NCBI RefSeq assembly: GCF_002210095.1
Contig: NZ_AQQR01000023.1
Location: forward strand, 1 to 57,038
DNA: 57,038 bases
Direction of reading: 5' to 3'
Source: Marinibacterium profundimaris
Lineage (GTDB): Bacteria; Pseudomonadota; Alphaproteobacteria; Rhodobacterales; Rhodobacteraceae
The notes beneath the pieces were generated by a model, which was not told where the DNA came from, did no database searches, and saw only the letters and a program-made list of their open reading frames with translations. The position numbers and the translations under genes were made by a program. The first letter of the stretch is position 1. Every line of letters begins with the position of its first letter. Below, in pieces: positions 1 to 57,038 of this stretch.

Positions 1-47
1 TCAAAGAAAATCAATGTCCTGCTGGACAACCATCATAGGAGACCCGG

Positions 48-875
48 ATGACCTACACGCGTTTTGCCTTGATGATCCTGTCATCGACCGTGATCATGTT
101 CGTGCTCATGTACCTCAACACCTATGCGCTGGAGCATGTCTTCTTCAGCGAGACACGCAGCTACATGGCCCTGGTGATGGGGGCGACGATGGCCTTCGTC
201 ATGCTGATGTTCATGGCCTCGATGTACCCGAGCCGCTCGGTGAACGCGGCGATCTTCGGCGGCAGCGTCCTGGTTTTCGCCCTGTCTCTGTGGCTGGTGC
301 GGAGCCAAGTTACCGTCGGCGGTGAAAGCTACATGCGCGCGATGATCCCGCACCATTCGATCGCCATCATGACATCCAGCCGCGCCGACATCGAGGATGC
401 GCGGGTTGCCAAGCTCGCCGACAGCATCGAGAGCGCTCAGAAGAAGGAGATCGCGGAGATGCGCGGGCTTATCGCTGATCTGGATGCGGGCCGGGTGGTG
501 ACCGAGATCTACGAGGATCCGCTGCCCGAGGTCGGGGATGTCGCCGATGCACTAGGCAATACGCTTCTGTCCGAGCTGGATCCGGCGCCGCTGACAATGC
601 AGGAGGCCGGGTCGGCAGCCCCGCAGGGCGAGACATGCGCGTTTCGCCGGACCCGCACCGAGGATCCGGTGCTGATCGCCGCCCGCGATGGCTCGGCCGC
701 GGTTATGCAGCTGAACGGGGTCATCATTCCACTGGAACCGCAGGGCGACGGCTTTGCCGCGGAGGGGTTGCGCATGCAGGTGGATCCGGTCGAGGCCGCC
801 CGGTCCGACAGCCTGCTGACCTTCGCGCTCGATCCGGGTCCACAGGCGATCTACCGGGGCTTCTGGTCTTGCTGA
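48..875 (+). CDS. DUF305-family membrane protein with C-terminal extension
   Basis: The 275-residue product has three hydrophobic segments in roughly residues 5-85, then a DUF305-type region beginning MIPHHSIAIM (about 98-107) with an E/K/D-rich helix. DUF305 is a ferritin-like helical family often found near copper and metal-handling genes; the paired His and Met residues are what suggest metal binding here. Residues after about 140 form an extra soluble segment of unknown role containing two Cys. An AGGAGA ribosome site at 40-45 supports this ATG. The gene lies just upstream of the stress sigma factor but ends before that gene's own promoter, so it is probably a separate unit. Metal binding is inferred. 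Confidence 0.8.
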   Translation: MTYTRFALMILSSTVIMFVLMYLNTYALEHVFFSETRSYMALVMGATMAFVMLMFMASMYPSRSVNAAIFGGSVLVFALSLWLVRSQVTVGGESYMRAMIPHHSIAIMTSSRADIEDARVAKLADSIESAQKKEIAEMRGLIADLDAGRVVTEIYEDPLPEVGDVADALGNTLLSELDPAPLTMQEAGSAAPQGETCAFRRTRTEDPVLIAARDGSAAVMQLNGVIIPLEPQGDGFAAEGLRMQVDPVEAARSDSLLTFALDPGPQAIYRGFWSC

Positions 876-928
876 ACGGTGGTGCGGCGGCGAAGCGCGA
901 AGAATCCGACCGTTGCGGTCGGTTATCT

Positions 929-953
929 GGAACTCTTCCGGCCCCGGGGCGTT
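929..953 (+). promoter_or_regulatory. EcfG-type promoter of the sigma factor gene
   Basis: GGAAC at 929-933, exactly 16 bases, then CGTT at 950-953. This is a perfect match to the known alphaproteobacterial EcfG consensus (GGAAC-N16/17-CGTT). It lies 27 bp upstream of the sigma factor start, so the gene is probably autoregulated. Confidence 0.8.
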
Positions 954-980
954 CCCCGGTAGGCTGATAGGGAGGTGCGC

Positions 981-1514
981 ATGACCATTCGCAACGATAT
1001 CGTGGAGCTGATCCCCGCCCTGCGCGCATATGCTTGGGTGCTGACCCGGCGTCACGAGGATGTGGACGACTTGGTACAGGACACGCTTGTCAAGGCCATC
1101 GCCAAGGTGGACAGCTTCCAGCCGGGAACCAACCTACGCGCCTGGCTAATCACAATTATGCGCAACACCTTCCTCAACGCCATCGCGCGATCCAAGCGCT
1201 CGACCACCGGGACGGAGGATTGCATCTCGACCGCGCTGTCGACTCCTGCAACGCAGGAATGGTCGGTGCGCGGCTCCGAGTTGATGCGCGCGGTGGCGCG
1301 GCTGCCGCTGCATTACCGCGAGATGCTGGTCATGGTGGTGATGATGGGCGAAAGCTATGAGACGGCGGCGCAGATCTTCGGGGTGCAAGTTGGGACGGTC
1401 AAGAGCAGGGTCAATCGCGGCCGGTCGATGGTGATCGCGGATCTGGAGCGGCGCGCGCCGAACGACCCCCTGCCCCCGCAGTTCAATACGGAACGCTCGG
1501 CCTCGCCGGACTGA
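981..1514 (+). CDS. ecfG: EcfG-like (ECF15) general stress sigma factor
   Basis: The 177-residue protein has sigma region 2 (about residues 11-65; DDLVQDTL, then DSFQPGTNLRAWLITIMRN) and region 4 (about 115-165; LPLHYREMLVMV and GTVKSRVNRGR). There is no extra C-terminal domain. The FxPGTNxxAWL signature and the autoregulatory GGAAC/CGTT promoter point to the EcfG group, which drives the general stress response and is held by NepR and released by phospho-PhyR. I chose ATG at 981 because GGAGG at 971-975 is 5 bp upstream; the in-frame GTG at 975 would overlap that site. The many matching promoters nearby make this sigma factor the likely regulator of the island. Confidence 0.85.
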   Translation: MTIRNDIVELIPALRAYAWVLTRRHEDVDDLVQDTLVKAIAKVDSFQPGTNLRAWLITIMRNTFLNAIARSKRSTTGTEDCISTALSTPATQEWSVRGSELMRAVARLPLHYREMLVMVVMMGESYETAAQIFGVQVGTVKSRVNRGRSMVIADLERRAPNDPLPPQFNTERSASPD

Positions 1515-1523
1515 ACCGGAAGG

Positions 1524-1682
1524 TCAGTGCGGCTCTTCCTTCTGGCGCAGCAGCGCCTGAAGCCGGTGGGCCAGTTCGAGAAGCCTATCCGGCGTCTCTT
1601 CGTCCCGGAGGCTTTCCAGATGGCGGCGTAATTGTTTTTCCAAGTCGTCCTGATCGACAGATTTTTGATGTACGTCGGTCAC
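1524..1682 (-). CDS. small NepR-like anti-sigma factor candidate
   Basis: A 52-residue ORF starts at GTG 1682 behind AGGAGG (1693-1698 on the opposite strand) and ends convergent with the sigma gene, 9 bp from its stop. The core, with LEKQLRRHLESL followed by TPDRLLELAHRLQALL, resembles the two-helix NepR pattern, in which a P-(D/E)-R-(F/L)-xx-LL motif joins two amphipathic helices. NepR proteins bind EcfG and are sequestered by phospho-PhyR. Location beside ecfG supports the call, but NepR is normally co-directional with ecfG or phyR, and here it is convergent. The protein is at the short end for the family. A different small helical protein remains possible. Confidence 0.55.
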   Translation of the reverse strand: MTDVHQKSVDQDDLEKQLRRHLESLRDEETPDRLLELAHRLQALLRQKEEPH

Positions 1683-1885
1683 CTCGGGCTCCCTCCTATT
1701 ATGTGCGGTCCCATACAGGTCTTACGAAGGAATGCACCGTTCGGATCAATCCAATTGCGTTTTTTTCGTAATCTTTCGCCGGGCATGCTACCCCGGCCAC
1801 GCAATTAACGCGAGACGATGCCGGGGGGCATTCGTGTCTCATGTTGCCACCATGCCTCATTCGCCATCCGGCTGGCGTAAATATC

Positions 1886-1911
1886 CCCGGCCCGCCGAGA
1901 TGCAGGCCGGG
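1886..1911 (-). terminator. possible hairpin downstream of the BON gene
   Basis: Arms CCCGGCC (1886-1892) and GGCCGGG (1905-1911) form a 7-bp perfect stem with a 12-base loop. It lies 31 bp beyond the stop of the leftward BON-domain gene. A short AT-rich stretch follows in both directions but there is no real T-run. A second small stem (1921-1933, GTGCC/GGCAC) abuts the stop. The rest of 1683-1941 shows nothing recognisable. Confidence 0.35.
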
Positions 1912-1941
1912 ATTTTCGTTGTGCCTTCGGCACCCGCTGGT

Positions 1942-2556
1942 TCACGCTTGAGCGGTCTGGATGCGCAGGTTGTTCTGCACGTGGAGGACGCCCGTGACCC
2001 TGTCAGCGCAATCCTCGGCGCAGCGCTTGGCCTGGCGCGAAGACACCGTGCCGTCGAGCGTGATCTCCCGATCATGCACGCTCACCGAAATGTCACTGGC
2101 ATCGACACGGGGATGTTCGGTCAGGTGGTCGTTCACGTCTTCCTCGATCCGGGCATCCGAGCGCACGTAGCCCTTTGGCCCGCGACCGCGATGATCGGCC
2201 TCGCGCCGCGCGGTTGCATCTTCGTCGCCGAACCACGAGGCGATCTCGTCTCCGGCACGGTCCATGAAATCGCGCTCATGGCTGCCGTCCTGGCCTCGGT
2301 ACTGGCCCGCATACTGGCCCCGATACCGACCGCGCGGATCAGCCCACGGTGCGCCCTGGGGCGATTGCCGGTCATGGCCCGGGGGCAACGGCCAGCCGTA
2401 TCCCATACCGCCCATCGGACCTGCGGCAAAGCCGTAGGGATCGGGCCAGAACCCGGGGTCGACGGGCTCGTCGCGATGCCGTTGGCGGGGGGCGTTGCGC
2501 CGCGCAAGTTCCTCGCGGGCTTCCTCTTCGGTCATGTTGTCGAAACGTCTGGACAT
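1942..2556 (-). CDS. BON-domain protein with Gly/Arg/Asp-rich linker
   Basis: The 204-residue protein has a charged N-terminus, a Gly/Pro/Arg/Tyr-rich middle (about 30-95, with repeated RGQYxGQY-like units), a SWFGDED motif (about 108-114), and a C-terminal BON domain (about 130-200; VRSDARIEEDVNDHL, then DGTVSSRQAKRCAED). BON domains bind membranes or phospholipids and occur in osmotic-stress proteins such as OsmY. The SWFGDED-plus-BON layout is a recurrent stress-protein type in alphaproteobacteria. No signal peptide is visible. GGAGGAGA lies directly upstream of the ATG, and an EcfG-type promoter lies about 50 bp upstream, which fits induction by the sigma factor at 981. Confidence 0.8.
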   Translation of the reverse strand: MSRRFDNMTEEEAREELARRNAPRQRHRDEPVDPGFWPDPYGFAAGPMGGMGYGWPLPPGHDRQSPQGAPWADPRGRYRGQYAGQYRGQDGSHERDFMDRAGDEIASWFGDEDATARREADHRGRGPKGYVRSDARIEEDVNDHLTEHPRVDASDISVSVHDREITLDGTVSSRQAKRCAEDCADRVTGVLHVQNNLRIQTAQA

Positions 2557-2605
2557 GGTCTCCTCCTTTCAGCCGGTTTCAATGCCGGCCGTCTGATACC
2601 AAGGA

Positions 2606-2631
2606 AACAAGCGCATGCCGCACAATGTTCC
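2606..2631 (-). promoter_or_regulatory. EcfG-type promoter for the BON gene
   Basis: On the minus strand GGAAC (2631-2627) is followed after 17 bases by TGTT (2609-2606). Only the first -10 base differs from CGTT, and the same TGTT variant recurs at seven other sites in the window. It lies about 50 bp upstream of the start at 2556. Confidence 0.65.
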
Positions 2632-2673
2632 AGCGTCTCAGGAAGCTGTGAGCGGGTCCGGCGGCCGGGGATC

Positions 2674-3067
2674 TCAGTCCGGACCCGACCCGTCGGCGAG
2701 CCCGGCCAGAAGTGCGCGCAGGTGCGCCTCGTTCACGGGTTTGCGCAGATGCGGCGCTTCGCGGATCAGCGCGTGATCGGCATAGCGCGAGGGATCGTAG
2801 CCGGTAAGAAAGAGGAAGGGCCGCCTGCCCGTGCAGCATCTGGGCGATCGGCAGGCTGGTGTCGTCGCGCCCGAGGTTGACGTCCAGTATGGCGAGATTG
2901 GGGGGATCCTTTTCAATGGCCGCTATGGCCTTTGACGACGACGCGTGCGGCCCGTCGACGACATAGCCCCATTCCTCCAGGAACATCGCGAGATCCATGC
3001 CGATCAGGAACTCGTCCTCGACCAGCAGGACCCGGGTAGAAGCGGTGTCGCCTGAATTGGCGGGCAA
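2674..3067 (-). pseudogene. single-domain response regulator, frameshifted
   Basis: The N-terminal part reads as a receiver domain (VLLVEDEFLIGMDLA, phospho-acceptor Asp in LAILDVNLG) up to about position 2830. The remainder of the receiver (FLFLTGYDPSRYADH, then RKPVNEAHLRALL with the conserved Lys-Pro) continues in a different frame to a stop at 2674. One extra base near 2821-2832, next to a CAGGCGGCCC stretch, would explain it. Joined, the two parts give a complete receiver of about 130 residues with no output domain, the type that partners with HWE kinases. It sits 13 bp downstream of the HWE kinase pseudogene, in the same direction. A sequencing error cannot be excluded. Confidence 0.75.
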
Positions 3068-3080
3068 TGGATTTCCCTGT

Positions 3081-6000
3081 TCATTCCGCGCCCGGGCGGC
3101 GTTCGATCACGCATTCCAGGCCCGTGCTTTTGTAGACAAGCCGGATGTCGGCATTTAGTTCCCGCGCCAGAAGCGTTTCGATCAAAAAAGTTCCGAAACC
3201 CTGACGCTCCGGCGGCCGCACCTCCGGCCCATCCAACTCCGTCCAGCTCAGCCGCGCCAGGTCGCCGTCGTCCGCGCGGACATGGACCTCGACCTGCCCG
3301 ACTCCATTCCGAAAGGCCCCATACTTCGTGGCGTTCGAGGCCAACTCGTGAAGCGCCAGCCCGAAGGAGAGGGCGGTGGTGGGATCCAGCAGCAGATCGT
3401 CGCCGAAATAGGTGAAGCGGCCGTCGCCGGGCTCGACGAAGGGCGCCGTCTCGGCCTCGGCCAGCGCGCGCAGGCCCTGCCCGGCCCAGTCGCGGCGGGT
3501 TAGTGCATCATGGGTCCGCGAGATCGCCGCCAGCCGGTCGGCCAGGCTGCGCGCCATAGCCTCGGGCGATTCCGCCGTGCGGGCGGTGAACCGCGCCACC
3601 GCCTGCGCCGTGGCAAGGCTGTTTTTCACCCGGTGCTCGAGCTCGGCCAGCAGGATGTCCTTGCGCTCTTCGGCGCGCACGCGCTCGGTCACGTCGATCG
3701 CCGACGGCAGGATCTCGGTGACCTTGCCAGCCTCGTCGGTGAGCGGCACCAGCTGCAGATCGATCACGATGATCTCGCCTCCAGCCATGCGCGATGGCAC
3801 GTCATAGCGCACCGTCTCTCCCGCCGCGGCCCGGGCGATGGCGTCTTTCAGTCCCTCCTGAACCTCCGCACTGAAGGTCCACCACCAGCAATCCCAGAAC
3901 TTCTTTCCGATCACGCCCTCGCGCGTCAGCCCGCCGTGCCCGAGCGCCACCGCATTCGCCTCGGTCAGCGTTCCGTCGGGATCGAGCATGCCGACGAAGG
4001 CGCTCAAACCGTCCTGTAGCCGTTGCAGCCGCTTGCGATGCTCGGCATCGCGCTGCTGGGCGAGGATCTGGTCGGTCACGTCAACGGAAAAGCTGATCAC
4101 GCCCTCGACATTCCCGCGCGAGTCGAACCAGGGCTCCAGCACGCTGCGGAAGATTATGCGCTTGCCGGTCTCGGCGCGGTCGGGCATCACCGCGTCGAGC
4201 AGCACCATCTCGTTCGATACCCCGGACTTGTATGCGTCCAGCAACCGCTGCAGCAATTCGCTGCCCTGCAGCTCCGGCATGGCCACCTCGATCGCTTGGC
4301 CAAGGATCTCGCGCTCGCCGATATCGTGCTGGTTGGCGGGGTTGGAATACGTCGTGATCAGCTCCGGCCCCTCGTGCATCGAGATCGAGACCGGCGCCTT
4401 GTCGAAGATGCGCCGGAGCCGGGCCTCGCTCTCGGCGATCCGGCGCTCCAGTTCGCGCTCATTGGTCACCTCACGCACGCAGCCGCCGATGGCAAAGACC
4501 GTTTCGCCATCCATCACCGGGTAGAAATCGACCTGCCCCTCGCGGACGCGCCCCGGCTCGGCCGGCGTCTCAGAGCGGACCGTGATCCCGCGCACCGCCT
4601 CTCCGGTAACGAAGACCCGCTCCTGCAACTCGGCGATCTCTGCGTGAACGGCGGGAACCATGTCGGCCTGGCGCTGGCCGATATGATCCTCTACCGAATG
4701 GCCGTTGGCCGCCAACTCGTTGTTGATGCGCAGGTATCGCAGGTCTCGGTCCAGCAGGTTGAGCCCGATCGGCGCGGTATCGTAGAGCTGTTCGAGTTCG
4801 GCGTATTGCTCCCGCAGGATCCGCGCGTTCCTTTCGAGCTGGCGCTCGTTGCGCTTGCGATGCGTGATGTTAACGAAGGTGATGATCACGCCGTCCAGCC
4901 GGTTGTCCACCGTGCGATAGGGGCGCGTCCGGGCGATGAAGGTCTCGTCGGTCGCCGCCACCCTGACCTCGCGTTCGATGGGGCGGAGCGAGCGGTGAAC
5001 GGCGGCGGAATCCTCCTTCATCTCGGGATAGTCGACCTTGCTCGCCAGATCGTGGATCGAGCGGCCGATATCACGCTCCTGCACGCCGAACAGCCGGGTC
5101 AGCTCGGGGGTGAAGAGGCGCACGCATCCGGCCGCGTCGATGAACAGCGTGGCGATGTCGGTGCTTTCGAGCAGGTTCTTCAGATCGCTGTTGGCGCGGG
5201 CGAGCTGGCGATTGTTCTCGGTCAACTCGGCGTTGATCGTCTCCAGCTCCTCGTTGATCGACTGGAGCTCCTCGCGACTGGTCTCGAGTTCTTCGTTGGA
5301 GGTCTGCAGCTCCTCGTTCATGCTGAGCAGCTCCTCGTTGGCGCTGCGCAGCTCCTGTTCGGTCGTCTCGCAATCCCGTTCGAGCGCGGCCAGCCGCTTG
5401 CGGGTGAGGATCAGCTCCCGTTCGTAACCGGCCTCGCGCCGGCCGCCGAATTCCGCGGCGAGGTCCTCGGCATTGCCCTGCCGCACCTCGGTCAGCGACA
5501 GCAGCATCAGATCACTATCGCTGCTGAAGGGCGTGACCGCCACGTCGAAGAGCAGCGGGGTGTCGCCCCGCTCGACCGCGACGTTGAGTATCTCCGCTTC
5601 GAGCCCAGTCTCCCGTGCTTCGACAAGGGCCGATTTCGCCGGCAGGCGCAGGTCCTTGGTCAGGAAATCTCCCAGAGCGATGCTGGTGGTTCCCCTCGCA
5701 GGCTTCACCAGAGCGGTCATCGCCTCCGAGACATAGACGACCTCATCATGGCGGTTGACCAAGGCGAAGGGCGCGGCGCGGTGCTGCAGGAAGAGCTGTT
5801 CGGCCTGGGCCTCCATGCTGTCGGCGGGTCTGGTGTGCGCCGCCGTGACCCCGACGGCGGCCGGGAGCCGGTCACCGAATGCTGCGGTAGGCTGTGGGAA
5901 ATGGCCGAAAAACCAGGCGGGGCCTGATCGTCGCGCTGGAACAGCCTTGACGGGCGGTCGAGCGTCCGAAAATACCGTTCGCTGCGGCCCAGCGTTTCGG

Positions 6001-7263
6001 AGGGGCCCAGCCACAGAAACCCGCCCGGGTTCAGCCCGTAATGGAACCGCGGCAGAATGGTCTCCTGGCTGTCGGCGTTGAGATAGATCATCACATTGCG
6101 GCAGGAGACCAGATCGAGCTTCGAGAAGGGCGGATCCTGCAGCAGGTTGTGCGGAGCAAAGACGCACATTTCGCGCAGCTCCGAATTCACCTGCCACACC
6201 GCGCCCGCTGCCGCCAGGGACTTTTCGCGCCGTTCCTCGGTCAGCCCCTCGATGGAGGCCTCGGTATAGCGCCCAGACCGCGCCTGGCGCAGCGCGTCGA
6301 TGTCGATATCGGTCCCGAAGATCTTCCAGGGCCGGGTATCGCCCGTGCTCTGGCGCATCTCGGCCACGAGAATGGCCAGCGAGAACACTTCCTCGCCCGT
6401 CGAACAGCCGGGCACCCAGATGCGGAAACCACTCTGATCGATGTCGAGCAGAGGCCGCAGGACCTTGGCTTGCAGGCTCTCGAAGACTTCGGGATCCCGG
6501 AAGAACTGGGTCACGCCGATCAGGAAGTCCTGCATCAGCAGCTGCCGTTCCTCGGGCTTCTGGTCGAGGGTGCGCAGATAGCCCTCGATCGAGCTTTGCC
6601 GCAGCAGCGACATGCGCCGCGCAATGCGGCGGATCAGGGTGCCGGGCTTGTAGCCGGAAAAGGAATTGCCGGCCTCTTCTTCCAGCCGGCCGAGCACATC
6701 GCCGAGCTGCGCCTCGTTCTGTTCGAGCAGATGATCGCGGCCGACGCGCTCTTCCAGGTCGCGCCGGTGATCAACGATGTCCAGGATCCGCGCGGGCATG
6801 TCCTGCGGCTTTCCTGCACCAGAGCGATGCCGCCGCGCATCTTGATCGCCCGCACGCCCATCGTCCCGTCCGATCCCGTGCCCGAAAGGACCGCGGCAAA
6901 GGCCCGCCGCCCTGCCGTATCGGCCAGGGACCGGAAGAACCGGTCGATCGGCGTGCGCACGCCTTCCTCGCGGTCGCGGTCCTCAAGCCGGAACCGGCCC
7001 GCCTCGATGGTCAGAAACCGGCCGGGCGGAATGATGAAGACGTGATCCGGCTCGATTGTGCCGCCATCCTCGATCTGGGTGACCTGCACCGGCGTATGGG
7101 CCCGCAGGAGCTTGTCCATGAGCGAGGGCTGGTCCGGCGAGAGATGCTGCACCACCACGCAGGCAAGGCCGCTGTCATTCGGCAGGGCCTGCACGAACTC
7201 CTGCAATGCCTCGAGCCCGCCAGCGGAGGCGACGATCCCCACGATAGGCGGCAATTTGGGCAT
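3081..7263 (-). pseudogene. CheB-CheR-PAS-HWE histidine kinase, broken
   Basis: Domains read in order across three frames. CheB methylesterase runs from ATG 7263 (IVGIVASAGGLEALQEF, VVVQHLSPDQPSLMDKL, LSGTGSDGTMGVRAIK). CheR methyltransferase follows from about 6800 (RRIARRMSLL, FFRDPEVF, WVPGCSTGEEVFSLA, LVSCRNVMIYL). Then come a Glu-rich coiled coil (about 5170-5400), about four PAS domains, and an HWE kinase (EHRVKN H-box; SFGLALHELASNATKYGA N-box). CheB joins CheR out of frame near 6808, and the family's usual CheB end and linker (the MPRSAIATGLVD-type stretch) is missing. CheR joins the PAS part out of frame between about 5880 and 5930. The intact form would be a hybrid stress sensor; here only the PAS-HWE part (about 900 residues) stays open. 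Confidence 0.8.
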
Positions 7264-7419
7264 CGTACATCCTCTCCCAGAGCTGATCTTGTCCCGATCC
7301 TGCTTTGGTGGCAGGGACGCGTTCACGCCTCGGGTCTCAGGCCAAACAGCCGGCTGATCGATTGCGACCGGCCGAAGTTTGAAGTTAATGTGGTGGAAAG
7401 AAAAATCTAGGGTTTGAAT

Positions 7420-8886
7420 ATGATGGGAGACGGATCGTCCCCCCCGACCGCCAACCCTCTCGGGACCGGTGTCGAAGGGTTTGACGATATTCTCAACGGC
7501 GGGCTCCCCGCCGGCCATGTCTACATGGTGAGTGGCGCGCCCGGGACCGGCAAGACCACGCTCGGGCTCCAGTTCCTGCTGGCCGGCCGGGCCGCGGGAT
7601 CCTCGCGCGGCATGCTGTACCTCACGCTCTCGCAGACAGCCGAGGAATTGCGTGGCGTGGCCCGGTCCCACGGCTTCGATCTCAGCGGGATCAACATTGT
7701 CGATCTTCTCGCGGACGAGATCCGCGACATCGGGAATGCGCAAAGCGTATTGCACAGCTCCGAAGAGGAGCTGGCGGGCCTCATTACCGCGATCGAGACG
7801 GCCGTCGCGACCCATGATCCCGAGCGGATCGTCATAGATGGCCTGTCCGAGATACGGCTCGTCAGCAGTTCGCTGCTGCGCTTCCGGCGCAGCCTGCTGG
7901 GCCTGAAGGTCCGGCTGAGCGAGCGCGAGACCACGGTGATGATGATCGACGGATTCGACGACGAGGACATGACCAAGACGGCCGAACTCATCGCCCACGG
8001 CGCCATCCGCATGGACTGGCAGGCGCCGGATTACGGCGTGGCCCATCGGCGCGTCCAGGTCATCAAGATGCGCGGCGCGGCGTTCGTGGAGGGCTTTCAC
8101 GACATGCGCATCGCCACGGGTGGGCTGGAAGTCTCGCCGCGCTTGGTGCCGCCGTCGCAGCCGGTCGATATCGACGACTGGGAGCTGCGTTCGGGTGTCG
8201 AGGCGCTCGACGACCTCTGCGGCGGCGGTCTGCCCGGCAACGGAACGACGCTGATCTCCGGCAGCACAGGCGCCGGCAAGTCGATCCTCTGCACCATCTA
8301 CGCGCGCCAGACGGCCCTGCGCGGGCACCGGGCGTCGGTCTTCCTGTTCGAGGAGATGCAGGAGGATTTCGTGAAGCGCTCGCGTTCCCTGAATATGGGG
8401 CTCGACGAGCCGGAAATAGCCGAGCGCTGCAAGCTGGTTCATATCGACCCGGCCGAGCTGTCGCCGGGCGAAGTCTTTGACCGGATCGTCCACGAGGTCG
8501 AGGCCGGCACCCGGCTGGTGATCCTCGATAGCCTCACCGGCTTCTTCCACGCGCTGCCCGAAGGGCGTGGCATGCTTGTGCAGTTCAACGCGATCCTCAA
8601 CTATCTCAAGCGCCAGAAGGTCGCCGTCCTGATGACGCGCAACATCTCCGGCACCGGCCCGGAAGAAGCGAGTACCATGGATCTCGACGTCAGCTTCGTC
8701 GCCGACAACCTGATCCGGATGCGGCAGATCCAGACCGGGGGCCAGATCGAGCGGGTGATCTCTGTCGCCAAGAAGCGCTATGGCGCGCATTCCCGCGAAG
8801 TGCGCCGGATGCGGATCGAAGCCGGGGGCGTGACGCTCGAAGCCTATGCCGGGGATCCGCCGGCCATGACCCGCGGCGATGGCTGA
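7420..8886 (+). CDS. KaiC-like tandem RecA-fold ATPase
   Basis: The protein has two KaiC-type RecA domains. The first (about residues 14-245) has Walker A GAPGTGKTT at 39-47 and a Walker B-like RIVIDGLSE. The second (about 255-480) has Walker A SGSTGAGKS near 281-289 and Walker B RLVILDSLTGF. The paired glutamates needed for KaiC hydrolysis are present in the second domain (LFEEMQED), but the matching spot in the first reads TLSQTAEE, so the first may bind but not turn over ATP. No kaiA or kaiB is present. Such KaiC homologues are linked to stress signalling and usually sit with histidine kinases. The kinase gene behind it overlaps by 8 bp. The start is uncertain (ATG 7420 or 7423; TTG 7414 is also open). 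Confidence 0.8.
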   Translation: MMGDGSSPPTANPLGTGVEGFDDILNGGLPAGHVYMVSGAPGTGKTTLGLQFLLAGRAAGSSRGMLYLTLSQTAEELRGVARSHGFDLSGINIVDLLADEIRDIGNAQSVLHSSEEELAGLITAIETAVATHDPERIVIDGLSEIRLVSSSLLRFRRSLLGLKVRLSERETTVMMIDGFDDEDMTKTAELIAHGAIRMDWQAPDYGVAHRRVQVIKMRGAAFVEGFHDMRIATGGLEVSPRLVPPSQPVDIDDWELRSGVEALDDLCGGGLPGNGTTLISGSTGAGKSILCTIYARQTALRGHRASVFLFEEMQEDFVKRSRSLNMGLDEPEIAERCKLVHIDPAELSPGEVFDRIVHEVEAGTRLVILDSLTGFFHALPEGRGMLVQFNAILNYLKRQKVAVLMTRNISGTGPEEASTMDLDVSFVADNLIRMRQIQTGGQIERVISVAKKRYGAHSREVRRMRIEAGGVTLEAYAGDPPAMTRGDG

Positions 8887-9949
8887 AACGCCCGCCGATC
8901 CGCCGGAACCGGAAGCTGCCTCCCGGGTGATCATCGTGGCGCCGTTCGGGGCCGACATGGCGGTGCTCAAACGGATCGTCGCCGCACACGACCTGCGGCC
9001 GGTGACTGCCCCGGGGGAATGCGGACCGCTCGAAGAGCGGCTCGCGGCGAGCTGGGACATCCTGGTGCTGACGGCCGAGGCCTGCCGGCCGCGGATCCTG
9101 TCCTGCGTGGCCGCACGGCTGCTCGATCTGCCGGTCTGGTCGGCGCCCCCCGTCGTGATGCTGTCCGAAACGGAAATCGCCGGGCGTAAGGCGGCCGGCC
9201 TGTTGCGCGAGGCGCGGCCCGATCTGCCGGTGGCGATCCTGATCCGTCCCTGCGACGAGGTGGAGATCGCCTCGGCCCTGTCGGTTGCGCGTCAATCGCG
9301 GGTCGGGCAGCTTCGGGTTCGCGATCTGCTCGAGGATCGTGAACGCGCGGTCGAGCATTCCGGCTTCCTGTATCACGAACTGAGCCACCGGGTGTCCAAC
9401 CTCTTTGCCATGATCAAGGCGTTGGCCGGGCAGACCCTGCGACACACGCCCGATCCCGGCACCTTCCTCGGCGCCTTCAACGACCGCATGGACGCGTTGG
9501 CAGGCATCTACGGCGCCATGCGCGCCGACGATTGGGAGACCACCGAGCTCGATGCCATAGTGCGCGGCGCGGTGCTGCCGCTGCTAGCCGATACGGAAGC
9601 GATCAATCGGTTCACAGCTGATGGTCCCCCGGTCCGTCTCGTCGCCGATGTAGTAACGTCACTGGGTCTGGCGTTGCACGAGCTGGGCAACAATTCCCGA
9701 AAGCATGGTGCCCTCTCCGTGGCGCAGGGCCGGGTGTCCGTCACCTGGTCGCGCAGCGCGGGCGGCGACGGGCTGGACATGAGATGGCAAGAGGCCGGCG
9801 GGCCGGAGGTGCATCCGCCCACCCGCGAGGGCTTCGGCACCACTGTCATCCGCAGCGCACTGAAGGGCGAAGGCGCCTCGGTCGATCTGGACTACCGGGC
9901 CGAGGGGGTGGTTTGTCGGTTCCGCATTCCGCGGCGCTTTCTGTCTTAA
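8879..9949 (+). CDS. HWE-family histidine kinase with degenerate receiver-like N-terminus
   Basis: The 356-residue cytoplasmic protein has an N-terminal alpha/beta domain (about 15-130) that resembles a receiver but lacks a clear phospho-acceptor Asp. The C-terminal kinase carries the HWE hallmarks: H-box ELSHRVSN (about residues 163-170), N-box LALHELGNNSRKHGALS (about 264-280), then a W-x-E motif in RWQEAGGPEV. HWE kinases commonly phosphorylate PhyR-type or single-domain regulators in the general stress response. ATGGCTGA overlaps the end of the KaiC-like gene, so the two are translationally coupled and probably work together. A response regulator gene converges on it 28 bp downstream. Signal input through KaiC is an inference. 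Confidence 0.82.
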   Translation: MAETPADPPEPEAASRVIIVAPFGADMAVLKRIVAAHDLRPVTAPGECGPLEERLAASWDILVLTAEACRPRILSCVAARLLDLPVWSAPPVVMLSETEIAGRKAAGLLREARPDLPVAILIRPCDEVEIASALSVARQSRVGQLRVRDLLEDRERAVEHSGFLYHELSHRVSNLFAMIKALAGQTLRHTPDPGTFLGAFNDRMDALAGIYGAMRADDWETTELDAIVRGAVLPLLADTEAINRFTADGPPVRLVADVVTSLGLALHELGNNSRKHGALSVAQGRVSVTWSRSAGGDGLDMRWQEAGGPEVHPPTREGFGTTVIRSALKGEGASVDLDYRAEGVVCRFRIPRRFLS

Positions 9950-9977
9950 GCCTTGGCAAAGGCTCCGACGCGGGCCA

Positions 9978-10550
9978 TCAGGTCAGCAGTTCCTTGCCGC
10001 GCACCTCGGCGACTGCCACCAGCAGGCGGGTCAGCCAGCTTTCGACATCTTCGCCCGAGGGCTGCCCCGTCTGTATCGCCTGCACCAATACCGCCTCGAC
10101 GAGCCGGTCAGCTGCTTCCGGTCCTTCCATCAGCATCATGGCGGTCAACCGCAGGCGCGGCAAAACGCGGACAACATCGTTTTCGGGGACATTAAGTTCA
10201 TCCAGCGCAGAGCGGGCAACGTGACGGACACGAGCAACCGACGCGGGCTTGTTCAGGCGCGAGGCGAAATGGAACCGTTCTGGAATCCGGATGTTGCTAT
10301 AGGCACTGTAGAACACGATCGGTGCGCCCCGCTCGTGCAGGCTGTCGGCGATGGGAAAGACGGCTTCTCCGCAAATGTTGATATCGAGAATTGCCATATC
10401 GGCCGTGGGCGCCAACTTCATCCCGGCTTCGACGCTGGTCGCCGGTCCGATGACCTCGGCGCCCAGGTCAGAGAATTGCCAGGCGAGTTCGGAGGCCTGT
10501 AGCCAGTCGTCTTCAACAATGAGTACTCGTACACCTTCAAGGCTGGCCAT
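9978..10550 (-). CDS. response regulator with sigma-region-2-like C-terminus
   Basis: Residues 5-120 form a receiver (VLIVEDDW, phospho-acceptor Asp56 in ILDINIC, Lys101-Pro). Residues 130-163 align without gaps to residues 11-44 of the window's own EcfG, with 13 of 34 identical by hand (pattern LPxLR...A...L...E..D.LV...LV.AI). PhyR, the anti-anti-sigma factor, carries a whole sigma-like domain in front of its receiver. Here a partial sigma-2-like segment follows the receiver, so this may be an unusual PhyR analogue that captures a NepR-like protein. Residues 164-190 are a short helical tail. The gene converges on the HWE kinase at 8879-9949, its probable partner. Sigma mimicry is inferred; the receiver is clear. 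Confidence 0.75.
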   Translation of the reverse strand: MASLEGVRVLIVEDDWLQASELAWQFSDLGAEVIGPATSVEAGMKLAPTADMAILDINICGEAVFPIADSLHERGAPIVFYSAYSNIRIPERFHFASRLNKPASVARVRHVARSALDELNVPENDVVRVLPRLRLTAMMLMEGPEAADRLVEAVLVQAIQTGQPSGEDVESWLTRLLVAVAEVRGKELLT

Positions 10551-10742
10551 GATCCCGTCCTATCGTATCTGCGAGGTCGGACCCGACGGACTTACCGCGG
10601 GCGGCTTACGCACCGGATGCAGATCCGGCAAATGACACTCCTTCGACGGGTAAACGCAGCACGACAAGGATTTGATCCATCCTGGATGCTAGTTTTATTT
10701 CGCACGGCATGCCCGGAACTGCCGGAACCTCCCCGGCCAATT

Positions 10743-10768
10743 GGAACAAAACGCCAGCGCTTCCTGTT
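10743..10768 (+). promoter_or_regulatory. EcfG-type promoter for the secreted repeat protein
   Basis: GGAAC at 10743-10747, 17 bases, TGTT at 10765-10768, 36 bp upstream of the start at 10805. The rest of 10551-10804 shows no gene I can support. Confidence 0.65.
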
Positions 10769-10804
10769 CAGCCCATCAATGTCGTTAGCAAAGGAGGAAT
10801 TCTC

Positions 10805-11293
10805 ATGGTGGCGCATTTATCTCGCTTCGCGGGTGCCACGGCGATCGTTGGCCTTATCGCGAGTGTGGGATCGGCCGACAATGGTGCGGCCACGCTTTCT
10901 GTCGGCACCAGCGAGGAATTCGGCGACTATGTCGTCGGACCCAATGGGAAGCCGGTCTATACATTCCTTACCAAGCGCGGCGCAAGCGACGGGCAGGATC
11001 CGCTCGATTCCTGCAACGCCGATTGCCGGGAGGAATGGCCGCCGCTGGACGCCCCGGGCGAGGTGCGCGCCAGCAAAGAGCTCGACGCATATCTGCTGGG
11101 GACGACCAAGGACGAGGACGGCGAACCGGTGGTGTCCTATGCCGGCCAGCCCCTATTCAGCTTCTACCGAGACGCTGCCGGGGACGAGCCGAGCGGACAA
11201 GGGATCTACAGCTTCGGCGGTTACTGGGCGCTTCTGAATCCCTCGGGCGTGCCGATCCGTTCGGACGCGATCCCGGCGCCGGATACCGAGTGA
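10805..11293 (+). CDS. secreted YxFxxD-repeat protein (COG4315 / lipoprotein_15 type)
   Basis: The 162-residue protein has an N-terminal signal-like helix (about 1-22, SRFAGATAIVGLIASVGSAD) and two copies of the secreted repeat typical of COG4315: GPNGKPVYTFLTKR with DPLDSCNADCREEWPPL (about 45-80), and YAGQPLFSFYRDAAGD (about 110-130). The two Cys in the first repeat may form a disulphide. The signal has no lipobox Cys, so the protein is probably periplasmic rather than lipidated. The start is set by AAAGGAGG about 7 bp upstream of ATG 10805; an open frame continues further upstream but passes through the promoter. The family's function is unknown; members are often stress-induced. Confidence 0.8.
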   Translation: MVAHLSRFAGATAIVGLIASVGSADNGAATLSVGTSEEFGDYVVGPNGKPVYTFLTKRGASDGQDPLDSCNADCREEWPPLDAPGEVRASKELDAYLLGTTKDEDGEPVVSYAGQPLFSFYRDAAGDEPSGQGIYSFGGYWALLNPSGVPIRSDAIPAPDTE

Positions 11294-11431
11294 TCACAGG
11301 CATTGCGCTTGGGTCCGGAAAAACGCCCCGACGCAACCTGACATGAACGCCATCAAACGGTTCCCCGGAATCTGGCCGCCGGCCTCTCTGTCGCTCAGGG
11401 GGGGCCAGCGTGGCCTTGGGCGTCGGGCGGA

Positions 11432-11998
11432 TCAGGTGGCCATGTCGGTCAGCCATCGTGGATAACTCATGTTCTGGCATTCAACGATTCCGAGCCGGTC
11501 ACGTAGCTGCGACAGTGCCGCCAGATCGTCACCTTCGATGGCCAAGCTCAGTGTCACAGCCCCGTCGCTGGTTCGCAGCTCGGTCATCTCGGCCATGCAA
11601 TGGCCGACGTCATATCGCTGTCGGGTCTTGCACACCCTGGCCTCGCGCGCCCCGCCCCGCTCGAAAGCCTTTCGGATCTCGACGGGGCCATACAATCTGG
11701 TGGCGTCCAGATCAGGCATGCCGGATGCCCCGACAAACGCTTCGGGAAAGGCCGCGCCCGACGCCGGCAATTCGATCAGCCCTACGGGATCCCAGCGCTC
11801 GAACCGGTCCTCACGCCCGACCAGCCGCTTGAAATCCAGCTCCTCACCGTCCCTCAGCTTGAAGATACGGTCGATGGACGGACCGAGAAAATAGACATCC
11901 TCGCGCCGATCTTGCCCCGACCGCGCCGCCTCGCGCTGCAGCGACCGACGTTTGTCGCCGAGGTCTTTTCCGAAGATGCGGTATTCAAGCCGTCCCAT
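11432..11998 (-). CDS. CYTH-like (triphosphate tunnel) protein candidate
   Basis: The 188-residue soluble protein opens with LEYRIFGKDL and has alternating charged motifs: RIFKLRDGEELDFKRLVG (about 44-61), ERWDP, VCKTRQRYDVG (about 121-131), then LRTSDGAVTLSLAIEGDD (about 142-159). Strands rich in E, K and R with a late E-x-E-like element are the CYTH/triphosphate tunnel style, but the N-terminal ExExK signature is not exact, so family membership is tentative. It ends a leftward set with two small genes at 12011-12277 and 12274-12564. A polyphosphate or nucleotide substrate would be a guess. It could equally be an uncharacterised conserved protein. Confidence 0.6.
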   Translation of the reverse strand: MGRLEYRIFGKDLGDKRRSLQREAARSGQDRREDVYFLGPSIDRIFKLRDGEELDFKRLVGREDRFERWDPVGLIELPASGAAFPEAFVGASGMPDLDATRLYGPVEIRKAFERGGAREARVCKTRQRYDVGHCMAEMTELRTSDGAVTLSLAIEGDDLAALSQLRDRLGIVECQNMSYPRWLTDMAT

Positions 11999-12010
11999 AC
12001 ACGCGGCCTC

Positions 12011-12277
12011 TTAGCTTTCCAACTGGCCCGATTCCTGTTCCACCAGGGCCGCAATGGCCCGGAACTCCTCGGCCTCGGTCATTAGCCCGCTGTCCAGCTC
12101 CGATAGCACGGCGCCCGGATCTTCCTGCCCGTCGCTGGGAACTTCATGGCTGACAAGCCAGTCCGTCACCGACTCCCGGGTCGCGCGGCCCGAGGCCGCC
12201 AGAAGCCTGGCCAGCAGACGCCGATGGGCGACGGCCCGTGCCTCCAGCATCTCCAGGCGCGATTGCATGTCGGTCAT
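12011..12277 (-). CDS. small hypothetical helical protein
   Basis: The 88-residue protein is acidic and almost entirely helical in appearance (RLEMLEARAVAHRRLLARLLA, then ESVTDWLVSHE), with no signal peptide or membrane segment. Its start overlaps the stop of the proline-rich gene upstream by 4 bp (ATGA), and the CYTH-like gene follows 12 bp downstream, so the three are probably co-transcribed. I do not recognise the family. The overlapping layout and GC-rich codon use support it as real. Confidence 0.6.
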   Translation of the reverse strand: MTDMQSRLEMLEARAVAHRRLLARLLAASGRATRESVTDWLVSHEVPSDGQEDPGAVLSELDSGLMTEAEEFRAIAALVEQESGQLES

Positions 12278-12564
12278 GAGGCTGCTCCAATGGGGCGTGG
12301 CTCGCTCAGGCGCAGGCGTCCGGGTGGTAACTCGGGCGGCAGATCCGGCGCCTCGTCGGGTTCCCGATCGGGAAGCTCCTCCAGACCGCCCGGATCGACA
12401 TCCGGCAGATCCGGCTCCGGCGCTTCCGTCGGTGGCGAAGGCGGGCTGTTGTCAGGCTCCGAGTCGGACGGGATCTCGGCAGGCGGATTGCCAGGGGGCA
12501 ATCCCCCCCACTGCGGCAGGGCTCCGAAACCCCGGTATTCGGGTAGGCTCGTAATCATAGTCAT
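12274..12564 (-). CDS. proline- and acid-rich hypothetical protein
   Basis: The 96-residue, low-complexity protein is dominated by Pro, Glu and Asp from about residue 25 onward (PPSPPTEAPEPDLPDVDPGG). It has no signal peptide or transmembrane segment. It is probably disordered, perhaps a linker or scaffold for the helical protein encoded immediately downstream with a 4-bp overlap. A GGAGG site precedes the ATG by about 6 bp. No EcfG-type box was found in front. Function unknown. Confidence 0.55.
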   Translation of the reverse strand: MTMITSLPEYRGFGALPQWGGLPPGNPPAEIPSDSEPDNSPPSPPTEAPEPDLPDVDPGGLEELPDREPDEAPDLPPELPPGRLRLSEPRPIGAAS

Positions 12565-12585
12565 TTTGTCGTTCCTCCGTTCCAG

Positions 12586-12834
12586 CTATTTCACGCCCGC
12601 CACGGCTGACCTGTCGTCGGTCCCGTGTCGCGGCGCCGTCGCACGGGGCGCGCCCGGCCTGGTAATCGGCCTGCGCGAGGTCCTCCATGTCATTCGGGTT
12701 GACCAGTAGCGCCTCGACCTGTGCTCGGCGGCATCGCCAAAGTGGAATAGGGTCAGCACACCGGGATCCTCCGGATCCTGCGCGGCGACGAATTCCTTGG
12801 CGAGGATGTTAAGCTCCTCGGCCAAGGAGATCAT
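12586..12834 (-). pseudogene. small hypothetical gene with a probable frameshift
   Basis: From ATG 12834 the frame reads MISLAEELNILAKEFVAAQD and DPGVLTLFHFGDAAE, like a normal soluble protein, then turns into an Arg/Thr/Pro-rich run typical of an out-of-frame read. In the alternative frame from about 12720 it continues sensibly (VEALLVNPNDMEDLAQADYQ). A one- or two-base indel near 12710-12725 would restore one protein. An upstream in-frame ATG at 12873 is also possible. I do not recognise the family. Sequencing error and true decay cannot be separated by eye. Confidence 0.45.
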
Positions 12835-12873
12835 GGTACATGCCCGCGCCCCGCCAAGCAAAAGCGCAATCAT

Positions 12874-13324
12874 GTGACGGTCAAACTAGCGGCGCATATC
12901 GCGGATCGGGATCCAGACTGGCTCCGCACGGGCCCTGATCAGATCGGACGCGATCTCGTCGAGCTCGTTGGTGATGCACGTAGGCCAGGACCTTCTCGCG
13001 GGACGGCCGCGCGATTTGGACCGGGCAGGTCAGCTGTCCTGGCCCGTTTTCCGCTCCAAGCTTTTCTTAGCACGCCGCCGCCCGGGATGCACCCAGGTCC
13101 AAATGCAATCGGATGAATCGAGAGCGTCCATCAACGCCACCACCAGCCTGCCCGGATAAGAACCGCTAGTCGGAATCTTGTTTGAAATGGCTATTAGCCT
13201 CGACATTTGGCATACCCTCCTCGATTTCTCCCTAAACAGACCTCGGCGCGGGATGTTCCGGCCGATTTCACCTGCCGTGGCGGGATTCCGTCTGCGGCTA
13301 TCTGAAGGCCAGGACCCAACGTGT
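12874..13324. other. gap with decayed small reading frames
   Basis: No complete gene is convincing in these 451 bp. On the minus strand short pieces look coding-like, such as TNELDEIASDLIRARAEP followed by WIPIRDMRR and a stop near 12890, and a Lys/Arg-rich tail ending near 13030, but they are in different frames without good starts. It reads as remnants of one or two small genes, consistent with other damaged genes in this part. Confidence 0.35.
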
Positions 13325-13648
13325 TCACCCCCGCAGGATGATCCAGGCGATGAAGAGGATGATCGCACCGACGGCCAGCCCGATGAGGAGCACACTGGCC
13401 CGCCCGGCGCCAGCGGAGCCCCTACCATTGGTATCGTGCGGCCGCGTGCGCGCCGTCTCGTGCCGGGACGCTTCGCGCACCTGGGCCGCCGTCGGCGGAT
13501 GGCCTGAGGCTTCGTCGTCGGTGCCGAGGGGCGCCGCAGCCGGATCGGGATGCGCCACCTTGTCGCCGGTGGCGCCGCTGTCGATCCGGTCTCTCAAGCG
13601 GCTCGCGGCCGCCGGGCCCGAGTGGCGAACTTCATCTGAACCTGTCAT
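13325..13648 (-). CDS. small C-terminally anchored membrane protein
   Basis: The 107-residue protein has a hydrophilic, probably disordered N-terminus (about 1-80, rich in Ala, Asp, Arg, Thr) and one C-terminal hydrophobic helix (ASVLLIGLAVGAIILFIAWI, about 84-103) ending in RG. This is the layout of a tail-anchored inner membrane protein. It lies 27 bp downstream of another tiny gene (13676-13873) in the same direction, and both may be driven by the EcfG-type box at 13942-13966. Family and function unknown. Confidence 0.6.
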   Translation of the reverse strand: MTGSDEVRHSGPAAASRLRDRIDSGATGDKVAHPDPAAAPLGTDDEASGHPPTAAQVREASRHETARTRPHDTNGRGSAGAGRASVLLIGLAVGAIILFIAWIILRG

Positions 13649-13675
13649 GCAATCGCTCCTTCCCGTCTGGCGGGG

Positions 13676-13897
<222 letters not shown>

Positions 13898-13941
13898 TCA
13901 TCGCCCGCCATGGCCGCTCGGCGGCCCAGTTCGGGAGAGCA

Positions 13942-13966
13942 AACAAACGTCTTGCGTCATGGTTCC
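13942..13966 (-). promoter_or_regulatory. EcfG-type promoter
   Basis: On the minus strand GGAAC (13966-13962), 16 bases, TGTT (13945-13942). It lies 69 bp upstream of the small gene at 13873, between that gene and the end of the otsB pseudogene. Confidence 0.65.
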
Positions 13967-13979
13967 GAACGGCGACGGT

Positions 13980-14673
13980 TCAGCGTGTTCGCCCGAGGCT
14001 TGCGTCGAGCCAATCGGCAAGATCCGCCGGCGCGCCAAGGCGATACATCGCCTCCGTCGGGCCGGGCCGATCTTGATCCCGAAGCCGCCCAGAGCCTGCA
14101 CGGCGCGAAACCCGTCCTCGTCGGTCGCATCGTCGCCGATCATGACGGGGACGCGGCCCGCAAAGGGAGGCTGCGCGAGAAAGCCGTGCAGAGCCGCACC
14201 CTTGTCCACGCCGGGCAGCGCGGCTTCGCTGACCATCTTCCTATGCATCACCCACAGCCCATGCGTCGCCGCCGCCGCCTCGACTGCCGCCATGCAGGCC
14301 GCCGCGTGCCACCGACCCGGGCTTGCGTTCGATCAACAGCCCGAACCCGCGCGCGAGCGCTTTGAATTCCCCGAACGCCCCGGACAGCCCACGACACTCT
14401 CTCACCGGTTCCATATCGGGCCGGCGCTCACCGGGCCGCAGCACTTCGAGCCCATGCGAGCCGGACAGCGCCAACGAAACCCCGCACGGCCGTCCTGCGA
14501 GATCATCCAGCGCGCCCCGAGAGCACGGCCACTGCCCCATCGGTGGAGCTGAAGAGGCGGGCGGCGAGGCCTGCCATTTATTCGGTGATCCGAACATTTT
14601 CGGGGTGCTCCTCGAGCGGCGCGAGAGTGCCATCGAAATCGAGGAAGACGGCGCTGCGTTGCCAGTCGGGCAT
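13980..14673 (-). pseudogene. otsB: trehalose-6-phosphate phosphatase, multiply frameshifted
   Basis: The HAD phosphatase opening VFLDFDGTLAPLEEHP starts at ATG 14673 and runs into TAA after about 31 codons. ALDDLAGR with LALSGSHGLEVLRPGE lies in a second frame. GLWVMHRKMVSEAALPGVDKG and PVMIGDDATDEDGFRAVQ lie in a third. The end (AMYRLGAPADLADWLDASL, stop at 13980) returns to the second frame class. At least three indels are therefore needed. The total, about 230 residues, matches OtsB, which dephosphorylates trehalose-6-phosphate to trehalose, a stress protectant. No otsA is present in the window. An EcfG-type promoter is still intact upstream. Confidence 0.85.
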
Positions 14674-14769
14674 CGTTGGCGCTGTCAGGGGATCTTTGCG
14701 GATCGTAGAAAGGTCCATGTCCACCTGCTCCCGGGTTGTACGGCGCGTGGTTGCATCAGTTAGGGATTC

Positions 14770-14794
14770 AACAACCGGCCCAGCTCGATGTTCC
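14770..14794 (-). promoter_or_regulatory. EcfG-type promoter ahead of the otsB remnant
   Basis: On the minus strand GGAAC (14794-14790), 16 bases, TGTT (14773-14770). It lies 97 bp upstream of the otsB start, in the 240-bp gap between otsB and the YihY gene. Confidence 0.65.
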
Positions 14795-14913
14795 CGGCAA
14801 AACGGGCAAACGCAGAGGATAGGAAGCCGGAATAAGGAACCCCGCCGGAACCGCGCAACGGCTCACGACAGGGCAACGTCGGCCCGACATGCCGGGCCGG
14901 GCCGCGACGCCGC

Positions 14914-15861
14914 TCAGGCGCTTTTGGTCGCGCCAAGCTTGTCGGCCTTGACCGCACCGCGCTGCCCCATGGGCTCGTCCGGTCCGACCGTGGTGTCCGC
15001 GGCGGTCTGCGCCTCGAGTTCGGCGTTCAGCTCTGCGCCCATGAGCACGATGAACGCCGAGAGCCACAGCCACATCAGCAGCACGATCACGCCGGCGAGC
15101 GTCCCGAAGGTCTCGTTGTAAGAGGCGAAATTCCCGACATAGAAGGCAAAGCCCGCCGAGGCCACCACCCAGATCACGCAGGCCACCAGCGCGCCGATAC
15201 TGATCCATCGCCACTCGGGTGAATCCCGGCAGGGCCCGAAATGGTAGAGCGCGGCAAGGCCCACGATCGCCAGCCCGGCCAGAAGACCCGCAAGAAGGAT
15301 CGTTGCCAGGGTCTGCACCACGATCCCCGCCGGCAGGATCGCCAGGATGACCGGCAGAACGACCGCCGCCCCCAGCCCGGCCAGCGCAAACACGAGGAAA
15401 AGCAGGGTGAAGGCGAAGGTGACCAACTTGAGCCGGATAAAGCCTCGCGTCTCCTGTTCGTCATACGCGACGTTCAGCCCTTCGATCACGCTGGCGACCC
15501 CTTTCGACGCCGAATAGAACGCCAGCAGCAGGCCGACGACCGCGGTCAACCCGAGCCCGCCGCCCTCGCTGCCCGCCACGGCGGAGGCCTGGTCGGTCAC
15601 GATGGTCACGACATCCTCGGGCAGCAGCCCGGACAGCCGGTCGACCTGTTCGACGACGGTGCCCGGCTCGACCAGAAGGCCGCTGATCGCAACCAGAGCA
15701 GTGATCGCCGGAAACAGGGCCAAAAGCCCGTAAAACGCGATCCCGGCGGCCACCAGGCTCACACGGTCGGCCGCGATCTCGTCCTTGACGCGAAAGGCGA
15801 CATCCTTCCATCCGGTGGCGGGGATCTGAAACGGGGTTTGGGCTGAGCGTCCGCGAGCCAT
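14914..15861 (-). CDS. YihY/BrkB-family inner membrane protein
   Basis: The 315-residue protein has about six transmembrane helices and the YihY family marks: FRVKDEIAADRVSLVAAGIAFYGLLALFP shape near the start, YSASKGVASVIEGLNVAYDE (about 117-136), and FGTLAGVIVLLMWLWLSAFIVLMGAELNAE shape near the end. A charged cytoplasmic tail follows. The family was once wrongly called ribonuclease BN; its role is unclear, perhaps envelope stress or transport. It follows the DUF3618 operon in the same direction with a hairpin between them. No EcfG box was found directly in front. Confidence 0.88.
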   Translation of the reverse strand: MARGRSAQTPFQIPATGWKDVAFRVKDEIAADRVSLVAAGIAFYGLLALFPAITALVAISGLLVEPGTVVEQVDRLSGLLPEDVVTIVTDQASAVAGSEGGGLGLTAVVGLLLAFYSASKGVASVIEGLNVAYDEQETRGFIRLKLVTFAFTLLFLVFALAGLGAAVVLPVILAILPAGIVVQTLATILLAGLLAGLAIVGLAALYHFGPCRDSPEWRWISIGALVACVIWVVASAGFAFYVGNFASYNETFGTLAGVIVLLMWLWLSAFIVLMGAELNAELEAQTAADTTVGPDEPMGQRGAVKADKLGATKSA

Positions 15862-15882
15862 GAAATCATCCTGTCCTGGGGT

Positions 15883-15912
15883 GGTGCGAAGGCCCGCATG
15901 GGCCCTCGCACC
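15883..15912. terminator. strong hairpin between the DUF3618 operon and yihY
   Basis: The 13-base arms GGTGCGAAGGCCC and GGGCCCTCGCACC pair with one mismatch around a 4-base loop, 6 bp past the stop of the DUF3618 gene. There is no T-run, so it may be an attenuating or processing hairpin rather than a full intrinsic terminator. Confidence 0.5.
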
Positions 15913-15918
15913 CGTGTT

Positions 15919-17028
15919 TCAGCTGTCAGAGGTTCCGAGCTCGCGCTTTTCGGCCTCGTGCCTGGCCGTATCGGCGACGCGGTCGGCGGCGGAGCGGACC
16001 TTGTCGGCCGCCGCTTCGGCTGCGGTCCGGTCGCCCGGTGCCATGTCATCGGCCTCCGACTTCGTCTCGCTTGCGATGTCCTTGACTTCGTCGCTCACCG
16101 CTTTCGTGACCTCGGCGGCCTTGCGCTTCTCTTCCTCGAAGATCCGCTCGGCCTCGTCGAAGAGATCGTCGCTCTGCTGACCCATCAGGTCGTCCTCGAC
16201 CTGGGTGCGCGGCAGTGCTCCGCCCAGGGCCGCACCGACCGCAAGTGCCAGTGCCCCCACGACCAGCGGTTGCTGGTCATAGAAGTCCTGCGCCGTCTCG
16301 ATCCCGCGCTCTGCGTTCGCCGAGGCGCGGCGGCGCATCTCAAGCGCCTTCTCGCGCGCCGCGATCACGCGGGCGCGGCCTTCTTCGGACAGATGTTCCG
16401 TGCCGTCGGCGATGCGCTGGCGAGCCGCCTCGAGCCGGTCGGATGCGGAAGACCGCGCGCTGTCGACCCGGTCGCGCACATGCGCGCCGGTCTCGGCCAG
16501 CCCGGATTTCGCGTCGGCCGCCGCCTTCGACACCCCGCCCGAGACGCGGCTGGTCGTATCGGCGATCCCGTCCGAGACATGACCGGCCTTCTCGGACACC
16601 CGTTCGCCCACCGAACGGTGGTCACGATCGTCGTCCTCCATCGCCCAGGCCGGTCCGCCAACCGGGCTGCCGTAAACCGGCCCTGCCGGAGGTGTATAAG
16701 CCTGCCCGCGTGCAAGCCGATAGCGGCGATATTCCTCCTCGGCGCGTGAATATCCCGACGGGCTCGGGTCGGGACGGTCCGACTTGCCCATCATCAGCCA
16801 GGCCAGGCCGATGCCGGTCAGGGCCAGCGGCACGGGGTTCGACTTGACCTGATCGGCAACGGCCCGGCCAACATCTCCACCGTGTTCGCGGAACTGAAGC
16901 CCGATTTCGCGAAAGATGCCATCCATCGAGAACCGCTCCTGCAGGTTCTCCACATCGGCGTTCAGGCGGGCGCGGCGGTCTTCGATCTCGCGCTCGATTT
17001 CGGCAGCGGATCTGGTGTCATTTGTCAT
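15919..17028 (-). CDS. DUF3618-domain membrane-associated protein
   Basis: The 369-residue protein starts with a DUF3618 domain (RSAAEIEREIEDRRARLNADVENL, about 6-30), then a membrane-proximal helix near 68-82 (VPLALTGIGLAWLMM). A long Ala/Asp/Lys/Arg-rich amphipathic region of LEA-like character (about 130-350) contains a second hydrophobic segment (VVGALALAVGAALGGALP, about 245-265). The pattern is conserved beside holin-like and YtxH-like proteins in alphaproteobacterial stress loci. It is the last gene of a leftward operon, overlapping the holin-like gene by 11 bp. A role in envelope or desiccation tolerance is an inference. Confidence 0.8.
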   Translation of the reverse strand: MTNDTRSAAEIEREIEDRRARLNADVENLQERFSMDGIFREIGLQFREHGGDVGRAVADQVKSNPVPLALTGIGLAWLMMGKSDRPDPSPSGYSRAEEEYRRYRLARGQAYTPPAGPVYGSPVGGPAWAMEDDDRDHRSVGERVSEKAGHVSDGIADTTSRVSGGVSKAAADAKSGLAETGAHVRDRVDSARSSASDRLEAARQRIADGTEHLSEEGRARVIAAREKALEMRRRASANAERGIETAQDFYDQQPLVVGALALAVGAALGGALPRTQVEDDLMGQQSDDLFDEAERIFEEEKRKAAEVTKAVSDEVKDIASETKSEADDMAPGDRTAAEAAADKVRSAADRVADTARHEAEKRELGTSDS

Positions 17029-17413
17029 TGTAAGCCTCCTTCACGGCTTCTGCGTCGCGCTGGACGTTCTTCATCGTCCGCGTCGGTGCCAGGCTTGTAA
17101 GTTTGAGGTCGTTCAGTCCCTTGCTCATCATCGCATAGGCAACGATCGCCAGGATCACCCCGACGATCAGCGCCGACCAGCCGGCATCGAGCCCGGCTTC
17201 GGTCAGCGCCGCCACCAAGGCGGCGACCAGCGTGTTGAGCGTGACCATGACGACGATGGCGGCGCCGGCGATCATGCCGAGCGCAACGCCGGCGCGGTTC
17301 AGGTTCTCGCTCACCTCGGCGCGCGCCAGGTCGATCTCGTTGCGCAGGAGCGCACTGACGTTCTCCAGCGCATCGGCCACCAGGCTGCTTGCGCTTTTGG
17401 GTTGCTCGGTCAT
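17018..17413 (-). CDS. phage-holin-like (holin superfamily III) membrane protein
   Basis: The 131-residue protein has an N-terminal amphipathic segment (ALLRNEIDLARAEVSENLNR, about 21-40) and two adjacent transmembrane helices (about 42-70 and 78-98). This is the usual form of the phage_holin_3_6 family. These are normal cell proteins found with DUF3618 genes, not lysis holins: no endolysin or phage gene is nearby. It is flanked by genes overlapping by 4 bp upstream and 11 bp downstream, so the three are translationally coupled. Confidence 0.78.
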   Translation of the reverse strand: MTEQPKSASSLVADALENVSALLRNEIDLARAEVSENLNRAGVALGMIAGAAIVVMVTLNTLVAALVAALTEAGLDAGWSALIVGVILAIVAYAMMSKGLNDLKLTSLAPTRTMKNVQRDAEAVKEAYNDK

Positions 17414-18030
17414 GACAGGCCTCCCCGGGACGGATCCATGTTGGCGTTCGGCGCAACGGTGGTGCCCCCGGCGGTCGGTGTGGCCGGTGTGGGCGGCGTG
17501 GACGGTGCGGTCATTCCCCGGGTCGGGTCCATGTTCGAATTCGGCGCAACCGAGGTCCCGCCACCGGCCGCACTGGACGGTGCCGATGTGCTGTCGGTCC
17601 CGTGGCCGCGGCGCGAGGCGGTCGCGAAGCGGGACGCGGCGAAGCCGGTCAGGACGGCGCCACCCAGGAAGGCGATCGGATTGCGGCGGGCAAAGCCGTT
17701 CAGCTCGTGCATGATCTGGCCGAGGTCCTTGTCGCGCAGCGCGTCCGAGGCATCGGCAAGGCTCTCTGCCACCTGGCCAAAGGTCCGCTCCTGGGGCGAT
17801 CCGTTGCGCATTTCCTCTGCCGCCTTGCGCAGGCCCGATGCAACGTCCGAGACCTCTGCGGCCACGCTCGACTTGGCGGAATCGGCGCGCCGGGCGGCCT
17901 CTTCTCCCACGCTGTCGGCGGCGTCGCGGGCGGCATCCTTGGCACTCTCGGCAAGATCGGCCGCCTGTGCCCTGGCCTGGTCCGCCATGGGCTCGCGATT
18001 GCCGGGGTGATCAGGTGTTGGATTGGTCAT
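17410..18030 (-). CDS. LEA-like membrane protein with duplicated C-terminal tail
   Basis: The 206-residue protein is Ala-rich and amphipathic over about 1-115 (AADLAESAKDAARDAADSVG, like LEA or apolipophorin helices). A short hydrophobic stretch follows (RRNPIAFLGGAVLTGFAASR, about 114-133). The Pro/Thr-rich tail repeats a 17-residue motif, GGTSVAPNSNMDPTRGM and GGTTVAPNANMDPSRGG. The NPxAFLxGAxLxGF type of segment is common in DUF3618/YtxH-associated proteins. It is the first large gene of the operon, overlapping the holin-like gene by 4 bp. Membrane protection under stress is inferred. Confidence 0.75.
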   Translation of the reverse strand: MTNPTPDHPGNREPMADQARAQAADLAESAKDAARDAADSVGEEAARRADSAKSSVAAEVSDVASGLRKAAEEMRNGSPQERTFGQVAESLADASDALRDKDLGQIMHELNGFARRNPIAFLGGAVLTGFAASRFATASRRGHGTDSTSAPSSAAGGGTSVAPNSNMDPTRGMTAPSTPPTPATPTAGGTTVAPNANMDPSRGGLS

Positions 18031-18048
18031 GTGAAACTCTCCCCTTAC

Positions 18049-18117
18049 TCAGAAAACAAGGCCGAGGATCGCCAGAACGACGACGACGACCCCGATGATG
18101 TAGAAGACACTGTGCAT
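18049..18117 (-). CDS. 22-residue single-helix membrane peptide
   Basis: The ORF reads MHSVFYIIGVVVVVLAILGL plus VF and is entirely one hydrophobic helix. An AGAAGGA ribosome site lies about 7 bp upstream. Very similar 20-25-residue peptides (MNxxFYIIGVIVVVLxIL type) are common but usually unannotated in alphaproteobacteria. It is the first gene after the EcfG-type promoter at 18172-18197, 18 bp upstream of the LEA-like gene. Confidence 0.65.
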   Translation of the reverse strand: MHSVFYIIGVVVVVLAILGLVF

Positions 18118-18171
18118 TGCTCGGTCCTTCTGTGGCCTGACGCGCTAGCTTCGCGGTCGGTGTGAGCCCTG

Positions 18172-18197
18172 AACAAGGCTCCGGCCCGATATGTTCC
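18172..18197 (-). promoter_or_regulatory. EcfG-type promoter for the DUF3618 operon
   Basis: On the minus strand GGAAC (18197-18193), 17 bases, TGTT (18175-18172), 55 bp upstream of the 22-residue peptide gene. Confidence 0.7.
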
Positions 18198-18302
18198 AGG
18201 CAATTTCCGCCAAGACCCGACGCCGTGGTCGCACGCCCCGGGTTCCGTTTGCGCCGGGGGCGGCGGAACCCTGCCAGCCTTCAGACGGGTTCGACCCGAT
18301 CA

Positions 18303-18327
18303 GGAACGTTGCCGCGTCCGACCTGTT
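18303..18327 (+). promoter_or_regulatory. EcfG-type promoter for the SDR-GH13 operon
   Basis: GGAAC at 18303-18307, 16 bases, TGTT at 18324-18327, 26 bp upstream of the SDR start. With the box at 18172-18197 it forms a back-to-back pair driving divergent units. Confidence 0.7.
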
Positions 18328-18353
18328 GGGAGGGGAGGACAAGGAGAACCCTC

Positions 18354-19217
18354 ATGACAATGACGACTTACCCCGCACCCCCGTTCGACGAACAATCACA
18401 GGAACTACCCGGCAGCAGCGACCGCATGACCCCGCGTCCCGACCACGGCGAGGACAGTTACCGTGGGTCCGGCCGGCTGTCCGGCATGGCCGCGCTGATC
18501 ACCGGCGCAGACAGCGGCATCGGCCGCGCCATAGCCCTTGCCTATGCCCGCGAGGGTGCCGATGTCGCGATCTCCTATCTCTGCGAGGACGACGAGGCCG
18601 CGTGCACCCGCGATCTGGTCGAAGAGGCAGGTCAGCGCGCGCTGCTCCTGGGCGGCGACATCCAGTCGGCCGAGCATTGCCGCGACATCGTGAGCCGGGC
18701 CCACGAACACTTTGGGAGGCTGGACATCCTGGTCAACAATGCGGCCCACCAAATGCATTTCGACCGGTTCGAGGACATCCCCGACGAAGAATGGGACATG
18801 ACCTTCCGCACCAACATCCACGCGATGTTCTACCTGTCGAAGGCCGCCGTGCCGCTGATGGAGACAGGCGGTTCGATCATCAACACGGCCTCGGTGAATT
18901 CCGACATGCCGAACCCGGGGCTGCTGGCCTATGCCTGCACCAAGGGCGCGATCCAGAATTTCTCGGCCGGGCTGGCGCAATCTCTCGGGCCGCGCGGCAT
19001 CCGGGTAAACTGCGTCGCCCCGGGGCCGGTCTGGACACCGCTCATCCCGGCCACCCTGCCCGAGGAGTCCGTGGCCGATTTCGGCGCCAATTACCCCATG
19101 GGCCGCCCGGCCCAGCCCGCCGAGCTCGCCTCCGCCTACGTGATGCTGGCCGATCCCGCCTCGAGCTATACCTCCGGCGCGACCGTCGCCGTGACCGGCG
19201 GCAAACCGATCATCTGA
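18354..19217 (+). CDS. short-chain dehydrogenase (general-stress SDR, YghA-like)
   Basis: The 287-residue protein has an N-terminal extension (about 1-40) typical of the YghA/GsiB-neighbour SDR group. The Rossmann motif ITGADSGIGRA lies near 47-57, NNAAH near 127-131, and the catalytic Ser and Tyr-x-x-x-Lys are in NTASVNSD and YACTKGA. The end, SGATVAVTGGKPII, is the family's usual finish. It uses NAD(P)H on an unknown alcohol or aldehyde. AAGGAG lies 8 bp before the ATG; an open frame extends upstream through the promoter and is not the start. It heads an operon with two GH13 genes. Confidence 0.88.
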   Translation: MTMTTYPAPPFDEQSQELPGSSDRMTPRPDHGEDSYRGSGRLSGMAALITGADSGIGRAIALAYAREGADVAISYLCEDDEAACTRDLVEEAGQRALLLGGDIQSAEHCRDIVSRAHEHFGRLDILVNNAAHQMHFDRFEDIPDEEWDMTFRTNIHAMFYLSKAAVPLMETGGSIINTASVNSDMPNPGLLAYACTKGAIQNFSAGLAQSLGPRGIRVNCVAPGPVWTPLIPATLPEESVADFGANYPMGRPAQPAELASAYVMLADPASSYTSGATVAVTGGKPII

Positions 19218-19285
19218 GGATCTTAGACGGCGCGGAAGCTCCAGGTTCTCGCGCCGCCCGTCCATGGCCAAGGGAGCCCTGTCCG

Positions 19286-20977
19286 ATGTCACTGGCAAAG
19301 CGTGAGGCCGAACTCCTGCATGCCATTACCCACCGCGGCACTGTTCCGGACCCGCCGGAATGGTGGCGCGGCGCGGTGTTCTACGAGGTGTATACCCACT
19401 CCTTCAATGACACGACGGGTAACGGGATCGGCGATATTCCCGGGGTTATCGCCAGGCTCGACTACATCCGGGATCTGGGCGTCGACGGGCTATGGCTCAC
19501 GCCGTTCTATGCGTCGCCACAGGTCGACAACGGCTATGACATCAGCGACTTCCGTGCGGTCGATCCCGATTTCGGCACGATCGGGGATGTCCGGCGGCTG
19601 ATCGCAGAAGCCCATGATCGGGGGCTGAAGATCATGTTCGACTTCGTGCTCGGGCATACCTCGGACGCGCATCTCTGGTTCCGCGAAAGCGCATCATCCC
19701 GGGACAACGACCGGGCCGACTGGTATGTCTGGGCCGATCCCTCCCCGGATGGCCGGCCGCCGAACAACTGGATGAGCTCGTTCGGCGGCAGCGCCTGGCG
19801 ATGGGAGCCGCGGCGCGCGCAATATTGCTACCATCCCTTCCTCGATTGCCAGCCGGCGCTGAACCTTGCCAATCCCGAGGTGCTGGCCGCGATGGAGGAC
19901 AACCTGCGCTTCTGGCTGGACATGGGGCTCGACGGGTTTCGCCTGGATGCCGTGCAATGCCTGTCCTACGACACCGCCCTGCGATCGAACCCGCCTGCGC
20001 GCGAGGGCGACAATCCCTCGGTGGCCGGTGGGCCCAACAATCCCTTCAAGAGCCAGATCCACCTCTTCGACCGCGACATGACCGATGCCATCCCGATCCT
20101 GAACCGGATCCGCGCTGTCGCCGATGAATACGAGCCCCAGCGCGTCCTGATCGGAGAGCTCGCGGATGTCGACAGTTCGCGACTGGCCTCCAAGTACACC
20201 GTCGGCAATGACAGGCTGCACGTGGTCTATGATTTCGATCTCATCCACCGCGCCGACAACATACGCGACTGGACCGATATGCTGGCGTTGCGGTCGGAAT
20301 ACACCATGCCGGGAGCGGGTCTGAATGTGTTCACCAACCACGATTCCCCGCGTGCGGTGAGCAATCTTATGGCCGAAGCCTGCGATGCCGGCCGCGCGCC
20401 CGACGCCGCCAGGTTACTTCTGTTCCTGCAATGCACGCTGATGGGCGGCGCGATCCTGTTTCAGGGCGAGGAACTGGGGCTGGAACAGCCCGAAATTCCG
20501 AAGGAAGAGATCAAGGACCCCTGGGCGCTGGCGCTCTGGCCGGATTTCGAAGGCCGCGACGGGGTGCGCTGCCCCATACCTTGGGACCGCGATGCCCCGA
20601 ATTGCGGTTTCTCCGACGCGACGGCGCCATGGCACCGGGTGCCGGAGGCCCATGCCGCCGCTGCCGTCAATGTGCAGGAGGCCGACCCCGGCTCCGTGCT
20701 CGCCTACACCCGCCGCCTCCTGCGCTGGCGGCGCGACATGCCCCTGCTGAGAACCGCGTCCGAACGGGTGCTGCATGATATGCCCGAGCAGGTGATCGCA
20801 TATGAACGGGTCACCGAGGACGAGGTCTTGCTCTGCGCCGCCAATGTGGGACTGGACGAGGTGGACATCGCCCTGCCCCGGTCCAGTCTCTGTCCCGCAT
20901 TCACCCTGTCCGAAACGGCGCTCGAGAACGAGCGACTCACGCTCGGTCCGCTTGCCGCCATAGCCCTGACCAATTAG
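19286..20977 (+). CDS. GH13 alpha-glucosidase-type enzyme
   Basis: The 563-residue protein has the GH13 (beta/alpha)8 core. Catalytic residues read from motifs are Asp221 (GFRLDAV), Glu291 (IGELAD) and Asp353 (TNHDSPR). The substrate-side motif YEVYTHSFNDTTGNGIGDIPG lies near the start, and a small beta domain at the end. The family cleaves or transfers alpha-glucosyl residues; GH13_23-like alpha-glucosidase is likely, but substrate (maltose, sucrose, trehalose-like) cannot be read here. There is no signal peptide, so it is cytoplasmic. It lies 68 bp after the SDR and 11 bp before the second GH13. I chose the ATG where similarity to the family starts. Confidence 0.85.
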   Translation: MSLAKREAELLHAITHRGTVPDPPEWWRGAVFYEVYTHSFNDTTGNGIGDIPGVIARLDYIRDLGVDGLWLTPFYASPQVDNGYDISDFRAVDPDFGTIGDVRRLIAEAHDRGLKIMFDFVLGHTSDAHLWFRESASSRDNDRADWYVWADPSPDGRPPNNWMSSFGGSAWRWEPRRAQYCYHPFLDCQPALNLANPEVLAAMEDNLRFWLDMGLDGFRLDAVQCLSYDTALRSNPPAREGDNPSVAGGPNNPFKSQIHLFDRDMTDAIPILNRIRAVADEYEPQRVLIGELADVDSSRLASKYTVGNDRLHVVYDFDLIHRADNIRDWTDMLALRSEYTMPGAGLNVFTNHDSPRAVSNLMAEACDAGRAPDAARLLLFLQCTLMGGAILFQGEELGLEQPEIPKEEIKDPWALALWPDFEGRDGVRCPIPWDRDAPNCGFSDATAPWHRVPEAHAAAAVNVQEADPGSVLAYTRRLLRWRRDMPLLRTASERVLHDMPEQVIAYERVTEDEVLLCAANVGLDEVDIALPRSSLCPAFTLSETALENERLTLGPLAAIALTN

Positions 20978-20988
20978 GAGGATCTGCC

Positions 20989-22680
20989 ATGACCGATGTC
21001 ACCACCGCGCCCCGCCCTGCCCCCGACGCCGCTCCGGAACCCACGGAACGCTGGTGGCATCGCGCCACCGGCTATCAGGTCTACCCACGCAGCTTCGCCG
21101 ACAGCGACGGCGACGGAATGGGCGACATACCCGGCATCATCTCGCGCCTGGGGCATCTGTCGGATCTCGGCATCGGCTTCATCTGGCTGTCGCCGGTCTA
21201 TGCCTCGCCAATGATCGACAACGGCTACGATATATCGGACTACCGCGACATCGCGCCGGAATTCGGCACGCTCGATGACATGGACCAACTGATCGCCAGC
21301 GCGCGTGAACGCGGTATCGGAATCGTCATGGATCTCGTGGTCAACCATTCGTCCGCGCTCCACGACTGGTTCAAGGCGGCCCGCGCTTCGCGCGACTGCC
21401 CAGAGCACGGCTACTACATCTGGCGCGACCCGGCGGCGGACGGCGGCCCGCCCGACGACGCCCGCGCCGCCTTCGGCGGTCCGGCCTGGACCTTCGTTCC
21501 CGAAGTCGGGCAGTACTATTTCCACTATTTCAGCCCGGCCCAGCCCGATCTGAACTGGCAGAACCGGGCCCTGCGGGCCGAGATCTACGAGATGATGCGC
21601 TGGTGGCTCGACCGCGGCATCGCCGGTTTCCGGATGGATGTCATCAGTCTGATCGGCAAGGACGTCGATGCGCGGATATACGAGGAAGGTCCCGATCTGC
21701 ACCGTTTCCTGCAGGAGATGCACCGCGAGGTCCTGTCGGGGCGCGACGTGCTGACCATCGGTGAAAGCTGGTCGGTCTCGACCGAAACCGGGCTGCTCTA
21801 TTGCGGCCGCGACCGGGACGAACTCGATATGGTGTTCGAGTTCAGCCACATCCGCGAGGGCTGGCATCCAGAGCTGGGCAAGTTCGCGCCGAAGCCCTTC
21901 GACCTGGTGGCCTTCAAGCGGGCGCTCTTCGCCTGGCAGGATCTGACCTCCGAAGACGGCTGGCACGCGCTCTTCCTGTCCAATCACGACCTGCCCCGGC
22001 AGGTTTCGTTCTACGCCGATGACGGCGCGCATCGTTGCGTCGCGGCCAAGACGCTGGCCACGGTCCTGCACCTGCTCAAGGGCACGCCTTTTGTCTATCA
22101 GGGCGAGGAGATCGGCATGACCAATGCGCGCTTCGAGCGCATCGACCAGTACCGCGACCTGGAAACGCTGAACCATTTCGAAGAACAGATCGCGCAAGGG
22201 GTCGAGCCCGAGGTCTTCCTCGCCGGTGCCAACCGCAACAGCCGCGATCATTCCCGCACTCCGATGCAGTGGAGCGCGGCGCCGCAAGGCGGGTTCACCA
22301 CCGGCACGCCCTGGATCGAGACCAATCCGAATTTCACCGAGATCAATGTCGAGGCCGATCTAGCGCATCCGGAAAGCATCTTCGCGCATTATCGTCGGCT
22401 GATCAGGCTGCGACAGGAGAACGAAATTGTGGCCTTCGGCCAAACCACGCAGCTCATGCCCGACGATCCCGAGATCCTCGCATTCGAACGCCGGCTGGGC
22501 GGCGACAGGATCGTCGTCTTCGCCAACTTCTCCGACCGGGTGCAGACGCGCGCCCTGCCCGCAGAGCTGACAGGCCCGGTGCACTGCCTGGCCTGGACCC
22601 ACGCCGAACGCGAAGCTCTGGCGGGCGATCTGGTGCTTGCCCCGTTCGAAAGCATCGCCTGCCGACCTGCCGCGGCCTGA
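20989..22680 (+). CDS. GH13 oligo-1,6-glucosidase / alpha-glucosidase-type enzyme
   Basis: The 563-residue GH13 enzyme has Asp217 (GFRMDVI), Glu259 (TIGESWS) and Asp334 (SNHDLPR) as catalytic residues. The opening TGYQVYPRSFADSDGDGMGD and HSRTPMQWS in the C-terminal part are typical of the GH13_31-like group, which hydrolyses short alpha-glucans, isomaltose or trehalose-6-phosphate. It is cytoplasmic. AGGAGG precedes the ATG. Its stop lies inside a strong bidirectional hairpin (22666-22690). A role in remobilising glucans or compatible solutes after stress fits the context but is inferred. Confidence 0.87.
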   Translation: MTDVTTAPRPAPDAAPEPTERWWHRATGYQVYPRSFADSDGDGMGDIPGIISRLGHLSDLGIGFIWLSPVYASPMIDNGYDISDYRDIAPEFGTLDDMDQLIASARERGIGIVMDLVVNHSSALHDWFKAARASRDCPEHGYYIWRDPAADGGPPDDARAAFGGPAWTFVPEVGQYYFHYFSPAQPDLNWQNRALRAEIYEMMRWWLDRGIAGFRMDVISLIGKDVDARIYEEGPDLHRFLQEMHREVLSGRDVLTIGESWSVSTETGLLYCGRDRDELDMVFEFSHIREGWHPELGKFAPKPFDLVAFKRALFAWQDLTSEDGWHALFLSNHDLPRQVSFYADDGAHRCVAAKTLATVLHLLKGTPFVYQGEEIGMTNARFERIDQYRDLETLNHFEEQIAQGVEPEVFLAGANRNSRDHSRTPMQWSAAPQGGFTTGTPWIETNPNFTEINVEADLAHPESIFAHYRRLIRLRQENEIVAFGQTTQLMPDDPEILAFERRLGGDRIVVFANFSDRVQTRALPAELTGPVHCLAWTHAEREALAGDLVLAPFESIACRPAAA

Positions 22681-22690
22681 CCGCGGCAGG
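22666..22690. terminator. bidirectional hairpin between convergent units
   Basis: The 10-base arms CCTGCCGCGG and CCGCGGCAGG match perfectly around a 5-base loop that includes the GH13 stop codon. It separates the rightward SDR-GH13 operon from the leftward operon ending with the DUF421 gene. There is no T-run. Confidence 0.6.
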
Positions 22691-22707
22691 AGGGGGGCGG
22701 CCCGGTT

Positions 22708-23247
22708 TCAGCCGGGCACACCGGCCACGCCGCACAGAGCGGTCGTTTCGGTCCGCGGATCGTCCGTTCTGGGCAGGACGCTCATCGTCGCGTCGGTTTC
22801 CAGGATCACCCAGCGGACCTGATCCAGCGCCGTGAATCCGTTCTCGCGCACCGCCGCCAGCACTTCGGCCGTGCTGACCCTTTCGCGCCGCAGGCTCTCG
22901 TGCAGGAATTCGCCGTCCTGCACCAGCAGCGCCGGCTCGGCCTTCACCAGCCGGCCGGTCGGCGGATACCAGACGATCATTTTCGTCACCATCCATTGCA
23001 GCCCCAGCAGCAGACCCACTGCCAGAAAGACCTCGAGGATGGTCACATCCTTCAGCACGATGCCCGAGGCCGTGATCGAGCCCATGGCCACGGTCACCAC
23101 CCAGTCGAAATTGTTCATCTGCGAGGTCGATCGCTTGCCGGCCAGCCGGATGGCACAGATGATGCCCAGATAGATGATGGGCGCGGAAATGGCGACACGG
23201 AGAAGCTCCGTGCCGCCGTCGAAGAAGATCGGTTCACCGAAGATCAT
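22708..23247 (-). CDS. DUF421 / YetF-like membrane protein
   Basis: The 179-residue protein has three N-terminal hydrophobic helices (about 16-90; LRVAISAPIIYLGIICAIRL, then FDWVVTVAMGSITASGIV) and a cytoplasmic YetF-type domain (KAEPALLVQDGEFLHESLRRERVS). YetF-like proteins are linked to spore or stress physiology and their activity is unknown. It starts 51 bp after the katE stop in the same direction, so it may be the last gene of the long leftward unit from 32.5 kb. Confidence 0.85.
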   Translation of the reverse strand: MIFGEPIFFDGGTELLRVAISAPIIYLGIICAIRLAGKRSTSQMNNFDWVVTVAMGSITASGIVLKDVTILEVFLAVGLLLGLQWMVTKMIVWYPPTGRLVKAEPALLVQDGEFLHESLRRERVSTAEVLAAVRENGFTALDQVRWVILETDATMSVLPRTDDPRTETTALCGVAGVPG

Positions 23248-23298
23248 GTCACCGGTGATCCCGAAGTCCGTGATACGGTTTCATCCAGCCTTCTCCTC

Positions 23299-25368
23299 TC
23301 AGTTCGTGTTGACGGGCGCGCGGTCCCAGAACCGCAGCGCGCGGCAGGTTTCGATGAAGGCTTCCGCATCGGCCTTATCCGACAGCATCACCACGCCGTC
23401 GTCCAGCTTCCCGGCAATGCCCACCGTCTCGAAGAGCGGCTGCACGGCCTCGGTATGGGCGATGAACTTGGCATGGGCGAAAGCGTCGCTGACGAAATCC
23501 TGCGCGGTCTTGTCCTCGCTCAGCGTCTTGCCCGCCTTGTCGTCGAGGATGATCGCCACGGCATCGTAGAGCACCGACGGGCCGCCATCGATCTTCTGCT
23601 GCGCCTCCAGCCGCTCGCCATCCGAAAGCTCGGCTCCGGCGACATGGGGCGCCACGATCTCGACCATCGCGCCTTCGGCCTTCGCCGCCTCCATCATCGC
23701 ATTGACAAGATCGGCATCCGAGCCGTCGGCCACGAAAAGCCCCAGCTTGCGCCCCCTGAAGCTGCCCGGCGCGTTGCGGACGATGCTCAATGCGGGGGAC
23801 TCCGGCAGATCGGTCACCGGCGCCTTCGCCGGCTCGGCCTTGTCGGGCATCTCGGGCAGACCGATCCCTTCCGCGACCGCCTCGGCCAGCCCTTCGTCGA
23901 TCAGGCGCAGGTGCCCGACCATGCGTTCGCGGATGTCCATCCGCCCGACTTTCGACAGCTCGAAGGTCAGCGCGTCGGCCATGTGCTTCTGCTCCACCGG
24001 CGCCTGGCTGATGTAGAACTGCCGCGCCTGGCTGTAGTGATCGGCAAAGCTCTCGGGCCGGATCCGTCCCTTGTTTCCCTCCATCGGCTCGGGGTAGCTC
24101 CGGAAACCCTGCGCAGGGTTCTCGCGGGGGCCGCCGTCTTCGCCCCAGCTGTTGGGCTCGTAATTGGCGCGGCCCTTGGGATTGTGCATCGCCATGTGGC
24201 CGTCCTGCTGGAAGTGATGGAACGGACAGCGCGGCGCGTTGATCGGGATATGGGTGAAGTTCGGTCCGCCCAGGCGCTTGGTCTGGGTGTCGAGATACGA
24301 AAAATTCCGCCCCTGCAGCAGCGGATCGTTGGTGAAATCGATCCCCGGCACGATGTTCTGGGTGCAAAAGGCGACCTGCTCGGTCTCGGCAAAGAAGTTG
24401 TCGACGTTGTTGTCGAGAACCATGCGGCCGATGATCCGGATCGGCACCTCTTCCTCGGGGATGAGCTTTGTCGCATCGAGCACGTCGAAGGCGAAGCTGT
24501 CGGCGAACTCCTGGTCGAAGACCTGCACGCCCAGCTCCCATTCGGGATAATCGCCGCTGTCGATCGCCGCCCAGAGATCGCGGCGGTGGAAATCGGGATC
24601 TGCGCCGTTGATCTTGAGCGCCTCGTTCCAGACCACCGACTGCATCCCGAGCTTCGGTTTCCAGTGGAATTTCACGAAGGTCGATGCGCCGTCTGCATTG
24701 ACCAGCCGGAAGGTATGCACGCCGAAGCCTTCCATCATCCGGAACGAGCGCGGGATCGCCCGGTCGGACATGATCCACATGATCATGTGCATCGATTCCG
24801 GCGTGAGCGAGGCGAAGTCCCAGAAGTTGTCATGCGCCGTCTGGGCCTGGGGAAAGGCGCGGTCGGGGGCGGGCTTGGCGGCGTGGATCAGGTCGGGGAA
24901 CTTGATCGCATCCTGGATGAAGAAGACCGGAATGTTGTTGCCGACCAGGTCCCAGTTGCCCTGCTGGGTATAGAATTTGACCGCAAAGCCGCGCACATCG
25001 CGCGCCAGATCCGGCGAGCCCTCGTTGCCCGCCACGGTCGAGAAGCGGACAAAGACGGGCGTCTTCTTGCCCTTGCGCTGGAAGAGATCTGCGGCCGTAA
25101 GTTCCGGAATGGAGTCGATCACCTCGAAATACCCATGGGCGCCATAGCCCCGGGCATGAACCACCCGCTCGGGGATGCGTTCGTGGTCGAAATGGAAGAT
25201 CTTCTCGCGCATCACGTGATCTTCCAGCAGCACGGGCCCACGCGGCCCGGCCTTCAGCGAATTCTGGTCGTCCGCGATGGGCGCGCCCTGCGCCGTGGTC
25301 ATGGTCTGCTCGGTGTCGTCCGTGGTCTGGTGGGTCTCGCCACCGTTGCTCCTGGTCTGGTCCGTCAT
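23299..25368 (-). CDS. katE: large-subunit (clade 2) catalase HPII
   Basis: The 689-residue haem catalase converts H2O2 to water and oxygen. Catalytic His71 lies in [12 protein letters not shown]; the conserved VRFSTVAG, the Asn segment [20 protein letters not shown] and the haem-ligand region [12 protein letters not shown] are all present. The C-terminal 150 residues form the DJ-1/PfpI-like domain that marks clade 2 enzymes ([20 protein letters not shown]). The start is set by GAAGGTGAC before ATG 25368; open sequence upstream belongs to another frame. It lies 43 bp behind the GT2 gene of the glycan operon, so it may share its transcript. RpoS or EcfG control of katE is usual. Confidence 0.93.
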
Positions 25369-25411
25369 TTTGTCACCTTCTCGACTGGATGGGAGGTTGG
25401 AGGCCCCTGCC

Positions 25412-26554
25412 TCATTCGGCCGCCGGCAGGCGGGCATCGGGCAGGGAGGTTGCATGCGGGGCCGCACGGGATGGCAGGCTGCCCAGCATCTTCGACAGGG
25501 CCTTCGGCCGTTTCGCCGCGGACATGGCCGCCAGCGCGGTGTTGACGCGGCGCAATCGGGTCAGCTCCGGCGGCAGATCGCAGGGCCGCAGCCGCTGGCC
25601 CGGCGCGACCGGAGCGCCAAAGCGGAACGGTTCGCCGCGCCGCAGCGCCCTGTCGGCGCGCTGCATCAGGCAGGTGGCGCGGGATATGCTCTCATCGACC
25701 GGCGACGCAGGATCGGCCAGCACGCGCGCCAGGGCATCGGCCATGCCGCCCACCGCGCGGCCCTGCAGCCGGCACGACGCGGTCACGCTCACATCCGGCG
25801 CAAAGACCACCGGGCGCCCGGCCATGCGCAGCCTCAGCACGATGTCGCGATCCTCGCCGCAGGTCATGTCGGCAAATCCGCTGATGGCCTCGAACGCCGC
25901 GCGCCGGAACGCAAGGCTCGCGCCCGGTGCCTGCCCGTGATGCGGCCAGGGATTGAACGGATCCGGGCTGATCAGGCTTTCGAATTCCAGCGAGGCGCGC
26001 AGATACTCGTATTCCGCCGCAGACCGCTCAGGGCAGAACTGCGGGAGCCTGTCGAACTCCTCGGCATCGGGGATGACATGGCCACAGACCGCCTCGGCCC
26101 GGCGCAGATGCGCGAGGCTGTTGGCGACCCAGTCTCCAGAGACCACACAATCGGCATCCGTGGTCAGCAGGCTGCACGCCTCCGGCATGACCCCCGCCAC
26201 CGCGCCCATGCCGAAGTTGCGCGCCAGGGCGGCATTGCCACGGCCGCCGAATTCCACCTCGAGCACGCAGAGCGGCAGCGCCATTGCGCGCGCGGTCTCG
26301 AGCGCGACCGCCGCCGTCGCATCCCGGCAGTCATTCGCAACAACGATGACGCCAAAGCGCTCGGAGGGCGCCTGCCTCGCCAGCGCGCGCAGGCAGCGCG
26401 CGATCCGGCGCTCCTCGTTCAGCGCCGGGATCACCACGGCGGCGGTTGCACCCGAAGTGGCGCCGGAAACAGTGACGCGCCGCAGCCTGGTCGGACGCGG
26501 CATGGTCAAGCAGAGGATGGCCAGCGCGGCCTTGTCGAGCGTCGGGAACGTCAT
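25412..26554 (-). CDS. family 2 glycosyltransferase
   Basis: The 380-residue protein has a GT-A fold: nucleotide-sugar entry [18 protein letters not shown] (about 38-55), DxD-like metal site in [12 protein letters not shown], and an acceptor-side motif [18 protein letters not shown] with the ED pair. No transmembrane helices are evident, so it is cytoplasmic or peripheral. It overlaps the methyltransferase upstream by 4 bp and is the seventh coupled gene. The sugar is unknown. A GT2 following PIG-L and a NodS-like methyltransferase is a recurring set in alphaproteobacteria and pseudomonads. Confidence 0.85.
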
Positions 26555-27132
26555 GCGGCGGTGTCTCCTGAATGAAGGGGTTGGAACCGGTCGATGCGGT
26601 AGTGGCGGGTGGCGCGGCTCAGGGTGACGGCAAAGCGCGGCGCGAGGCAGCGCGCGAAGATATCCGCCGCCTCGCCGCCCTGGAGCGCGTTGCCGCTGGG
26701 TCCCAGGTAGTTGACGGAGAGGATCTCGGCCCCTGGCCAGGTGCAGGCGATCTGATTGGCCAACGCGGTTATGCCGGCCCGATCCAGAAAATAGAGGACC
26801 TCTGACACCACGATGAGATCGAAGCGACCGGCGGGCAGAGGGCCGGGAAGCCAGGCGCGGTGGAATTCGCCCCGAGGGACCACCGCCCGCGCCTCGGTCA
26901 CCGCGCGGTCCACGGCGTCGAGACCGACATAGCGACCGGCCAGCGGACTGAGCCGCCGCGCCAGTTCGCCGTTGCCGCAGCCGAGTTCCAGGATCGCGCG
27001 ATAGCTGTCGCGCGCCAAAGCCGCCCGGGTGGCATCGAACCTGGCCTGCTCGTAGCCACTGGTCCGGAAATGCCAGGGATCGCCGGTCTGGGCATAGAGG
27101 CCCTGGAGATGGGCCAGATCGACGCCACTCAT
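26551..27132 (-). CDS. NodS-like SAM-dependent methyltransferase
   Basis: The 193-residue Rossmann methyltransferase has SAM motif I ILELGCGNGELARRL (about 46-60) and an acidic residue in the next strand (VGLDAVDRAV). The opening WHFRTSGYEQARFDATRAAL is typical of the NodS family. NodS N-methylates the deacetylated glucosamine of Nod factors. Here the neighbour is a PIG-L deacetylase, so N-methylation of a freed amino sugar is a reasonable inference. It overlaps neighbours by 4 bp on both sides. Confidence 0.85.
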   Translation of the reverse strand: MSGVDLAHLQGLYAQTGDPWHFRTSGYEQARFDATRAALARDSYRAILELGCGNGELARRLSPLAGRYVGLDAVDRAVTEARAVVPRGEFHRAWLPGPLPAGRFDLIVVSEVLYFLDRAGITALANQIACTWPGAEILSVNYLGPSGNALQGGEAADIFARCLAPRFAVTLSRATRHYRIDRFQPLHSGDTAA

Positions 27133-27830
27133 CCGCGCACCTCCCGAAAACGTTCAGGGGACCGCGCGAAGAAATCGGTGAAGTCGGCGGTCATGATGAA
27201 CCCCTCCGGATCGTCCTGCACCACCAGCCCCAGCTGGCTGCGATGGGCTGCGATGGCGGCGGCCTTGCGCGCCTGCCATGGCGCGGTGTCCAGGTGCAGC
27301 TCGGCCGGAGTTTCTGGCCATGACCGGTGCCAGCGGGACCAGACGGAATAATCGTAGAGCCGCAATCCGGGGCACATGGCATGGACAGCGCGGGCCAGCT
27401 TGGCCACGGCGACGTGATCCTTGTGCGGATCCTCTGGCGCTGGCGCGATCAGCGTGCCAAAACCGCCCGTCCGGCAGAGCGCCGCGATGCGCCCGGCGGC
27501 ATCGGTCAACTCGGCGCCATCGACCGGCGCATGGCAATCCCGATACCGCAGGAATGTCACCGCCTCGGGGCCACCGCCCAGTATCCGGACCGCCTCATGC
27601 AGTTCGGCCTCGCGCCGCGCTGCCAGCCGGTCGCCCGGCCACATGCGCGAATTGGGGTGCGAGAACCGCCCGTCGGTCACACAGACCACATGCGCGCCCA
27701 AGCTGTCGAACGCGGCCGACAACAGAGCGCCGCAGCCGAGGCTTTCGTCATCGGGATGGGGCGCCAGCACCATCACCGGACGGTCCTGCAGGATCCGTCC
27801 GACACTCTCGCGCGTCTTCATTTCATCCAT
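27129..27830 (-). CDS. PIG-L (LmbE-type) Zn-dependent N-deacetylase
   Basis: The 233-residue protein has the zinc motif AHPDDESLGCG (about 23-33) and the second site DPHKDHVAVA, both standard for PIG-L enzymes, which remove N-acetyl groups from GlcNAc-linked substrates (MshB, BshB, GlcNAc-PI deacetylase). I chose ATG 27830, whose first 8 bases overlap the acyl-CoA-dehydrogenase-like gene stop. The gene makes the amino sugar that the next enzyme could methylate, and overlaps it by 4 bp. The actual substrate is unknown. Confidence 0.88.
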   Translation of the reverse strand: MDEMKTRESVGRILQDRPVMVLAPHPDDESLGCGALLSAAFDSLGAHVVCVTDGRFSHPNSRMWPGDRLAARREAELHEAVRILGGGPEAVTFLRYRDCHAPVDGAELTDAAGRIAALCRTGGFGTLIAPAPEDPHKDHVAVAKLARAVHAMCPGLRLYDYSVWSRWHRSWPETPAELHLDTAPWQARKAAAIAAHRSQLGLVVQDDPEGFIMTADFTDFFARSPERFREVRG

Positions 27831-28956
27831 GCCAGAGCTCCAGCAGATCGTGCTGGGCACAGAAGGCGGTTCGCCCTGCCCTCTGGGCAAAGGCATCGCG
27901 TGCGACCTGCCGCATGTAGACCGCGAGATCCCGCGCGATCCGGCCGGTGTCGCTGACTTCATCGAAATGCTGCAGCCCGATCCCACGCTCGATGGCGGCT
28001 ATGGCGGCCTGTCCGATCTCTTCGGTCTCCAGCCGCGCCAGGATCGACAGCGCAACCGCCCGCCCCGGATCCACGATCCCGTCCGAGCTGACGGCAACCT
28101 CCGCCGCTCGCTCGACCAGCCCGACCCCGGCGAGCGCACGCTGCAGGATCCCGGTCAACCGTGCGATCTGGGCATCGGACTCCAGCCGGTCGAGTTGCCG
28201 CAGCCGCTGCCGCGCCGCCTCCAGCAGGCCGAAGGTCCCGCCCAGCTGGATTGCGGCAATCCGCCAGACGCCGGTGACGAACCCGGGCTCGGAATGGTAA
28301 TCTCCCGGCGCCCCGAACAGCTGAAACGCCGTGCGGTCCAGACCGGACAGATCGAAATTGCCCGAAACGCTGGCGCGCATTCCCGTCATCGACCACCCGG
28401 CCAGGTCCTGCCGGTCAGGCGCATCGGCGTCCACCAGGGCAAGGCGCACATCGGCACCCGTTCCCAGCGTGACGATCGCGCGCGTCACATGGCCCAGCCC
28501 CGAGGCGAAGCGCTTGCCGCCGGTCAGGCTGCGCCCGTCGGCTGCGAGCCGCGCGGGCTTGTCCCCATCGGCGCCCCAGACCCCGAACAGCGCGCCGGCG
28601 TCGATCTCGGCAGCCACGCGCCGCTGCAGGTCGGCATTGCCGAAGCGATGCACCAGGTCCACCGCGTTGACATGGCCCTCGTAGAGCCGCGCCACCGACA
28701 TGTTTGCCTGCGCGAGCAGCATCAGGCAGCGCACTGCCCCGGCGGTGTTGGCGCGGCCTTGCACCTGCGATGCTGCTCTCAGCAGCCCGGACTGCCTCAG
28801 CAGCGCGACCGAAGCGCCGATATCCATCCGCGCGCGGTCCTCAGCCCGGGCGTTGCGCGAAAGCGCGACGAGCATGTCCTTCGACAGCCCTTGCACCGGG
28901 GTTGCGGTGCGTGGCGGCACCTGGGTGCGGACCGTCATGGTCGTGTCAGGCAACAT
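27823..28956 (-). CDS. acyl-CoA-dehydrogenase-like flavoprotein
   Basis: The 377-residue protein has the acyl-CoA dehydrogenase layout: helical N-terminus, a middle beta domain (LFGVWGADGDKPARLAADGR, then SLTGGKRFASGLGHVTRAIV) and a C-terminal helical bundle. The usual catalytic Glu is not obvious, so it may act on another substrate or be a flavin monooxygenase-like relative. ATG 28956 has AAGGAG just upstream and overlaps the GT4 gene by 11 bp. Such proteins accompany PIG-L/NodS-like/GT genes elsewhere; a role in forming an acyl or imine group on the product is speculative. Confidence 0.78.
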   Translation of the reverse strand: MLPDTTMTVRTQVPPRTATPVQGLSKDMLVALSRNARAEDRARMDIGASVALLRQSGLLRAASQVQGRANTAGAVRCLMLLAQANMSVARLYEGHVNAVDLVHRFGNADLQRRVAAEIDAGALFGVWGADGDKPARLAADGRSLTGGKRFASGLGHVTRAIVTLGTGADVRLALVDADAPDRQDLAGWSMTGMRASVSGNFDLSGLDRTAFQLFGAPGDYHSEPGFVTGVWRIAAIQLGGTFGLLEAARQRLRQLDRLESDAQIARLTGILQRALAGVGLVERAAEVAVSSDGIVDPGRAVALSILARLETEEIGQAAIAAIERGIGLQHFDEVSDTGRIARDLAVYMRQVARDAFAQRAGRTAFCAQHDLLELWHG

Positions 28957-30016
28957 GGGCGTCTCCTTCCTGGCGGGATGCGGTTGTGGGCTTCGGCCAC
29001 TCTTTGTCGTCATGGTGGGCGCAGCTCAGCCGCCGGTCCCAGCTCTGTCGAACAATGCTCAAGCGGAACTGTTCCCGCCCCCGCACCTCGGGGCGTATCT
29101 CGCGCCATTTACGGATCCGTCCGGCCACGGCCTCGACATCCCCGCAATCCATGCACTGCCCGCCCGAGGACACCACTTCGTCATTGGCGCCCAGCCCAGC
29201 ATGGACCAGCGCAGGCGTGCCCACCGCATTGGCCTCCGCGATCACCAGGCCAAAGGTCTCGGCGAATTCGGTCTGCGGGTAGAACAGGCACAGCGCGCCC
29301 CGCATCCGGTCCACGAGATCGGGATGCCTGAGCGTGCCCAGCACCCGCACGCCGTCGGGCACGCGGCCGGTATCCCATCTCTGGTAGCCCGGATCGGCGA
29401 CCTCCAGCACCAGCTCGGGCATCGCCTGGCGCAACCGGGCGAAGCTCTCGTAGACCTGCCGGAGGCCCTTGTGGGGCGCGCTGGCGAAGAGCAGGCGATT
29501 GCGGTCCACCGGTGTCGCGTCGGGTTGCAGATCGTCCGCGATCGGGTTGTGGATGTACCCGATATCGGGCAGCGCGGCGCACGTGGTGCTCAGAAACCCC
29601 GTCAGCCGCATGGCATGGGCGCGCGAGACACAGACCACCTCGATCCCCGCGGCCGCCAAGGCCGGTCCCATCTTGCGGTTGTGGCGTCCCGGATAATTGT
29701 GCAGCCATAGGATGATCCGGCGCTGCGGCAACCGCTTGCGGAGCTTGATCGCCACCTTCCAGGCGTTGATCACGATAAGCGCGTCGCAATCGTCAAGCCG
29801 GACGTCCGCCAGGTGCGGCAGAGGCAGGTACCGTACCATCCGGTCCTGCTCTGCCTGGCCACGACCCGCCTGGTAAAGGGTGAAGGCGCAGCTGTCGGCC
29901 AGCGCCCCGACCACGCGAAGCACGGTCGACTCGGTGCCGCCAAGCGGATCGCGCCCAAGCGACGCCAACGTATAACCTGCGGGGCAGCAGGGATCGACCA
30001 GTATCACCCGGGTCAT
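28946..30016 (-). CDS. family 4 glycosyltransferase
   Basis: The 356-residue GT-B protein has a Gly-rich N-terminal domain (LGRDPLGGTESTVLRVVGAL), a middle SRAHAMR segment, and a C-terminal donor-binding domain with RLLFASAPHKGLRQVYESF and the E-x7-E region ETFGLVIAEANAVGTPAL. The retaining GT4 family includes MshA and BshA, which pair with PIG-L deacetylases in thiol cofactor pathways. No membrane segment. It overlaps the GT2 gene upstream by 4 bp. Sugar and acceptor unknown. Confidence 0.86.
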   Translation of the reverse strand: MTRVILVDPCCPAGYTLASLGRDPLGGTESTVLRVVGALADSCAFTLYQAGRGQAEQDRMVRYLPLPHLADVRLDDCDALIVINAWKVAIKLRKRLPQRRIILWLHNYPGRHNRKMGPALAAAGIEVVCVSRAHAMRLTGFLSTTCAALPDIGYIHNPIADDLQPDATPVDRNRLLFASAPHKGLRQVYESFARLRQAMPELVLEVADPGYQRWDTGRVPDGVRVLGTLRHPDLVDRMRGALCLFYPQTEFAETFGLVIAEANAVGTPALVHAGLGANDEVVSSGGQCMDCGDVEAVAGRIRKWREIRPEVRGREQFRLSIVRQSWDRRLSCAHHDDKEWPKPTTASRQEGDAHVA

Positions 30017-30996
30017 GCCGTTTCACCGATCTCAGCGGTGCCTGCCCGGTCTGCGGCTCTGGCGGGACCAAGCCGGCGCACCCACATATCAACCCGGTCG
30101 CGCGTCCCCTTGGTCATCAGCGCCCCGGACCGGGCGAGCAGGGCCGGATTGCTGACGAAACCGATGCTGACCCCCGAGAGATCCACCGGCACCGGCGGCA
30201 CCTCGCCCGACGCACGCCAGCGCGCGACGCTGTCCCAGACGGCCTGACGGTCGGCCTTGCGGCGGGCGCTGTCGTAATCCGATGCCGCGGACTGGGTCAG
30301 AGAATCCGGCGTCTCGATCTTGGTCAGCAGGGGCTCCGGGATGACCCAGACCACCTCGCCCGCCATGATCAGCCGGTTGCGGAATTCGCGATCCTCTTCG
30401 ATGCAATCGGAAAACCCGCCCAGGCGGGCGAAGACCGACACGCGGAAGAGCCCCGAGTTCACATGGGTCCAGTCGCCCGGCACAGTCGAGCCCATCTGCA
30501 GGTTGGGAAAGAAATCGTCGACCAGCGACAGGCTGCGCGAGATCTCCACGCGACGGCCATCCGGCAGAAGCAGCTCGTGATGGGTGAGCACGCAGCCCAT
30601 ATCCACCCGCGATCCCGGCTCCCGCCCTGCCGAGCCCCAGTTCAAGCAGGCGTCAGCATGGATCGCGGGCTGGGCCATCACCCGCGCCTGGCGCAGGACC
30701 TTGTCGCGGTGCGGCAAATCGTCGGAATCGTGGAAGGTGCAGGCATCGGCGGCGGTCAGCGCAAGGCCCACGTTCTTGGCCTGCGCCGTGCCCGCGTTTT
30801 CGGCCAGCTGAATGTACTGGAACCGCGGATCGGGGAACCAGGACGAAAGCCGGTCTCGCGTGGCGTCGGTCGATCCGTCGTCGACCACGGTGACCACCAG
30901 ATTGCGATAGCTCTGCCCGAGCGCCGCCTCGACGGCCTGACCGATCAGATGCGCGCGGTTGAATGTCGGAATGACGATATTGACCAGCGGTTCCAT
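30013..30996 (-). CDS. family 2 glycosyltransferase
   Basis: The 327-residue GT-A protein starts with VNIVIPTFNRAHLIGQAVEA, has VVTVVDDGSTDATRDRL, the metal-binding DSDD in CTFHDSDDLPHRDK, and EEDREFRNRL as the catalytic-base region. It is cytoplasmic. I chose ATG 30996, which shares one base with the stop of the upstream gene (TAATG); the longer open frame upstream is antisense to nothing useful and lacks a ribosome site. It probably adds one sugar early in the pathway. Confidence 0.87.
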   Translation of the reverse strand: MEPLVNIVIPTFNRAHLIGQAVEAALGQSYRNLVVTVVDDGSTDATRDRLSSWFPDPRFQYIQLAENAGTAQAKNVGLALTAADACTFHDSDDLPHRDKVLRQARVMAQPAIHADACLNWGSAGREPGSRVDMGCVLTHHELLLPDGRRVEISRSLSLVDDFFPNLQMGSTVPGDWTHVNSGLFRVSVFARLGGFSDCIEEDREFRNRLIMAGEVVWVIPEPLLTKIETPDSLTQSAASDYDSARRKADRQAVWDSVARWRASGEVPPVPVDLSGVSIGFVSNPALLARSGALMTKGTRDRVDMWVRRLGPARAADRAGTAEIGETA

Positions 30997-32477
30997 TAGG
31001 CGGTTCCCTCCCTCTGAGATGTCAACGAGATGCGATAGGCTTTGATGTCTGCAGCAGCGGCGAGGCCCAACGGCAGGAGGCTCATAAGGGCAAGACATCC
31101 CAGCCCCGGAAGAAGGCCCGGACCCTGGCCCCACAAGAGCGGCACGGCGGCGGCGGCAAAGAGCAGCGCATGATCGCAAAGCCCGCCTGCGAAGCCAGCG
31201 CGGGCTGCGATCTTCGGGGTCACCACGAAGCGGATGTGCCGAGACAGCGCGCCCTCGACGGCTCCGCGCGCCGACACGGGCACCAGGGCCAGCCGCGTCG
31301 TCACCGCACGGGCGGCATCGCCAAATGACCACCGTTCACGCAACGCCGCACCGACGACACTTGTGACCGAAGTCGTGAAGACCAGCAGGATCGTCAGCGA
31401 GGACAGGCCCTCGAGCATCGGACGCAGCGCAGTGCCCGGAACGGCGAGGGCAGGGCCGTATTTCGAGCCCAGCAGCGAGGCGGCCGGAACCAGCGCTGCA
31501 TTGGGCCAGGCCAACAGCTGCGACAGGATCAGCAGCCGCTGCCGCGACCGTGTTCCGCGCCATGCCGGCAGGGCATCGCGCCGGTGATGATGAAGCAGCG
31601 TCCGAAGATTGCCGGCGGTCCAGCGCAAGCGCTGTTTCGCCAACGCGTCGAAGGTCAGCGGCATCATCCCCCTGCCGACCACGTCCTCGACATAACGCCC
31701 GCTGTATCCCGCCAGGCAAAGCCGCAGACCCAGCTCGGCATCCTCGGTCACCGTGGCGCCCGACCAGCCACCGACCCGGGCCAGCGCCGTCCGGTCGATG
31801 ACGCTCAGCGTCCCGGTCAGCAGAACGGCTTCGTCGCGGCTGGCGCGGCGGGCGTAGGTCTTGAAGTAATCCGCCAATTCCAGGTCGAGCCCGCCGCCCG
31901 CGGGCGCAGGTCGGGCATAGGCCTGCGGAAACTGCACGTAATCATGGCGCCCGCCCTCCAGCGCACATTCCGCGCGCTGGAGGAAATCCGGTTCGACCAC
32001 GTAATCGGCATCAATGGTGACCACATGGGTGGCATGCGCCGCCGTCCGTTCCAGCGCGATGTTGAGCGCCCCGGCCTTCGCACCGTCCACCTGGTCAAAA
32101 TGGTAGAAACTGACCAGCCGCATATTCGCCGTCCGATCCCGAACCGGCTGCCAGAGTGCCGGATCGGAGGTATTGTTGTCGATGACGATGATCTCGAAGC
32201 GGTCGGCGGGATAGACTTGGCCGCAGAGCGCTCCGATGGTGCGCAGCACCACATCGGGCGGCTCGTTCCGAATGGCCAGGTGCACCGAGAAGACCGACCG
32301 CCCGCCACGCCCGCCAACCCGCTCCGTCGGACGGCCCGATCGCAAGCGGGCAGTCAGCCGGATCAGCGCCGACATCATCTGCAGCGCTGCAGCCAGGAGG
32401 ACGGCTGGGAGAGCAAGCGCCGGAAAGACCAGCGCGGAGAGAAAGACCAGGACGAACAGGCCCGACGACCGGCTCAT
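30996..32477 (-). CDS. membrane GT2 polysaccharide-synthase-like glycosyltransferase
   Basis: The 493-residue protein has an N-terminal transmembrane segment (about 5-35), a cytoplasmic GT2 domain (about 60-290) and three or four C-terminal membrane helices. Synthase-type motifs are visible: IDNNTSD, DADYVVEPDFL (DxD), TEDAELGLRL (TED) and a QRLRW box (KQRLRWTAGNL). This architecture is shared by NodC, cellulose synthase and related processive enzymes, so it may make or extrude a lipid-linked or secreted glycan. ATG 32477 precedes the first helix; earlier ATGs are in frame. First gene of the seven-gene unit, with an EcfG-type box 147 bp upstream. Confidence 0.85.
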   Translation of the reverse strand: MSRSSGLFVLVFLSALVFPALALPAVLLAAALQMMSALIRLTARLRSGRPTERVGGRGGRSVFSVHLAIRNEPPDVVLRTIGALCGQVYPADRFEIIVIDNNTSDPALWQPVRDRTANMRLVSFYHFDQVDGAKAGALNIALERTAAHATHVVTIDADYVVEPDFLQRAECALEGGRHDYVQFPQAYARPAPAGGGLDLELADYFKTYARRASRDEAVLLTGTLSVIDRTALARVGGWSGATVTEDAELGLRLCLAGYSGRYVEDVVGRGMMPLTFDALAKQRLRWTAGNLRTLLHHHRRDALPAWRGTRSRQRLLILSQLLAWPNAALVPAASLLGSKYGPALAVPGTALRPMLEGLSSLTILLVFTTSVTSVVGAALRERWSFGDAARAVTTRLALVPVSARGAVEGALSRHIRFVVTPKIAARAGFAGGLCDHALLFAAAAVPLLWGQGPGLLPGLGCLALMSLLPLGLAAAADIKAYRISLTSQREGTA

Positions 32478-32623
32478 CGTACCGTCCGCCAAAAGAACGC
32501 GCGGCAGAACACCGAAACGGCGGAATGGCCGGCATGACTGCAAAAACACATCGCAACATTTCCTGAAGGGGGACGCGCCAGAACGGATCTTGCTCCGGCT
32601 GTCGGTTGGGAATTGCAGCCTCA

Positions 32624-32648
32624 AACAGCGCTTGCGAAGAAATGTTCC
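32624..32648 (-). promoter_or_regulatory. EcfG-type promoter for the glycan-katE unit
   Basis: On the minus strand GGAAC (32648-32644), 16 bases, TGTT (32627-32624). It lies 147 bp upstream of the first GT2 start and back to back with the Ku gene. Confidence 0.65.
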
Positions 32649-32671
32649 GGCAAAAAAGCCGGCCGGCCTGC

Positions 32672-32697
32672 GGAAACTTTCCCGCGCCATTCGCGTT
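32672..32697 (+). promoter_or_regulatory. near-consensus EcfG-type promoter for ku-ligD
   Basis: GGAAA at 32672-32676, 17 bases, CGTT at 32694-32697, 51 bp upstream of the Ku start. One base off in the -35 box, exact in the -10. Confidence 0.45.
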
Positions 32698-32748
32698 TTC
32701 GGTGCACCGTGTCCGGTACAAGAACATGGCTGACGAGGAGGTACTTCG

Positions 32749-33573
32749 ATGGCGTCGAGAGCGATTTGGAAAGGCCAGCTGCGGCTTTCGCTCGTGTCGA
32801 TCCCGATCGAGATCCATTCGGCCCGCAATTCAGGCTCTCGCGTCTCCTTTCGCCAGATCCATGGCCCCTCGGGCGAGCCAGTCCGCTACCAGAAGACCGT
32901 TCAGGGCGTCGGTCCGGTCGAAAATGACGATATCCTGAAGGGCTACGAGACCGATGACGGCGAATACATCCTGCTTGAGCCTGATGAGATCGACGCAATC
33001 CGACTGGAAACCAAGAAGACCCTCGAATTGGTTCAGTTCGTCGATACCAACGAAATCGCACCGATCTGGTTCGACCGGCCCTATTACGTCGTCCCCACCG
33101 ATGAGCTAGCCGAGGATGCCTACCGCGTCGTTCGCGACGCGCTGCGTAAATCCGGCAAGGCCGGTCTCGGCCAGTTGACCATGCGCGGCAAGGAATACCT
33201 CTGCGCACTGCGGCCCTGCGGCGATGGCATCCTTCTGGAAACCCTGCACTACGAGCAGGACATACGCGACGCTGACCCGCTATTTTCCAGTATCGAGGAT
33301 GCCGCTTCGGACGACGAACTCCTCGAGGTCGCAACCCAGCTGATCGAGAAGAAATCCGCGCCCTTCGATGCCGGCGCCTTCGAAGATCATTACGCCGCCG
33401 CGCTGCGCGATCTGATCGACGCCGAGATGAAATCGAAGAAAACCCCGCGCGCCAGGGCCGGCGACACGGACGGCGCCGAGGCCGGGAATGTCGTCGATCT
33501 GATGGATGCGCTCAAGAAGAGCCTGAAGCAGGGCAAGCAGGGGTCCGGCCGCAGCCGGAAGAAGGCGTCATGA
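32749..33573 (+). CDS. ku: Ku-type DNA end-binding protein (NHEJ)
   Basis: The 274-residue bacterial Ku opens MASRAIWKGQLRLSLVSIPI, with KGYETDDGEYILLEPDEID (about 64-82) and DPLFSSIEDAA, all Ku-core features; a Lys-rich tail (about 220-274) is the usual LigD-recruiting and DNA-binding extension. It forms a ring on double-strand breaks. GAGGAGG lies just upstream of the ATG. The LigD gene overlaps the stop by 4 bp, so the pair makes a complete two-component end-joining system. Confidence 0.93.
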   Translation: MASRAIWKGQLRLSLVSIPIEIHSARNSGSRVSFRQIHGPSGEPVRYQKTVQGVGPVENDDILKGYETDDGEYILLEPDEIDAIRLETKKTLELVQFVDTNEIAPIWFDRPYYVVPTDELAEDAYRVVRDALRKSGKAGLGQLTMRGKEYLCALRPCGDGILLETLHYEQDIRDADPLFSSIEDAASDDELLEVATQLIEKKSAPFDAGAFEDHYAAALRDLIDAEMKSKKTPRARAGDTDGAEAGNVVDLMDALKKSLKQGKQGSGRSRKKAS

Positions 33574-36005
33574 GCACGCTCGACCGCTACCGCGAGAAGC
33601 GCGATTTCAGCGTCACGCCGGAGCCGCGCGCCGAGCTGGTCGAGGCCGGGGGCGACCGATTGTCTTTCGTTGTCCAGAAGCACGACGCGCGGCGGCTGCA
33701 TTTCGATTTCCGGCTGGAATGGGACGGCGTGCTGCTGTCCTGGGCCGTGACTCGCGGCCCCTCGGCCGATCCCTCCGAGAAACGCCTGGCCGTCAGGACC
33801 GAGGATCACCCGGTGGCATATGGCGATTTCGAAGGGACGATCCCCGAGGGCGAATACGGTGGCGGCACGGTGATGCTCTGGGACAGCGGCTGGTGGGAGC
33901 CGCTGCATGATCCGGCGCAGGGCCTGAAAGAGGGCAAGCTGCATTTCCGCCTGCACGGCGCGCGGATGAAGGGCGGCTGGGTCCTGGTACGGATGCGCGC
34001 CAGGAAGGGCGAGAAACGCGACAACTGGCTCTTGATCAAGGAGCGCGACGATTTCGCAGGACGCAGCGCCGACGCGCTGATCAACCGGCACCGCACCAGC
34101 GTCAGCACCGGGCGCGCGATGCGGGCCATCGCCGCCGACAAGCCCGCCGCCGATCCGGCCGACCATGGCAAGCCACGCCCGCGCTTTCACAAGGTGCAAC
34201 TGGCCACGCTGAAGAATGCCCCGCCCGGCGGCGAAGGCTGGCAGCACGAGGCCAAGTTCGACGGCTATCGCTGCCTGATCGCGCTCGGCAAAGGCGGCGC
34301 ACGGCTCTACACCCGCAACGGCAAGGACTGGACCGACCGCTTCGGAGCCCTCTGCGCTTCGGTCACCGCCCTGCCCTGCGATGCCGCCCTGATCGACAGC
34401 GAGGTGATCGCGGGCGGCGGCGGTGGCGATTTCTCATCCCTCCAAAAGGCGCTGAAATCCGGTGGTCCGCTGACCTGCTACGCCTTCGACCTGCTGCATC
34501 TCGACGGCAAGGACCTGACCCTCCAGCCGCTCTCGGACCGGCGCGCCGCGCTCGAACGCCTGTTCTCCGGTCTGCCTCCGCGCGGCCCCCTGCGCCTGAG
34601 CCCGGTGATCGAAGGCGAGGGTGCGGCCGCGCTTGATGCAATCTGCCAGGCCGGGGGCGAAGGGTTGATCTCCAAGCGCCGCGATGCACACTACCGCTCC
34701 GGTCGCAGCAGCGATTGGATCAAGTCCAAGTGCATCCGCAGGGCCGAGTTCTTCATCGCCGGCCGGGCACCTTCGGACAAGCGCGGTCGCCCCTTTGCCT
34801 CGTTGCTTCTGGGCAGCCACGAGGCCGGGCGGCTGGTCTATCGCGGCCGCGTGGGCACCGGATTCGACGCGGACGACTTTGCCGAACTCAACGCGGCGCT
34901 CGACAGCATCACCCGCAAGACACCGCCCTTCGACGGCGATCTGCCCCCTGAAGCCGATGGCGCACAATGGGTGACGCCTAAGCTGGTGGCCGAGGTCGAG
35001 TACACCGAGTTCACCGCCGAGGGCCGCATCCGCCACGGGGTCTACAAGGGCCTGCGCCAGGACAAGGAGGCATCCAACGTGAGTGCGAAGGCGGAAGCCG
35101 AGATCGACAGCGATGCGACGATCGGCGGGGTGAAGGTTTCGAGCAGCGACCGTGTGGTCTTTCCCGATGCGGGGCTGACCAAGGGCGACGTGGCGCGGTA
35201 CTACGAGGTGGTGGCGGACAGGATGCTGACCCATGTCGCTGACCGGCCGCTGTCGCTCCTGCGCTGTCCCGATGGCATTTCCGGCGACTGTTTCTTCCAG
35301 AAGCACGCGGGCAAGGGCTTTCCGGACGGGATCAGATCCATTCCGATCGAGGAAAAGGACGGCGGTACCGAGGATTACATGTATGTCTCGACCCCCGGCG
35401 GCCTGATCGGCGCGGCACAGATGAGCACGATCGAGTTCCACATCTGGGGTGCAGCGCGCGACAGGCTCGACCGGCCCGACCGCATGGTCTTCGACCTCGA
35501 TCCGGACGAAGGGCTGGACTTTGCCGACGTGAAGCGGGCCGCCGGAGAGGTCCGGGCCGCGCTCGATGCCTGCGGGCTCGCCTCTGTGCCGATGGTCACC
35601 GGGGGCAAGGGCGTGCACGTGATCGTGCCTTTGCGTCGGATCTCGGAATGGGACAGCGTTACCTACTTCTCACGCGTGCTTGCCACCATTTTCGCCACGC
35701 GCGATCCGGCCCGCTACACTGCCACCATGTCGAAAGCCAAACGCAAGGGACGGATCTTCATCGATTGGCTCCGCAATGAACGCGGCGCGACGGCGGTAGC
35801 GCCCTATTCCCTGCGGGCCCGCGGCGGCGCCGCGGTGGCCCTGCCGCTCACTTGGGACGAGCTGGGAGATCTCGAGCGGCCCGACACCTTCCATCCCGCC
35901 GATGTCGAAGCCCGGCTGGACCGACCCTGCCCGCTCGACCAGGTCGAACCGCGGGGCATCGGCAAAGGTGCCGTAAGAGCGCTCGAAGACTTGTCCAAAT
36001 CCTGA
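33570..36005 (+). CDS. ligD: multifunctional ATP-dependent DNA ligase D
   Basis: The 811-residue protein has three domains in the order phosphoesterase (about 1-190; SFVVQKHDARRLHFDFRLE, EGEYGGGTVMLWDSG), ATP-dependent ligase (about 205-515; nucleophile Lys229 in HEAKFDGYRC, then EGLISKRRDAHYRSGRSSDW) and primase-polymerase (about 525-811; VFPDAGLTKGDVARYYEVVA, DLDPDEGLDFADV with the metal Asps). This is the usual proteobacterial order. It processes and seals ends held by Ku. The length is normal and all three active sites look intact. Confidence 0.94.
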   Translation: MSTLDRYREKRDFSVTPEPRAELVEAGGDRLSFVVQKHDARRLHFDFRLEWDGVLLSWAVTRGPSADPSEKRLAVRTEDHPVAYGDFEGTIPEGEYGGGTVMLWDSGWWEPLHDPAQGLKEGKLHFRLHGARMKGGWVLVRMRARKGEKRDNWLLIKERDDFAGRSADALINRHRTSVSTGRAMRAIAADKPAADPADHGKPRPRFHKVQLATLKNAPPGGEGWQHEAKFDGYRCLIALGKGGARLYTRNGKDWTDRFGALCASVTALPCDAALIDSEVIAGGGGGDFSSLQKALKSGGPLTCYAFDLLHLDGKDLTLQPLSDRRAALERLFSGLPPRGPLRLSPVIEGEGAAALDAICQAGGEGLISKRRDAHYRSGRSSDWIKSKCIRRAEFFIAGRAPSDKRGRPFASLLLGSHEAGRLVYRGRVGTGFDADDFAELNAALDSITRKTPPFDGDLPPEADGAQWVTPKLVAEVEYTEFTAEGRIRHGVYKGLRQDKEASNVSAKAEAEIDSDATIGGVKVSSSDRVVFPDAGLTKGDVARYYEVVADRMLTHVADRPLSLLRCPDGISGDCFFQKHAGKGFPDGIRSIPIEEKDGGTEDYMYVSTPGGLIGAAQMSTIEFHIWGAARDRLDRPDRMVFDLDPDEGLDFADVKRAAGEVRAALDACGLASVPMVTGGKGVHVIVPLRRISEWDSVTYFSRVLATIFATRDPARYTATMSKAKRKGRIFIDWLRNERGATAVAPYSLRARGGAAVALPLTWDELGDLERPDTFHPADVEARLDRPCPLDQVEPRGIGKGAVRALEDLSKS

Positions 36006-36127
36006 CCGGTCCGCCCCACGACGTCCGCCGTGGTTGCCTTGCGCGTCCCGGGGGCCTTACCGCTTGATGCAGTGGTCTTGCGGAACAGTTGAAGCCGCAG
36101 AGCACCTGCAGCGCCAAGAGATCAGAG

Positions 36128-37153
36128 TCAGCGCGTCCCTAACAGCAACAACGCGACCTTGCGCCCTTCCCAGTCGCTGCGCAGAGCCATTCCCAGATGC
36201 GTTGTCTCCCCGTCGAGAAGGCTTACCCGGCGACCATGTGCCTCCAGCCAGTCGCCGAGAAACGCCCGGACATCGCCCGCTGTCGCGACCGTGCCGCAGC
36301 CGCCGCATTCACTGACAAGTGCCTGCAACCGACCGAACTCGCGCAGTTCCTGCGGAAATGTCCCGAATGGATCGAGGCTTTCGATCCGCATTCCGCCAAG
36401 ATCCGCAGGCAACGCCTCCATGGCCGCCTCGGTAAGGGCGGGGCTCCTGTTGACGGGCGCTACACCTGCGCGGGTTCGTTCTGCGTTCAGCACCTCTTGC
36501 GCGATGTCACTGGCACCTCCGGCTTCGATTTCCGTGCCATCCCGGCCTCGGGAATTGCCGGGTCCGGCGAACGTCTGGACGGCGTAGATGCGCCCGTCCA
36601 ACGCAACGGCGCCGAAACCGAACCGCGCCAGCCCCTCGCTCAGGATGTTGGCCCGGTGCCCGGGGCTGTCCATCCAGCCCTCATGGAATGTCGCCACCCG
36701 TTCGCGGTCGAGCGCACCGCAGTTCCTACATCTCGCGATGTTCTCGGCGACGCGTTCCCACTCCCCTCCCCCGGCATCGAGGAACCTGTCGCGCGGGCCA
36801 TCCCCCTGGGGCGTGGTGTGGGAGTAATAGCCGCGCTTCAGCATGTCTTCAGCGTGTTTCTGCGCCGCCTCGTCAAGGCTGGCCCCCGGCTCGAGGGGTG
36901 GTAGCCCTTCGTCGGTTCGGGACTGGTTGACGTGCTGCAGGGCTGCATCGCGCAGGGCAGCCCTATCCTCGGCACGGGCCATCTGGCTGCCAATGAGCAG
37001 CAAAAATCCGAGAAGGAGAGCAAGGGCAGCCCCGTTTGGCAGTCGCAAGGTCTGCGCCGTCGTGTTCCAGCTGGCAATACGATTCCGTGCCAAGGCCGTC
37101 TGGCCGCCAGTTCCCGAAACCCGCAACGGATTGCACCACATCTGCTTTTCCAT
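36128..37153 (-). CDS. secreted CAP/SCP-domain protein
   Basis: The 341-residue protein has a signal-like helix (LALLLGFLLLIGSQMARA, about 34-51) after a long basic start and a CAP domain (about 60-190; LRDAALQHVNQSRTDEGLPPL, HAEDMLKRGYYSHTT, VAENIARCR, DSPGHRANILS, RFGFGAV) with the His/Glu cavity residues in place. The remaining 150 residues form a second, degenerate CAP-like repeat (AQEVLNAERTRAGVAPVNRS). Role unknown; CAP proteins bind lipids or act on extracellular targets. GGAGG 5 bp ahead supports ATG 37153; 37165 is possible. Confidence 0.82.
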   Translation of the reverse strand: MEKQMWCNPLRVSGTGGQTALARNRIASWNTTAQTLRLPNGAALALLLGFLLLIGSQMARAEDRAALRDAALQHVNQSRTDEGLPPLEPGASLDEAAQKHAEDMLKRGYYSHTTPQGDGPRDRFLDAGGGEWERVAENIARCRNCGALDRERVATFHEGWMDSPGHRANILSEGLARFGFGAVALDGRIYAVQTFAGPGNSRGRDGTEIEAGGASDIAQEVLNAERTRAGVAPVNRSPALTEAAMEALPADLGGMRIESLDPFGTFPQELREFGRLQALVSECGGCGTVATAGDVRAFLGDWLEAHGRRVSLLDGETTHLGMALRSDWEGRKVALLLLGTR

Positions 37154-37186
37154 TTTGTCCTCCATGCGCAAACTCTCGAAGGCCGG

Positions 37187-37211
37187 AACAGAACGACGGC
37201 ACCATTGTTCC
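37187..37211 (-). promoter_or_regulatory. EcfG-type promoter for the CAP gene
   Basis: On the minus strand GGAAC (37211-37207), 16 bases, TGTT (37190-37187), 34 bp upstream of the CAP start. Confidence 0.65.
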
Positions 37212-37569
37212 AGCCCCGGCGGCAGCATTGACAGATGTGAAATGGTCCATGCCGCCGGTGTCTTCGGCGCGACTGTCTGCGGTCCAGCACCAGTCTGCCT
37301 ACCTCTCGCGCGAGCACCACTTCCTCGCGAATGTGCCACGGCAATCCTCGATCAGCGCCCCTCTGCAGTCGTCACAGCATGGGTCCGGAAGTGCCAATAG
37401 GGGAAGAAGACGCGGGCGGGCCGAGTGGATGGTTTATAGCCATGAACGCGTCAGCCCTACTGAACCTTTCGCCTCGACGCCGCTTTTTCGACCATGAGGG
37501 TTGCGCAAACAGGCTCTGCCGTCCTGAAATGATCTCATCCAAAGCAAGCACAGGGTACGCGCAATGGCG

Positions 37570-37745
37570 GCTCCCCACGTGCTAAATACGAGAATCCAGA
37601 TCCCGTTCAGAAACCCCCGATGATGTCGGAACCGGCGCAGTTCACCGGTCTTGGCAAAAAGGTCATGGCGTTGTTGGGCCGATGCCAGGGATGGTTGTCA
37701 TCAGCTGGTAGTCCGGCAGCCCGGAGAGCAGCTCCACCGCCCGCG
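37570..37745 (-). pseudogene. remnant of an IS110-type transposase
   Basis: The minus strand reads AVELLSGLPDYQLMTTIPGI, GPTTP and then a stop, followed in another frame by AKTGELRRFRHHRGFL. The TIPGIGPxTA...LAxxGDLRRF pattern is the C-terminal transposase_20 (IS110/IS116/IS902) motif. Only about 60 residues remain, in two frames with no ends. The rest of 37212-37964 (about 750 bp) shows no other gene I can support. Confidence 0.45.
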
Positions 37746-37964
37746 CGTGACATCCAGTCCGAAATCCCGCGACCATTCATGTGACATGCCTCCGGCCCGC
37801 CATCAGCCACTTCTCTCGTCGGGGTGCCAGGTAGCTGAGCTCAGGGACGTTCCGCACCAATCATGTCTCTTCTTATTTTCTGGTCCAACGGCTCTCGGCG
37901 CGAAGGTTGTGCATGGTCCGCGAAACCAGATGCAGGTGCGGTTTGCTCCGGCCACGATGCGATC

Positions 37965-38588
37965 TCAAGCGACCAGGGTGACGGCGAAGGCAGAGAACAG
38001 GATCGCATAGCCTGCCGCGACGACCAGCCCGTCACCGGTCAGGATCCCCACGGCGAAGCAGGCAATCGGCAGCCCGACCAGGGGGATCGCGAAGGGGATA
38101 GCGCCAAGCACCATCATCGAAGCGCCGCCCAGAACCAGCACGAGCGCGATCACCCAGAGCGACAACTGGCCCTCGGCAAGGACCGGCAGCCGTGTTTGCA
38201 GGTGACGGCTCAACCACGCGGCGGGAGGCCGGATGCCCCGCACGGCCTGTCGGATGCTATGCGCGGGCACTTCGCGATGCCGGATGAACGCAGGCAGCCA
38301 GAGCCCCTTGCGGCCGCGGATCATCTGCAGACCGATAAGCGCTGCGATGACCCCCAGCACACCGCCGACACCTGGGATCATGCCTACAGGGAGGATCATC
38401 AACAAGGCCACGAACATCAGCATGGGCGCATGGCTGCGGGCGCCCAGCATGTCGGTCACCGCCCCGACTGATACCGGCGCCTCCGAGCCTGCGAGGTCCT
38501 CGATGCGGTCGATCAAGCGCGGGAGGGCCTTCGGCTCGGCCTGGCCGCCGTCGGATCCGGCCGGCGGTGTCTGTGACTGTTTCGCCAT
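37965..38588 (-). CDS. ExoD-family membrane protein
   Basis: The 207-residue protein has the ExoD pattern: LIDRIEDLAGSEAPVSVGAV near the start, then HAPMLMFVALLMILPVGMIPGVG and three further hydrophobic segments (about 125-150, 155-175, 185-205). ExoD of Sinorhizobium is involved in exopolysaccharide production and alkali tolerance; the biochemical role is unknown. The start at ATG 38588 is chosen by similarity, since no clear ribosome site is visible. It ends this side of the stress island and may be leaderless (see rejected promoter note). Confidence 0.82.
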   Translation of the reverse strand: MAKQSQTPPAGSDGGQAEPKALPRLIDRIEDLAGSEAPVSVGAVTDMLGARSHAPMLMFVALLMILPVGMIPGVGGVLGVIAALIGLQMIRGRKGLWLPAFIRHREVPAHSIRQAVRGIRPPAAWLSRHLQTRLPVLAEGQLSLWVIALVLVLGGASMMVLGAIPFAIPLVGLPIACFAVGILTGDGLVVAAGYAILFSAFAVTLVA

Positions 38589-38704
38589 AGCGCAGAAACC
38601 GGTGTGCCGGCCCAGTGTTCCCGGACTGCCATGCAGGGTTGTGTGGCCCTGCGCGATCCGCTCCGCTCGGCTGCCGTCTTCCGGGGGTCGTTGGCCCGAG
38701 CGCG

Positions 38705-39061
38705 TCATTCTCCCACGACCATGATCTGGTTCTCGACGTTGAGTGTTCCCGGCACCTTTTCCGCCAGTGCATTGGCCAGTGAGCGTTGGAATTCGCGCGG
38801 TACCCGCCCCTGCAGGACGATGACCCCGTCCCGGGCCCCGACGCCGATCGAACCGACTTCGAGCCGTCCGTCCCCATTCAAGCTTTCCCTCACGCGCTGC
38901 GCCAGCACCGTATCTTCGGGCGCGTCTTCGGGTGGTAGCACCGGCAGATCAGGGCGAACCGGCTGACGGACGCCGCCGCGGCCTTTGGAGCGACTTGGCT
39001 CAGCCAGATAGGATATGACGCGATCCGGTGAGGAAGTCGCTTTCAGTCCCTTGCGTATCAT
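38705..39061 (-). CDS. BON-domain protein
   Basis: The 118-residue protein has a basic N-terminus (MIRKGLKATSSPDRV) and a BON domain (about 45-115; DTVLAQRVRESLNGDGRLEVGSIGV, DGVIVLQGRVPREFQRSLAN, VENQIMVVG). No signal peptide is visible. GGAAAGGA lies about 8 bp before ATG 39061. It is a second BON protein of the island, here as a bare domain. A GGAAC box with GGTT lies about 230 bp upstream. Confidence 0.78.
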   Translation of the reverse strand: MIRKGLKATSSPDRVISYLAEPSRSKGRGGVRQPVRPDLPVLPPEDAPEDTVLAQRVRESLNGDGRLEVGSIGVGARDGVIVLQGRVPREFQRSLANALAEKVPGTLNVENQIMVVGE

Positions 39062-39289
39062 TTCGATGGTCCTTTCCGTTTTCAAGGTCTGGGCACGAAC
39101 CGCAGTTAGGAGCGCCCGGGGCTGGTTTCAGCTCGGCAGGCAGGGTCCGGTAGAAATCCGCAAACTGTGCGGTGCATGATCTCCATGGCCGCCCCGAGCG
39201 ACTGACCCAAACCGACCCTGAACGGTCAGAGCGGCATGATCTCGGAAATCTCCCTGACGTGCCCTCGTTTGGTTCCAGTGAGCCCCTCC

Positions 39290-39314
39290 AACCGAAAACG
39301 AAAGGTATTGTTCC
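39290..39314 (-). promoter_or_regulatory. weak EcfG-like box
   Basis: On the minus strand GGAAC (39314-39310), 16 bases, GGTT (39293-39290). It sits about 230 bp upstream of the BON gene. The rest of 39062-39485 shows no recognisable gene. The -10 differs from both CGTT and TGTT. Confidence 0.35.
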
Positions 39315-39485
39315 AGGATTAGGACGACGGGCGCGGTGCCCCTGGGCGCGGGATGCCTCGGTTGTGGGCCGAGATCGGCCGCCCGCCCTGTCATCATTTG
39401 CGGCGGCGTCATAGGCTCCCAGCATGACAGGTTGCTGCCGCCTTTATGGGCCGGCTGAAGCAGCCTTACGGCCTAAGCGAGTCAC

Positions 39486-39812
39486 TCAGGTCGGCTCCTG
39501 GCCGGCCGGCATGTAGCACTGCCACGTCGCGTCCGCATCGTGCTCGGCTTCGTTCATCCCGCTCAGGCCCGCGCAATGGTCCTCGCGGCGCCTCGCGCGC
39601 GCTGGGTGACGGGTGCCTGGTTCCGGCATGGCGTCGGCTAGAATATCCCGACATTGAATGCGCTCGTCCTCAGTCAAGGGCAAATGAACGCGAAGAGCGT
39701 CCCCGCGTTCCGACAGCAGGAACTTGGGGGCTGACAACGGCAGGGCGACTGGCTTCTCACCGAACCCAAGGAAGAAGCCGCCAACGTCGATGACCACGAA
39801 ATCGACTTCGCC
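39486..39812 (-). pseudogene. 5'-truncated PRC-barrel-domain gene
   Basis: The frame reads GEVDFVVIDVGGFFLGFGEK and then PVALPLSAPKFLLSERGD, LPLTEDE, which is the C-terminal half of a PRC-barrel domain. It begins immediately after an in-frame TAA at 39813-39815, so the first half of the domain and the start are missing. The last 50 residues look unrelated and may be frameshifted. The cut lies at the left edge of the mobile-element junction. Confidence 0.6.
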
Positions 39813-39921
39813 TTATAGGGTTAGCACGACTTGCTAAACCTCTCCGACCCCGTCCTGCCTAGGGCCAATGACTGCGGCGCTGGTCAAAAGGGCGACTGTC
39901 AGGCCTGAGGCGGCCGCGGCC

Positions 39922-40497
39922 TTATAATCTTAGCTCCGTTCCGTGAGATCTCCGCGCTCGCCGTCTGTGGCCATGAGCGAAGGGAAGATAGCCGAGTTCG
40001 TCGAGTATCAAGAAGTCGAGGCGGCACAGCAGGTCTGCGGTGCGCCCCTGCCGATCTGCACGGGCTTCGGCATCGAGCTTGTTTACCAGGTCTACGACAT
40101 TGAAGAAGCGGCCCCTCTTGCCGCGCCGGATGCAGGCCCGGGCGATGCTGACGGCAAGGTGCGATTTACCAGTCCCGGTGCCGCCGATGAGGACGACATT
40201 GCGTTGCTGTTCGAGGAACTCCCCGGCGGCCAGATCGCGCACCAGCGTCTCATTGACCGGCGTCTCTTCAAAGCTGAACTCGTCGACCTCTTTCGCCAGA
40301 GGTAGCTTGGCGATCGTCATCTGGTATTTGATCGAGCGCGCCTGCTTCTCACTGATCTCGGCATTCAGCAGGTCGCCGACGATCTGTTGGGGCTCGTGCT
40401 GGCGCTTCACGGCCGTGGTGATGATCTCATCGTAGGCGGCCTTCATGCCGTAGAGCTTCAGCTGGCTCATCGCGTCCAGCACCTGTGATCTTTCCAT
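39922..40497 (-). pseudogene. istB: IS21-family IstB ATPase, C-terminally truncated
   Basis: The frame starts MERSQVLDAMSQLKLYGMKA and has the AAA+ Walker A LIGGTGTGKSHLAVSIAR (about 104-121) and Walker B FLILDELGYLPFA (about 160-172), then runs into unrelated Arg-rich sequence and a stop. About 60-80 residues of the usual C-terminus are missing, cut near 39980. IstB is the target-selection ATPase of IS21 elements. It follows istA with the usual overlap. Confidence 0.82.
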
Positions 40498-41618
40498 GGT
40501 TGGGTCTCCTGAGGCTGTCGTAGCGTTTGCAATCGGCGACGGGCTCGCAAGTCAGTCGCAACGCGGCCGGCGTATCGATGGTCAGTGGCGGTGGCGGCTC
40601 CCGATGCCGGGCCAGGATGTTGATGACGACCGAGGCCGCGGGGACCCCTTCGCTCAGGGCCTCGGCACAGGCAGCATCCACCGCATCCAGTCCATCGATC
40701 GGGATCATGCTCAGGATCTGGACCATCTGCCGGTCGCCGTTCGGCACCTTGCCAAGCTTGCGCTGCACGCGCCTGATCGCCGGCGGCAGGTCCCAGTCCT
40801 TGAAGGGGGCGCCATTCCGGAGGGCGCCGGGCTTGCGGGCCAGAACCGGAATGTAGTGCAACGGGTCGTAGATGGCCTTGTCGCGCCCGAAGGTCGTCCA
40901 TTGCGGCGCCATTGGTTCAAGCCCAATGGACGACGGCGTGCTGCCCCACGATCTTGCCGTCCTGCCAGAACTCGACCCGCTCGGCATAGGCACGGATCTC
41001 GACAGGTCGGCCAACGGCCCGGCCATCCACGGAGTAGCGGTTCTTGTCGAACCGGACCAGACAGGTCTTCGAGACCGACGCCGGCACGGCATGGAAGCCG
41101 TCGAATGGACCGACGTAGGGCACAAGACTCGCGCGCTCATCCTGGAAGACCTCCCAGTTCGTTCGATCCCGAAGCTCCTGGTGCGGGTTGGCCTTGGCCC
41201 AGGCAACACAGCGATCCGCGAGCCAGGCGTTGAGTTCGGCGTAGCTCTTGAACTTCGGCCGAGGCACGAAGAACCGCCGTCGGACAACACCGACTTGGTT
41301 CTCGACCTGTCCCTTTTCCCAGCCGGATGCCGGGGTGCAAGCAACAGGATCGACGAGGTGATGCCCGCACATCTGCTGGAACCTGCGGTTGTAGGCCGCG
41401 CGCGTCCGGAACATCCAGCCACCGGCGACCCGGGCGATCTCAAACGCCCGGCCCTCAAGATCGGCTGAGAGGTCTTCGACCAGCAGATCGACCGAGGCCC
41501 CCTGCCCCACGACCCGCGCCGGATCCAGGCGGGTATCCCGGGCTGGGGTTCCAAGGTCCTGGTGTGGTTCGGCGGCGCAAATGTCATGGCCGAAGCCCAT
41601 CTCAGAACGGCGCTTCAC
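40427..41618 (-). pseudogene. istA: IS21-family IstA transposase remnant
   Basis: The C-terminal half of the DDE transposase is readable: PVACTPASGWEKGQVENQVG, KSYAELNAWLADRCVAWAKA and CLVRFDKNRYSVDGRAVGRP in one frame up to a stop at 40917, then DKAIYDPLHYIPVLARKPGA and IDGLDAVDAACAEALSEGVP in a second frame. One frameshift lies near 40900. The N-terminal helix-turn-helix and the first catalytic residues are absent; similarity begins near 41500. No IS21 terminal repeats were recognised. The element cannot move on its own. Confidence 0.8.
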
Positions 41619-41663
41619 TGCAGAAAATGGCGCTGAAACCGCCGCATCTTGCCAGATGCCACT

Positions 41664-41692
41664 ATGTCCAATAAGTTTATATTATTGGACAT
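41664..41692. repeat. 29-bp inverted repeat, candidate recombinase core site
   Basis: ATGTCCAATAA (41664-41674), 7-bp spacer GTTTATA (41675-41681), TTATTGGACAT (41682-41692). The 11-bp arms are perfect. Two 11-bp arms around a 6-8-bp overlap is the architecture of tyrosine recombinase core sites, and the AT-rich block stands out from its GC-rich surroundings. The recombinase gene starts 52 bp downstream. It could instead be an operator. Confidence 0.55.
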
Positions 41693-41743
41693 GAGAAAAT
41701 ATGCTGGGAAGTAGGTCAACTTCATCACCGGAATCAGTGGAAA

Positions 41744-42841
41744 ATGCCGTCAGAGGCCGAGAAATCGACGTCAGCGCCCTCTGGTGATTTTGAGGATGCT
41801 CGCATCGACGACAGAGATCACGACGAAAGGGGCGATATCGCCCTGCCCGCCCATGTCGCAGGGACCGGCACCCTCGATCGTCTGGTCAATACGGCGCGCG
41901 ATTACGCCCGGGTCGCGTCGTCCGAGAACACGCTCAAGGCCTACGCGACGGACTGGACACACTTCACACGTTGGTGCCGGATGAAGGGCGCGGAGCCTCT
42001 GCCCCCGTCGCCGGAGATTGTCGCGCTCTATCTCGCGGACCTGGCGTCCGGGTCGGGCCCCTCCCCTGCCCTCGCGGTCAGCACGATTGACCGCCGCCTG
42101 TCAGGCCTCGCCTGGAACTACGCCCAGCGGGGCTTCATCCTCGACCGCAAGAACCGCCACATCGCAACCGTGCTGGCGGGGATCAAGCGGAAACATGCGC
42201 GGCCGTCAGTGCAGAAGGAAGCAATCCTGGCCGAGGACATCCTCGCGATGGTGGCCACCCTGACCTACGATCTGCGCGGGCTTCGGGACCGCGCCATCCT
42301 CTTGCTTGGCTACGCTGGCGGCCTGCGTCGCTCGGAGCTCGTCAGCCTTGACGTTCACAAGGACGACACACCGGATTCTGGTGGCTGGGTCGAGATCATG
42401 GAAAAAGGCGCCCTGCTCACACTCAATGCCAAGACCGGCTGGCGCGAGGTGGAGATCGGCCGCGGCTCCAAAGATCAGACCTGCCCTGTACATGCTCTTG
42501 AGCAATGGCTGCACTTCGCAAAGATCGACTTTGGTCCGGTCTTCGTCGGCACCTCGCGCGATGGCAAACGGGCATCCAAGACGCGGCTGAACGACAAGCA
42601 TGTCGCCCGCCTGATCAAGCGGACGGTGCTGGACGCGGGCATCCGATCAGAGCTGCCCGAGAAAGATCGACTGGCGCTATTCTCCGGCCACAGCTTGCGC
42701 GCAGGGCTCGCCAGCTCGGCAGAAGTCGATGAGCGCTACGTCCAGAAACACCTCGGCCACGCCTCGGCCGAGATGACCCGTCGCTACCAGCGACGGCGTG
42801 ACCGGTTCCGCGTGAACCTGACCAAGGCTGCTGGGTTGTAG
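41744..42841 (+). CDS. tyrosine recombinase / integrase
   Basis: The 365-residue protein has a SAM-like N-terminal DNA-binding domain (about 45-140; SENTLKAYATDWTHFTRWC) and a catalytic domain with the first Arg in YAGGLRRSELVSLD (about 195), HSLRAGLASSA (His-x-x-Arg), KHLGHASAEM (His) and the nucleophile Tyr in MTRRYQRRRDRF. All catalytic residues are present, so it is probably active. The first 40 residues are polar and unrelated to the family. Its 3' end abuts the ParB-like fragment, as if it inserted there. The nearby 29-bp repeat is a possible substrate. Confidence 0.88.
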   Translation: MPSEAEKSTSAPSGDFEDARIDDRDHDERGDIALPAHVAGTGTLDRLVNTARDYARVASSENTLKAYATDWTHFTRWCRMKGAEPLPPSPEIVALYLADLASGSGPSPALAVSTIDRRLSGLAWNYAQRGFILDRKNRHIATVLAGIKRKHARPSVQKEAILAEDILAMVATLTYDLRGLRDRAILLLGYAGGLRRSELVSLDVHKDDTPDSGGWVEIMEKGALLTLNAKTGWREVEIGRGSKDQTCPVHALEQWLHFAKIDFGPVFVGTSRDGKRASKTRLNDKHVARLIKRTVLDAGIRSELPEKDRLALFSGHSLRAGLASSAEVDERYVQKHLGHASAEMTRRYQRRRDRFRVNLTKAAGL

Positions 42842-43082
42842 TCACCCGAACCATCATCGATGTCTCTTCGCTTGGCAGGTCAGCCGTGAGGAAGGCAGGA
42901 AGGTCGACACCTTCGGCCTGCTCGGTGTCGGAAACGGGCTCAGACGCCCCCCTGCCCTTCTTCAGGTGCTCGAGGAGTTGCGCCATCCCCTTCCCTTTCG
43001 CTTCGCGCGCAGCCTCTCGAATCCGGGCCTTGGGCACGCGGTTCAGGCAGGTATCGACCGTCGGCGGTTCTGTCGCAAACAT
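42840..43082 (-). pseudogene. C-terminal fragment of a ParB-like plasmid protein
   Basis: The frame reads TVDTCLNRVPKARIREAARE, GMAQLLEHLKKG and, later, LPAFLTADLPS. The LNRVPKAxIxEAxREAKG...LxxLKKG pattern resembles the C-terminal segment of large ParB-domain proteins on rhodobacterial plasmids. The preceding ParB domain is missing and the end runs antisense into the integrase. About 80 residues remain. It is distinct from the intact parB at 43218. Confidence 0.45.
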
Positions 43083-43131
43083 TGGTGTGATGTTCTGTCA
43101 GTCGGCGTCGTTCTTCAATGAGGTTGGGCCC

Positions 43132-43188
43132 GTGGTGTCACTCAAAGGAGCGCAGTTTCCCAAGCATGTCATCCTGCACGCCGTCTTC
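43132..43188 (+). pseudogene. IS6-like transposase 5' stub
   Basis: The 19 codons VVSLKGAQFPKHVILHAVF match the N-terminal (KGxQFPKxVILxAV) signature of IS6/IS26-type transposases, then stop resembling it just before the palindrome at 43198. The region 42842-43217 otherwise holds only the ParB-like fragment. Confidence 0.45.
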
Positions 43189-43197
43189 GCGTCACAC

Positions 43198-43217
43198 GCG
43201 TCTCGCGCGCGAGACGC
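43198..43217. repeat. parS-like palindrome, copy 1
   Basis: GCGTCTCGCGCGCGAGACGC is a perfect 20-bp palindrome abutting the parB stop. Its 16-bp core GTCTCGCGCGCGAGAC recurs at 47530 and, with one change, at 45770. Placement around parA/parB/rep suggests a ParB binding (centromere) site. Confidence 0.6.
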
Positions 43218-44306
43218 CTAGCCCGACGTCGCCTTGCCGATCCGGTCCAGCAGCGCCCGAAGCTCCGCCTCGTCCTCGACCGCAAGCCCGGAAATATCCA
43301 GAGTGACGCGGCCGGACTTTGCCCTGGCCGTCAGCCGCAGACCCCCCTGCCCTTCCCAGTCGGCGGTCAAGGCGGCGGGCTTCGGCGCGGGGCGCTCACC
43401 GGCAAACTGGCCCTTGCGCCCGACAAAGGCCTCCAGCAGGGCGATCTCTTCGGCCGCATCCGCGAACTTCTCGCCCCGGTCGGCCATCACGGCGGCCAGG
43501 TCGCCGCCCCTGCCCTCTTTCAGAGCCTGCGCCAGCCGCGCGCCAAGCCGCTCTCCGATCGCCTCGGGGTAATCGAGATACGGGCCAAGCGCCGCGTGAA
43601 TCACCGTGAAGTTCCGGATCTTGTAGCGCCGGTTGCGACTGGAACTGGCAAACAGCGTCTGGATCGCATCGTCCACCGTCTCGCAGACCCCCTGTTCCGC
43701 CGCGAGACAGCAGATCCGACCACGCTCGTAGAAGCTCACGTCCTGCCGGATCTCGTTTTCCTCGATCATCGCGATCATCGCGTCGACCGTCCCGGGCCGG
43801 TCCGTGACCAGCGCCTTGACCGTGGCAAAGCGTTCGTCCCCGGTTTCGGCCTGCAATTCCCGCAGCGCGCTGAGCCGGCGGAACCCGCTGACCAGCTGGT
43901 ACAGCCCGGTTTCGGCATCCGGCCCGGTCACCTCGATCGGGGTCTGCTGGCCCCGGGTGCGCAGGCTGTCCTTCAGTTCCTGCCAGGGCTCGCCCTCGCG
44001 GTCGAGGTGGCGCCGGTCACGGGCAAAGGCGTGGTCGTCGATCCGGTCCAGCGCGATCCGCTCGATGACAAGCCCCGCGCCGCGGGCGTCGCGCCAGGCC
44101 TCGGCCTCGCCCTGCAGCCCGTCACGTTCCCGGCGCAGCTTCAGGATCTCGTCCTCGATCGACCGCGCCGCCTCGCCGGCGACCTGCCCGATCGGGGGCG
44201 CCTTGCTGGCCGCCCGCCCCCGGCGTTCGGCGGCCGTCTGTTCGGCCACGTTGCGCATGACGGAAATCGTGTCCCTGTCGACGGCCCCAAGTCTCTTGCG
44301 TGTCAT
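43218..44306 (-). CDS. parB: plasmid partition protein ParB
   Basis: The 362-residue protein has a coiled N-terminus (about 20-75), then a ParB/Srx nuclease-like domain (about 80-200; IERIALDRIDDHAFARDRRH, LRTRGQQTPIEV, LVSGFRRLSALREL with the GxRR box, IEENEIRQDVSFYERGRICC) and an HTH region. The C-terminus (about 310-362) is a separate small domain. It loads on parS and is moved by ParA. ATG 44306 overlaps the parA stop by 4 bp; an upstream frame extends further without a ribosome site. The flanking palindromes are its likely targets. Confidence 0.88.
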   Translation of the reverse strand: MTRKRLGAVDRDTISVMRNVAEQTAAERRGRAASKAPPIGQVAGEAARSIEDEILKLRRERDGLQGEAEAWRDARGAGLVIERIALDRIDDHAFARDRRHLDREGEPWQELKDSLRTRGQQTPIEVTGPDAETGLYQLVSGFRRLSALRELQAETGDERFATVKALVTDRPGTVDAMIAMIEENEIRQDVSFYERGRICCLAAEQGVCETVDDAIQTLFASSSRNRRYKIRNFTVIHAALGPYLDYPEAIGERLGARLAQALKEGRGGDLAAVMADRGEKFADAAEEIALLEAFVGRKGQFAGERPAPKPAALTADWEGQGGLRLTARAKSGRVTLDISGLAVEDEAELRALLDRIGKATSG

Positions 44307-45673
44307 TCCGCGGCCTCCCTGTTCTCTGCCTCGATCCGGTCGCGTTCCCAGCATCCGATCAGAAGTCTTTTGAATTCGTGATAGCACCGGTCGAAGGTCT
44401 CGCGCCCGCGACGATAGGTTTCCCGGTTGAAATCCGTGTGGCTCGCCTCGTAGATGCCCGAGACCCGCTCGCCCGCCTGTCCCACCAGCGCGGTGAATTC
44501 CTGCCGGTAGGTGGCGACGAAATCGTCAAGATAGACCTGGATCACGTTGGCCAGTTCCGATTGCTGGGCATCGTCGTAGCGCGTCAGCAGCACCTGCACC
44601 GCGTCCCACGAGAATTTCGGCGCCTCGTCGCTCAGCCGCGCCATGCTGTCTTCGATGCTGACGAAGGTCGTGTAGAGCATGTCGAAGAACCGGCCCGTGG
44701 AATCGAACTCGATGAAACTCGCGCCCACCGGGATCAGCAGGATATCCGCCGCCGACAGCGCGTTGATCGTCAGGTAACCAAGCGCGGGCGGCGTATCGAC
44801 GATGACCACATCGTAATCCGACAGCAGGTTCTGGTCTTCGAGAAAGGCGCGCAGCGCGTCCCAGAATTGCCAGCTGCGATGGGTCTGCATCCAGACCGGG
44901 ACCTGGAATTCGGCCCAGTAGAGGTTGAGCTGCGCGGGCAGGATGTCGATCGTCGGCCAGTGGGTCCCGAAGATCACGTCATCGGCGGTGACGGCGGCGG
45001 CCTCGCGGATTTCCTCGTCCAGCTCTTCCGAGGTCAGATCGTCGATCCCCAGCGTCCGCGCCGCGTGACGGGCGCGGTGCCAGGCCAGGATGGAATAGGC
45101 GGTCTGGCCCTCGTCCTCGGCCATCGAGCCGAACATCGTGCTCATCGACGCCTGGCTGTCCAGGTCGATCACCAGAACCCGGTAGCCATCCAGCGCCGAG
45201 GCCATGGCCAGATGCGCGCCGGTCGTCGTCTTGGCCACGCCGCCCTTGAAGTTGCAGACCGACACGACCTTCGCGGGCCGGTCCTTGGGCCGGTAGGGGC
45301 GGTAGCCCTTGCCCTGCTGCCCCTCGGCTTCGAGAAAGTCGCGGATCTGGTTGACCTCTTCCAGCGTAAAGGTCTTGGCCCCGCCGGCCTTGTCGGCCAG
45401 CCCCTGGGGCAGGTCCGGATTGGCCTTGAGCACCCGGCGCAGATGCTGCGGCGACACCGGCAGCATGAATGTGGTAATCTCCCATATCCCGAAGCGGCGG
45501 AGATTCTTTTCGCCGTCGGGCTTGTAGCCGCGCCGGGCCAGATCGTCGCGCGCGCGCATGCAGATCTCGGCCGCCACGGTGAAGCGTTCGGTGGTGACCC
45601 GGGCGGGGACCGAATCGAGCGCGTCGGTGGGATCTATGGGTTGCAGTGAAATGGACGTCGGTGGGCCGCTCAT
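44303..45673 (-). CDS. parA: plasmid partition ATPase ParA (type Ia)
   Basis: The 456-residue protein has an N-terminal helix-turn-helix/regulatory part (about 1-140; YKPDGEKNLRRFGIWEITTF), deviant Walker A VCNFKGGVAKTTTGAHLA (about 155-172), Walker A' VLVIDLDSQASMS and Walker B VVIVDTPPALGYL. The extended N-terminus marks type Ia ParA, which also represses its own operon at a nearby operator. I chose ATG 45673, before which GAGG is visible; the longer open frame runs back through the iterons. It is divergent from rep across the origin region and coupled to parB. Confidence 0.88.
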   Translation of the reverse strand: MSGPPTSISLQPIDPTDALDSVPARVTTERFTVAAEICMRARDDLARRGYKPDGEKNLRRFGIWEITTFMLPVSPQHLRRVLKANPDLPQGLADKAGGAKTFTLEEVNQIRDFLEAEGQQGKGYRPYRPKDRPAKVVSVCNFKGGVAKTTTGAHLAMASALDGYRVLVIDLDSQASMSTMFGSMAEDEGQTAYSILAWHRARHAARTLGIDDLTSEELDEEIREAAAVTADDVIFGTHWPTIDILPAQLNLYWAEFQVPVWMQTHRSWQFWDALRAFLEDQNLLSDYDVVIVDTPPALGYLTINALSAADILLIPVGASFIEFDSTGRFFDMLYTTFVSIEDSMARLSDEAPKFSWDAVQVLLTRYDDAQQSELANVIQVYLDDFVATYRQEFTALVGQAGERVSGIYEASHTDFNRETYRRGRETFDRCYHEFKRLLIGCWERDRIEAENREAAE

Positions 45674-45767
45674 TGTTGGTTGCCTCGAATGTTCCTGCTT
45701 TTCCTTCTTACGCGTGGATTTCGCGAACCACACGTGTTTTGGATAACCATAGGCGATGAAAACCGGC

Positions 45768-45787
45768 GTGTCACGCGCGCGAGACAC
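45768..45787. repeat. parS-like palindrome, copy 2
   Basis: GTGTCACGCGCGCGAGACAC is a 20-bp palindrome with one broken pair, 95 bp upstream of parA. It may serve as parS or as the ParA/ParB autoregulatory operator. Confidence 0.55.
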
Positions 45788-45915
45788 CTGCCGGAAGGCT
45801 GTTGTCCCTTCAAAAACCAATAGAAAACGCACCAACAAACTTATGAATCCTTTAGGAGTCTTTAGAAGATTTACTGTCCACATTCCTGAGTGTTTGTAAC
45901 GCATTAAAAGGTGGC

Positions 45916-46020
45916 ATGAACCCGTGCACGGGACCGGCACGACCCATACACAGGACGGCACCAACCCGTTTGCGGGCCGCAAGCGACCCATCTGCGTGAT
46001 GAAACCGACCCGTCTGCGTG
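45916..46020. repeat. iteron cluster 1 of the replication origin
   Basis: Five 17-bp repeats start at 45916, 45938, 45960, 45982 and 46004, an exact 22-bp period (two helical turns). The best copy is ACCGACCCGTCTGCGTG (46004-46020); the first two are degenerate. This is the binding-site array expected for a Rep_3 initiator. Confidence 0.75.
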
Positions 46021-46124
46021 CAGGGATTCGGCCGCGCTCCGGGCGCGAAACAGGGCCGGAAAACGCAGCCAAAACGGCCTGAAACGGCCGGTTTCGGGGC
46101 AGGGGGGCGACCAAAGGCGCCGAA

Positions 46125-46232
46125 ACCGACCCGTTTACGTGACGCATCCTCGTCGAAACCGACCCGTTTGCGTGGTGCCATCCCGGCGGCACCTGCCCGA
46201 AAAGACCCGCAGTGATTGACAGACGGGTCGGT
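46125..46232. repeat. iteron cluster 2 with inverted half-copy
   Basis: ACCGACCCGTTTACGTG (46125-46141) and ACCGACCCGTTTGCGTG (46158-46174) are 33 bp apart, three helical turns. An inverted part-copy, CAGACGGGTCGGT (46220-46232), lies 42 bp before rep and is the usual form of an initiator autoregulatory operator. The 600 bp between parA and rep holds only these sites and the palindrome at 45768. Confidence 0.72.
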
Positions 46233-46273
46233 TTTCCGATCCACTGACGAAAACAGAGAATTCGAGTCGAGCA

Positions 46274-47527
46274 GTGACCCAGTTCCGCCAGATCACGGAG
46301 CGCGAAAGCCTCCGCAAACATGTGGCCGCCATCCATGTGGGGGGCAAGCTGACGCTGTTGCAGCGCAAGCTGAGCAACTGCCTGCTGCTGCACGCCTACG
46401 ACGATCTGCTGACCAAGTCTTCACACAAGATCGACGCCGAAACGCTCTGCGCCCTGTCGGGCTATGCGTCCCGCGACCGCGACACGCTCAAGGCCGCGCT
46501 GCGGGCGCTGGCCGAGACGACGGCGGAATGGAACATGCTGGGCGACAACGGCGAAGAGGAATGGGGCATTTCCTCGCTGATCTCCTATGCCAAGCTGTCG
46601 GGCGGGGTCTGCGAATACGCCTATTCGGCGCCGCTGGCGGCGAAGCTTTACGACCCGGCCGTGTTCTCGATGATCAACATGCGCATCCAGCGCAATTTCA
46701 CCTCCGGCCATGCGCTGGCGCTTTATGAAAACTGCTTCCGCTTCGTTCGGACGGGATCCACCGGCTGGTGGGAGATGGACGTGTTCCGGCGGCTGATGGG
46801 CGTGCACGACATGCCCTATTACGACGATTACGCCAAGCTGAACGCCAAGATCATCAAGCCCTCGGTGAAGGAGGTGAACGCCGTGTCCGACATCTCGCTG
46901 GTGGCCGAGGTGCGGCGCGAGAACCGGCGCGCGAAGTACATCCGCTTCCTGATCACCCGCAACGGGCAGGAGACGCTGTTCGACCTGGGCGATGACGACG
47001 CGGTGCGCAAATCGGCGGCGTTCCGGCGGCTGGTCGAAAACGGGATCTCGGACCGGCTGGCGCAACGCTGGATCGGCGAGCATGGCGAGGATTACGTCGC
47101 CGAGAAGCTGGATTTCGTCGAGGCCGAGCGCCGCAAGGGCAGGGTGCGCAAGACGCCTGCGGGCTATCTTGCCGCCGCGATCAAGGGCGATTTCAGGCCC
47201 ACCGCCGTGCCCGCGACGGCGGCCCCACCCCCGCCCGAGTCGAAAGGACCGACCGAGGCCGAGCTTGCCGAACAGGCGCGCGACGCGGCGCTGGCCCGGG
47301 ACGCGGCCTGGCGCAAGGCCTGCCTGGACGTGATCGACGCCAACCTGGAAAAGCGGTCTCCGGCCAGCCGCAAGGTCGTGAAGGACCGGTTCGAACGTCT
47401 GCTGGAGGACGAATTCGAACGCGGACAGTTCCGCCGCTACGGCTGGCACGCGCGGGGGGTCTTTCCCAAGGTGCGCGAGTTCTGGTCGGGGCTTGTCCCG
47501 GAAGGCCTGCCGGACCGCGACGGCTGA
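46274..47527 (+). CDS. repA: Rep_3-like plasmid replication initiator
   Basis: The 417-residue protein has the two-winged-helix Rep_3 layout: VGGKLTLLQRKLSNCLLLHA (about 21-40), ETLCALSGYASRD, LKAALRALAETTAEWNML, SGHALALYENCFRFVR (about 143-158), TGWWEMDVFRRLMGV, YAKLNAKIIKPSVKEVNAVSD-type end of the core. The C-terminal 150 residues are charged and variable (Pro-rich hinge near 310). It binds the iterons upstream and opens the origin; GTG 46274 is the start with a weak ribosome site. Symbol given by role; rhodobacterial naming of such replicons varies. Confidence 0.85.
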   Translation: MTQFRQITERESLRKHVAAIHVGGKLTLLQRKLSNCLLLHAYDDLLTKSSHKIDAETLCALSGYASRDRDTLKAALRALAETTAEWNMLGDNGEEEWGISSLISYAKLSGGVCEYAYSAPLAAKLYDPAVFSMINMRIQRNFTSGHALALYENCFRFVRTGSTGWWEMDVFRRLMGVHDMPYYDDYAKLNAKIIKPSVKEVNAVSDISLVAEVRRENRRAKYIRFLITRNGQETLFDLGDDDAVRKSAAFRRLVENGISDRLAQRWIGEHGEDYVAEKLDFVEAERRKGRVRKTPAGYLAAAIKGDFRPTAVPATAAPPPPESKGPTEAELAEQARDAALARDAAWRKACLDVIDANLEKRSPASRKVVKDRFERLLEDEFERGQFRRYGWHARGVFPKVREFWSGLVPEGLPDRDG

Positions 47528-47529
47528 CG

Positions 47530-47545
47530 GTCTCGCGCGCGAGAC
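47530..47545. repeat. parS-like palindrome, copy 3
   Basis: GTCTCGCGCGCGAGAC, a perfect 16-bp palindrome identical to the core at 43200-43215, starts 2 bp after the rep stop. Confidence 0.6.
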
Positions 47546-47620
47546 GCTGGCCGGGGGCGAAGGGCAGGGGGCGGAGATCACGATGCCCAGTCCGCCGGCA
47601 GGGCAGGGGCGCACCCCGCC

Positions 47621-49519
47621 CTAGCTTGCCAGGTTCGGATCCGACGGCGTGCCGAGATCGTCGAAGGAGCCGTGGTTGAGATTGTAGAGCCCGGCGTAAA
47701 GCCCGTCGCGCGCCATCAGCGCGTCGTGGTTGCCGGATTCGATGACGGACCCCTTCTGCAGCACGATGATCCGGTCGGCCCCCCGGATCGTCGCCAGCCG
47801 GTGCGCGATGATCAGCCCGGTGCGGCCTTCCAGCAGGCGTTGCAGCGCCTTCTGGATCTGCATCTCGGTATAGCTGTCGATATTGGCCGTCGCCTCGTCC
47901 AGGATCAGGATCGGCGCATCGGCCACCAGCGCGCGGGCAAAGCTGAGCAATTGCCGCTGGCCCTGGCTGAGATTGCCGCCGCGCTCGTCAAGCAGCGTGT
48001 CATAGCCCTCGGGCAGGCGCATGATGAAGTCATGCGCGCCCACGGCCTTCGACGCCTCGATGACCTGGTCGACACTGGCGTGCTCGGTGGAATAGCGGAT
48101 GTTCTCGATCACCGTGCCGGTGAAAAGATAGGGCTCCTGCAGCACCATGGCGATGTGATGGCCAAGGGAATCCTGGGTCACGTCGCGCACGTCGCGGCCG
48201 CCGACCAGAACGGCGCCGTCCTGCACGTCGTAGAACCGGTGCACCAGCGCCATGGCCGAGGATTTGCCCGACCCGGTCGGTCCGACCAGGGCCACCGTCT
48301 CGCCGGTGTTCACCCGGAACGACACATCGCGCAGCACCGGCTCGTCGGGGTTGTAGCCGAAGACCACGTTGCGGAATTCGACCGATCCGTCGTCGGCCTC
48401 GGTCAGCGGTTCGGCATCGGGCTTGTCGGTGATCGCCTTGGGCACGTCCAGCACCTCGATCAGCCGGTGGCCCGAGGCCATGGCCCGCTGCATGACCGAA
48501 TATTGCAGCGTCAGCGAGCGGATCGGGTCGAAGAACCGCTGGATGTAGAACAGGAAGGCGATGATGCCGCCGATCTCCAGCCGGCCGGAGACGACCATCG
48601 ACCCGCCGACGAGGATGACCAGCGCCATGGCGATGCCGGTCAGCGTGTCGACGATCGGCACCATGATCTGCGCCAGCCGGGCGGCGTGGATATGGGTGGA
48701 AAGCACCCGGTCCGCCAGCCGGGAATAAAGCCCGAGGTTCAGTTCTTCGCGGCCCATCGACTGCACCGCGCGCACGCCGTGGATCGCCTCGGCCAGGGCG
48801 CCGTTGGCGATCGAATTGCTCTGGTGCGCGGCCATGAAGGCATCGCGGGCCTTCTTGATCCAGAAGATCCGCACGATGAACAGGATCGGCAGCACCGACA
48901 GCACCAGAAGGCCCAGCTGCACATCGAGCCACAGCATCGCCACGACGATCCCGATCAGCAGCGCGAAATCGCCCACCGCCATGACCGAGGTTTCCAGGAA
49001 TTCCTGCATGGAATTCACGTCGCCCTGTAGGCGCGACATCAGCCGGCCGACCTCGGTCTTGTCCATGAAGGACAGCGACACCCGCTGAAGATGGCCGAAC
49101 ATGGCGCGGCGGATGTCGAAAAGCACGTTCTCGGCCAGATCGCCCACCACCCGTTCCTGGATCAGGTTGGCGATGGCATTGGCAATCACCACGGCGACGA
49201 ACAGGGCCACCGCCCGGCCAAGATGGGACATGTCCAGCCCGCTGTCCCTGGCCGGGGCGATGCCGTAATCGACGGCATATCGGATGATCAGCGGGATCGC
49301 GAGCTGCGTCGCGGTGAAGATCAGAACGGCAATGACGGCGACGATCACCCGGGACCGGTAGGGCGCGACAAAGGCCCAGAGCCGGCTCATGATGCGCCCG
49401 TCGAAGGCGCGGCCAAAGATGTCCTCTTCGATCCGGGTGGAACCGACGGTCGCGCGCAGGCGCGAACCCACGGGCGCGTCGGCCGAGTAATCCTGGGGCT
49501 GCTGCTGCATCGTGCTCAT
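47621..49519 (-). CDS. ABC exporter half-transporter (fused membrane and ATPase domains)
   Basis: The 632-residue protein has six transmembrane helices (about 50-340) and an ATPase domain with Walker A GPTGSGKSSAMALV (about 415-428), signature NLSQGQRQLLSFARAL and Walker B PILILDEATANID. Both the signature and the catalytic Glu are canonical. It is the second gene of an exporter pair, overlapping the partner by 4 bp, and is likely to pair with it as a heterodimer of the multidrug/lipid type. Substrate unknown. Adjacent to the plasmid module. Confidence 0.9.
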   Translation of the reverse strand: MSTMQQQPQDYSADAPVGSRLRATVGSTRIEEDIFGRAFDGRIMSRLWAFVAPYRSRVIVAVIAVLIFTATQLAIPLIIRYAVDYGIAPARDSGLDMSHLGRAVALFVAVVIANAIANLIQERVVGDLAENVLFDIRRAMFGHLQRVSLSFMDKTEVGRLMSRLQGDVNSMQEFLETSVMAVGDFALLIGIVVAMLWLDVQLGLLVLSVLPILFIVRIFWIKKARDAFMAAHQSNSIANGALAEAIHGVRAVQSMGREELNLGLYSRLADRVLSTHIHAARLAQIMVPIVDTLTGIAMALVILVGGSMVVSGRLEIGGIIAFLFYIQRFFDPIRSLTLQYSVMQRAMASGHRLIEVLDVPKAITDKPDAEPLTEADDGSVEFRNVVFGYNPDEPVLRDVSFRVNTGETVALVGPTGSGKSSAMALVHRFYDVQDGAVLVGGRDVRDVTQDSLGHHIAMVLQEPYLFTGTVIENIRYSTEHASVDQVIEASKAVGAHDFIMRLPEGYDTLLDERGGNLSQGQRQLLSFARALVADAPILILDEATANIDSYTEMQIQKALQRLLEGRTGLIIAHRLATIRGADRIIVLQKGSVIESGNHDALMARDGLYAGLYNLNHGSFDDLGTPSDPNLAS

Positions 49520-51375
49520 GCGGCACTCTCCTCGGCCGATCCCATCTGCAGCACGTGTAGCTCGGCATAGCGTCCGCCCAGGGCGATCAGCTTTTCGTGG
49601 GTGCCGCTTTCGACGATCCGCCCCTCCTCGAGGAACAGGATTCGGTCGGCGTGTTTGAGCGAATTCAGCCGGTGCGCGATGATCAGTGTCACGCGGTCGG
49701 GCGCGCGTTCCTGCATGGCGGTGCGCAGGCGGGCCTCGGTGCCGGCGTCGATTGCGGCGGTGGAATCGTCGAAGATCATGATCGCCGGGTCCAGCAGCAG
49801 GCTGCGCGCGATCGAAAGCCGCTGACGCTGGCCGCCCGACAGCGATCCGCCGCGTTCGCCCACCACCGTGCCATAGCCCTCGGGCAGGCCGGTGACGTAA
49901 TCGTGCAGCTGGGCCGACCCGGACGCCGCGTGCAGCCGGTGATCCGCGGTTGCCGGATCGCCATAGGCGACGTTGTTCTCGATTGTCGTGGTGAAGAGAA
50001 AGCTGTCCTGCTGGACGACGGCCACCGCCTTGCGCAGCGAGGCGAGGGTGACCTCGTTGACCGCCTGTCCGTCGATCGTCACGCGGCCGCTGGTGGCATC
50101 GTAGAACCGCGGGATCAGGTGCACCAGCGAGGACTTGCCGCTGCCGGGCGCGCCGATGATGCCGATGGTCTCGCCGCGCCGCGCCTCGAAGCTGATGTCG
50201 TCCAGCGCCTTCGGCCCGCTGTCGGGATCGAACGAGAAGGACACGTTCTCGAAGCGCAGCGTGCCGTCGGTGATCTTCAGCTCCGGCGCGCCGGGGGCGT
50301 CGGCGATGACCGGTTCAAGATCCAGCAGCGTGAAGATCCGCGTGCCGCAGGTAGAGGCCCGGGCGAAGCTGTTGACCATCATGCCCAGCTGGCGGACCGG
50401 CATCTGCAGGATGGTCATGAAGGTCAGGACGGATGTCAGCGCGCCGATGCCCGTGGTGCCGTTGGCCACCTGCCGTCCGCCGACCAGAAGCACCAGGGCC
50501 ATGGCCAGGAAGAACGACAGCGACATGGCCGAGGAATTCGTCACCCGGATCCGCACCCGCCGGTGCGCAAGTTCTAGCGCGGTCTTCGACGCGCCGTCGA
50601 ACTTGGCCATCTCGTAAAGCTGGGCGGAAAAGGCGCGCACGACGCGGATGCCGGCCAGGTTTTCCTCCATCACCCGCGACAGGACGGCAAGCTTTTCCTG
50701 AAGCACCAGCCAGGTCGCGCGCAGCGTCAGGTGCGACACGATCGAGCGCCAGGCCGCGAAGGGCACGAAGCACAGCGCCAGCAGGCCCAGGGCCGGGTCG
50801 GTCGAGATCAGGAGCCAGCCGCCGATGCCGATCAGCAGCACCAGATGGATCAGCCGGATGAACCCGGTGGAAAAGAACATCCGGACGCCTTCGACATCCA
50901 GCATCCCCACCGTGATCAGCTCGCCCGAATGGACGCGGTCGTGGAACGAGAAGGGCAGGCGCTGGATCTTGTCGTAGACCATCGCGCGGATCTGGCGGGC
51001 CAGGTGATGGCCGACCGACTCGGCAAAGAAGTTCTGGCCCATGGTCAGCAGCCCGCGCAGAACGCTCATCGCCAGCAGCATGAGCGCGACGGGCAGAAGC
51101 TGGGCGGTGCCGCCCCCGGCGGTCAGCGCGGTCTGTGCCTGGTCGACGGCGCGGCCCAGCAGAAGCGGAATGGTCAGCTGGGCCAGCACGCCGAGGATCG
51201 TGCAGAGGATCGCAAGCCCCGCCTGCCGCCGGTAGGCCAGCGACATCTGCATGATGCGGCGCATGGTTTCGCGTGAGCGGTCGAGCCCGACGCTGGCTGT
51301 CCGGTTGAAATCCGGAACGATCTGCCGCCCGCCGTCCCCATCGGGGTGATCGGAAGGCGCGGATTGAGCTTTCAC
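49516..51375 (-). CDS. ABC exporter half-transporter (partner subunit)
   Basis: The 619-residue protein has six transmembrane helices (about 45-320) and an ATPase domain with Walker A GAPGSGKSSLVHLI, signature SLSGGQRQRLSIARSL and Walker B PAIMIFDDSTAAIDA. The Walker B residue after the Asp is a second Asp in place of the catalytic Glu (FDDS for LDEA), so this subunit has a degenerate ATP site, as in asymmetric heterodimeric exporters such as TM287/288 and BmrCD. I chose GTG 51375 with GGAG upstream. Confidence 0.9.
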   Translation of the reverse strand: MKAQSAPSDHPDGDGGRQIVPDFNRTASVGLDRSRETMRRIMQMSLAYRRQAGLAILCTILGVLAQLTIPLLLGRAVDQAQTALTAGGGTAQLLPVALMLLAMSVLRGLLTMGQNFFAESVGHHLARQIRAMVYDKIQRLPFSFHDRVHSGELITVGMLDVEGVRMFFSTGFIRLIHLVLLIGIGGWLLISTDPALGLLALCFVPFAAWRSIVSHLTLRATWLVLQEKLAVLSRVMEENLAGIRVVRAFSAQLYEMAKFDGASKTALELAHRRVRIRVTNSSAMSLSFFLAMALVLLVGGRQVANGTTGIGALTSVLTFMTILQMPVRQLGMMVNSFARASTCGTRIFTLLDLEPVIADAPGAPELKITDGTLRFENVSFSFDPDSGPKALDDISFEARRGETIGIIGAPGSGKSSLVHLIPRFYDATSGRVTIDGQAVNEVTLASLRKAVAVVQQDSFLFTTTIENNVAYGDPATADHRLHAASGSAQLHDYVTGLPEGYGTVVGERGGSLSGGQRQRLSIARSLLLDPAIMIFDDSTAAIDAGTEARLRTAMQERAPDRVTLIIAHRLNSLKHADRILFLEEGRIVESGTHEKLIALGGRYAELHVLQMGSAEESAA

Positions 51376-51467
51376 GGAACGTCTCCTGGCGCACGATCTT
51401 CGACACGGTCGTGCTGATGTTGTCCCGTTCACCTGCCACGGGCGCGGCCGGTTTTCCAGCCTTTACG

Positions 51468-51479
51468 GGAAATTTCCCC
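51468..51479. promoter_or_regulatory. palindrome upstream of the ABC exporter
   Basis: GGGAAATTTCCC is a perfect 12-bp palindrome, 93 bp ahead of the exporter start. It may be a repressor site. The rest of 51376-51644 shows nothing recognisable. Confidence 0.3.
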
Positions 51480-51644
51480 GCCGGATGGGTGGTTGGATGC
51501 CGATGGGAAGCCCGGCGCCGCGCGGGGCGCAGGCGCCGGTTGGCGATGGTACAGCCGTAGGCCCGGCTGCGCGGGTTCATCGGCCAGGGGCGCCACCCGC
51601 CGCCCGGGGCGCGGCCTCTGGGGCGGGGCCGTCGATGTCCGGGC

Positions 51645-52820
51645 TCAGCCCGTCCCGCCCCGGGTCCAGCCGCGACCGTCACACCCGTAAAGCTCATAAC
51701 CGGTTTCGGTCACGGCAAGCGTGTCCTCGAGCTTGATGAAGCCGCGCGTGGGATGCTGCATGGTGGTTTCGACCGACAGGACCATGCCCGCCTGCAGGGG
51801 GCGGTCGGCATCCACGCCCTCGTAGGTGACGGGATGGTTGGTCATCAGGAAGGGCGCCTCGTGCGTGATGACGCCCATGCCGTGGGCGAAGAAATCGGTG
51901 CAGTCCCGGCTGGGCTGGCGGGCCAGTTCGGCCTGCCCGGCCTCGATCACCTCGGCCCCGTGGGCCCCGGCGCGCACCCTGGAAAAGGCGGCCTGCTGGA
52001 CCGTCTCGATCTCGGCCAGCAGATCCTCCAGCTCGCTGTCCGGCGCGCCCAGCACCCCCATACGGCAGATGTCGCCGATATAGCCCTTCAGGTTCCCGCC
52101 CGAGTCGATCGACAGCACCTCGCCCTCGGCCCAGGCCTGATCGGACGCCGCGCGGTTGTGCGAGGCGCCAAGCGTCAGGAGGCAGTATTCGAACTGCAGC
52201 CCGCGGCCGGTTTCCTCCTGCCGGAGCCGGTCGATGATCTCGTGCTTGGTCGTGCCCGCCTGCGCCGCGGCGATCGTCGCCCGCATCGCGTCGCCGATCC
52301 TCTCGCTGGCCTGCTTCAGCAGCGCCAGCTCGGCCGGGGATTTCACCGCGCGCAGCCGTTCCAGCACATGCGTGGCATCCGTGAGCGGGGCGTTGGCGAA
52401 GGCCGAGGTCAGCGCGCGGGCGGCATCCATCGGCAGAAAGCCGGGCTCCACCCCGATGCGGGGCGACGCGGGGCCATGGGCCTTCAGGTGGCGGATCGCC
52501 TCTGCCATCGCATCCGTCGTGCCCCAGGCGGCAGGGTGGAAATGCGGGGTCCAGAACGGGTGGTTGGCATGCTCCATCCCCTCCATCCGGTTGCCGATAT
52601 AGGCGGTGCTGTCCGGCGCGCCGCGCAGATAGGCGACGATGGGCAGGTAGCGGCTGTGCCCGATCGCATCCATCGCCGAGAAGAAGATGAAACGATATCC
52701 GCCCAGCAGGTACTGAACATTGTGCTTGGAGCTGGCCAGCAGCACGTCGATCCCGGCGGCCTCCATCAGCGCGTCGAGATGGGCAAAGTCGTAAGAAAGG
52801 GCCTCGGTCTGATCGGGCAT
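51645..52820 (-). CDS. M24-family metallopeptidase (Xaa-Pro peptidase-like)
   Basis: The 391-residue protein has a creatinase-type N-terminal domain (about 1-140) and a pita-bread M24 domain with metal residues in SIDSGGNLKGYIGDICRMG (Asp pair), FFAHGMGVITHEAP (His) and VETTMQHP, IKLEDTLAV (Glu pair). It is probably a peptidase or a creatinase-like C-N hydrolase. It is the last gene of the UPF0261 operon, 1 bp after the cupin gene. The unusual partners suggest a small-molecule substrate rather than peptides. Confidence 0.85.
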   Translation of the reverse strand: MPDQTEALSYDFAHLDALMEAAGIDVLLASSKHNVQYLLGGYRFIFFSAMDAIGHSRYLPIVAYLRGAPDSTAYIGNRMEGMEHANHPFWTPHFHPAAWGTTDAMAEAIRHLKAHGPASPRIGVEPGFLPMDAARALTSAFANAPLTDATHVLERLRAVKSPAELALLKQASERIGDAMRATIAAAQAGTTKHEIIDRLRQEETGRGLQFEYCLLTLGASHNRAASDQAWAEGEVLSIDSGGNLKGYIGDICRMGVLGAPDSELEDLLAEIETVQQAAFSRVRAGAHGAEVIEAGQAELARQPSRDCTDFFAHGMGVITHEAPFLMTNHPVTYEGVDADRPLQAGMVLSVETTMQHPTRGFIKLEDTLAVTETGYELYGCDGRGWTRGGTG

Positions 52821-52821
52821 C

Positions 52822-53238
52822 TCAGGGCCTCGCCGGGATCAGCCGGAAATCGGGCATGTCCCTGAGCAGCTCTTCGGGGCCGGCGGGGGCATAGACGACG
52901 AAGATCTTCAGGTCGCTGTCCGAGGTGTTGAGGGTCGAATGAAACCGGCTTTCGGGGATGAAGACGGTGCAGCCGGCGCGCACGGTTTCGGTGTGCGGAT
53001 GGCCGGCCTCGTCCTCGACCATCTGTTCGCCCTCGCCTTCGAGGATATGGATGATCTCTTCGGATCCGGGGTGGTTGTGGCGCGCGTGGCCCTGGCCGGG
53101 CGGCACCGTCACCACGGCGGCCGAAAACTGCGCCGCGCCGTTCACCTTCGGGCCCAGCGTCACCGAAAGCTGGCCCCAGTCGAAGCCGTAGGCATCCACG
53201 TCGCCGGGATAGCGGTACAGGTCCTTCACGTCGGTCAT
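52822..53238 (-). CDS. cupin-domain protein
   Basis: The 138-residue single cupin has metal motif [20 protein letters not shown] (about 53-72) and the second motif [14 protein letters not shown] (about 95-108). Such small cupins bind a metal and act as isomerases or dioxygenases, or sense ligands. I chose ATG 53238, overlapping the stop of the TIM-barrel gene by 4 bp; the longer open frame is out-of-family. It sits between the TIM-barrel hydrolase and the M24 gene. Confidence 0.85.
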
Positions 53239-54080
53239 CGCTTGTCTCCTTCGGGTTTCAGCGCCTTGAAGGCGCGGATCTGGTCGGCGATGGCGCGTTC
53301 GGCGGGCAGGCGTTCCGCCGACGAGGCGCCGTAGAAGCCGTGGATGCCGGCGGCCTTGCCCAGCACGTATGCGGCATCCTCGGGCATCGAGATCGGCCCG
53401 CCGTGGCACAGCAGGATGACATCCTCGCGCACCGACCGGGCGGCGGCGGCGATGGCGTCGATCTGGCCCACGCAATCGTCCAGCGACCTGGCCGAGGTCG
53501 CGCCGATGGTGCCGCCGGTGGTCACGCCCATATGGGCCACGATGATGTCGGCGCCGGCCTTCGTCATCGCGATGGCCTCGTCGGGGTTGAAGACATAGGG
53601 CGTGGTCAGAAGATCCTGGCGATGGGCCTCGGCGATCATGTCGACCTCGAGCCCGAAGCCCATGCCGGTTTCCTCGAAGCTTTGCCGCATGGTGCCGTCG
53701 AACAGCCCCACGGTCGGAAAGTTCTGCACGCCGGAAAAGCCCATGTCCTTCAGCTCGGCCAGGAAGCGCGGCATCAGGATGAAGGGGTCGGTGCCGTTGA
53801 CGCCGGCCAGGACGGGCGTGTGCCGGACCACCGGCAGCACTTCGACGGCCATGTCGCGGACGATCTCGTTCGCATTGCCATAGGCCAGCAGCCCGGCGGC
53901 CGATCCGCGCCCGGCCATGCGGTAGCGTCCGGAATTGTAGATGATGATCAGGTCGATGCCGCCGGCCTCCTCGGACTTGGCCGACAGCCCCGTGCCGGCG
54001 CCGCCGCCGATGATGGGGATGCCCTGGGCGATCATGTCGTGAAAACGGCTCAGCAGGTCTTTGCGCGGGATCTGGGGCAT
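53235..54080 (-). CDS. TIM-barrel phosphoenolpyruvate-hydrolase-family protein
   Basis: The 281-residue protein has the COG5564 pattern: [20 protein letters not shown] (about 20-39), [20 protein letters not shown] (about 43-62), [23 protein letters not shown], then [17 protein letters not shown] near the end. This family is related to phosphoenolpyruvate mutase/isocitrate-lyase-like barrels and nearly always sits beside a UPF0261 gene. The reaction is unproven. It overlaps its neighbours by 4 bp and 1 bp. Confidence 0.85.
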
Positions 54081-55279
54081 CAGTGGTCCATCAGCTCTAG
54101 GAAGGTTGCGGCGGCGGCCTCGGCAAAGGCGGCGTCGTTGATGTGGTGGGGCAGGGAGACCAGCCGCGTGGGGTCGGTCAGGGTCGCGCGGAGCGCCTCG
54201 AACAGCGCGGCGTCGGCCTCGGGGTCCCAGAAGGCGCCGCCCTCGATATCAAGCGCCGAGAGGCCTTTTTGCGGGAACAGCAGGCGGACGGGCCCGGCGC
54301 AGGCGTTTAGCTTTTCGCCGATCCAGCGGCCGATCCGGGTGTTTTCCCCGACCGTGGTGCGCATCAGCGTGACGTTGGGATTGTGGTGATGGAAGGCGCG
54401 GTCCGCGAAGGCGGGCGGCACGGTGTCGGGGGCCCAGAAGTTCACCATGTCGAGCGCACCGACCGAGCCGAGCCAGGGCGCGCCGCTGCGGGCCACCGCG
54501 TCGAGCCGGTCGGGCCCGGCGGCCAGCACGCCGCCGACCAGAAGATCGGCGATTTCGGTCGTGGTGATGTCGATCAGGCCGGACAGCACGCCCTGGTCCA
54601 GCAGGCGTTCCATCGCCCGCCCGCCGGTCCCGGTCGCGTGAAAGACAAGGCAGTCGTAGCGATCCGCCAGATGCCCCGAGATGGCGGTGAGGCAGGGCGT
54701 GGTGACGCCGAACATGGTCAGCCCGACGGCCAGCTTGTCATCGCCGGCCCGGGGCGGCGGGTGCTGCACCGCGCCCAGCAGCGCCTGCGCGGCGTTGGAC
54801 AGGATCACCCGGCTGAGCCGGTTGAGCCCGGCAATATCGGTGACCGAGGGCACCATCACGATGTCCGAGATGCCGACATAGGGGGCGGTGTCGCCCGACG
54901 CCAGCGTCGAGACCATGATCTTGGGCAGGCCGTAGGGCAGGTCGCGCATCCCCGCGCAGGCGATCGAGGTTCCGCCGCCGCCGCCGACCGCGATCATGCC
55001 GGACACCTCGTCGCCATGGCGCCGGCACCATTCCGCGAAGGCCGTGCCCATGGCGGCCACCGCCGTGCCCCGGTCGTCGCCGTCCAGCACGGCCCCGGCG
55101 CCGTCGGGGTGGCAGGCGGCCACCGCCTCGGCGGGCACGTCCACCGGCACCGACGGGGCCCGCGTGCCCAGATCCACGATACGGGCCTGGCCGCCGCCGG
55201 CGACGATCAGGTCACGCAGATAGGCAAGCTCTTCGCCCTTGGTGTCGGCGGTGCCGACAACCTGGATCATGGCTGACAT
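54080..55279 (-). CDS. UPF0261 / Tm-1-like ATP-binding protein
   Basis: The 399-residue protein starts [20 protein letters not shown] (about 5-24) and has [20 protein letters not shown] (about 95-114), [15 protein letters not shown] and [20 protein letters not shown] (about 212-231), all UPF0261 marks. The tomato relative Tm-1 binds ATP through its N-terminal domain; the bacterial function is unknown. It is the first gene of the operon, divergent from the TetR gene. The TIM-barrel gene follows with a 1-bp overlap, reproducing the two domains that are fused in plant Tm-1. Confidence 0.87.
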
Positions 55280-55332
55280 CGCCGATCCTCCCCCCTCCCA
55301 GAGGCCCCATGCGGATTACGGGTTGACCGAAA

Positions 55333-55965
55333 ATGGGACTGCAGTACCATATTGGGATGCAAGTCCCAAGTCAACGCACCGACCCGATCGAGACGCCGCC
55401 CCTGAAGGGCGCGGCGGCCCGCACCCACGCCCTGATGGTGGCCACCGCGCGCGACATGATGCGCGCGGGACAGTCGCCTTCGGTCAGCGAGGTCGCGGAG
55501 GCGGCGGGCGTGTCGCGCTCGACCGCCTATCGCTATTTCCCGACGCTGGCCGACATGCTGCGCGCCGTGGTGGCCGAGGCGCTGGGGCCAATCCTGGACT
55601 GGGACGACGGCGCGACCGGCGCGGCGCGGATCGACGATCTGTACCGCACCGCCTTCCCGCGCCTGTTCGAGCACGAGGCGACGTTTCGCGCCGCGCTGCG
55701 CCAGTCGCTGGACGCGGCGGCCGAGGATTCGACGCTGGGGCGCGGCCACCGCCGCCGCCTGCTGCAAAGCGCGACGCAGGATCTGGACATCTCCGCAGAG
55801 GACCGGATGCGGCTCAATCAGGCGTTGTCTTTGACCTTCGGGGTCGAGGCTATGATCGTGCTGAAGGACATCTGGGGCCTGAGCGAGGAGGAGGCGCTGG
55901 AAACGGCTCTCTGGGCGGCGCAGGCGATGGTCGCCGCGACGGTGCGACACCGGGGCGAAGATTAG
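55333..55965 (+). CDS. TetR-family regulator
   Basis: The 210-residue protein has an N-terminal HTH (about 30-75; RTHALMVATARDMMRAGQSP, VSEVAEAAGVSRSTAYRYFP) and a helical ligand domain with no recognised signature. It is divergent from the UPF0261 operon across 53 bp and is its likely repressor. The start is uncertain: ATG 55333 lies inside the inverted repeat, while ATG 55357 or a later start would place the whole left arm upstream. Neither has a strong ribosome site. Confidence 0.85.
   Translation: MGLQYHIGMQVPSQRTDPIETPPLKGAAARTHALMVATARDMMRAGQSPSVSEVAEAAGVSRSTAYRYFPTLADMLRAVVAEALGPILDWDDGATGAARIDDLYRTAFPRLFEHEATFRAALRQSLDAAAEDSTLGRGHRRRLLQSATQDLDISAEDRMRLNQALSLTFGVEAMIVLKDIWGLSEEEALETALWAAQAMVAATVRHRGED
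55334..55368. promoter_or_regulatory. inverted repeat, likely TetR operator
   Basis: TGGGACT (55334-55340) and AGTCCCA (55362-55368) are perfect arms, extended imperfectly by GCA/TGC; an outer pair GTTGAC/GTCAAC also flanks it. It lies at the start of the TetR gene facing the UPF0261 operon. Confidence 0.5.
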
Positions 55966-55977
55966 GCGGGCCAAAAC

Positions 55978-56158
55978 TGGTCCGACCAAATTGCGCCAAT
56001 AGCGCGAATGCGCCCCAGGCCGGGCGCCCGGCCGGGCGGTCCGTGACCTGTGGCCGGATGTGACATATTTTGCCATGTAAGACAGGGGAAAACTCCAATC
56101 GGGAGGGCCTGGGACCAGCTAACAACTTCTTGACAGATTGCGCAATCTGGTAGTACCA
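55978..56158 (+). promoter_or_regulatory. promoter and GntR-like operators for the binding-protein gene
   Basis: TGGTCCGACCA (55978-55988) and TGGTAGTACCA (56148-56158) both fit the TGGTNNNACCA form of FadR-type GntR operators. Between them is a -35-like TTGACA (56130-56135) overlapping a perfect 16-bp palindrome CAGATTGCGCAATCTG (56134-56149). No regulator gene of this family is in the window. The rest of 55966-56262 holds no gene. Confidence 0.5.
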
Positions 56159-56262
56159 AAAATTGTGTTCGACAGTGGCGCCTGGCAGCTCAAGGCAATG
56201 GGACATTCCAAAAGATCCCGAAGCGGGCGCCACATGAGGAACCGAACTGGGAGGAGATAGGA

Positions 56263-57038
56263 ATGAAACGATATGCGAGCCGGCTTCTGGCCGGGGCGGC
56301 GTTTGGTGCGCTGATCGCACCGGCTGCCATGGCGCAGGAACTGACGATCTTCTGGGCCGAATGGGATCCCGCGAATTACCTGCAGGAGCTGGTAAACGAT
56401 TACGAGGCCGAGACCGGCGTTCTCGTGACCGTGGAAACGACCCCGTGGTCCGATTTCCAGACCAAGGCCTTTACCGAATTCAATGCGCGCGGGTCCGCCT
56501 ACGACCTGATCGTCGGCGACAGCCAGTGGCTTGGCGCGGCCTCGGAGGGGGGCCATTACGTCGACCTGACCGAGTTCTTCACCGAACATGACCTGGGCAA
56601 CGTGATGGCCCCGGCCACGGTGAAATACTACGCCGAATATCCCGGCAATTCGGGCAAGTACTGGGCCGTCCCGGCCGAGGGCGACGCGGTCGGCTGGTCC
56701 TACCGCAAGGACTGGTTCGAGGATCCCGCCGAGATGGAGGCGTTCGAGGCCGAATACGGCTATCCCCTGGCCCCGCCCGAGACATGGGCGCAGCTTCTCG
56801 ACATCGCCGCGTTCTTCCACCGCCCGGACGAGGACCGCTATGGCGTGGCGATCTATACGGACAATTCCTATGACGCCATGGTGATGGGCGTGGAGAACGC
56901 GATCTTCTCTTACGGGGGCGATCTGGGGAATTACGAGACCTACGAGGTCGAGGGCATCCTGAATTCGGAGCAGAACATCCGGGCCTTGGAAGATTACAAG
57001 ACATGGTATGATTGCGGCGGTCGCTCTCCGGGGGCGAA
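56263..57038 (+). CDS. ABC transporter sugar-binding protein, 3' end outside window
   Basis: The open frame runs off the window after 258 codons. The signal peptide (about 1-24, ending AAMAQ) is followed by ELTIFWAEWDPANYLQELVN and YEAETGVLVTVETTPWSDFQ, typical of family 1 extracellular solute-binding proteins, and later YDLIVGDSQWLG and KYWAVPAEGDAVGWSYRKDW. It delivers a sugar or polyol to an ABC importer whose genes probably lie to the right. GGAGGAGATAGG precedes the ATG. Confidence 0.88.
   Translation, partial: MKRYASRLLAGAAFGALIAPAAMAQELTIFWAEWDPANYLQELVNDYEAETGVLVTVETTPWSDFQTKAFTEFNARGSAYDLIVGDSQWLGAASEGGHYVDLTEFFTEHDLGNVMAPATVKYYAEYPGNSGKYWAVPAEGDAVGWSYRKDWFEDPAEMEAFEAEYGYPLAPPETWAQLLDIAAFFHRPDEDRYGVAIYTDNSYDAMVMGVENAIFSYGGDLGNYETYEVEGILNSEQNIRALEDYKTWYDCGGRSPGA

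Follow-up and report, generated by a model that had tools for sequence, protein, structure and literature searches.

An accessory EcfG-type sigma factor of Marinibacterium profundimaris with a C-type box before its gene and T-type promoter sites around it

Two or more EcfG copies occur in half of the completed alphaproteobacterial genomes, and the extra copies are described as being without a satisfactory explanation (PMC3892343). A 2021 review calls the promoter pattern of non-canonical EcfG factors "yet to be determined" (PMC8103513), and the literature searched, as listings and passages of papers, yielded no promoter motif for the non-canonical clade. The DNA studied here, hereafter the window, is a 57-kb stretch that makes up an entire contig of Marinibacterium profundimaris and carries a sigma gene of this kind among many promoter-like sites. 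A sequence-only reading had assigned nine of these, all of the form GGAAC-N16/17-CGTT or -TGTT, to a single stress regulon. Which sigma factor would read which of these sites, and how would the segment be tied to the stress response of its host? We consider it fairly likely that the window holds a second level of the general stress response of Alphaproteobacteria, in which a sigma factor fed by EcfG1 reads a changed promoter.

A pattern scan recovered all nine sites at their positions and strands, split as described into one CGTT (929, plus strand) and eight TGTT, together with five YGTT matches that had been missed, at 10271(+), 13235(-), 29051(-), 37185(+) and 39687(-). Their placement within about 150 bp of a gene start holds only approximately, the actual distances to the nearest ORF or gene start being 28-205 bp. 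The two "weaker versions" listed earlier turned out to be a GGAAA-N17-CGTT (32672) and a GGTT (39290, minus strand). The sites and the genes around them are as follows.

48-875 (+): DUF305 protein gene, upstream of the sigma gene and adjoining it in Phaeobacter too (synteny)
929-953 (+): CGTT promoter of the sigma gene, EcfG1-type, 28 bp upstream; the relatives' own promoters are mostly C-type
981-1514 (+): non-canonical EcfG-type (ECF15-like) sigma factor, 177 aa; Sigma70_r2, PhyR_sigma2 and Sigma70_r4_2 matches
1524-1682 (-): small NepR-like ORF, candidate anti-sigma factor, convergent with the sigma gene
2606-2631 (-): TGTT promoter, 50 bp before the BON-domain gene 1942-2556(-)
3081-5816 (-): PAS-HWE histidine kinase, from domain matches; the ORF opens at 6197
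7420-9949 (+): KaiC-like ATPase and HWE histidine kinase, neighbours, from domain matches
9978-10550 (-): receiver-domain-like protein, Response_reg E 1e-4, below the cut-off
10271 (+): YGTT match within a gene, no gene behind it
10743-10768 (+): TGTT promoter, 37 bp before the secreted-repeat (Lipoprotein_15) gene 10805-11293
13235-13259 (-): TGTT site without a clear gene
13942-13966 (-): TGTT promoter, with a 65-aa ORF, 13676-13873(-), 69 bp downstream and the called gene after it, 13325-13648(-), 294 bp downstream
14770-14794 (-): TGTT promoter before an apparent trehalose-phosphatase gene in broken frames, 13898-14724; 46 bp to a 48-aa ORF, 137 bp to the next ORF
18172-18197 (-): TGTT promoter, 184 bp before the gene run 17988 to 14914(-)
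18303-18327 (+): TGTT promoter, 159 bp before 18486-19217 (SDR-like), then two GH13 enzymes, 19286-22680
29051-29075 (-): TGTT site lying within a glycosyltransferase gene, 95 bp upstream of gene 27823-28956(-)
32624-32648 (-): TGTT promoter, 147 bp before the glycosyltransferase gene 30996-32477(-) and the following genes down to 25412
32749-36005 (+): Ku and LigD (NHEJ), with only the weak GGAAA-N17-CGTT at 32672 before Ku
37187-37211 (-): TGTT promoter, 205 bp before the CAP-domain gene 36128-36982(-)
38597-38621 (-): GGTT site ahead of the ExoD-type gene 37965-38588(-), 9 bp from its called start
39290-39314 (-): GGTT site upstream of the BON-domain ORF 38705-39085(-)
39687 (-): CGTT match without a clear gene

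Besides the sigma gene, the HWE kinases and the KaiC-like ATPase, the gene kinds left of 39.4 kb are ones often met in stress responses. The run read from 17988 to 14914 encodes a protein without a family above the cut-off, a Holin-X-type protein, a DUF3618 protein and BrkB. For the trehalose-phosphatase, a Pfam match was obtained for 13898-14293 only, and the 48-aa ORF (14578-14724) looks like the start of the same broken gene. Several of these genes accompany the sigma gene elsewhere as well: relatives of the receiver-like protein lie about 6 kb or less from it in loci L034, L039 and L047, those of gene 13325-13648 lie near it in L039, L047 and L048, and those of the SDR-like gene in L046 and L034 are likewise found downstream of a TGTT site. 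The sigma gene has a possible alternative GTG start at 975, and the GGTT at 38597 stands too near the ExoD-type gene unless the true start of that gene lies further in.

Could so many sites have arisen by chance or through base composition? In the 57-kb window GGAAC-N16/17-YGTT occurs 14 times against 1.10 expected, and none of 100 shuffles, the control that the sequence-only reading had proposed, reached this number (the largest count was 5). Counted by the first -10 base, the NGTT sites comprise 12 TGTT, 2 CGTT, 2 GGTT and 1 AGTT. Left of 39.4 kb there are 12 TGTT sites, with a mirror pair counted twice, where off-spacing controls (22 other spacings) predict 0.2; to the right there is no TGTT against 0.1 predicted, and one CGTT, at 39687. 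Since the left-hand density would lead one to expect about 5 sites on the right, the absence there is modest evidence. The enrichment is confined to the proper spacing: over a set of 84 loci that includes one EcfG1 locus, spacings of 16 and 17 gave 485 and 169 sites, and every other spacing from 8 to 33 gave 29-65. Single sites may be fortuitous, as the matches at 10271, 13235 and 39687 with no gene behind them suggest, but as an account of the whole set chance is very improbable. Genome-wide (6.15 Mb, 60 contigs), 154 YGTT sites compare with 89 for the reversed-pattern control and 59 TGTT sites with 24, and 12 of the 59 lie on this one contig.

The proposed regulon is not confined to this contig. 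Another contig of the genome (C38, 12.3 kb) has four NGTT sites, all of them TGTT, and the neighbourhood of the orthologous sigma gene in Phaeobacter sp. 22II1-1F12B combines relatives of C38 genes with relatives of window genes, next to one another; there a CGTT precedes the DUF305 gene, which lies directly upstream of the sigma gene. Beyond the window and C38, 43 TGTT sites remain, still more than the whole-genome control of 24, and this counts against the explanation that we favour. The description of the segment as mobile-looking is a fair one in view of two blocks on the right of the contig.

39922-42841: IS21-type ATPase and transposase pieces (-) and a tyrosine integrase, 41744-42841(+), from domain matches
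43218-47527: likely plasmid maintenance block, with a ParA-like gene, 44303-45673(-), a Rep3 initiator, 46274-47527(+), and 43218-44306(-), no family

The Rep3 initiator shares 89% identity with RepB-Ia of plasmid CP031586, and with the ParA-like gene the contig holds both the replication initiator and the partition gene by which RepB-type plasmids of the Rhodobacterales are recognized; it probably represents all or part of a plasmid.

The window sigma has the marks of an ECF15/EcfG-type factor, namely sigma2 and sigma4 domains, kinship to EcfG and to the sigma2 domain of PhyR, and associated GGAAC-N16/17-NGTT sites. It does not have those of a canonical EcfG1: there is no PhyR beside it (a similarity search with the genome's own PhyR found no match within the window), the NepR-like ORF is weakly supported, and the -10 boxes at its putative targets in the window are not CGTT. 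The genome has PhyR-type sigma2 domains in three places, two of them on contig C12 (PhyR and an EcfG) and the third in the window sigma; a stretch of C12 (L038) holds NepR, EcfG1 and PhyR together. By first -10 base, the 12 NGTT sites of this stretch divide into 8 C, 3 G and 1 A, with no T. The two systems thus share the -35 box, the spacing and the sigma family, and differ in that the canonical locus has CGTT boxes and a linked PhyR. Relatives of the window sigma were gathered by a profile search of named genomes, from which the best 80 loci of more were taken with flanks of up to 10 kb, and this set was enlarged with loci from plasmids and from genomes related to the source genome. A tree built from 108 sigma rows places the window sigma within a non-canonical clade of 80 rows, which is split off with 100/100 support and stands apart from the EcfG1 rows and from eight mostly Caulobacteraceae rows. 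The clade includes Rhizobium etli EcfG2, whose place inside it is unsure owing to a long branch, and a Sinorhizobium meliloti row (L120), which we take as RpoE5 because the rpoE5 promoter letters printed in PMC6180224 stand upstream of it.

What stands in front of the sigma gene sets it apart from its neighbours. Its own box, 28 bp upstream, is the only exact CGTT at any gene start in the window, and most relatives have a C-type box at the same place. Exact NGTT sites directly upstream of the sigma gene have C in 30 of 42 cases; the 12 non-C sites count against our explanation. Among the 47 of 88 loci without an exact site upstream, 33 carry a C-type box with one mismatch, which is CATT in 31, and the same one-mismatch search inside the sigma genes of these loci returned C 4 and T 15. 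NATT boxes at the sigma gene have C in 32 of 35 cases, and elsewhere in the same loci they occur at about background (seen/expected: C 28/20.6, G 25/21.9, A 14/14.5, T 11/9.4); at EcfG1 loci C is seen 9 times against 3.9 expected. Because the lone CGTT of the nine sites fronts the sigma gene and matches the chromosomal EcfG1 promoters, the box at 929 is best read as an input from EcfG1, and the nine sites probably do not form one regulon. That they look EcfG-type and cluster with a sigma gene is supported.

The remaining sites follow another preference. At 18 EcfG1/PhyR loci C occupies the first -10 position in 92 of 131 sites. At the other loci, sites away from the sigma gene number 642, of which 156 have C, 257 G, 147 T and 82 A; this count takes in the eight mostly Caulobacteraceae rows. 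The base after GGAAC and the base before the -10 box differ as well, with C in 80 of 131 and G in 86 of 131 sites at EcfG1 loci against A in 325 of 642 and C in 265 of 642 at the others. The contrast in the first -10 base between the two kinds of loci gives a Fisher value of 6e-23, but sites in related loci are not independent, and the comparison was therefore also made per locus. In the Rhodobacterales (16 against 16 loci with at least 3 sites each) the C fraction is 0.38-1.0 at EcfG1 loci and 0-0.5 at non-canonical ones (Mann-Whitney 2e-6), and the direction is the same in all five genomes in which both loci were examined, although in one (G020) the non-canonical side still has C in 3 of 9 sites. 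The counts rest on some assignments. L122, one of the 80 loci of the profile search and identical to the EcfG1 locus L140, was excluded from the non-canonical counts; L042, on the same contig as L055, was left out of the base counts, the tree and the locus-level comparison; L143, which has no PhyR match, is not among the 18 EcfG1 loci and was kept in the tree, the residue table and the pooled locus-level EcfG1 total; and family f1 was counted as Rhodobacterales, two of its contigs matching Paracoccaceae records (L055, L122). The nearest relatives of the window sigma share the preference for T that had been ascribed to it: of the 47 target sites in six loci or contigs from its subclade, 33 have T. 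As sequence facts, the site enrichment and the two base preferences are solid.

In addition, the sequence GGAACA...TGTTCC is self-complementary, and 37185(+) is the mirror image of 37187(-), both forming one 27-bp element; a preference for mirror-pair (bidirectional) promoters was therefore examined. It was rejected, such pairs accounting for 64 of 712 non-canonical sites against 122 of 1114 in off-spacing controls; nor are they favoured at EcfG1 loci, where 6 of 131 sites compare with 48 of 214 controls.

On another reading both sigma factors read NGTT alike within one broad regulon, C making the strongest box and T or G weaker ones for lower expression. Published work on other genera points this way and counts against our explanation: in Sphingopyxis both EcfG paralogs transcribe CGTT best in vitro, and a TGTT-to-CGTT change raised output (PMC7083833), though these paralogs may belong to another clade than the window sigma; in Methylobacterium extorquens C/GGTT is the form at EcfG targets, and the paralogs reportedly use common promoters (PMC4814048). 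C sites also persist at rhizobial loci, the shift in rhizobia and other groups being weaker (C in 145 of 505 sites at non-canonical loci), which again speaks against us. What makes a shared code unlikely is that three positions shift together at non-canonical loci, that the sigma gene keeps C-type boxes, CATT included, while its neighbours mostly do not, and that in R. etli EcfG1 and EcfG2 each favour their own promoter, the EcfG1 motif standing before 1 of 19 EcfG2-dependent units (PMC3892343). It is less probable still that the window sigma is inactive or marginal, the TGTT sites being left to EcfG1 or to some other ECF sigma in the host. Overexpression of S. meliloti RpoE5, which raised just one gene (PMC6180224), would fit such a view; against it, TGTT is absent from the 12 NGTT sites of the genome's own EcfG1 locus and surrounds the sigma gene in the four relatives of its subclade.

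Published two-paralog systems bear on our preferred reading, a relay from EcfG1 to a sigma with a changed code, in both directions. S. meliloti RpoE5 (SMb21484) resembles the window sigma in its clade, in the C-type (GCATT) box of its own promoter and in a NepR-like ORF on the opposite strand just downstream. RpoE2 activates rpoE5, whose promoter is GGAACC..GCATT (PMC6180224), as a relay would have it. Unlike the window, its surroundings are mixed in the first -10 base (A 2, C 2, G 2, T 2), GGTT and GATT boxes being present in the stretch, and overexpression pointed to a single putative target, SMb20091 (PMC6180224), which counts against our explanation. R. etli EcfG2 (PF00052, plasmid p42f) shares with the window sigma the 80-row clade, a plasmid location and mostly non-C sites nearby: the 54.4-67 kb part of p42f has 11 sites, one of them with C. 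It differs in that G is commoner than T nearby and in that an exact and one-mismatch search found no C-type box upstream of ecfG2. This last result fits the reported partial independence from EcfG1: in E. coli, EcfG1 gives no direct stimulation of ecfG2, and the authors place the two factors in parallel rather than in series, an arrangement that counts against a relay, yet ecfG2 expression is about half without EcfG1 (PMC3892343). The passages of that paper on EcfG2-dependent genes state that no motif was found. For katG, reported as EcfG2-dependent, we found no exact or one-mismatch site upstream, which likewise counts against our explanation; its dependence may be indirect, or the motif incomplete. 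A hierarchy of two EcfG paralogs is also known from EcfG1/EcfG2 of Sphingopyxis granuli and SigT/SigU of Caulobacter; for these, the relevant parts of PMC7083833 and PMC8103513 report shared targets or promoter preference and describe no switched -10 base.

Two further features touch on how such a sigma might be controlled and how its preference might have changed. The NepR-like ORF beside the sigma gene (52 aa) scores 14.9 bits against Pfam NepR, below the cut-off of 25.7. Of 88 sigma loci, 21 have a similar ORF nearby, against none of 88 control stretches, some of which were shortened by locus ends; the figure of 21 comes from a looser pattern, a stricter one finding 11 of 88 and missing the ORF of the window. 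In S. meliloti a similar ORF lies downstream of rpoE5 on the opposite strand (PMC6180224), and an ORF from L041 that had entered the NepR alignment does not resemble a NepR. As for the sigma itself, four residues differ between EcfG1 and the non-canonical clade in nearly all rows, with W to I/L at 40, L to M at 60, S to T/N at 66 (mostly S in EcfG1) and D to G at 77. Position 66 aligns with N92 of Mycobacterium tuberculosis SigH (numbering after PMC6411747), which contacts the -11 pair, adjacent to the first -10 base (PMC6411747). Its relation to T sites is loose, with T in 25 of 56 sites for Asn rows and 101 of 540 for Thr rows, five of the nine Asn rows coming from one subclade, and we regard it as a candidate part of the promoter switch. 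Residue 69, Arg in all 19 EcfG1 rows, was rejected as a determinant of C, the C fraction being 0.18 in non-canonical rows with Arg69 and 0.29 in those with Lys.

From these observations we infer the following course of events. EcfG1, encoded with PhyR and NepR on C12, would read GGAAC-N16/17-CGTT and, through the CGTT box at 929, would switch on the non-canonical sigma of the window, a step deduced from the identity of bases. The window sigma would in turn read GGAACA-N15/16-TGTT, the form of its subclade, where other relatives would mostly read GGTT, and would thereby direct the stress genes of the segment: those for BON and small proteins, the trehalose and GH13 enzymes, the glycosyltransferase run, the SDR-like protein and the CAP protein. 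The convergent NepR-like ORF may restrain it, and this second tier probably sits on a plasmid. For the accessory EcfG clade of Rhodobacterales and Rhizobiales as a whole we advance, tentatively and at about an even chance, that the code has changed in the first -10 base as well as in the bases beside both boxes while most of the sigma factors' own genes keep the old code; the general stress response would in that case work as a relay in one direction, linking two codes that are largely separate, with its second tier often on plasmids or islands.

The comparison proposes a promoter pattern for non-canonical EcfG factors and a rule that would tell which paralog genes EcfG1 feeds. If true, it would account for the rarity of the EcfG1 motif before the EcfG2-dependent genes of R. 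etli, and it would show a way in which a mobile replicon can bring its own regulon yet plug into the stress signal of its host.

Within the stress segment, the part of the window left of ~39.4 kb that holds the sigma gene and the TGTT sites, two genes are directly adjacent:

7420-9949 (+), KaiC-like ATPase gene, then directly an HWE histidine kinase gene

A well-formed predicted TGTT promoter also precedes an apparently broken trehalose-phosphatase-like gene (13898-14724, minus strand), which seems to be split over several frames. Further right, a tRNA call within the transposase region (41424-41517, minus strand) is doubtful and shows an odd anticodon.

Four TGTT sites were found on a second contig of the same genome, C38 (L037), which carries:

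1-12290, genes for cytochrome oxidase subunit I, a PQQ dehydrogenase-type protein, an SDR, an ExoD-type protein and a GAF-HisKA_2 kinase

At the loci of relatives, GGAACA-N15-GGTT sites form a highly regular set on a Paracoccus marcusii plasmid (L036, 11921-22702), the first -10 base across the surrounding 30-kb stretch being G in 8 sites, T in 2 and C in none. EcfG-like boxes are clustered at 94-104 kb of S. meliloti pSymB (L146); GGTT and GATT are among their -10 elements, next to others.

As for gene content, the stretches flanking the non-canonical sigma gene contain cytochrome P450 genes in three genera, Rhizobium, Martelella and Roseivivax (L147, L035 and L034), and ferritin-like genes in the first two. 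In Phaeobacter sp. 22II1-1F12B (L046), relatives of some C38 genes are located close to the sigma gene.
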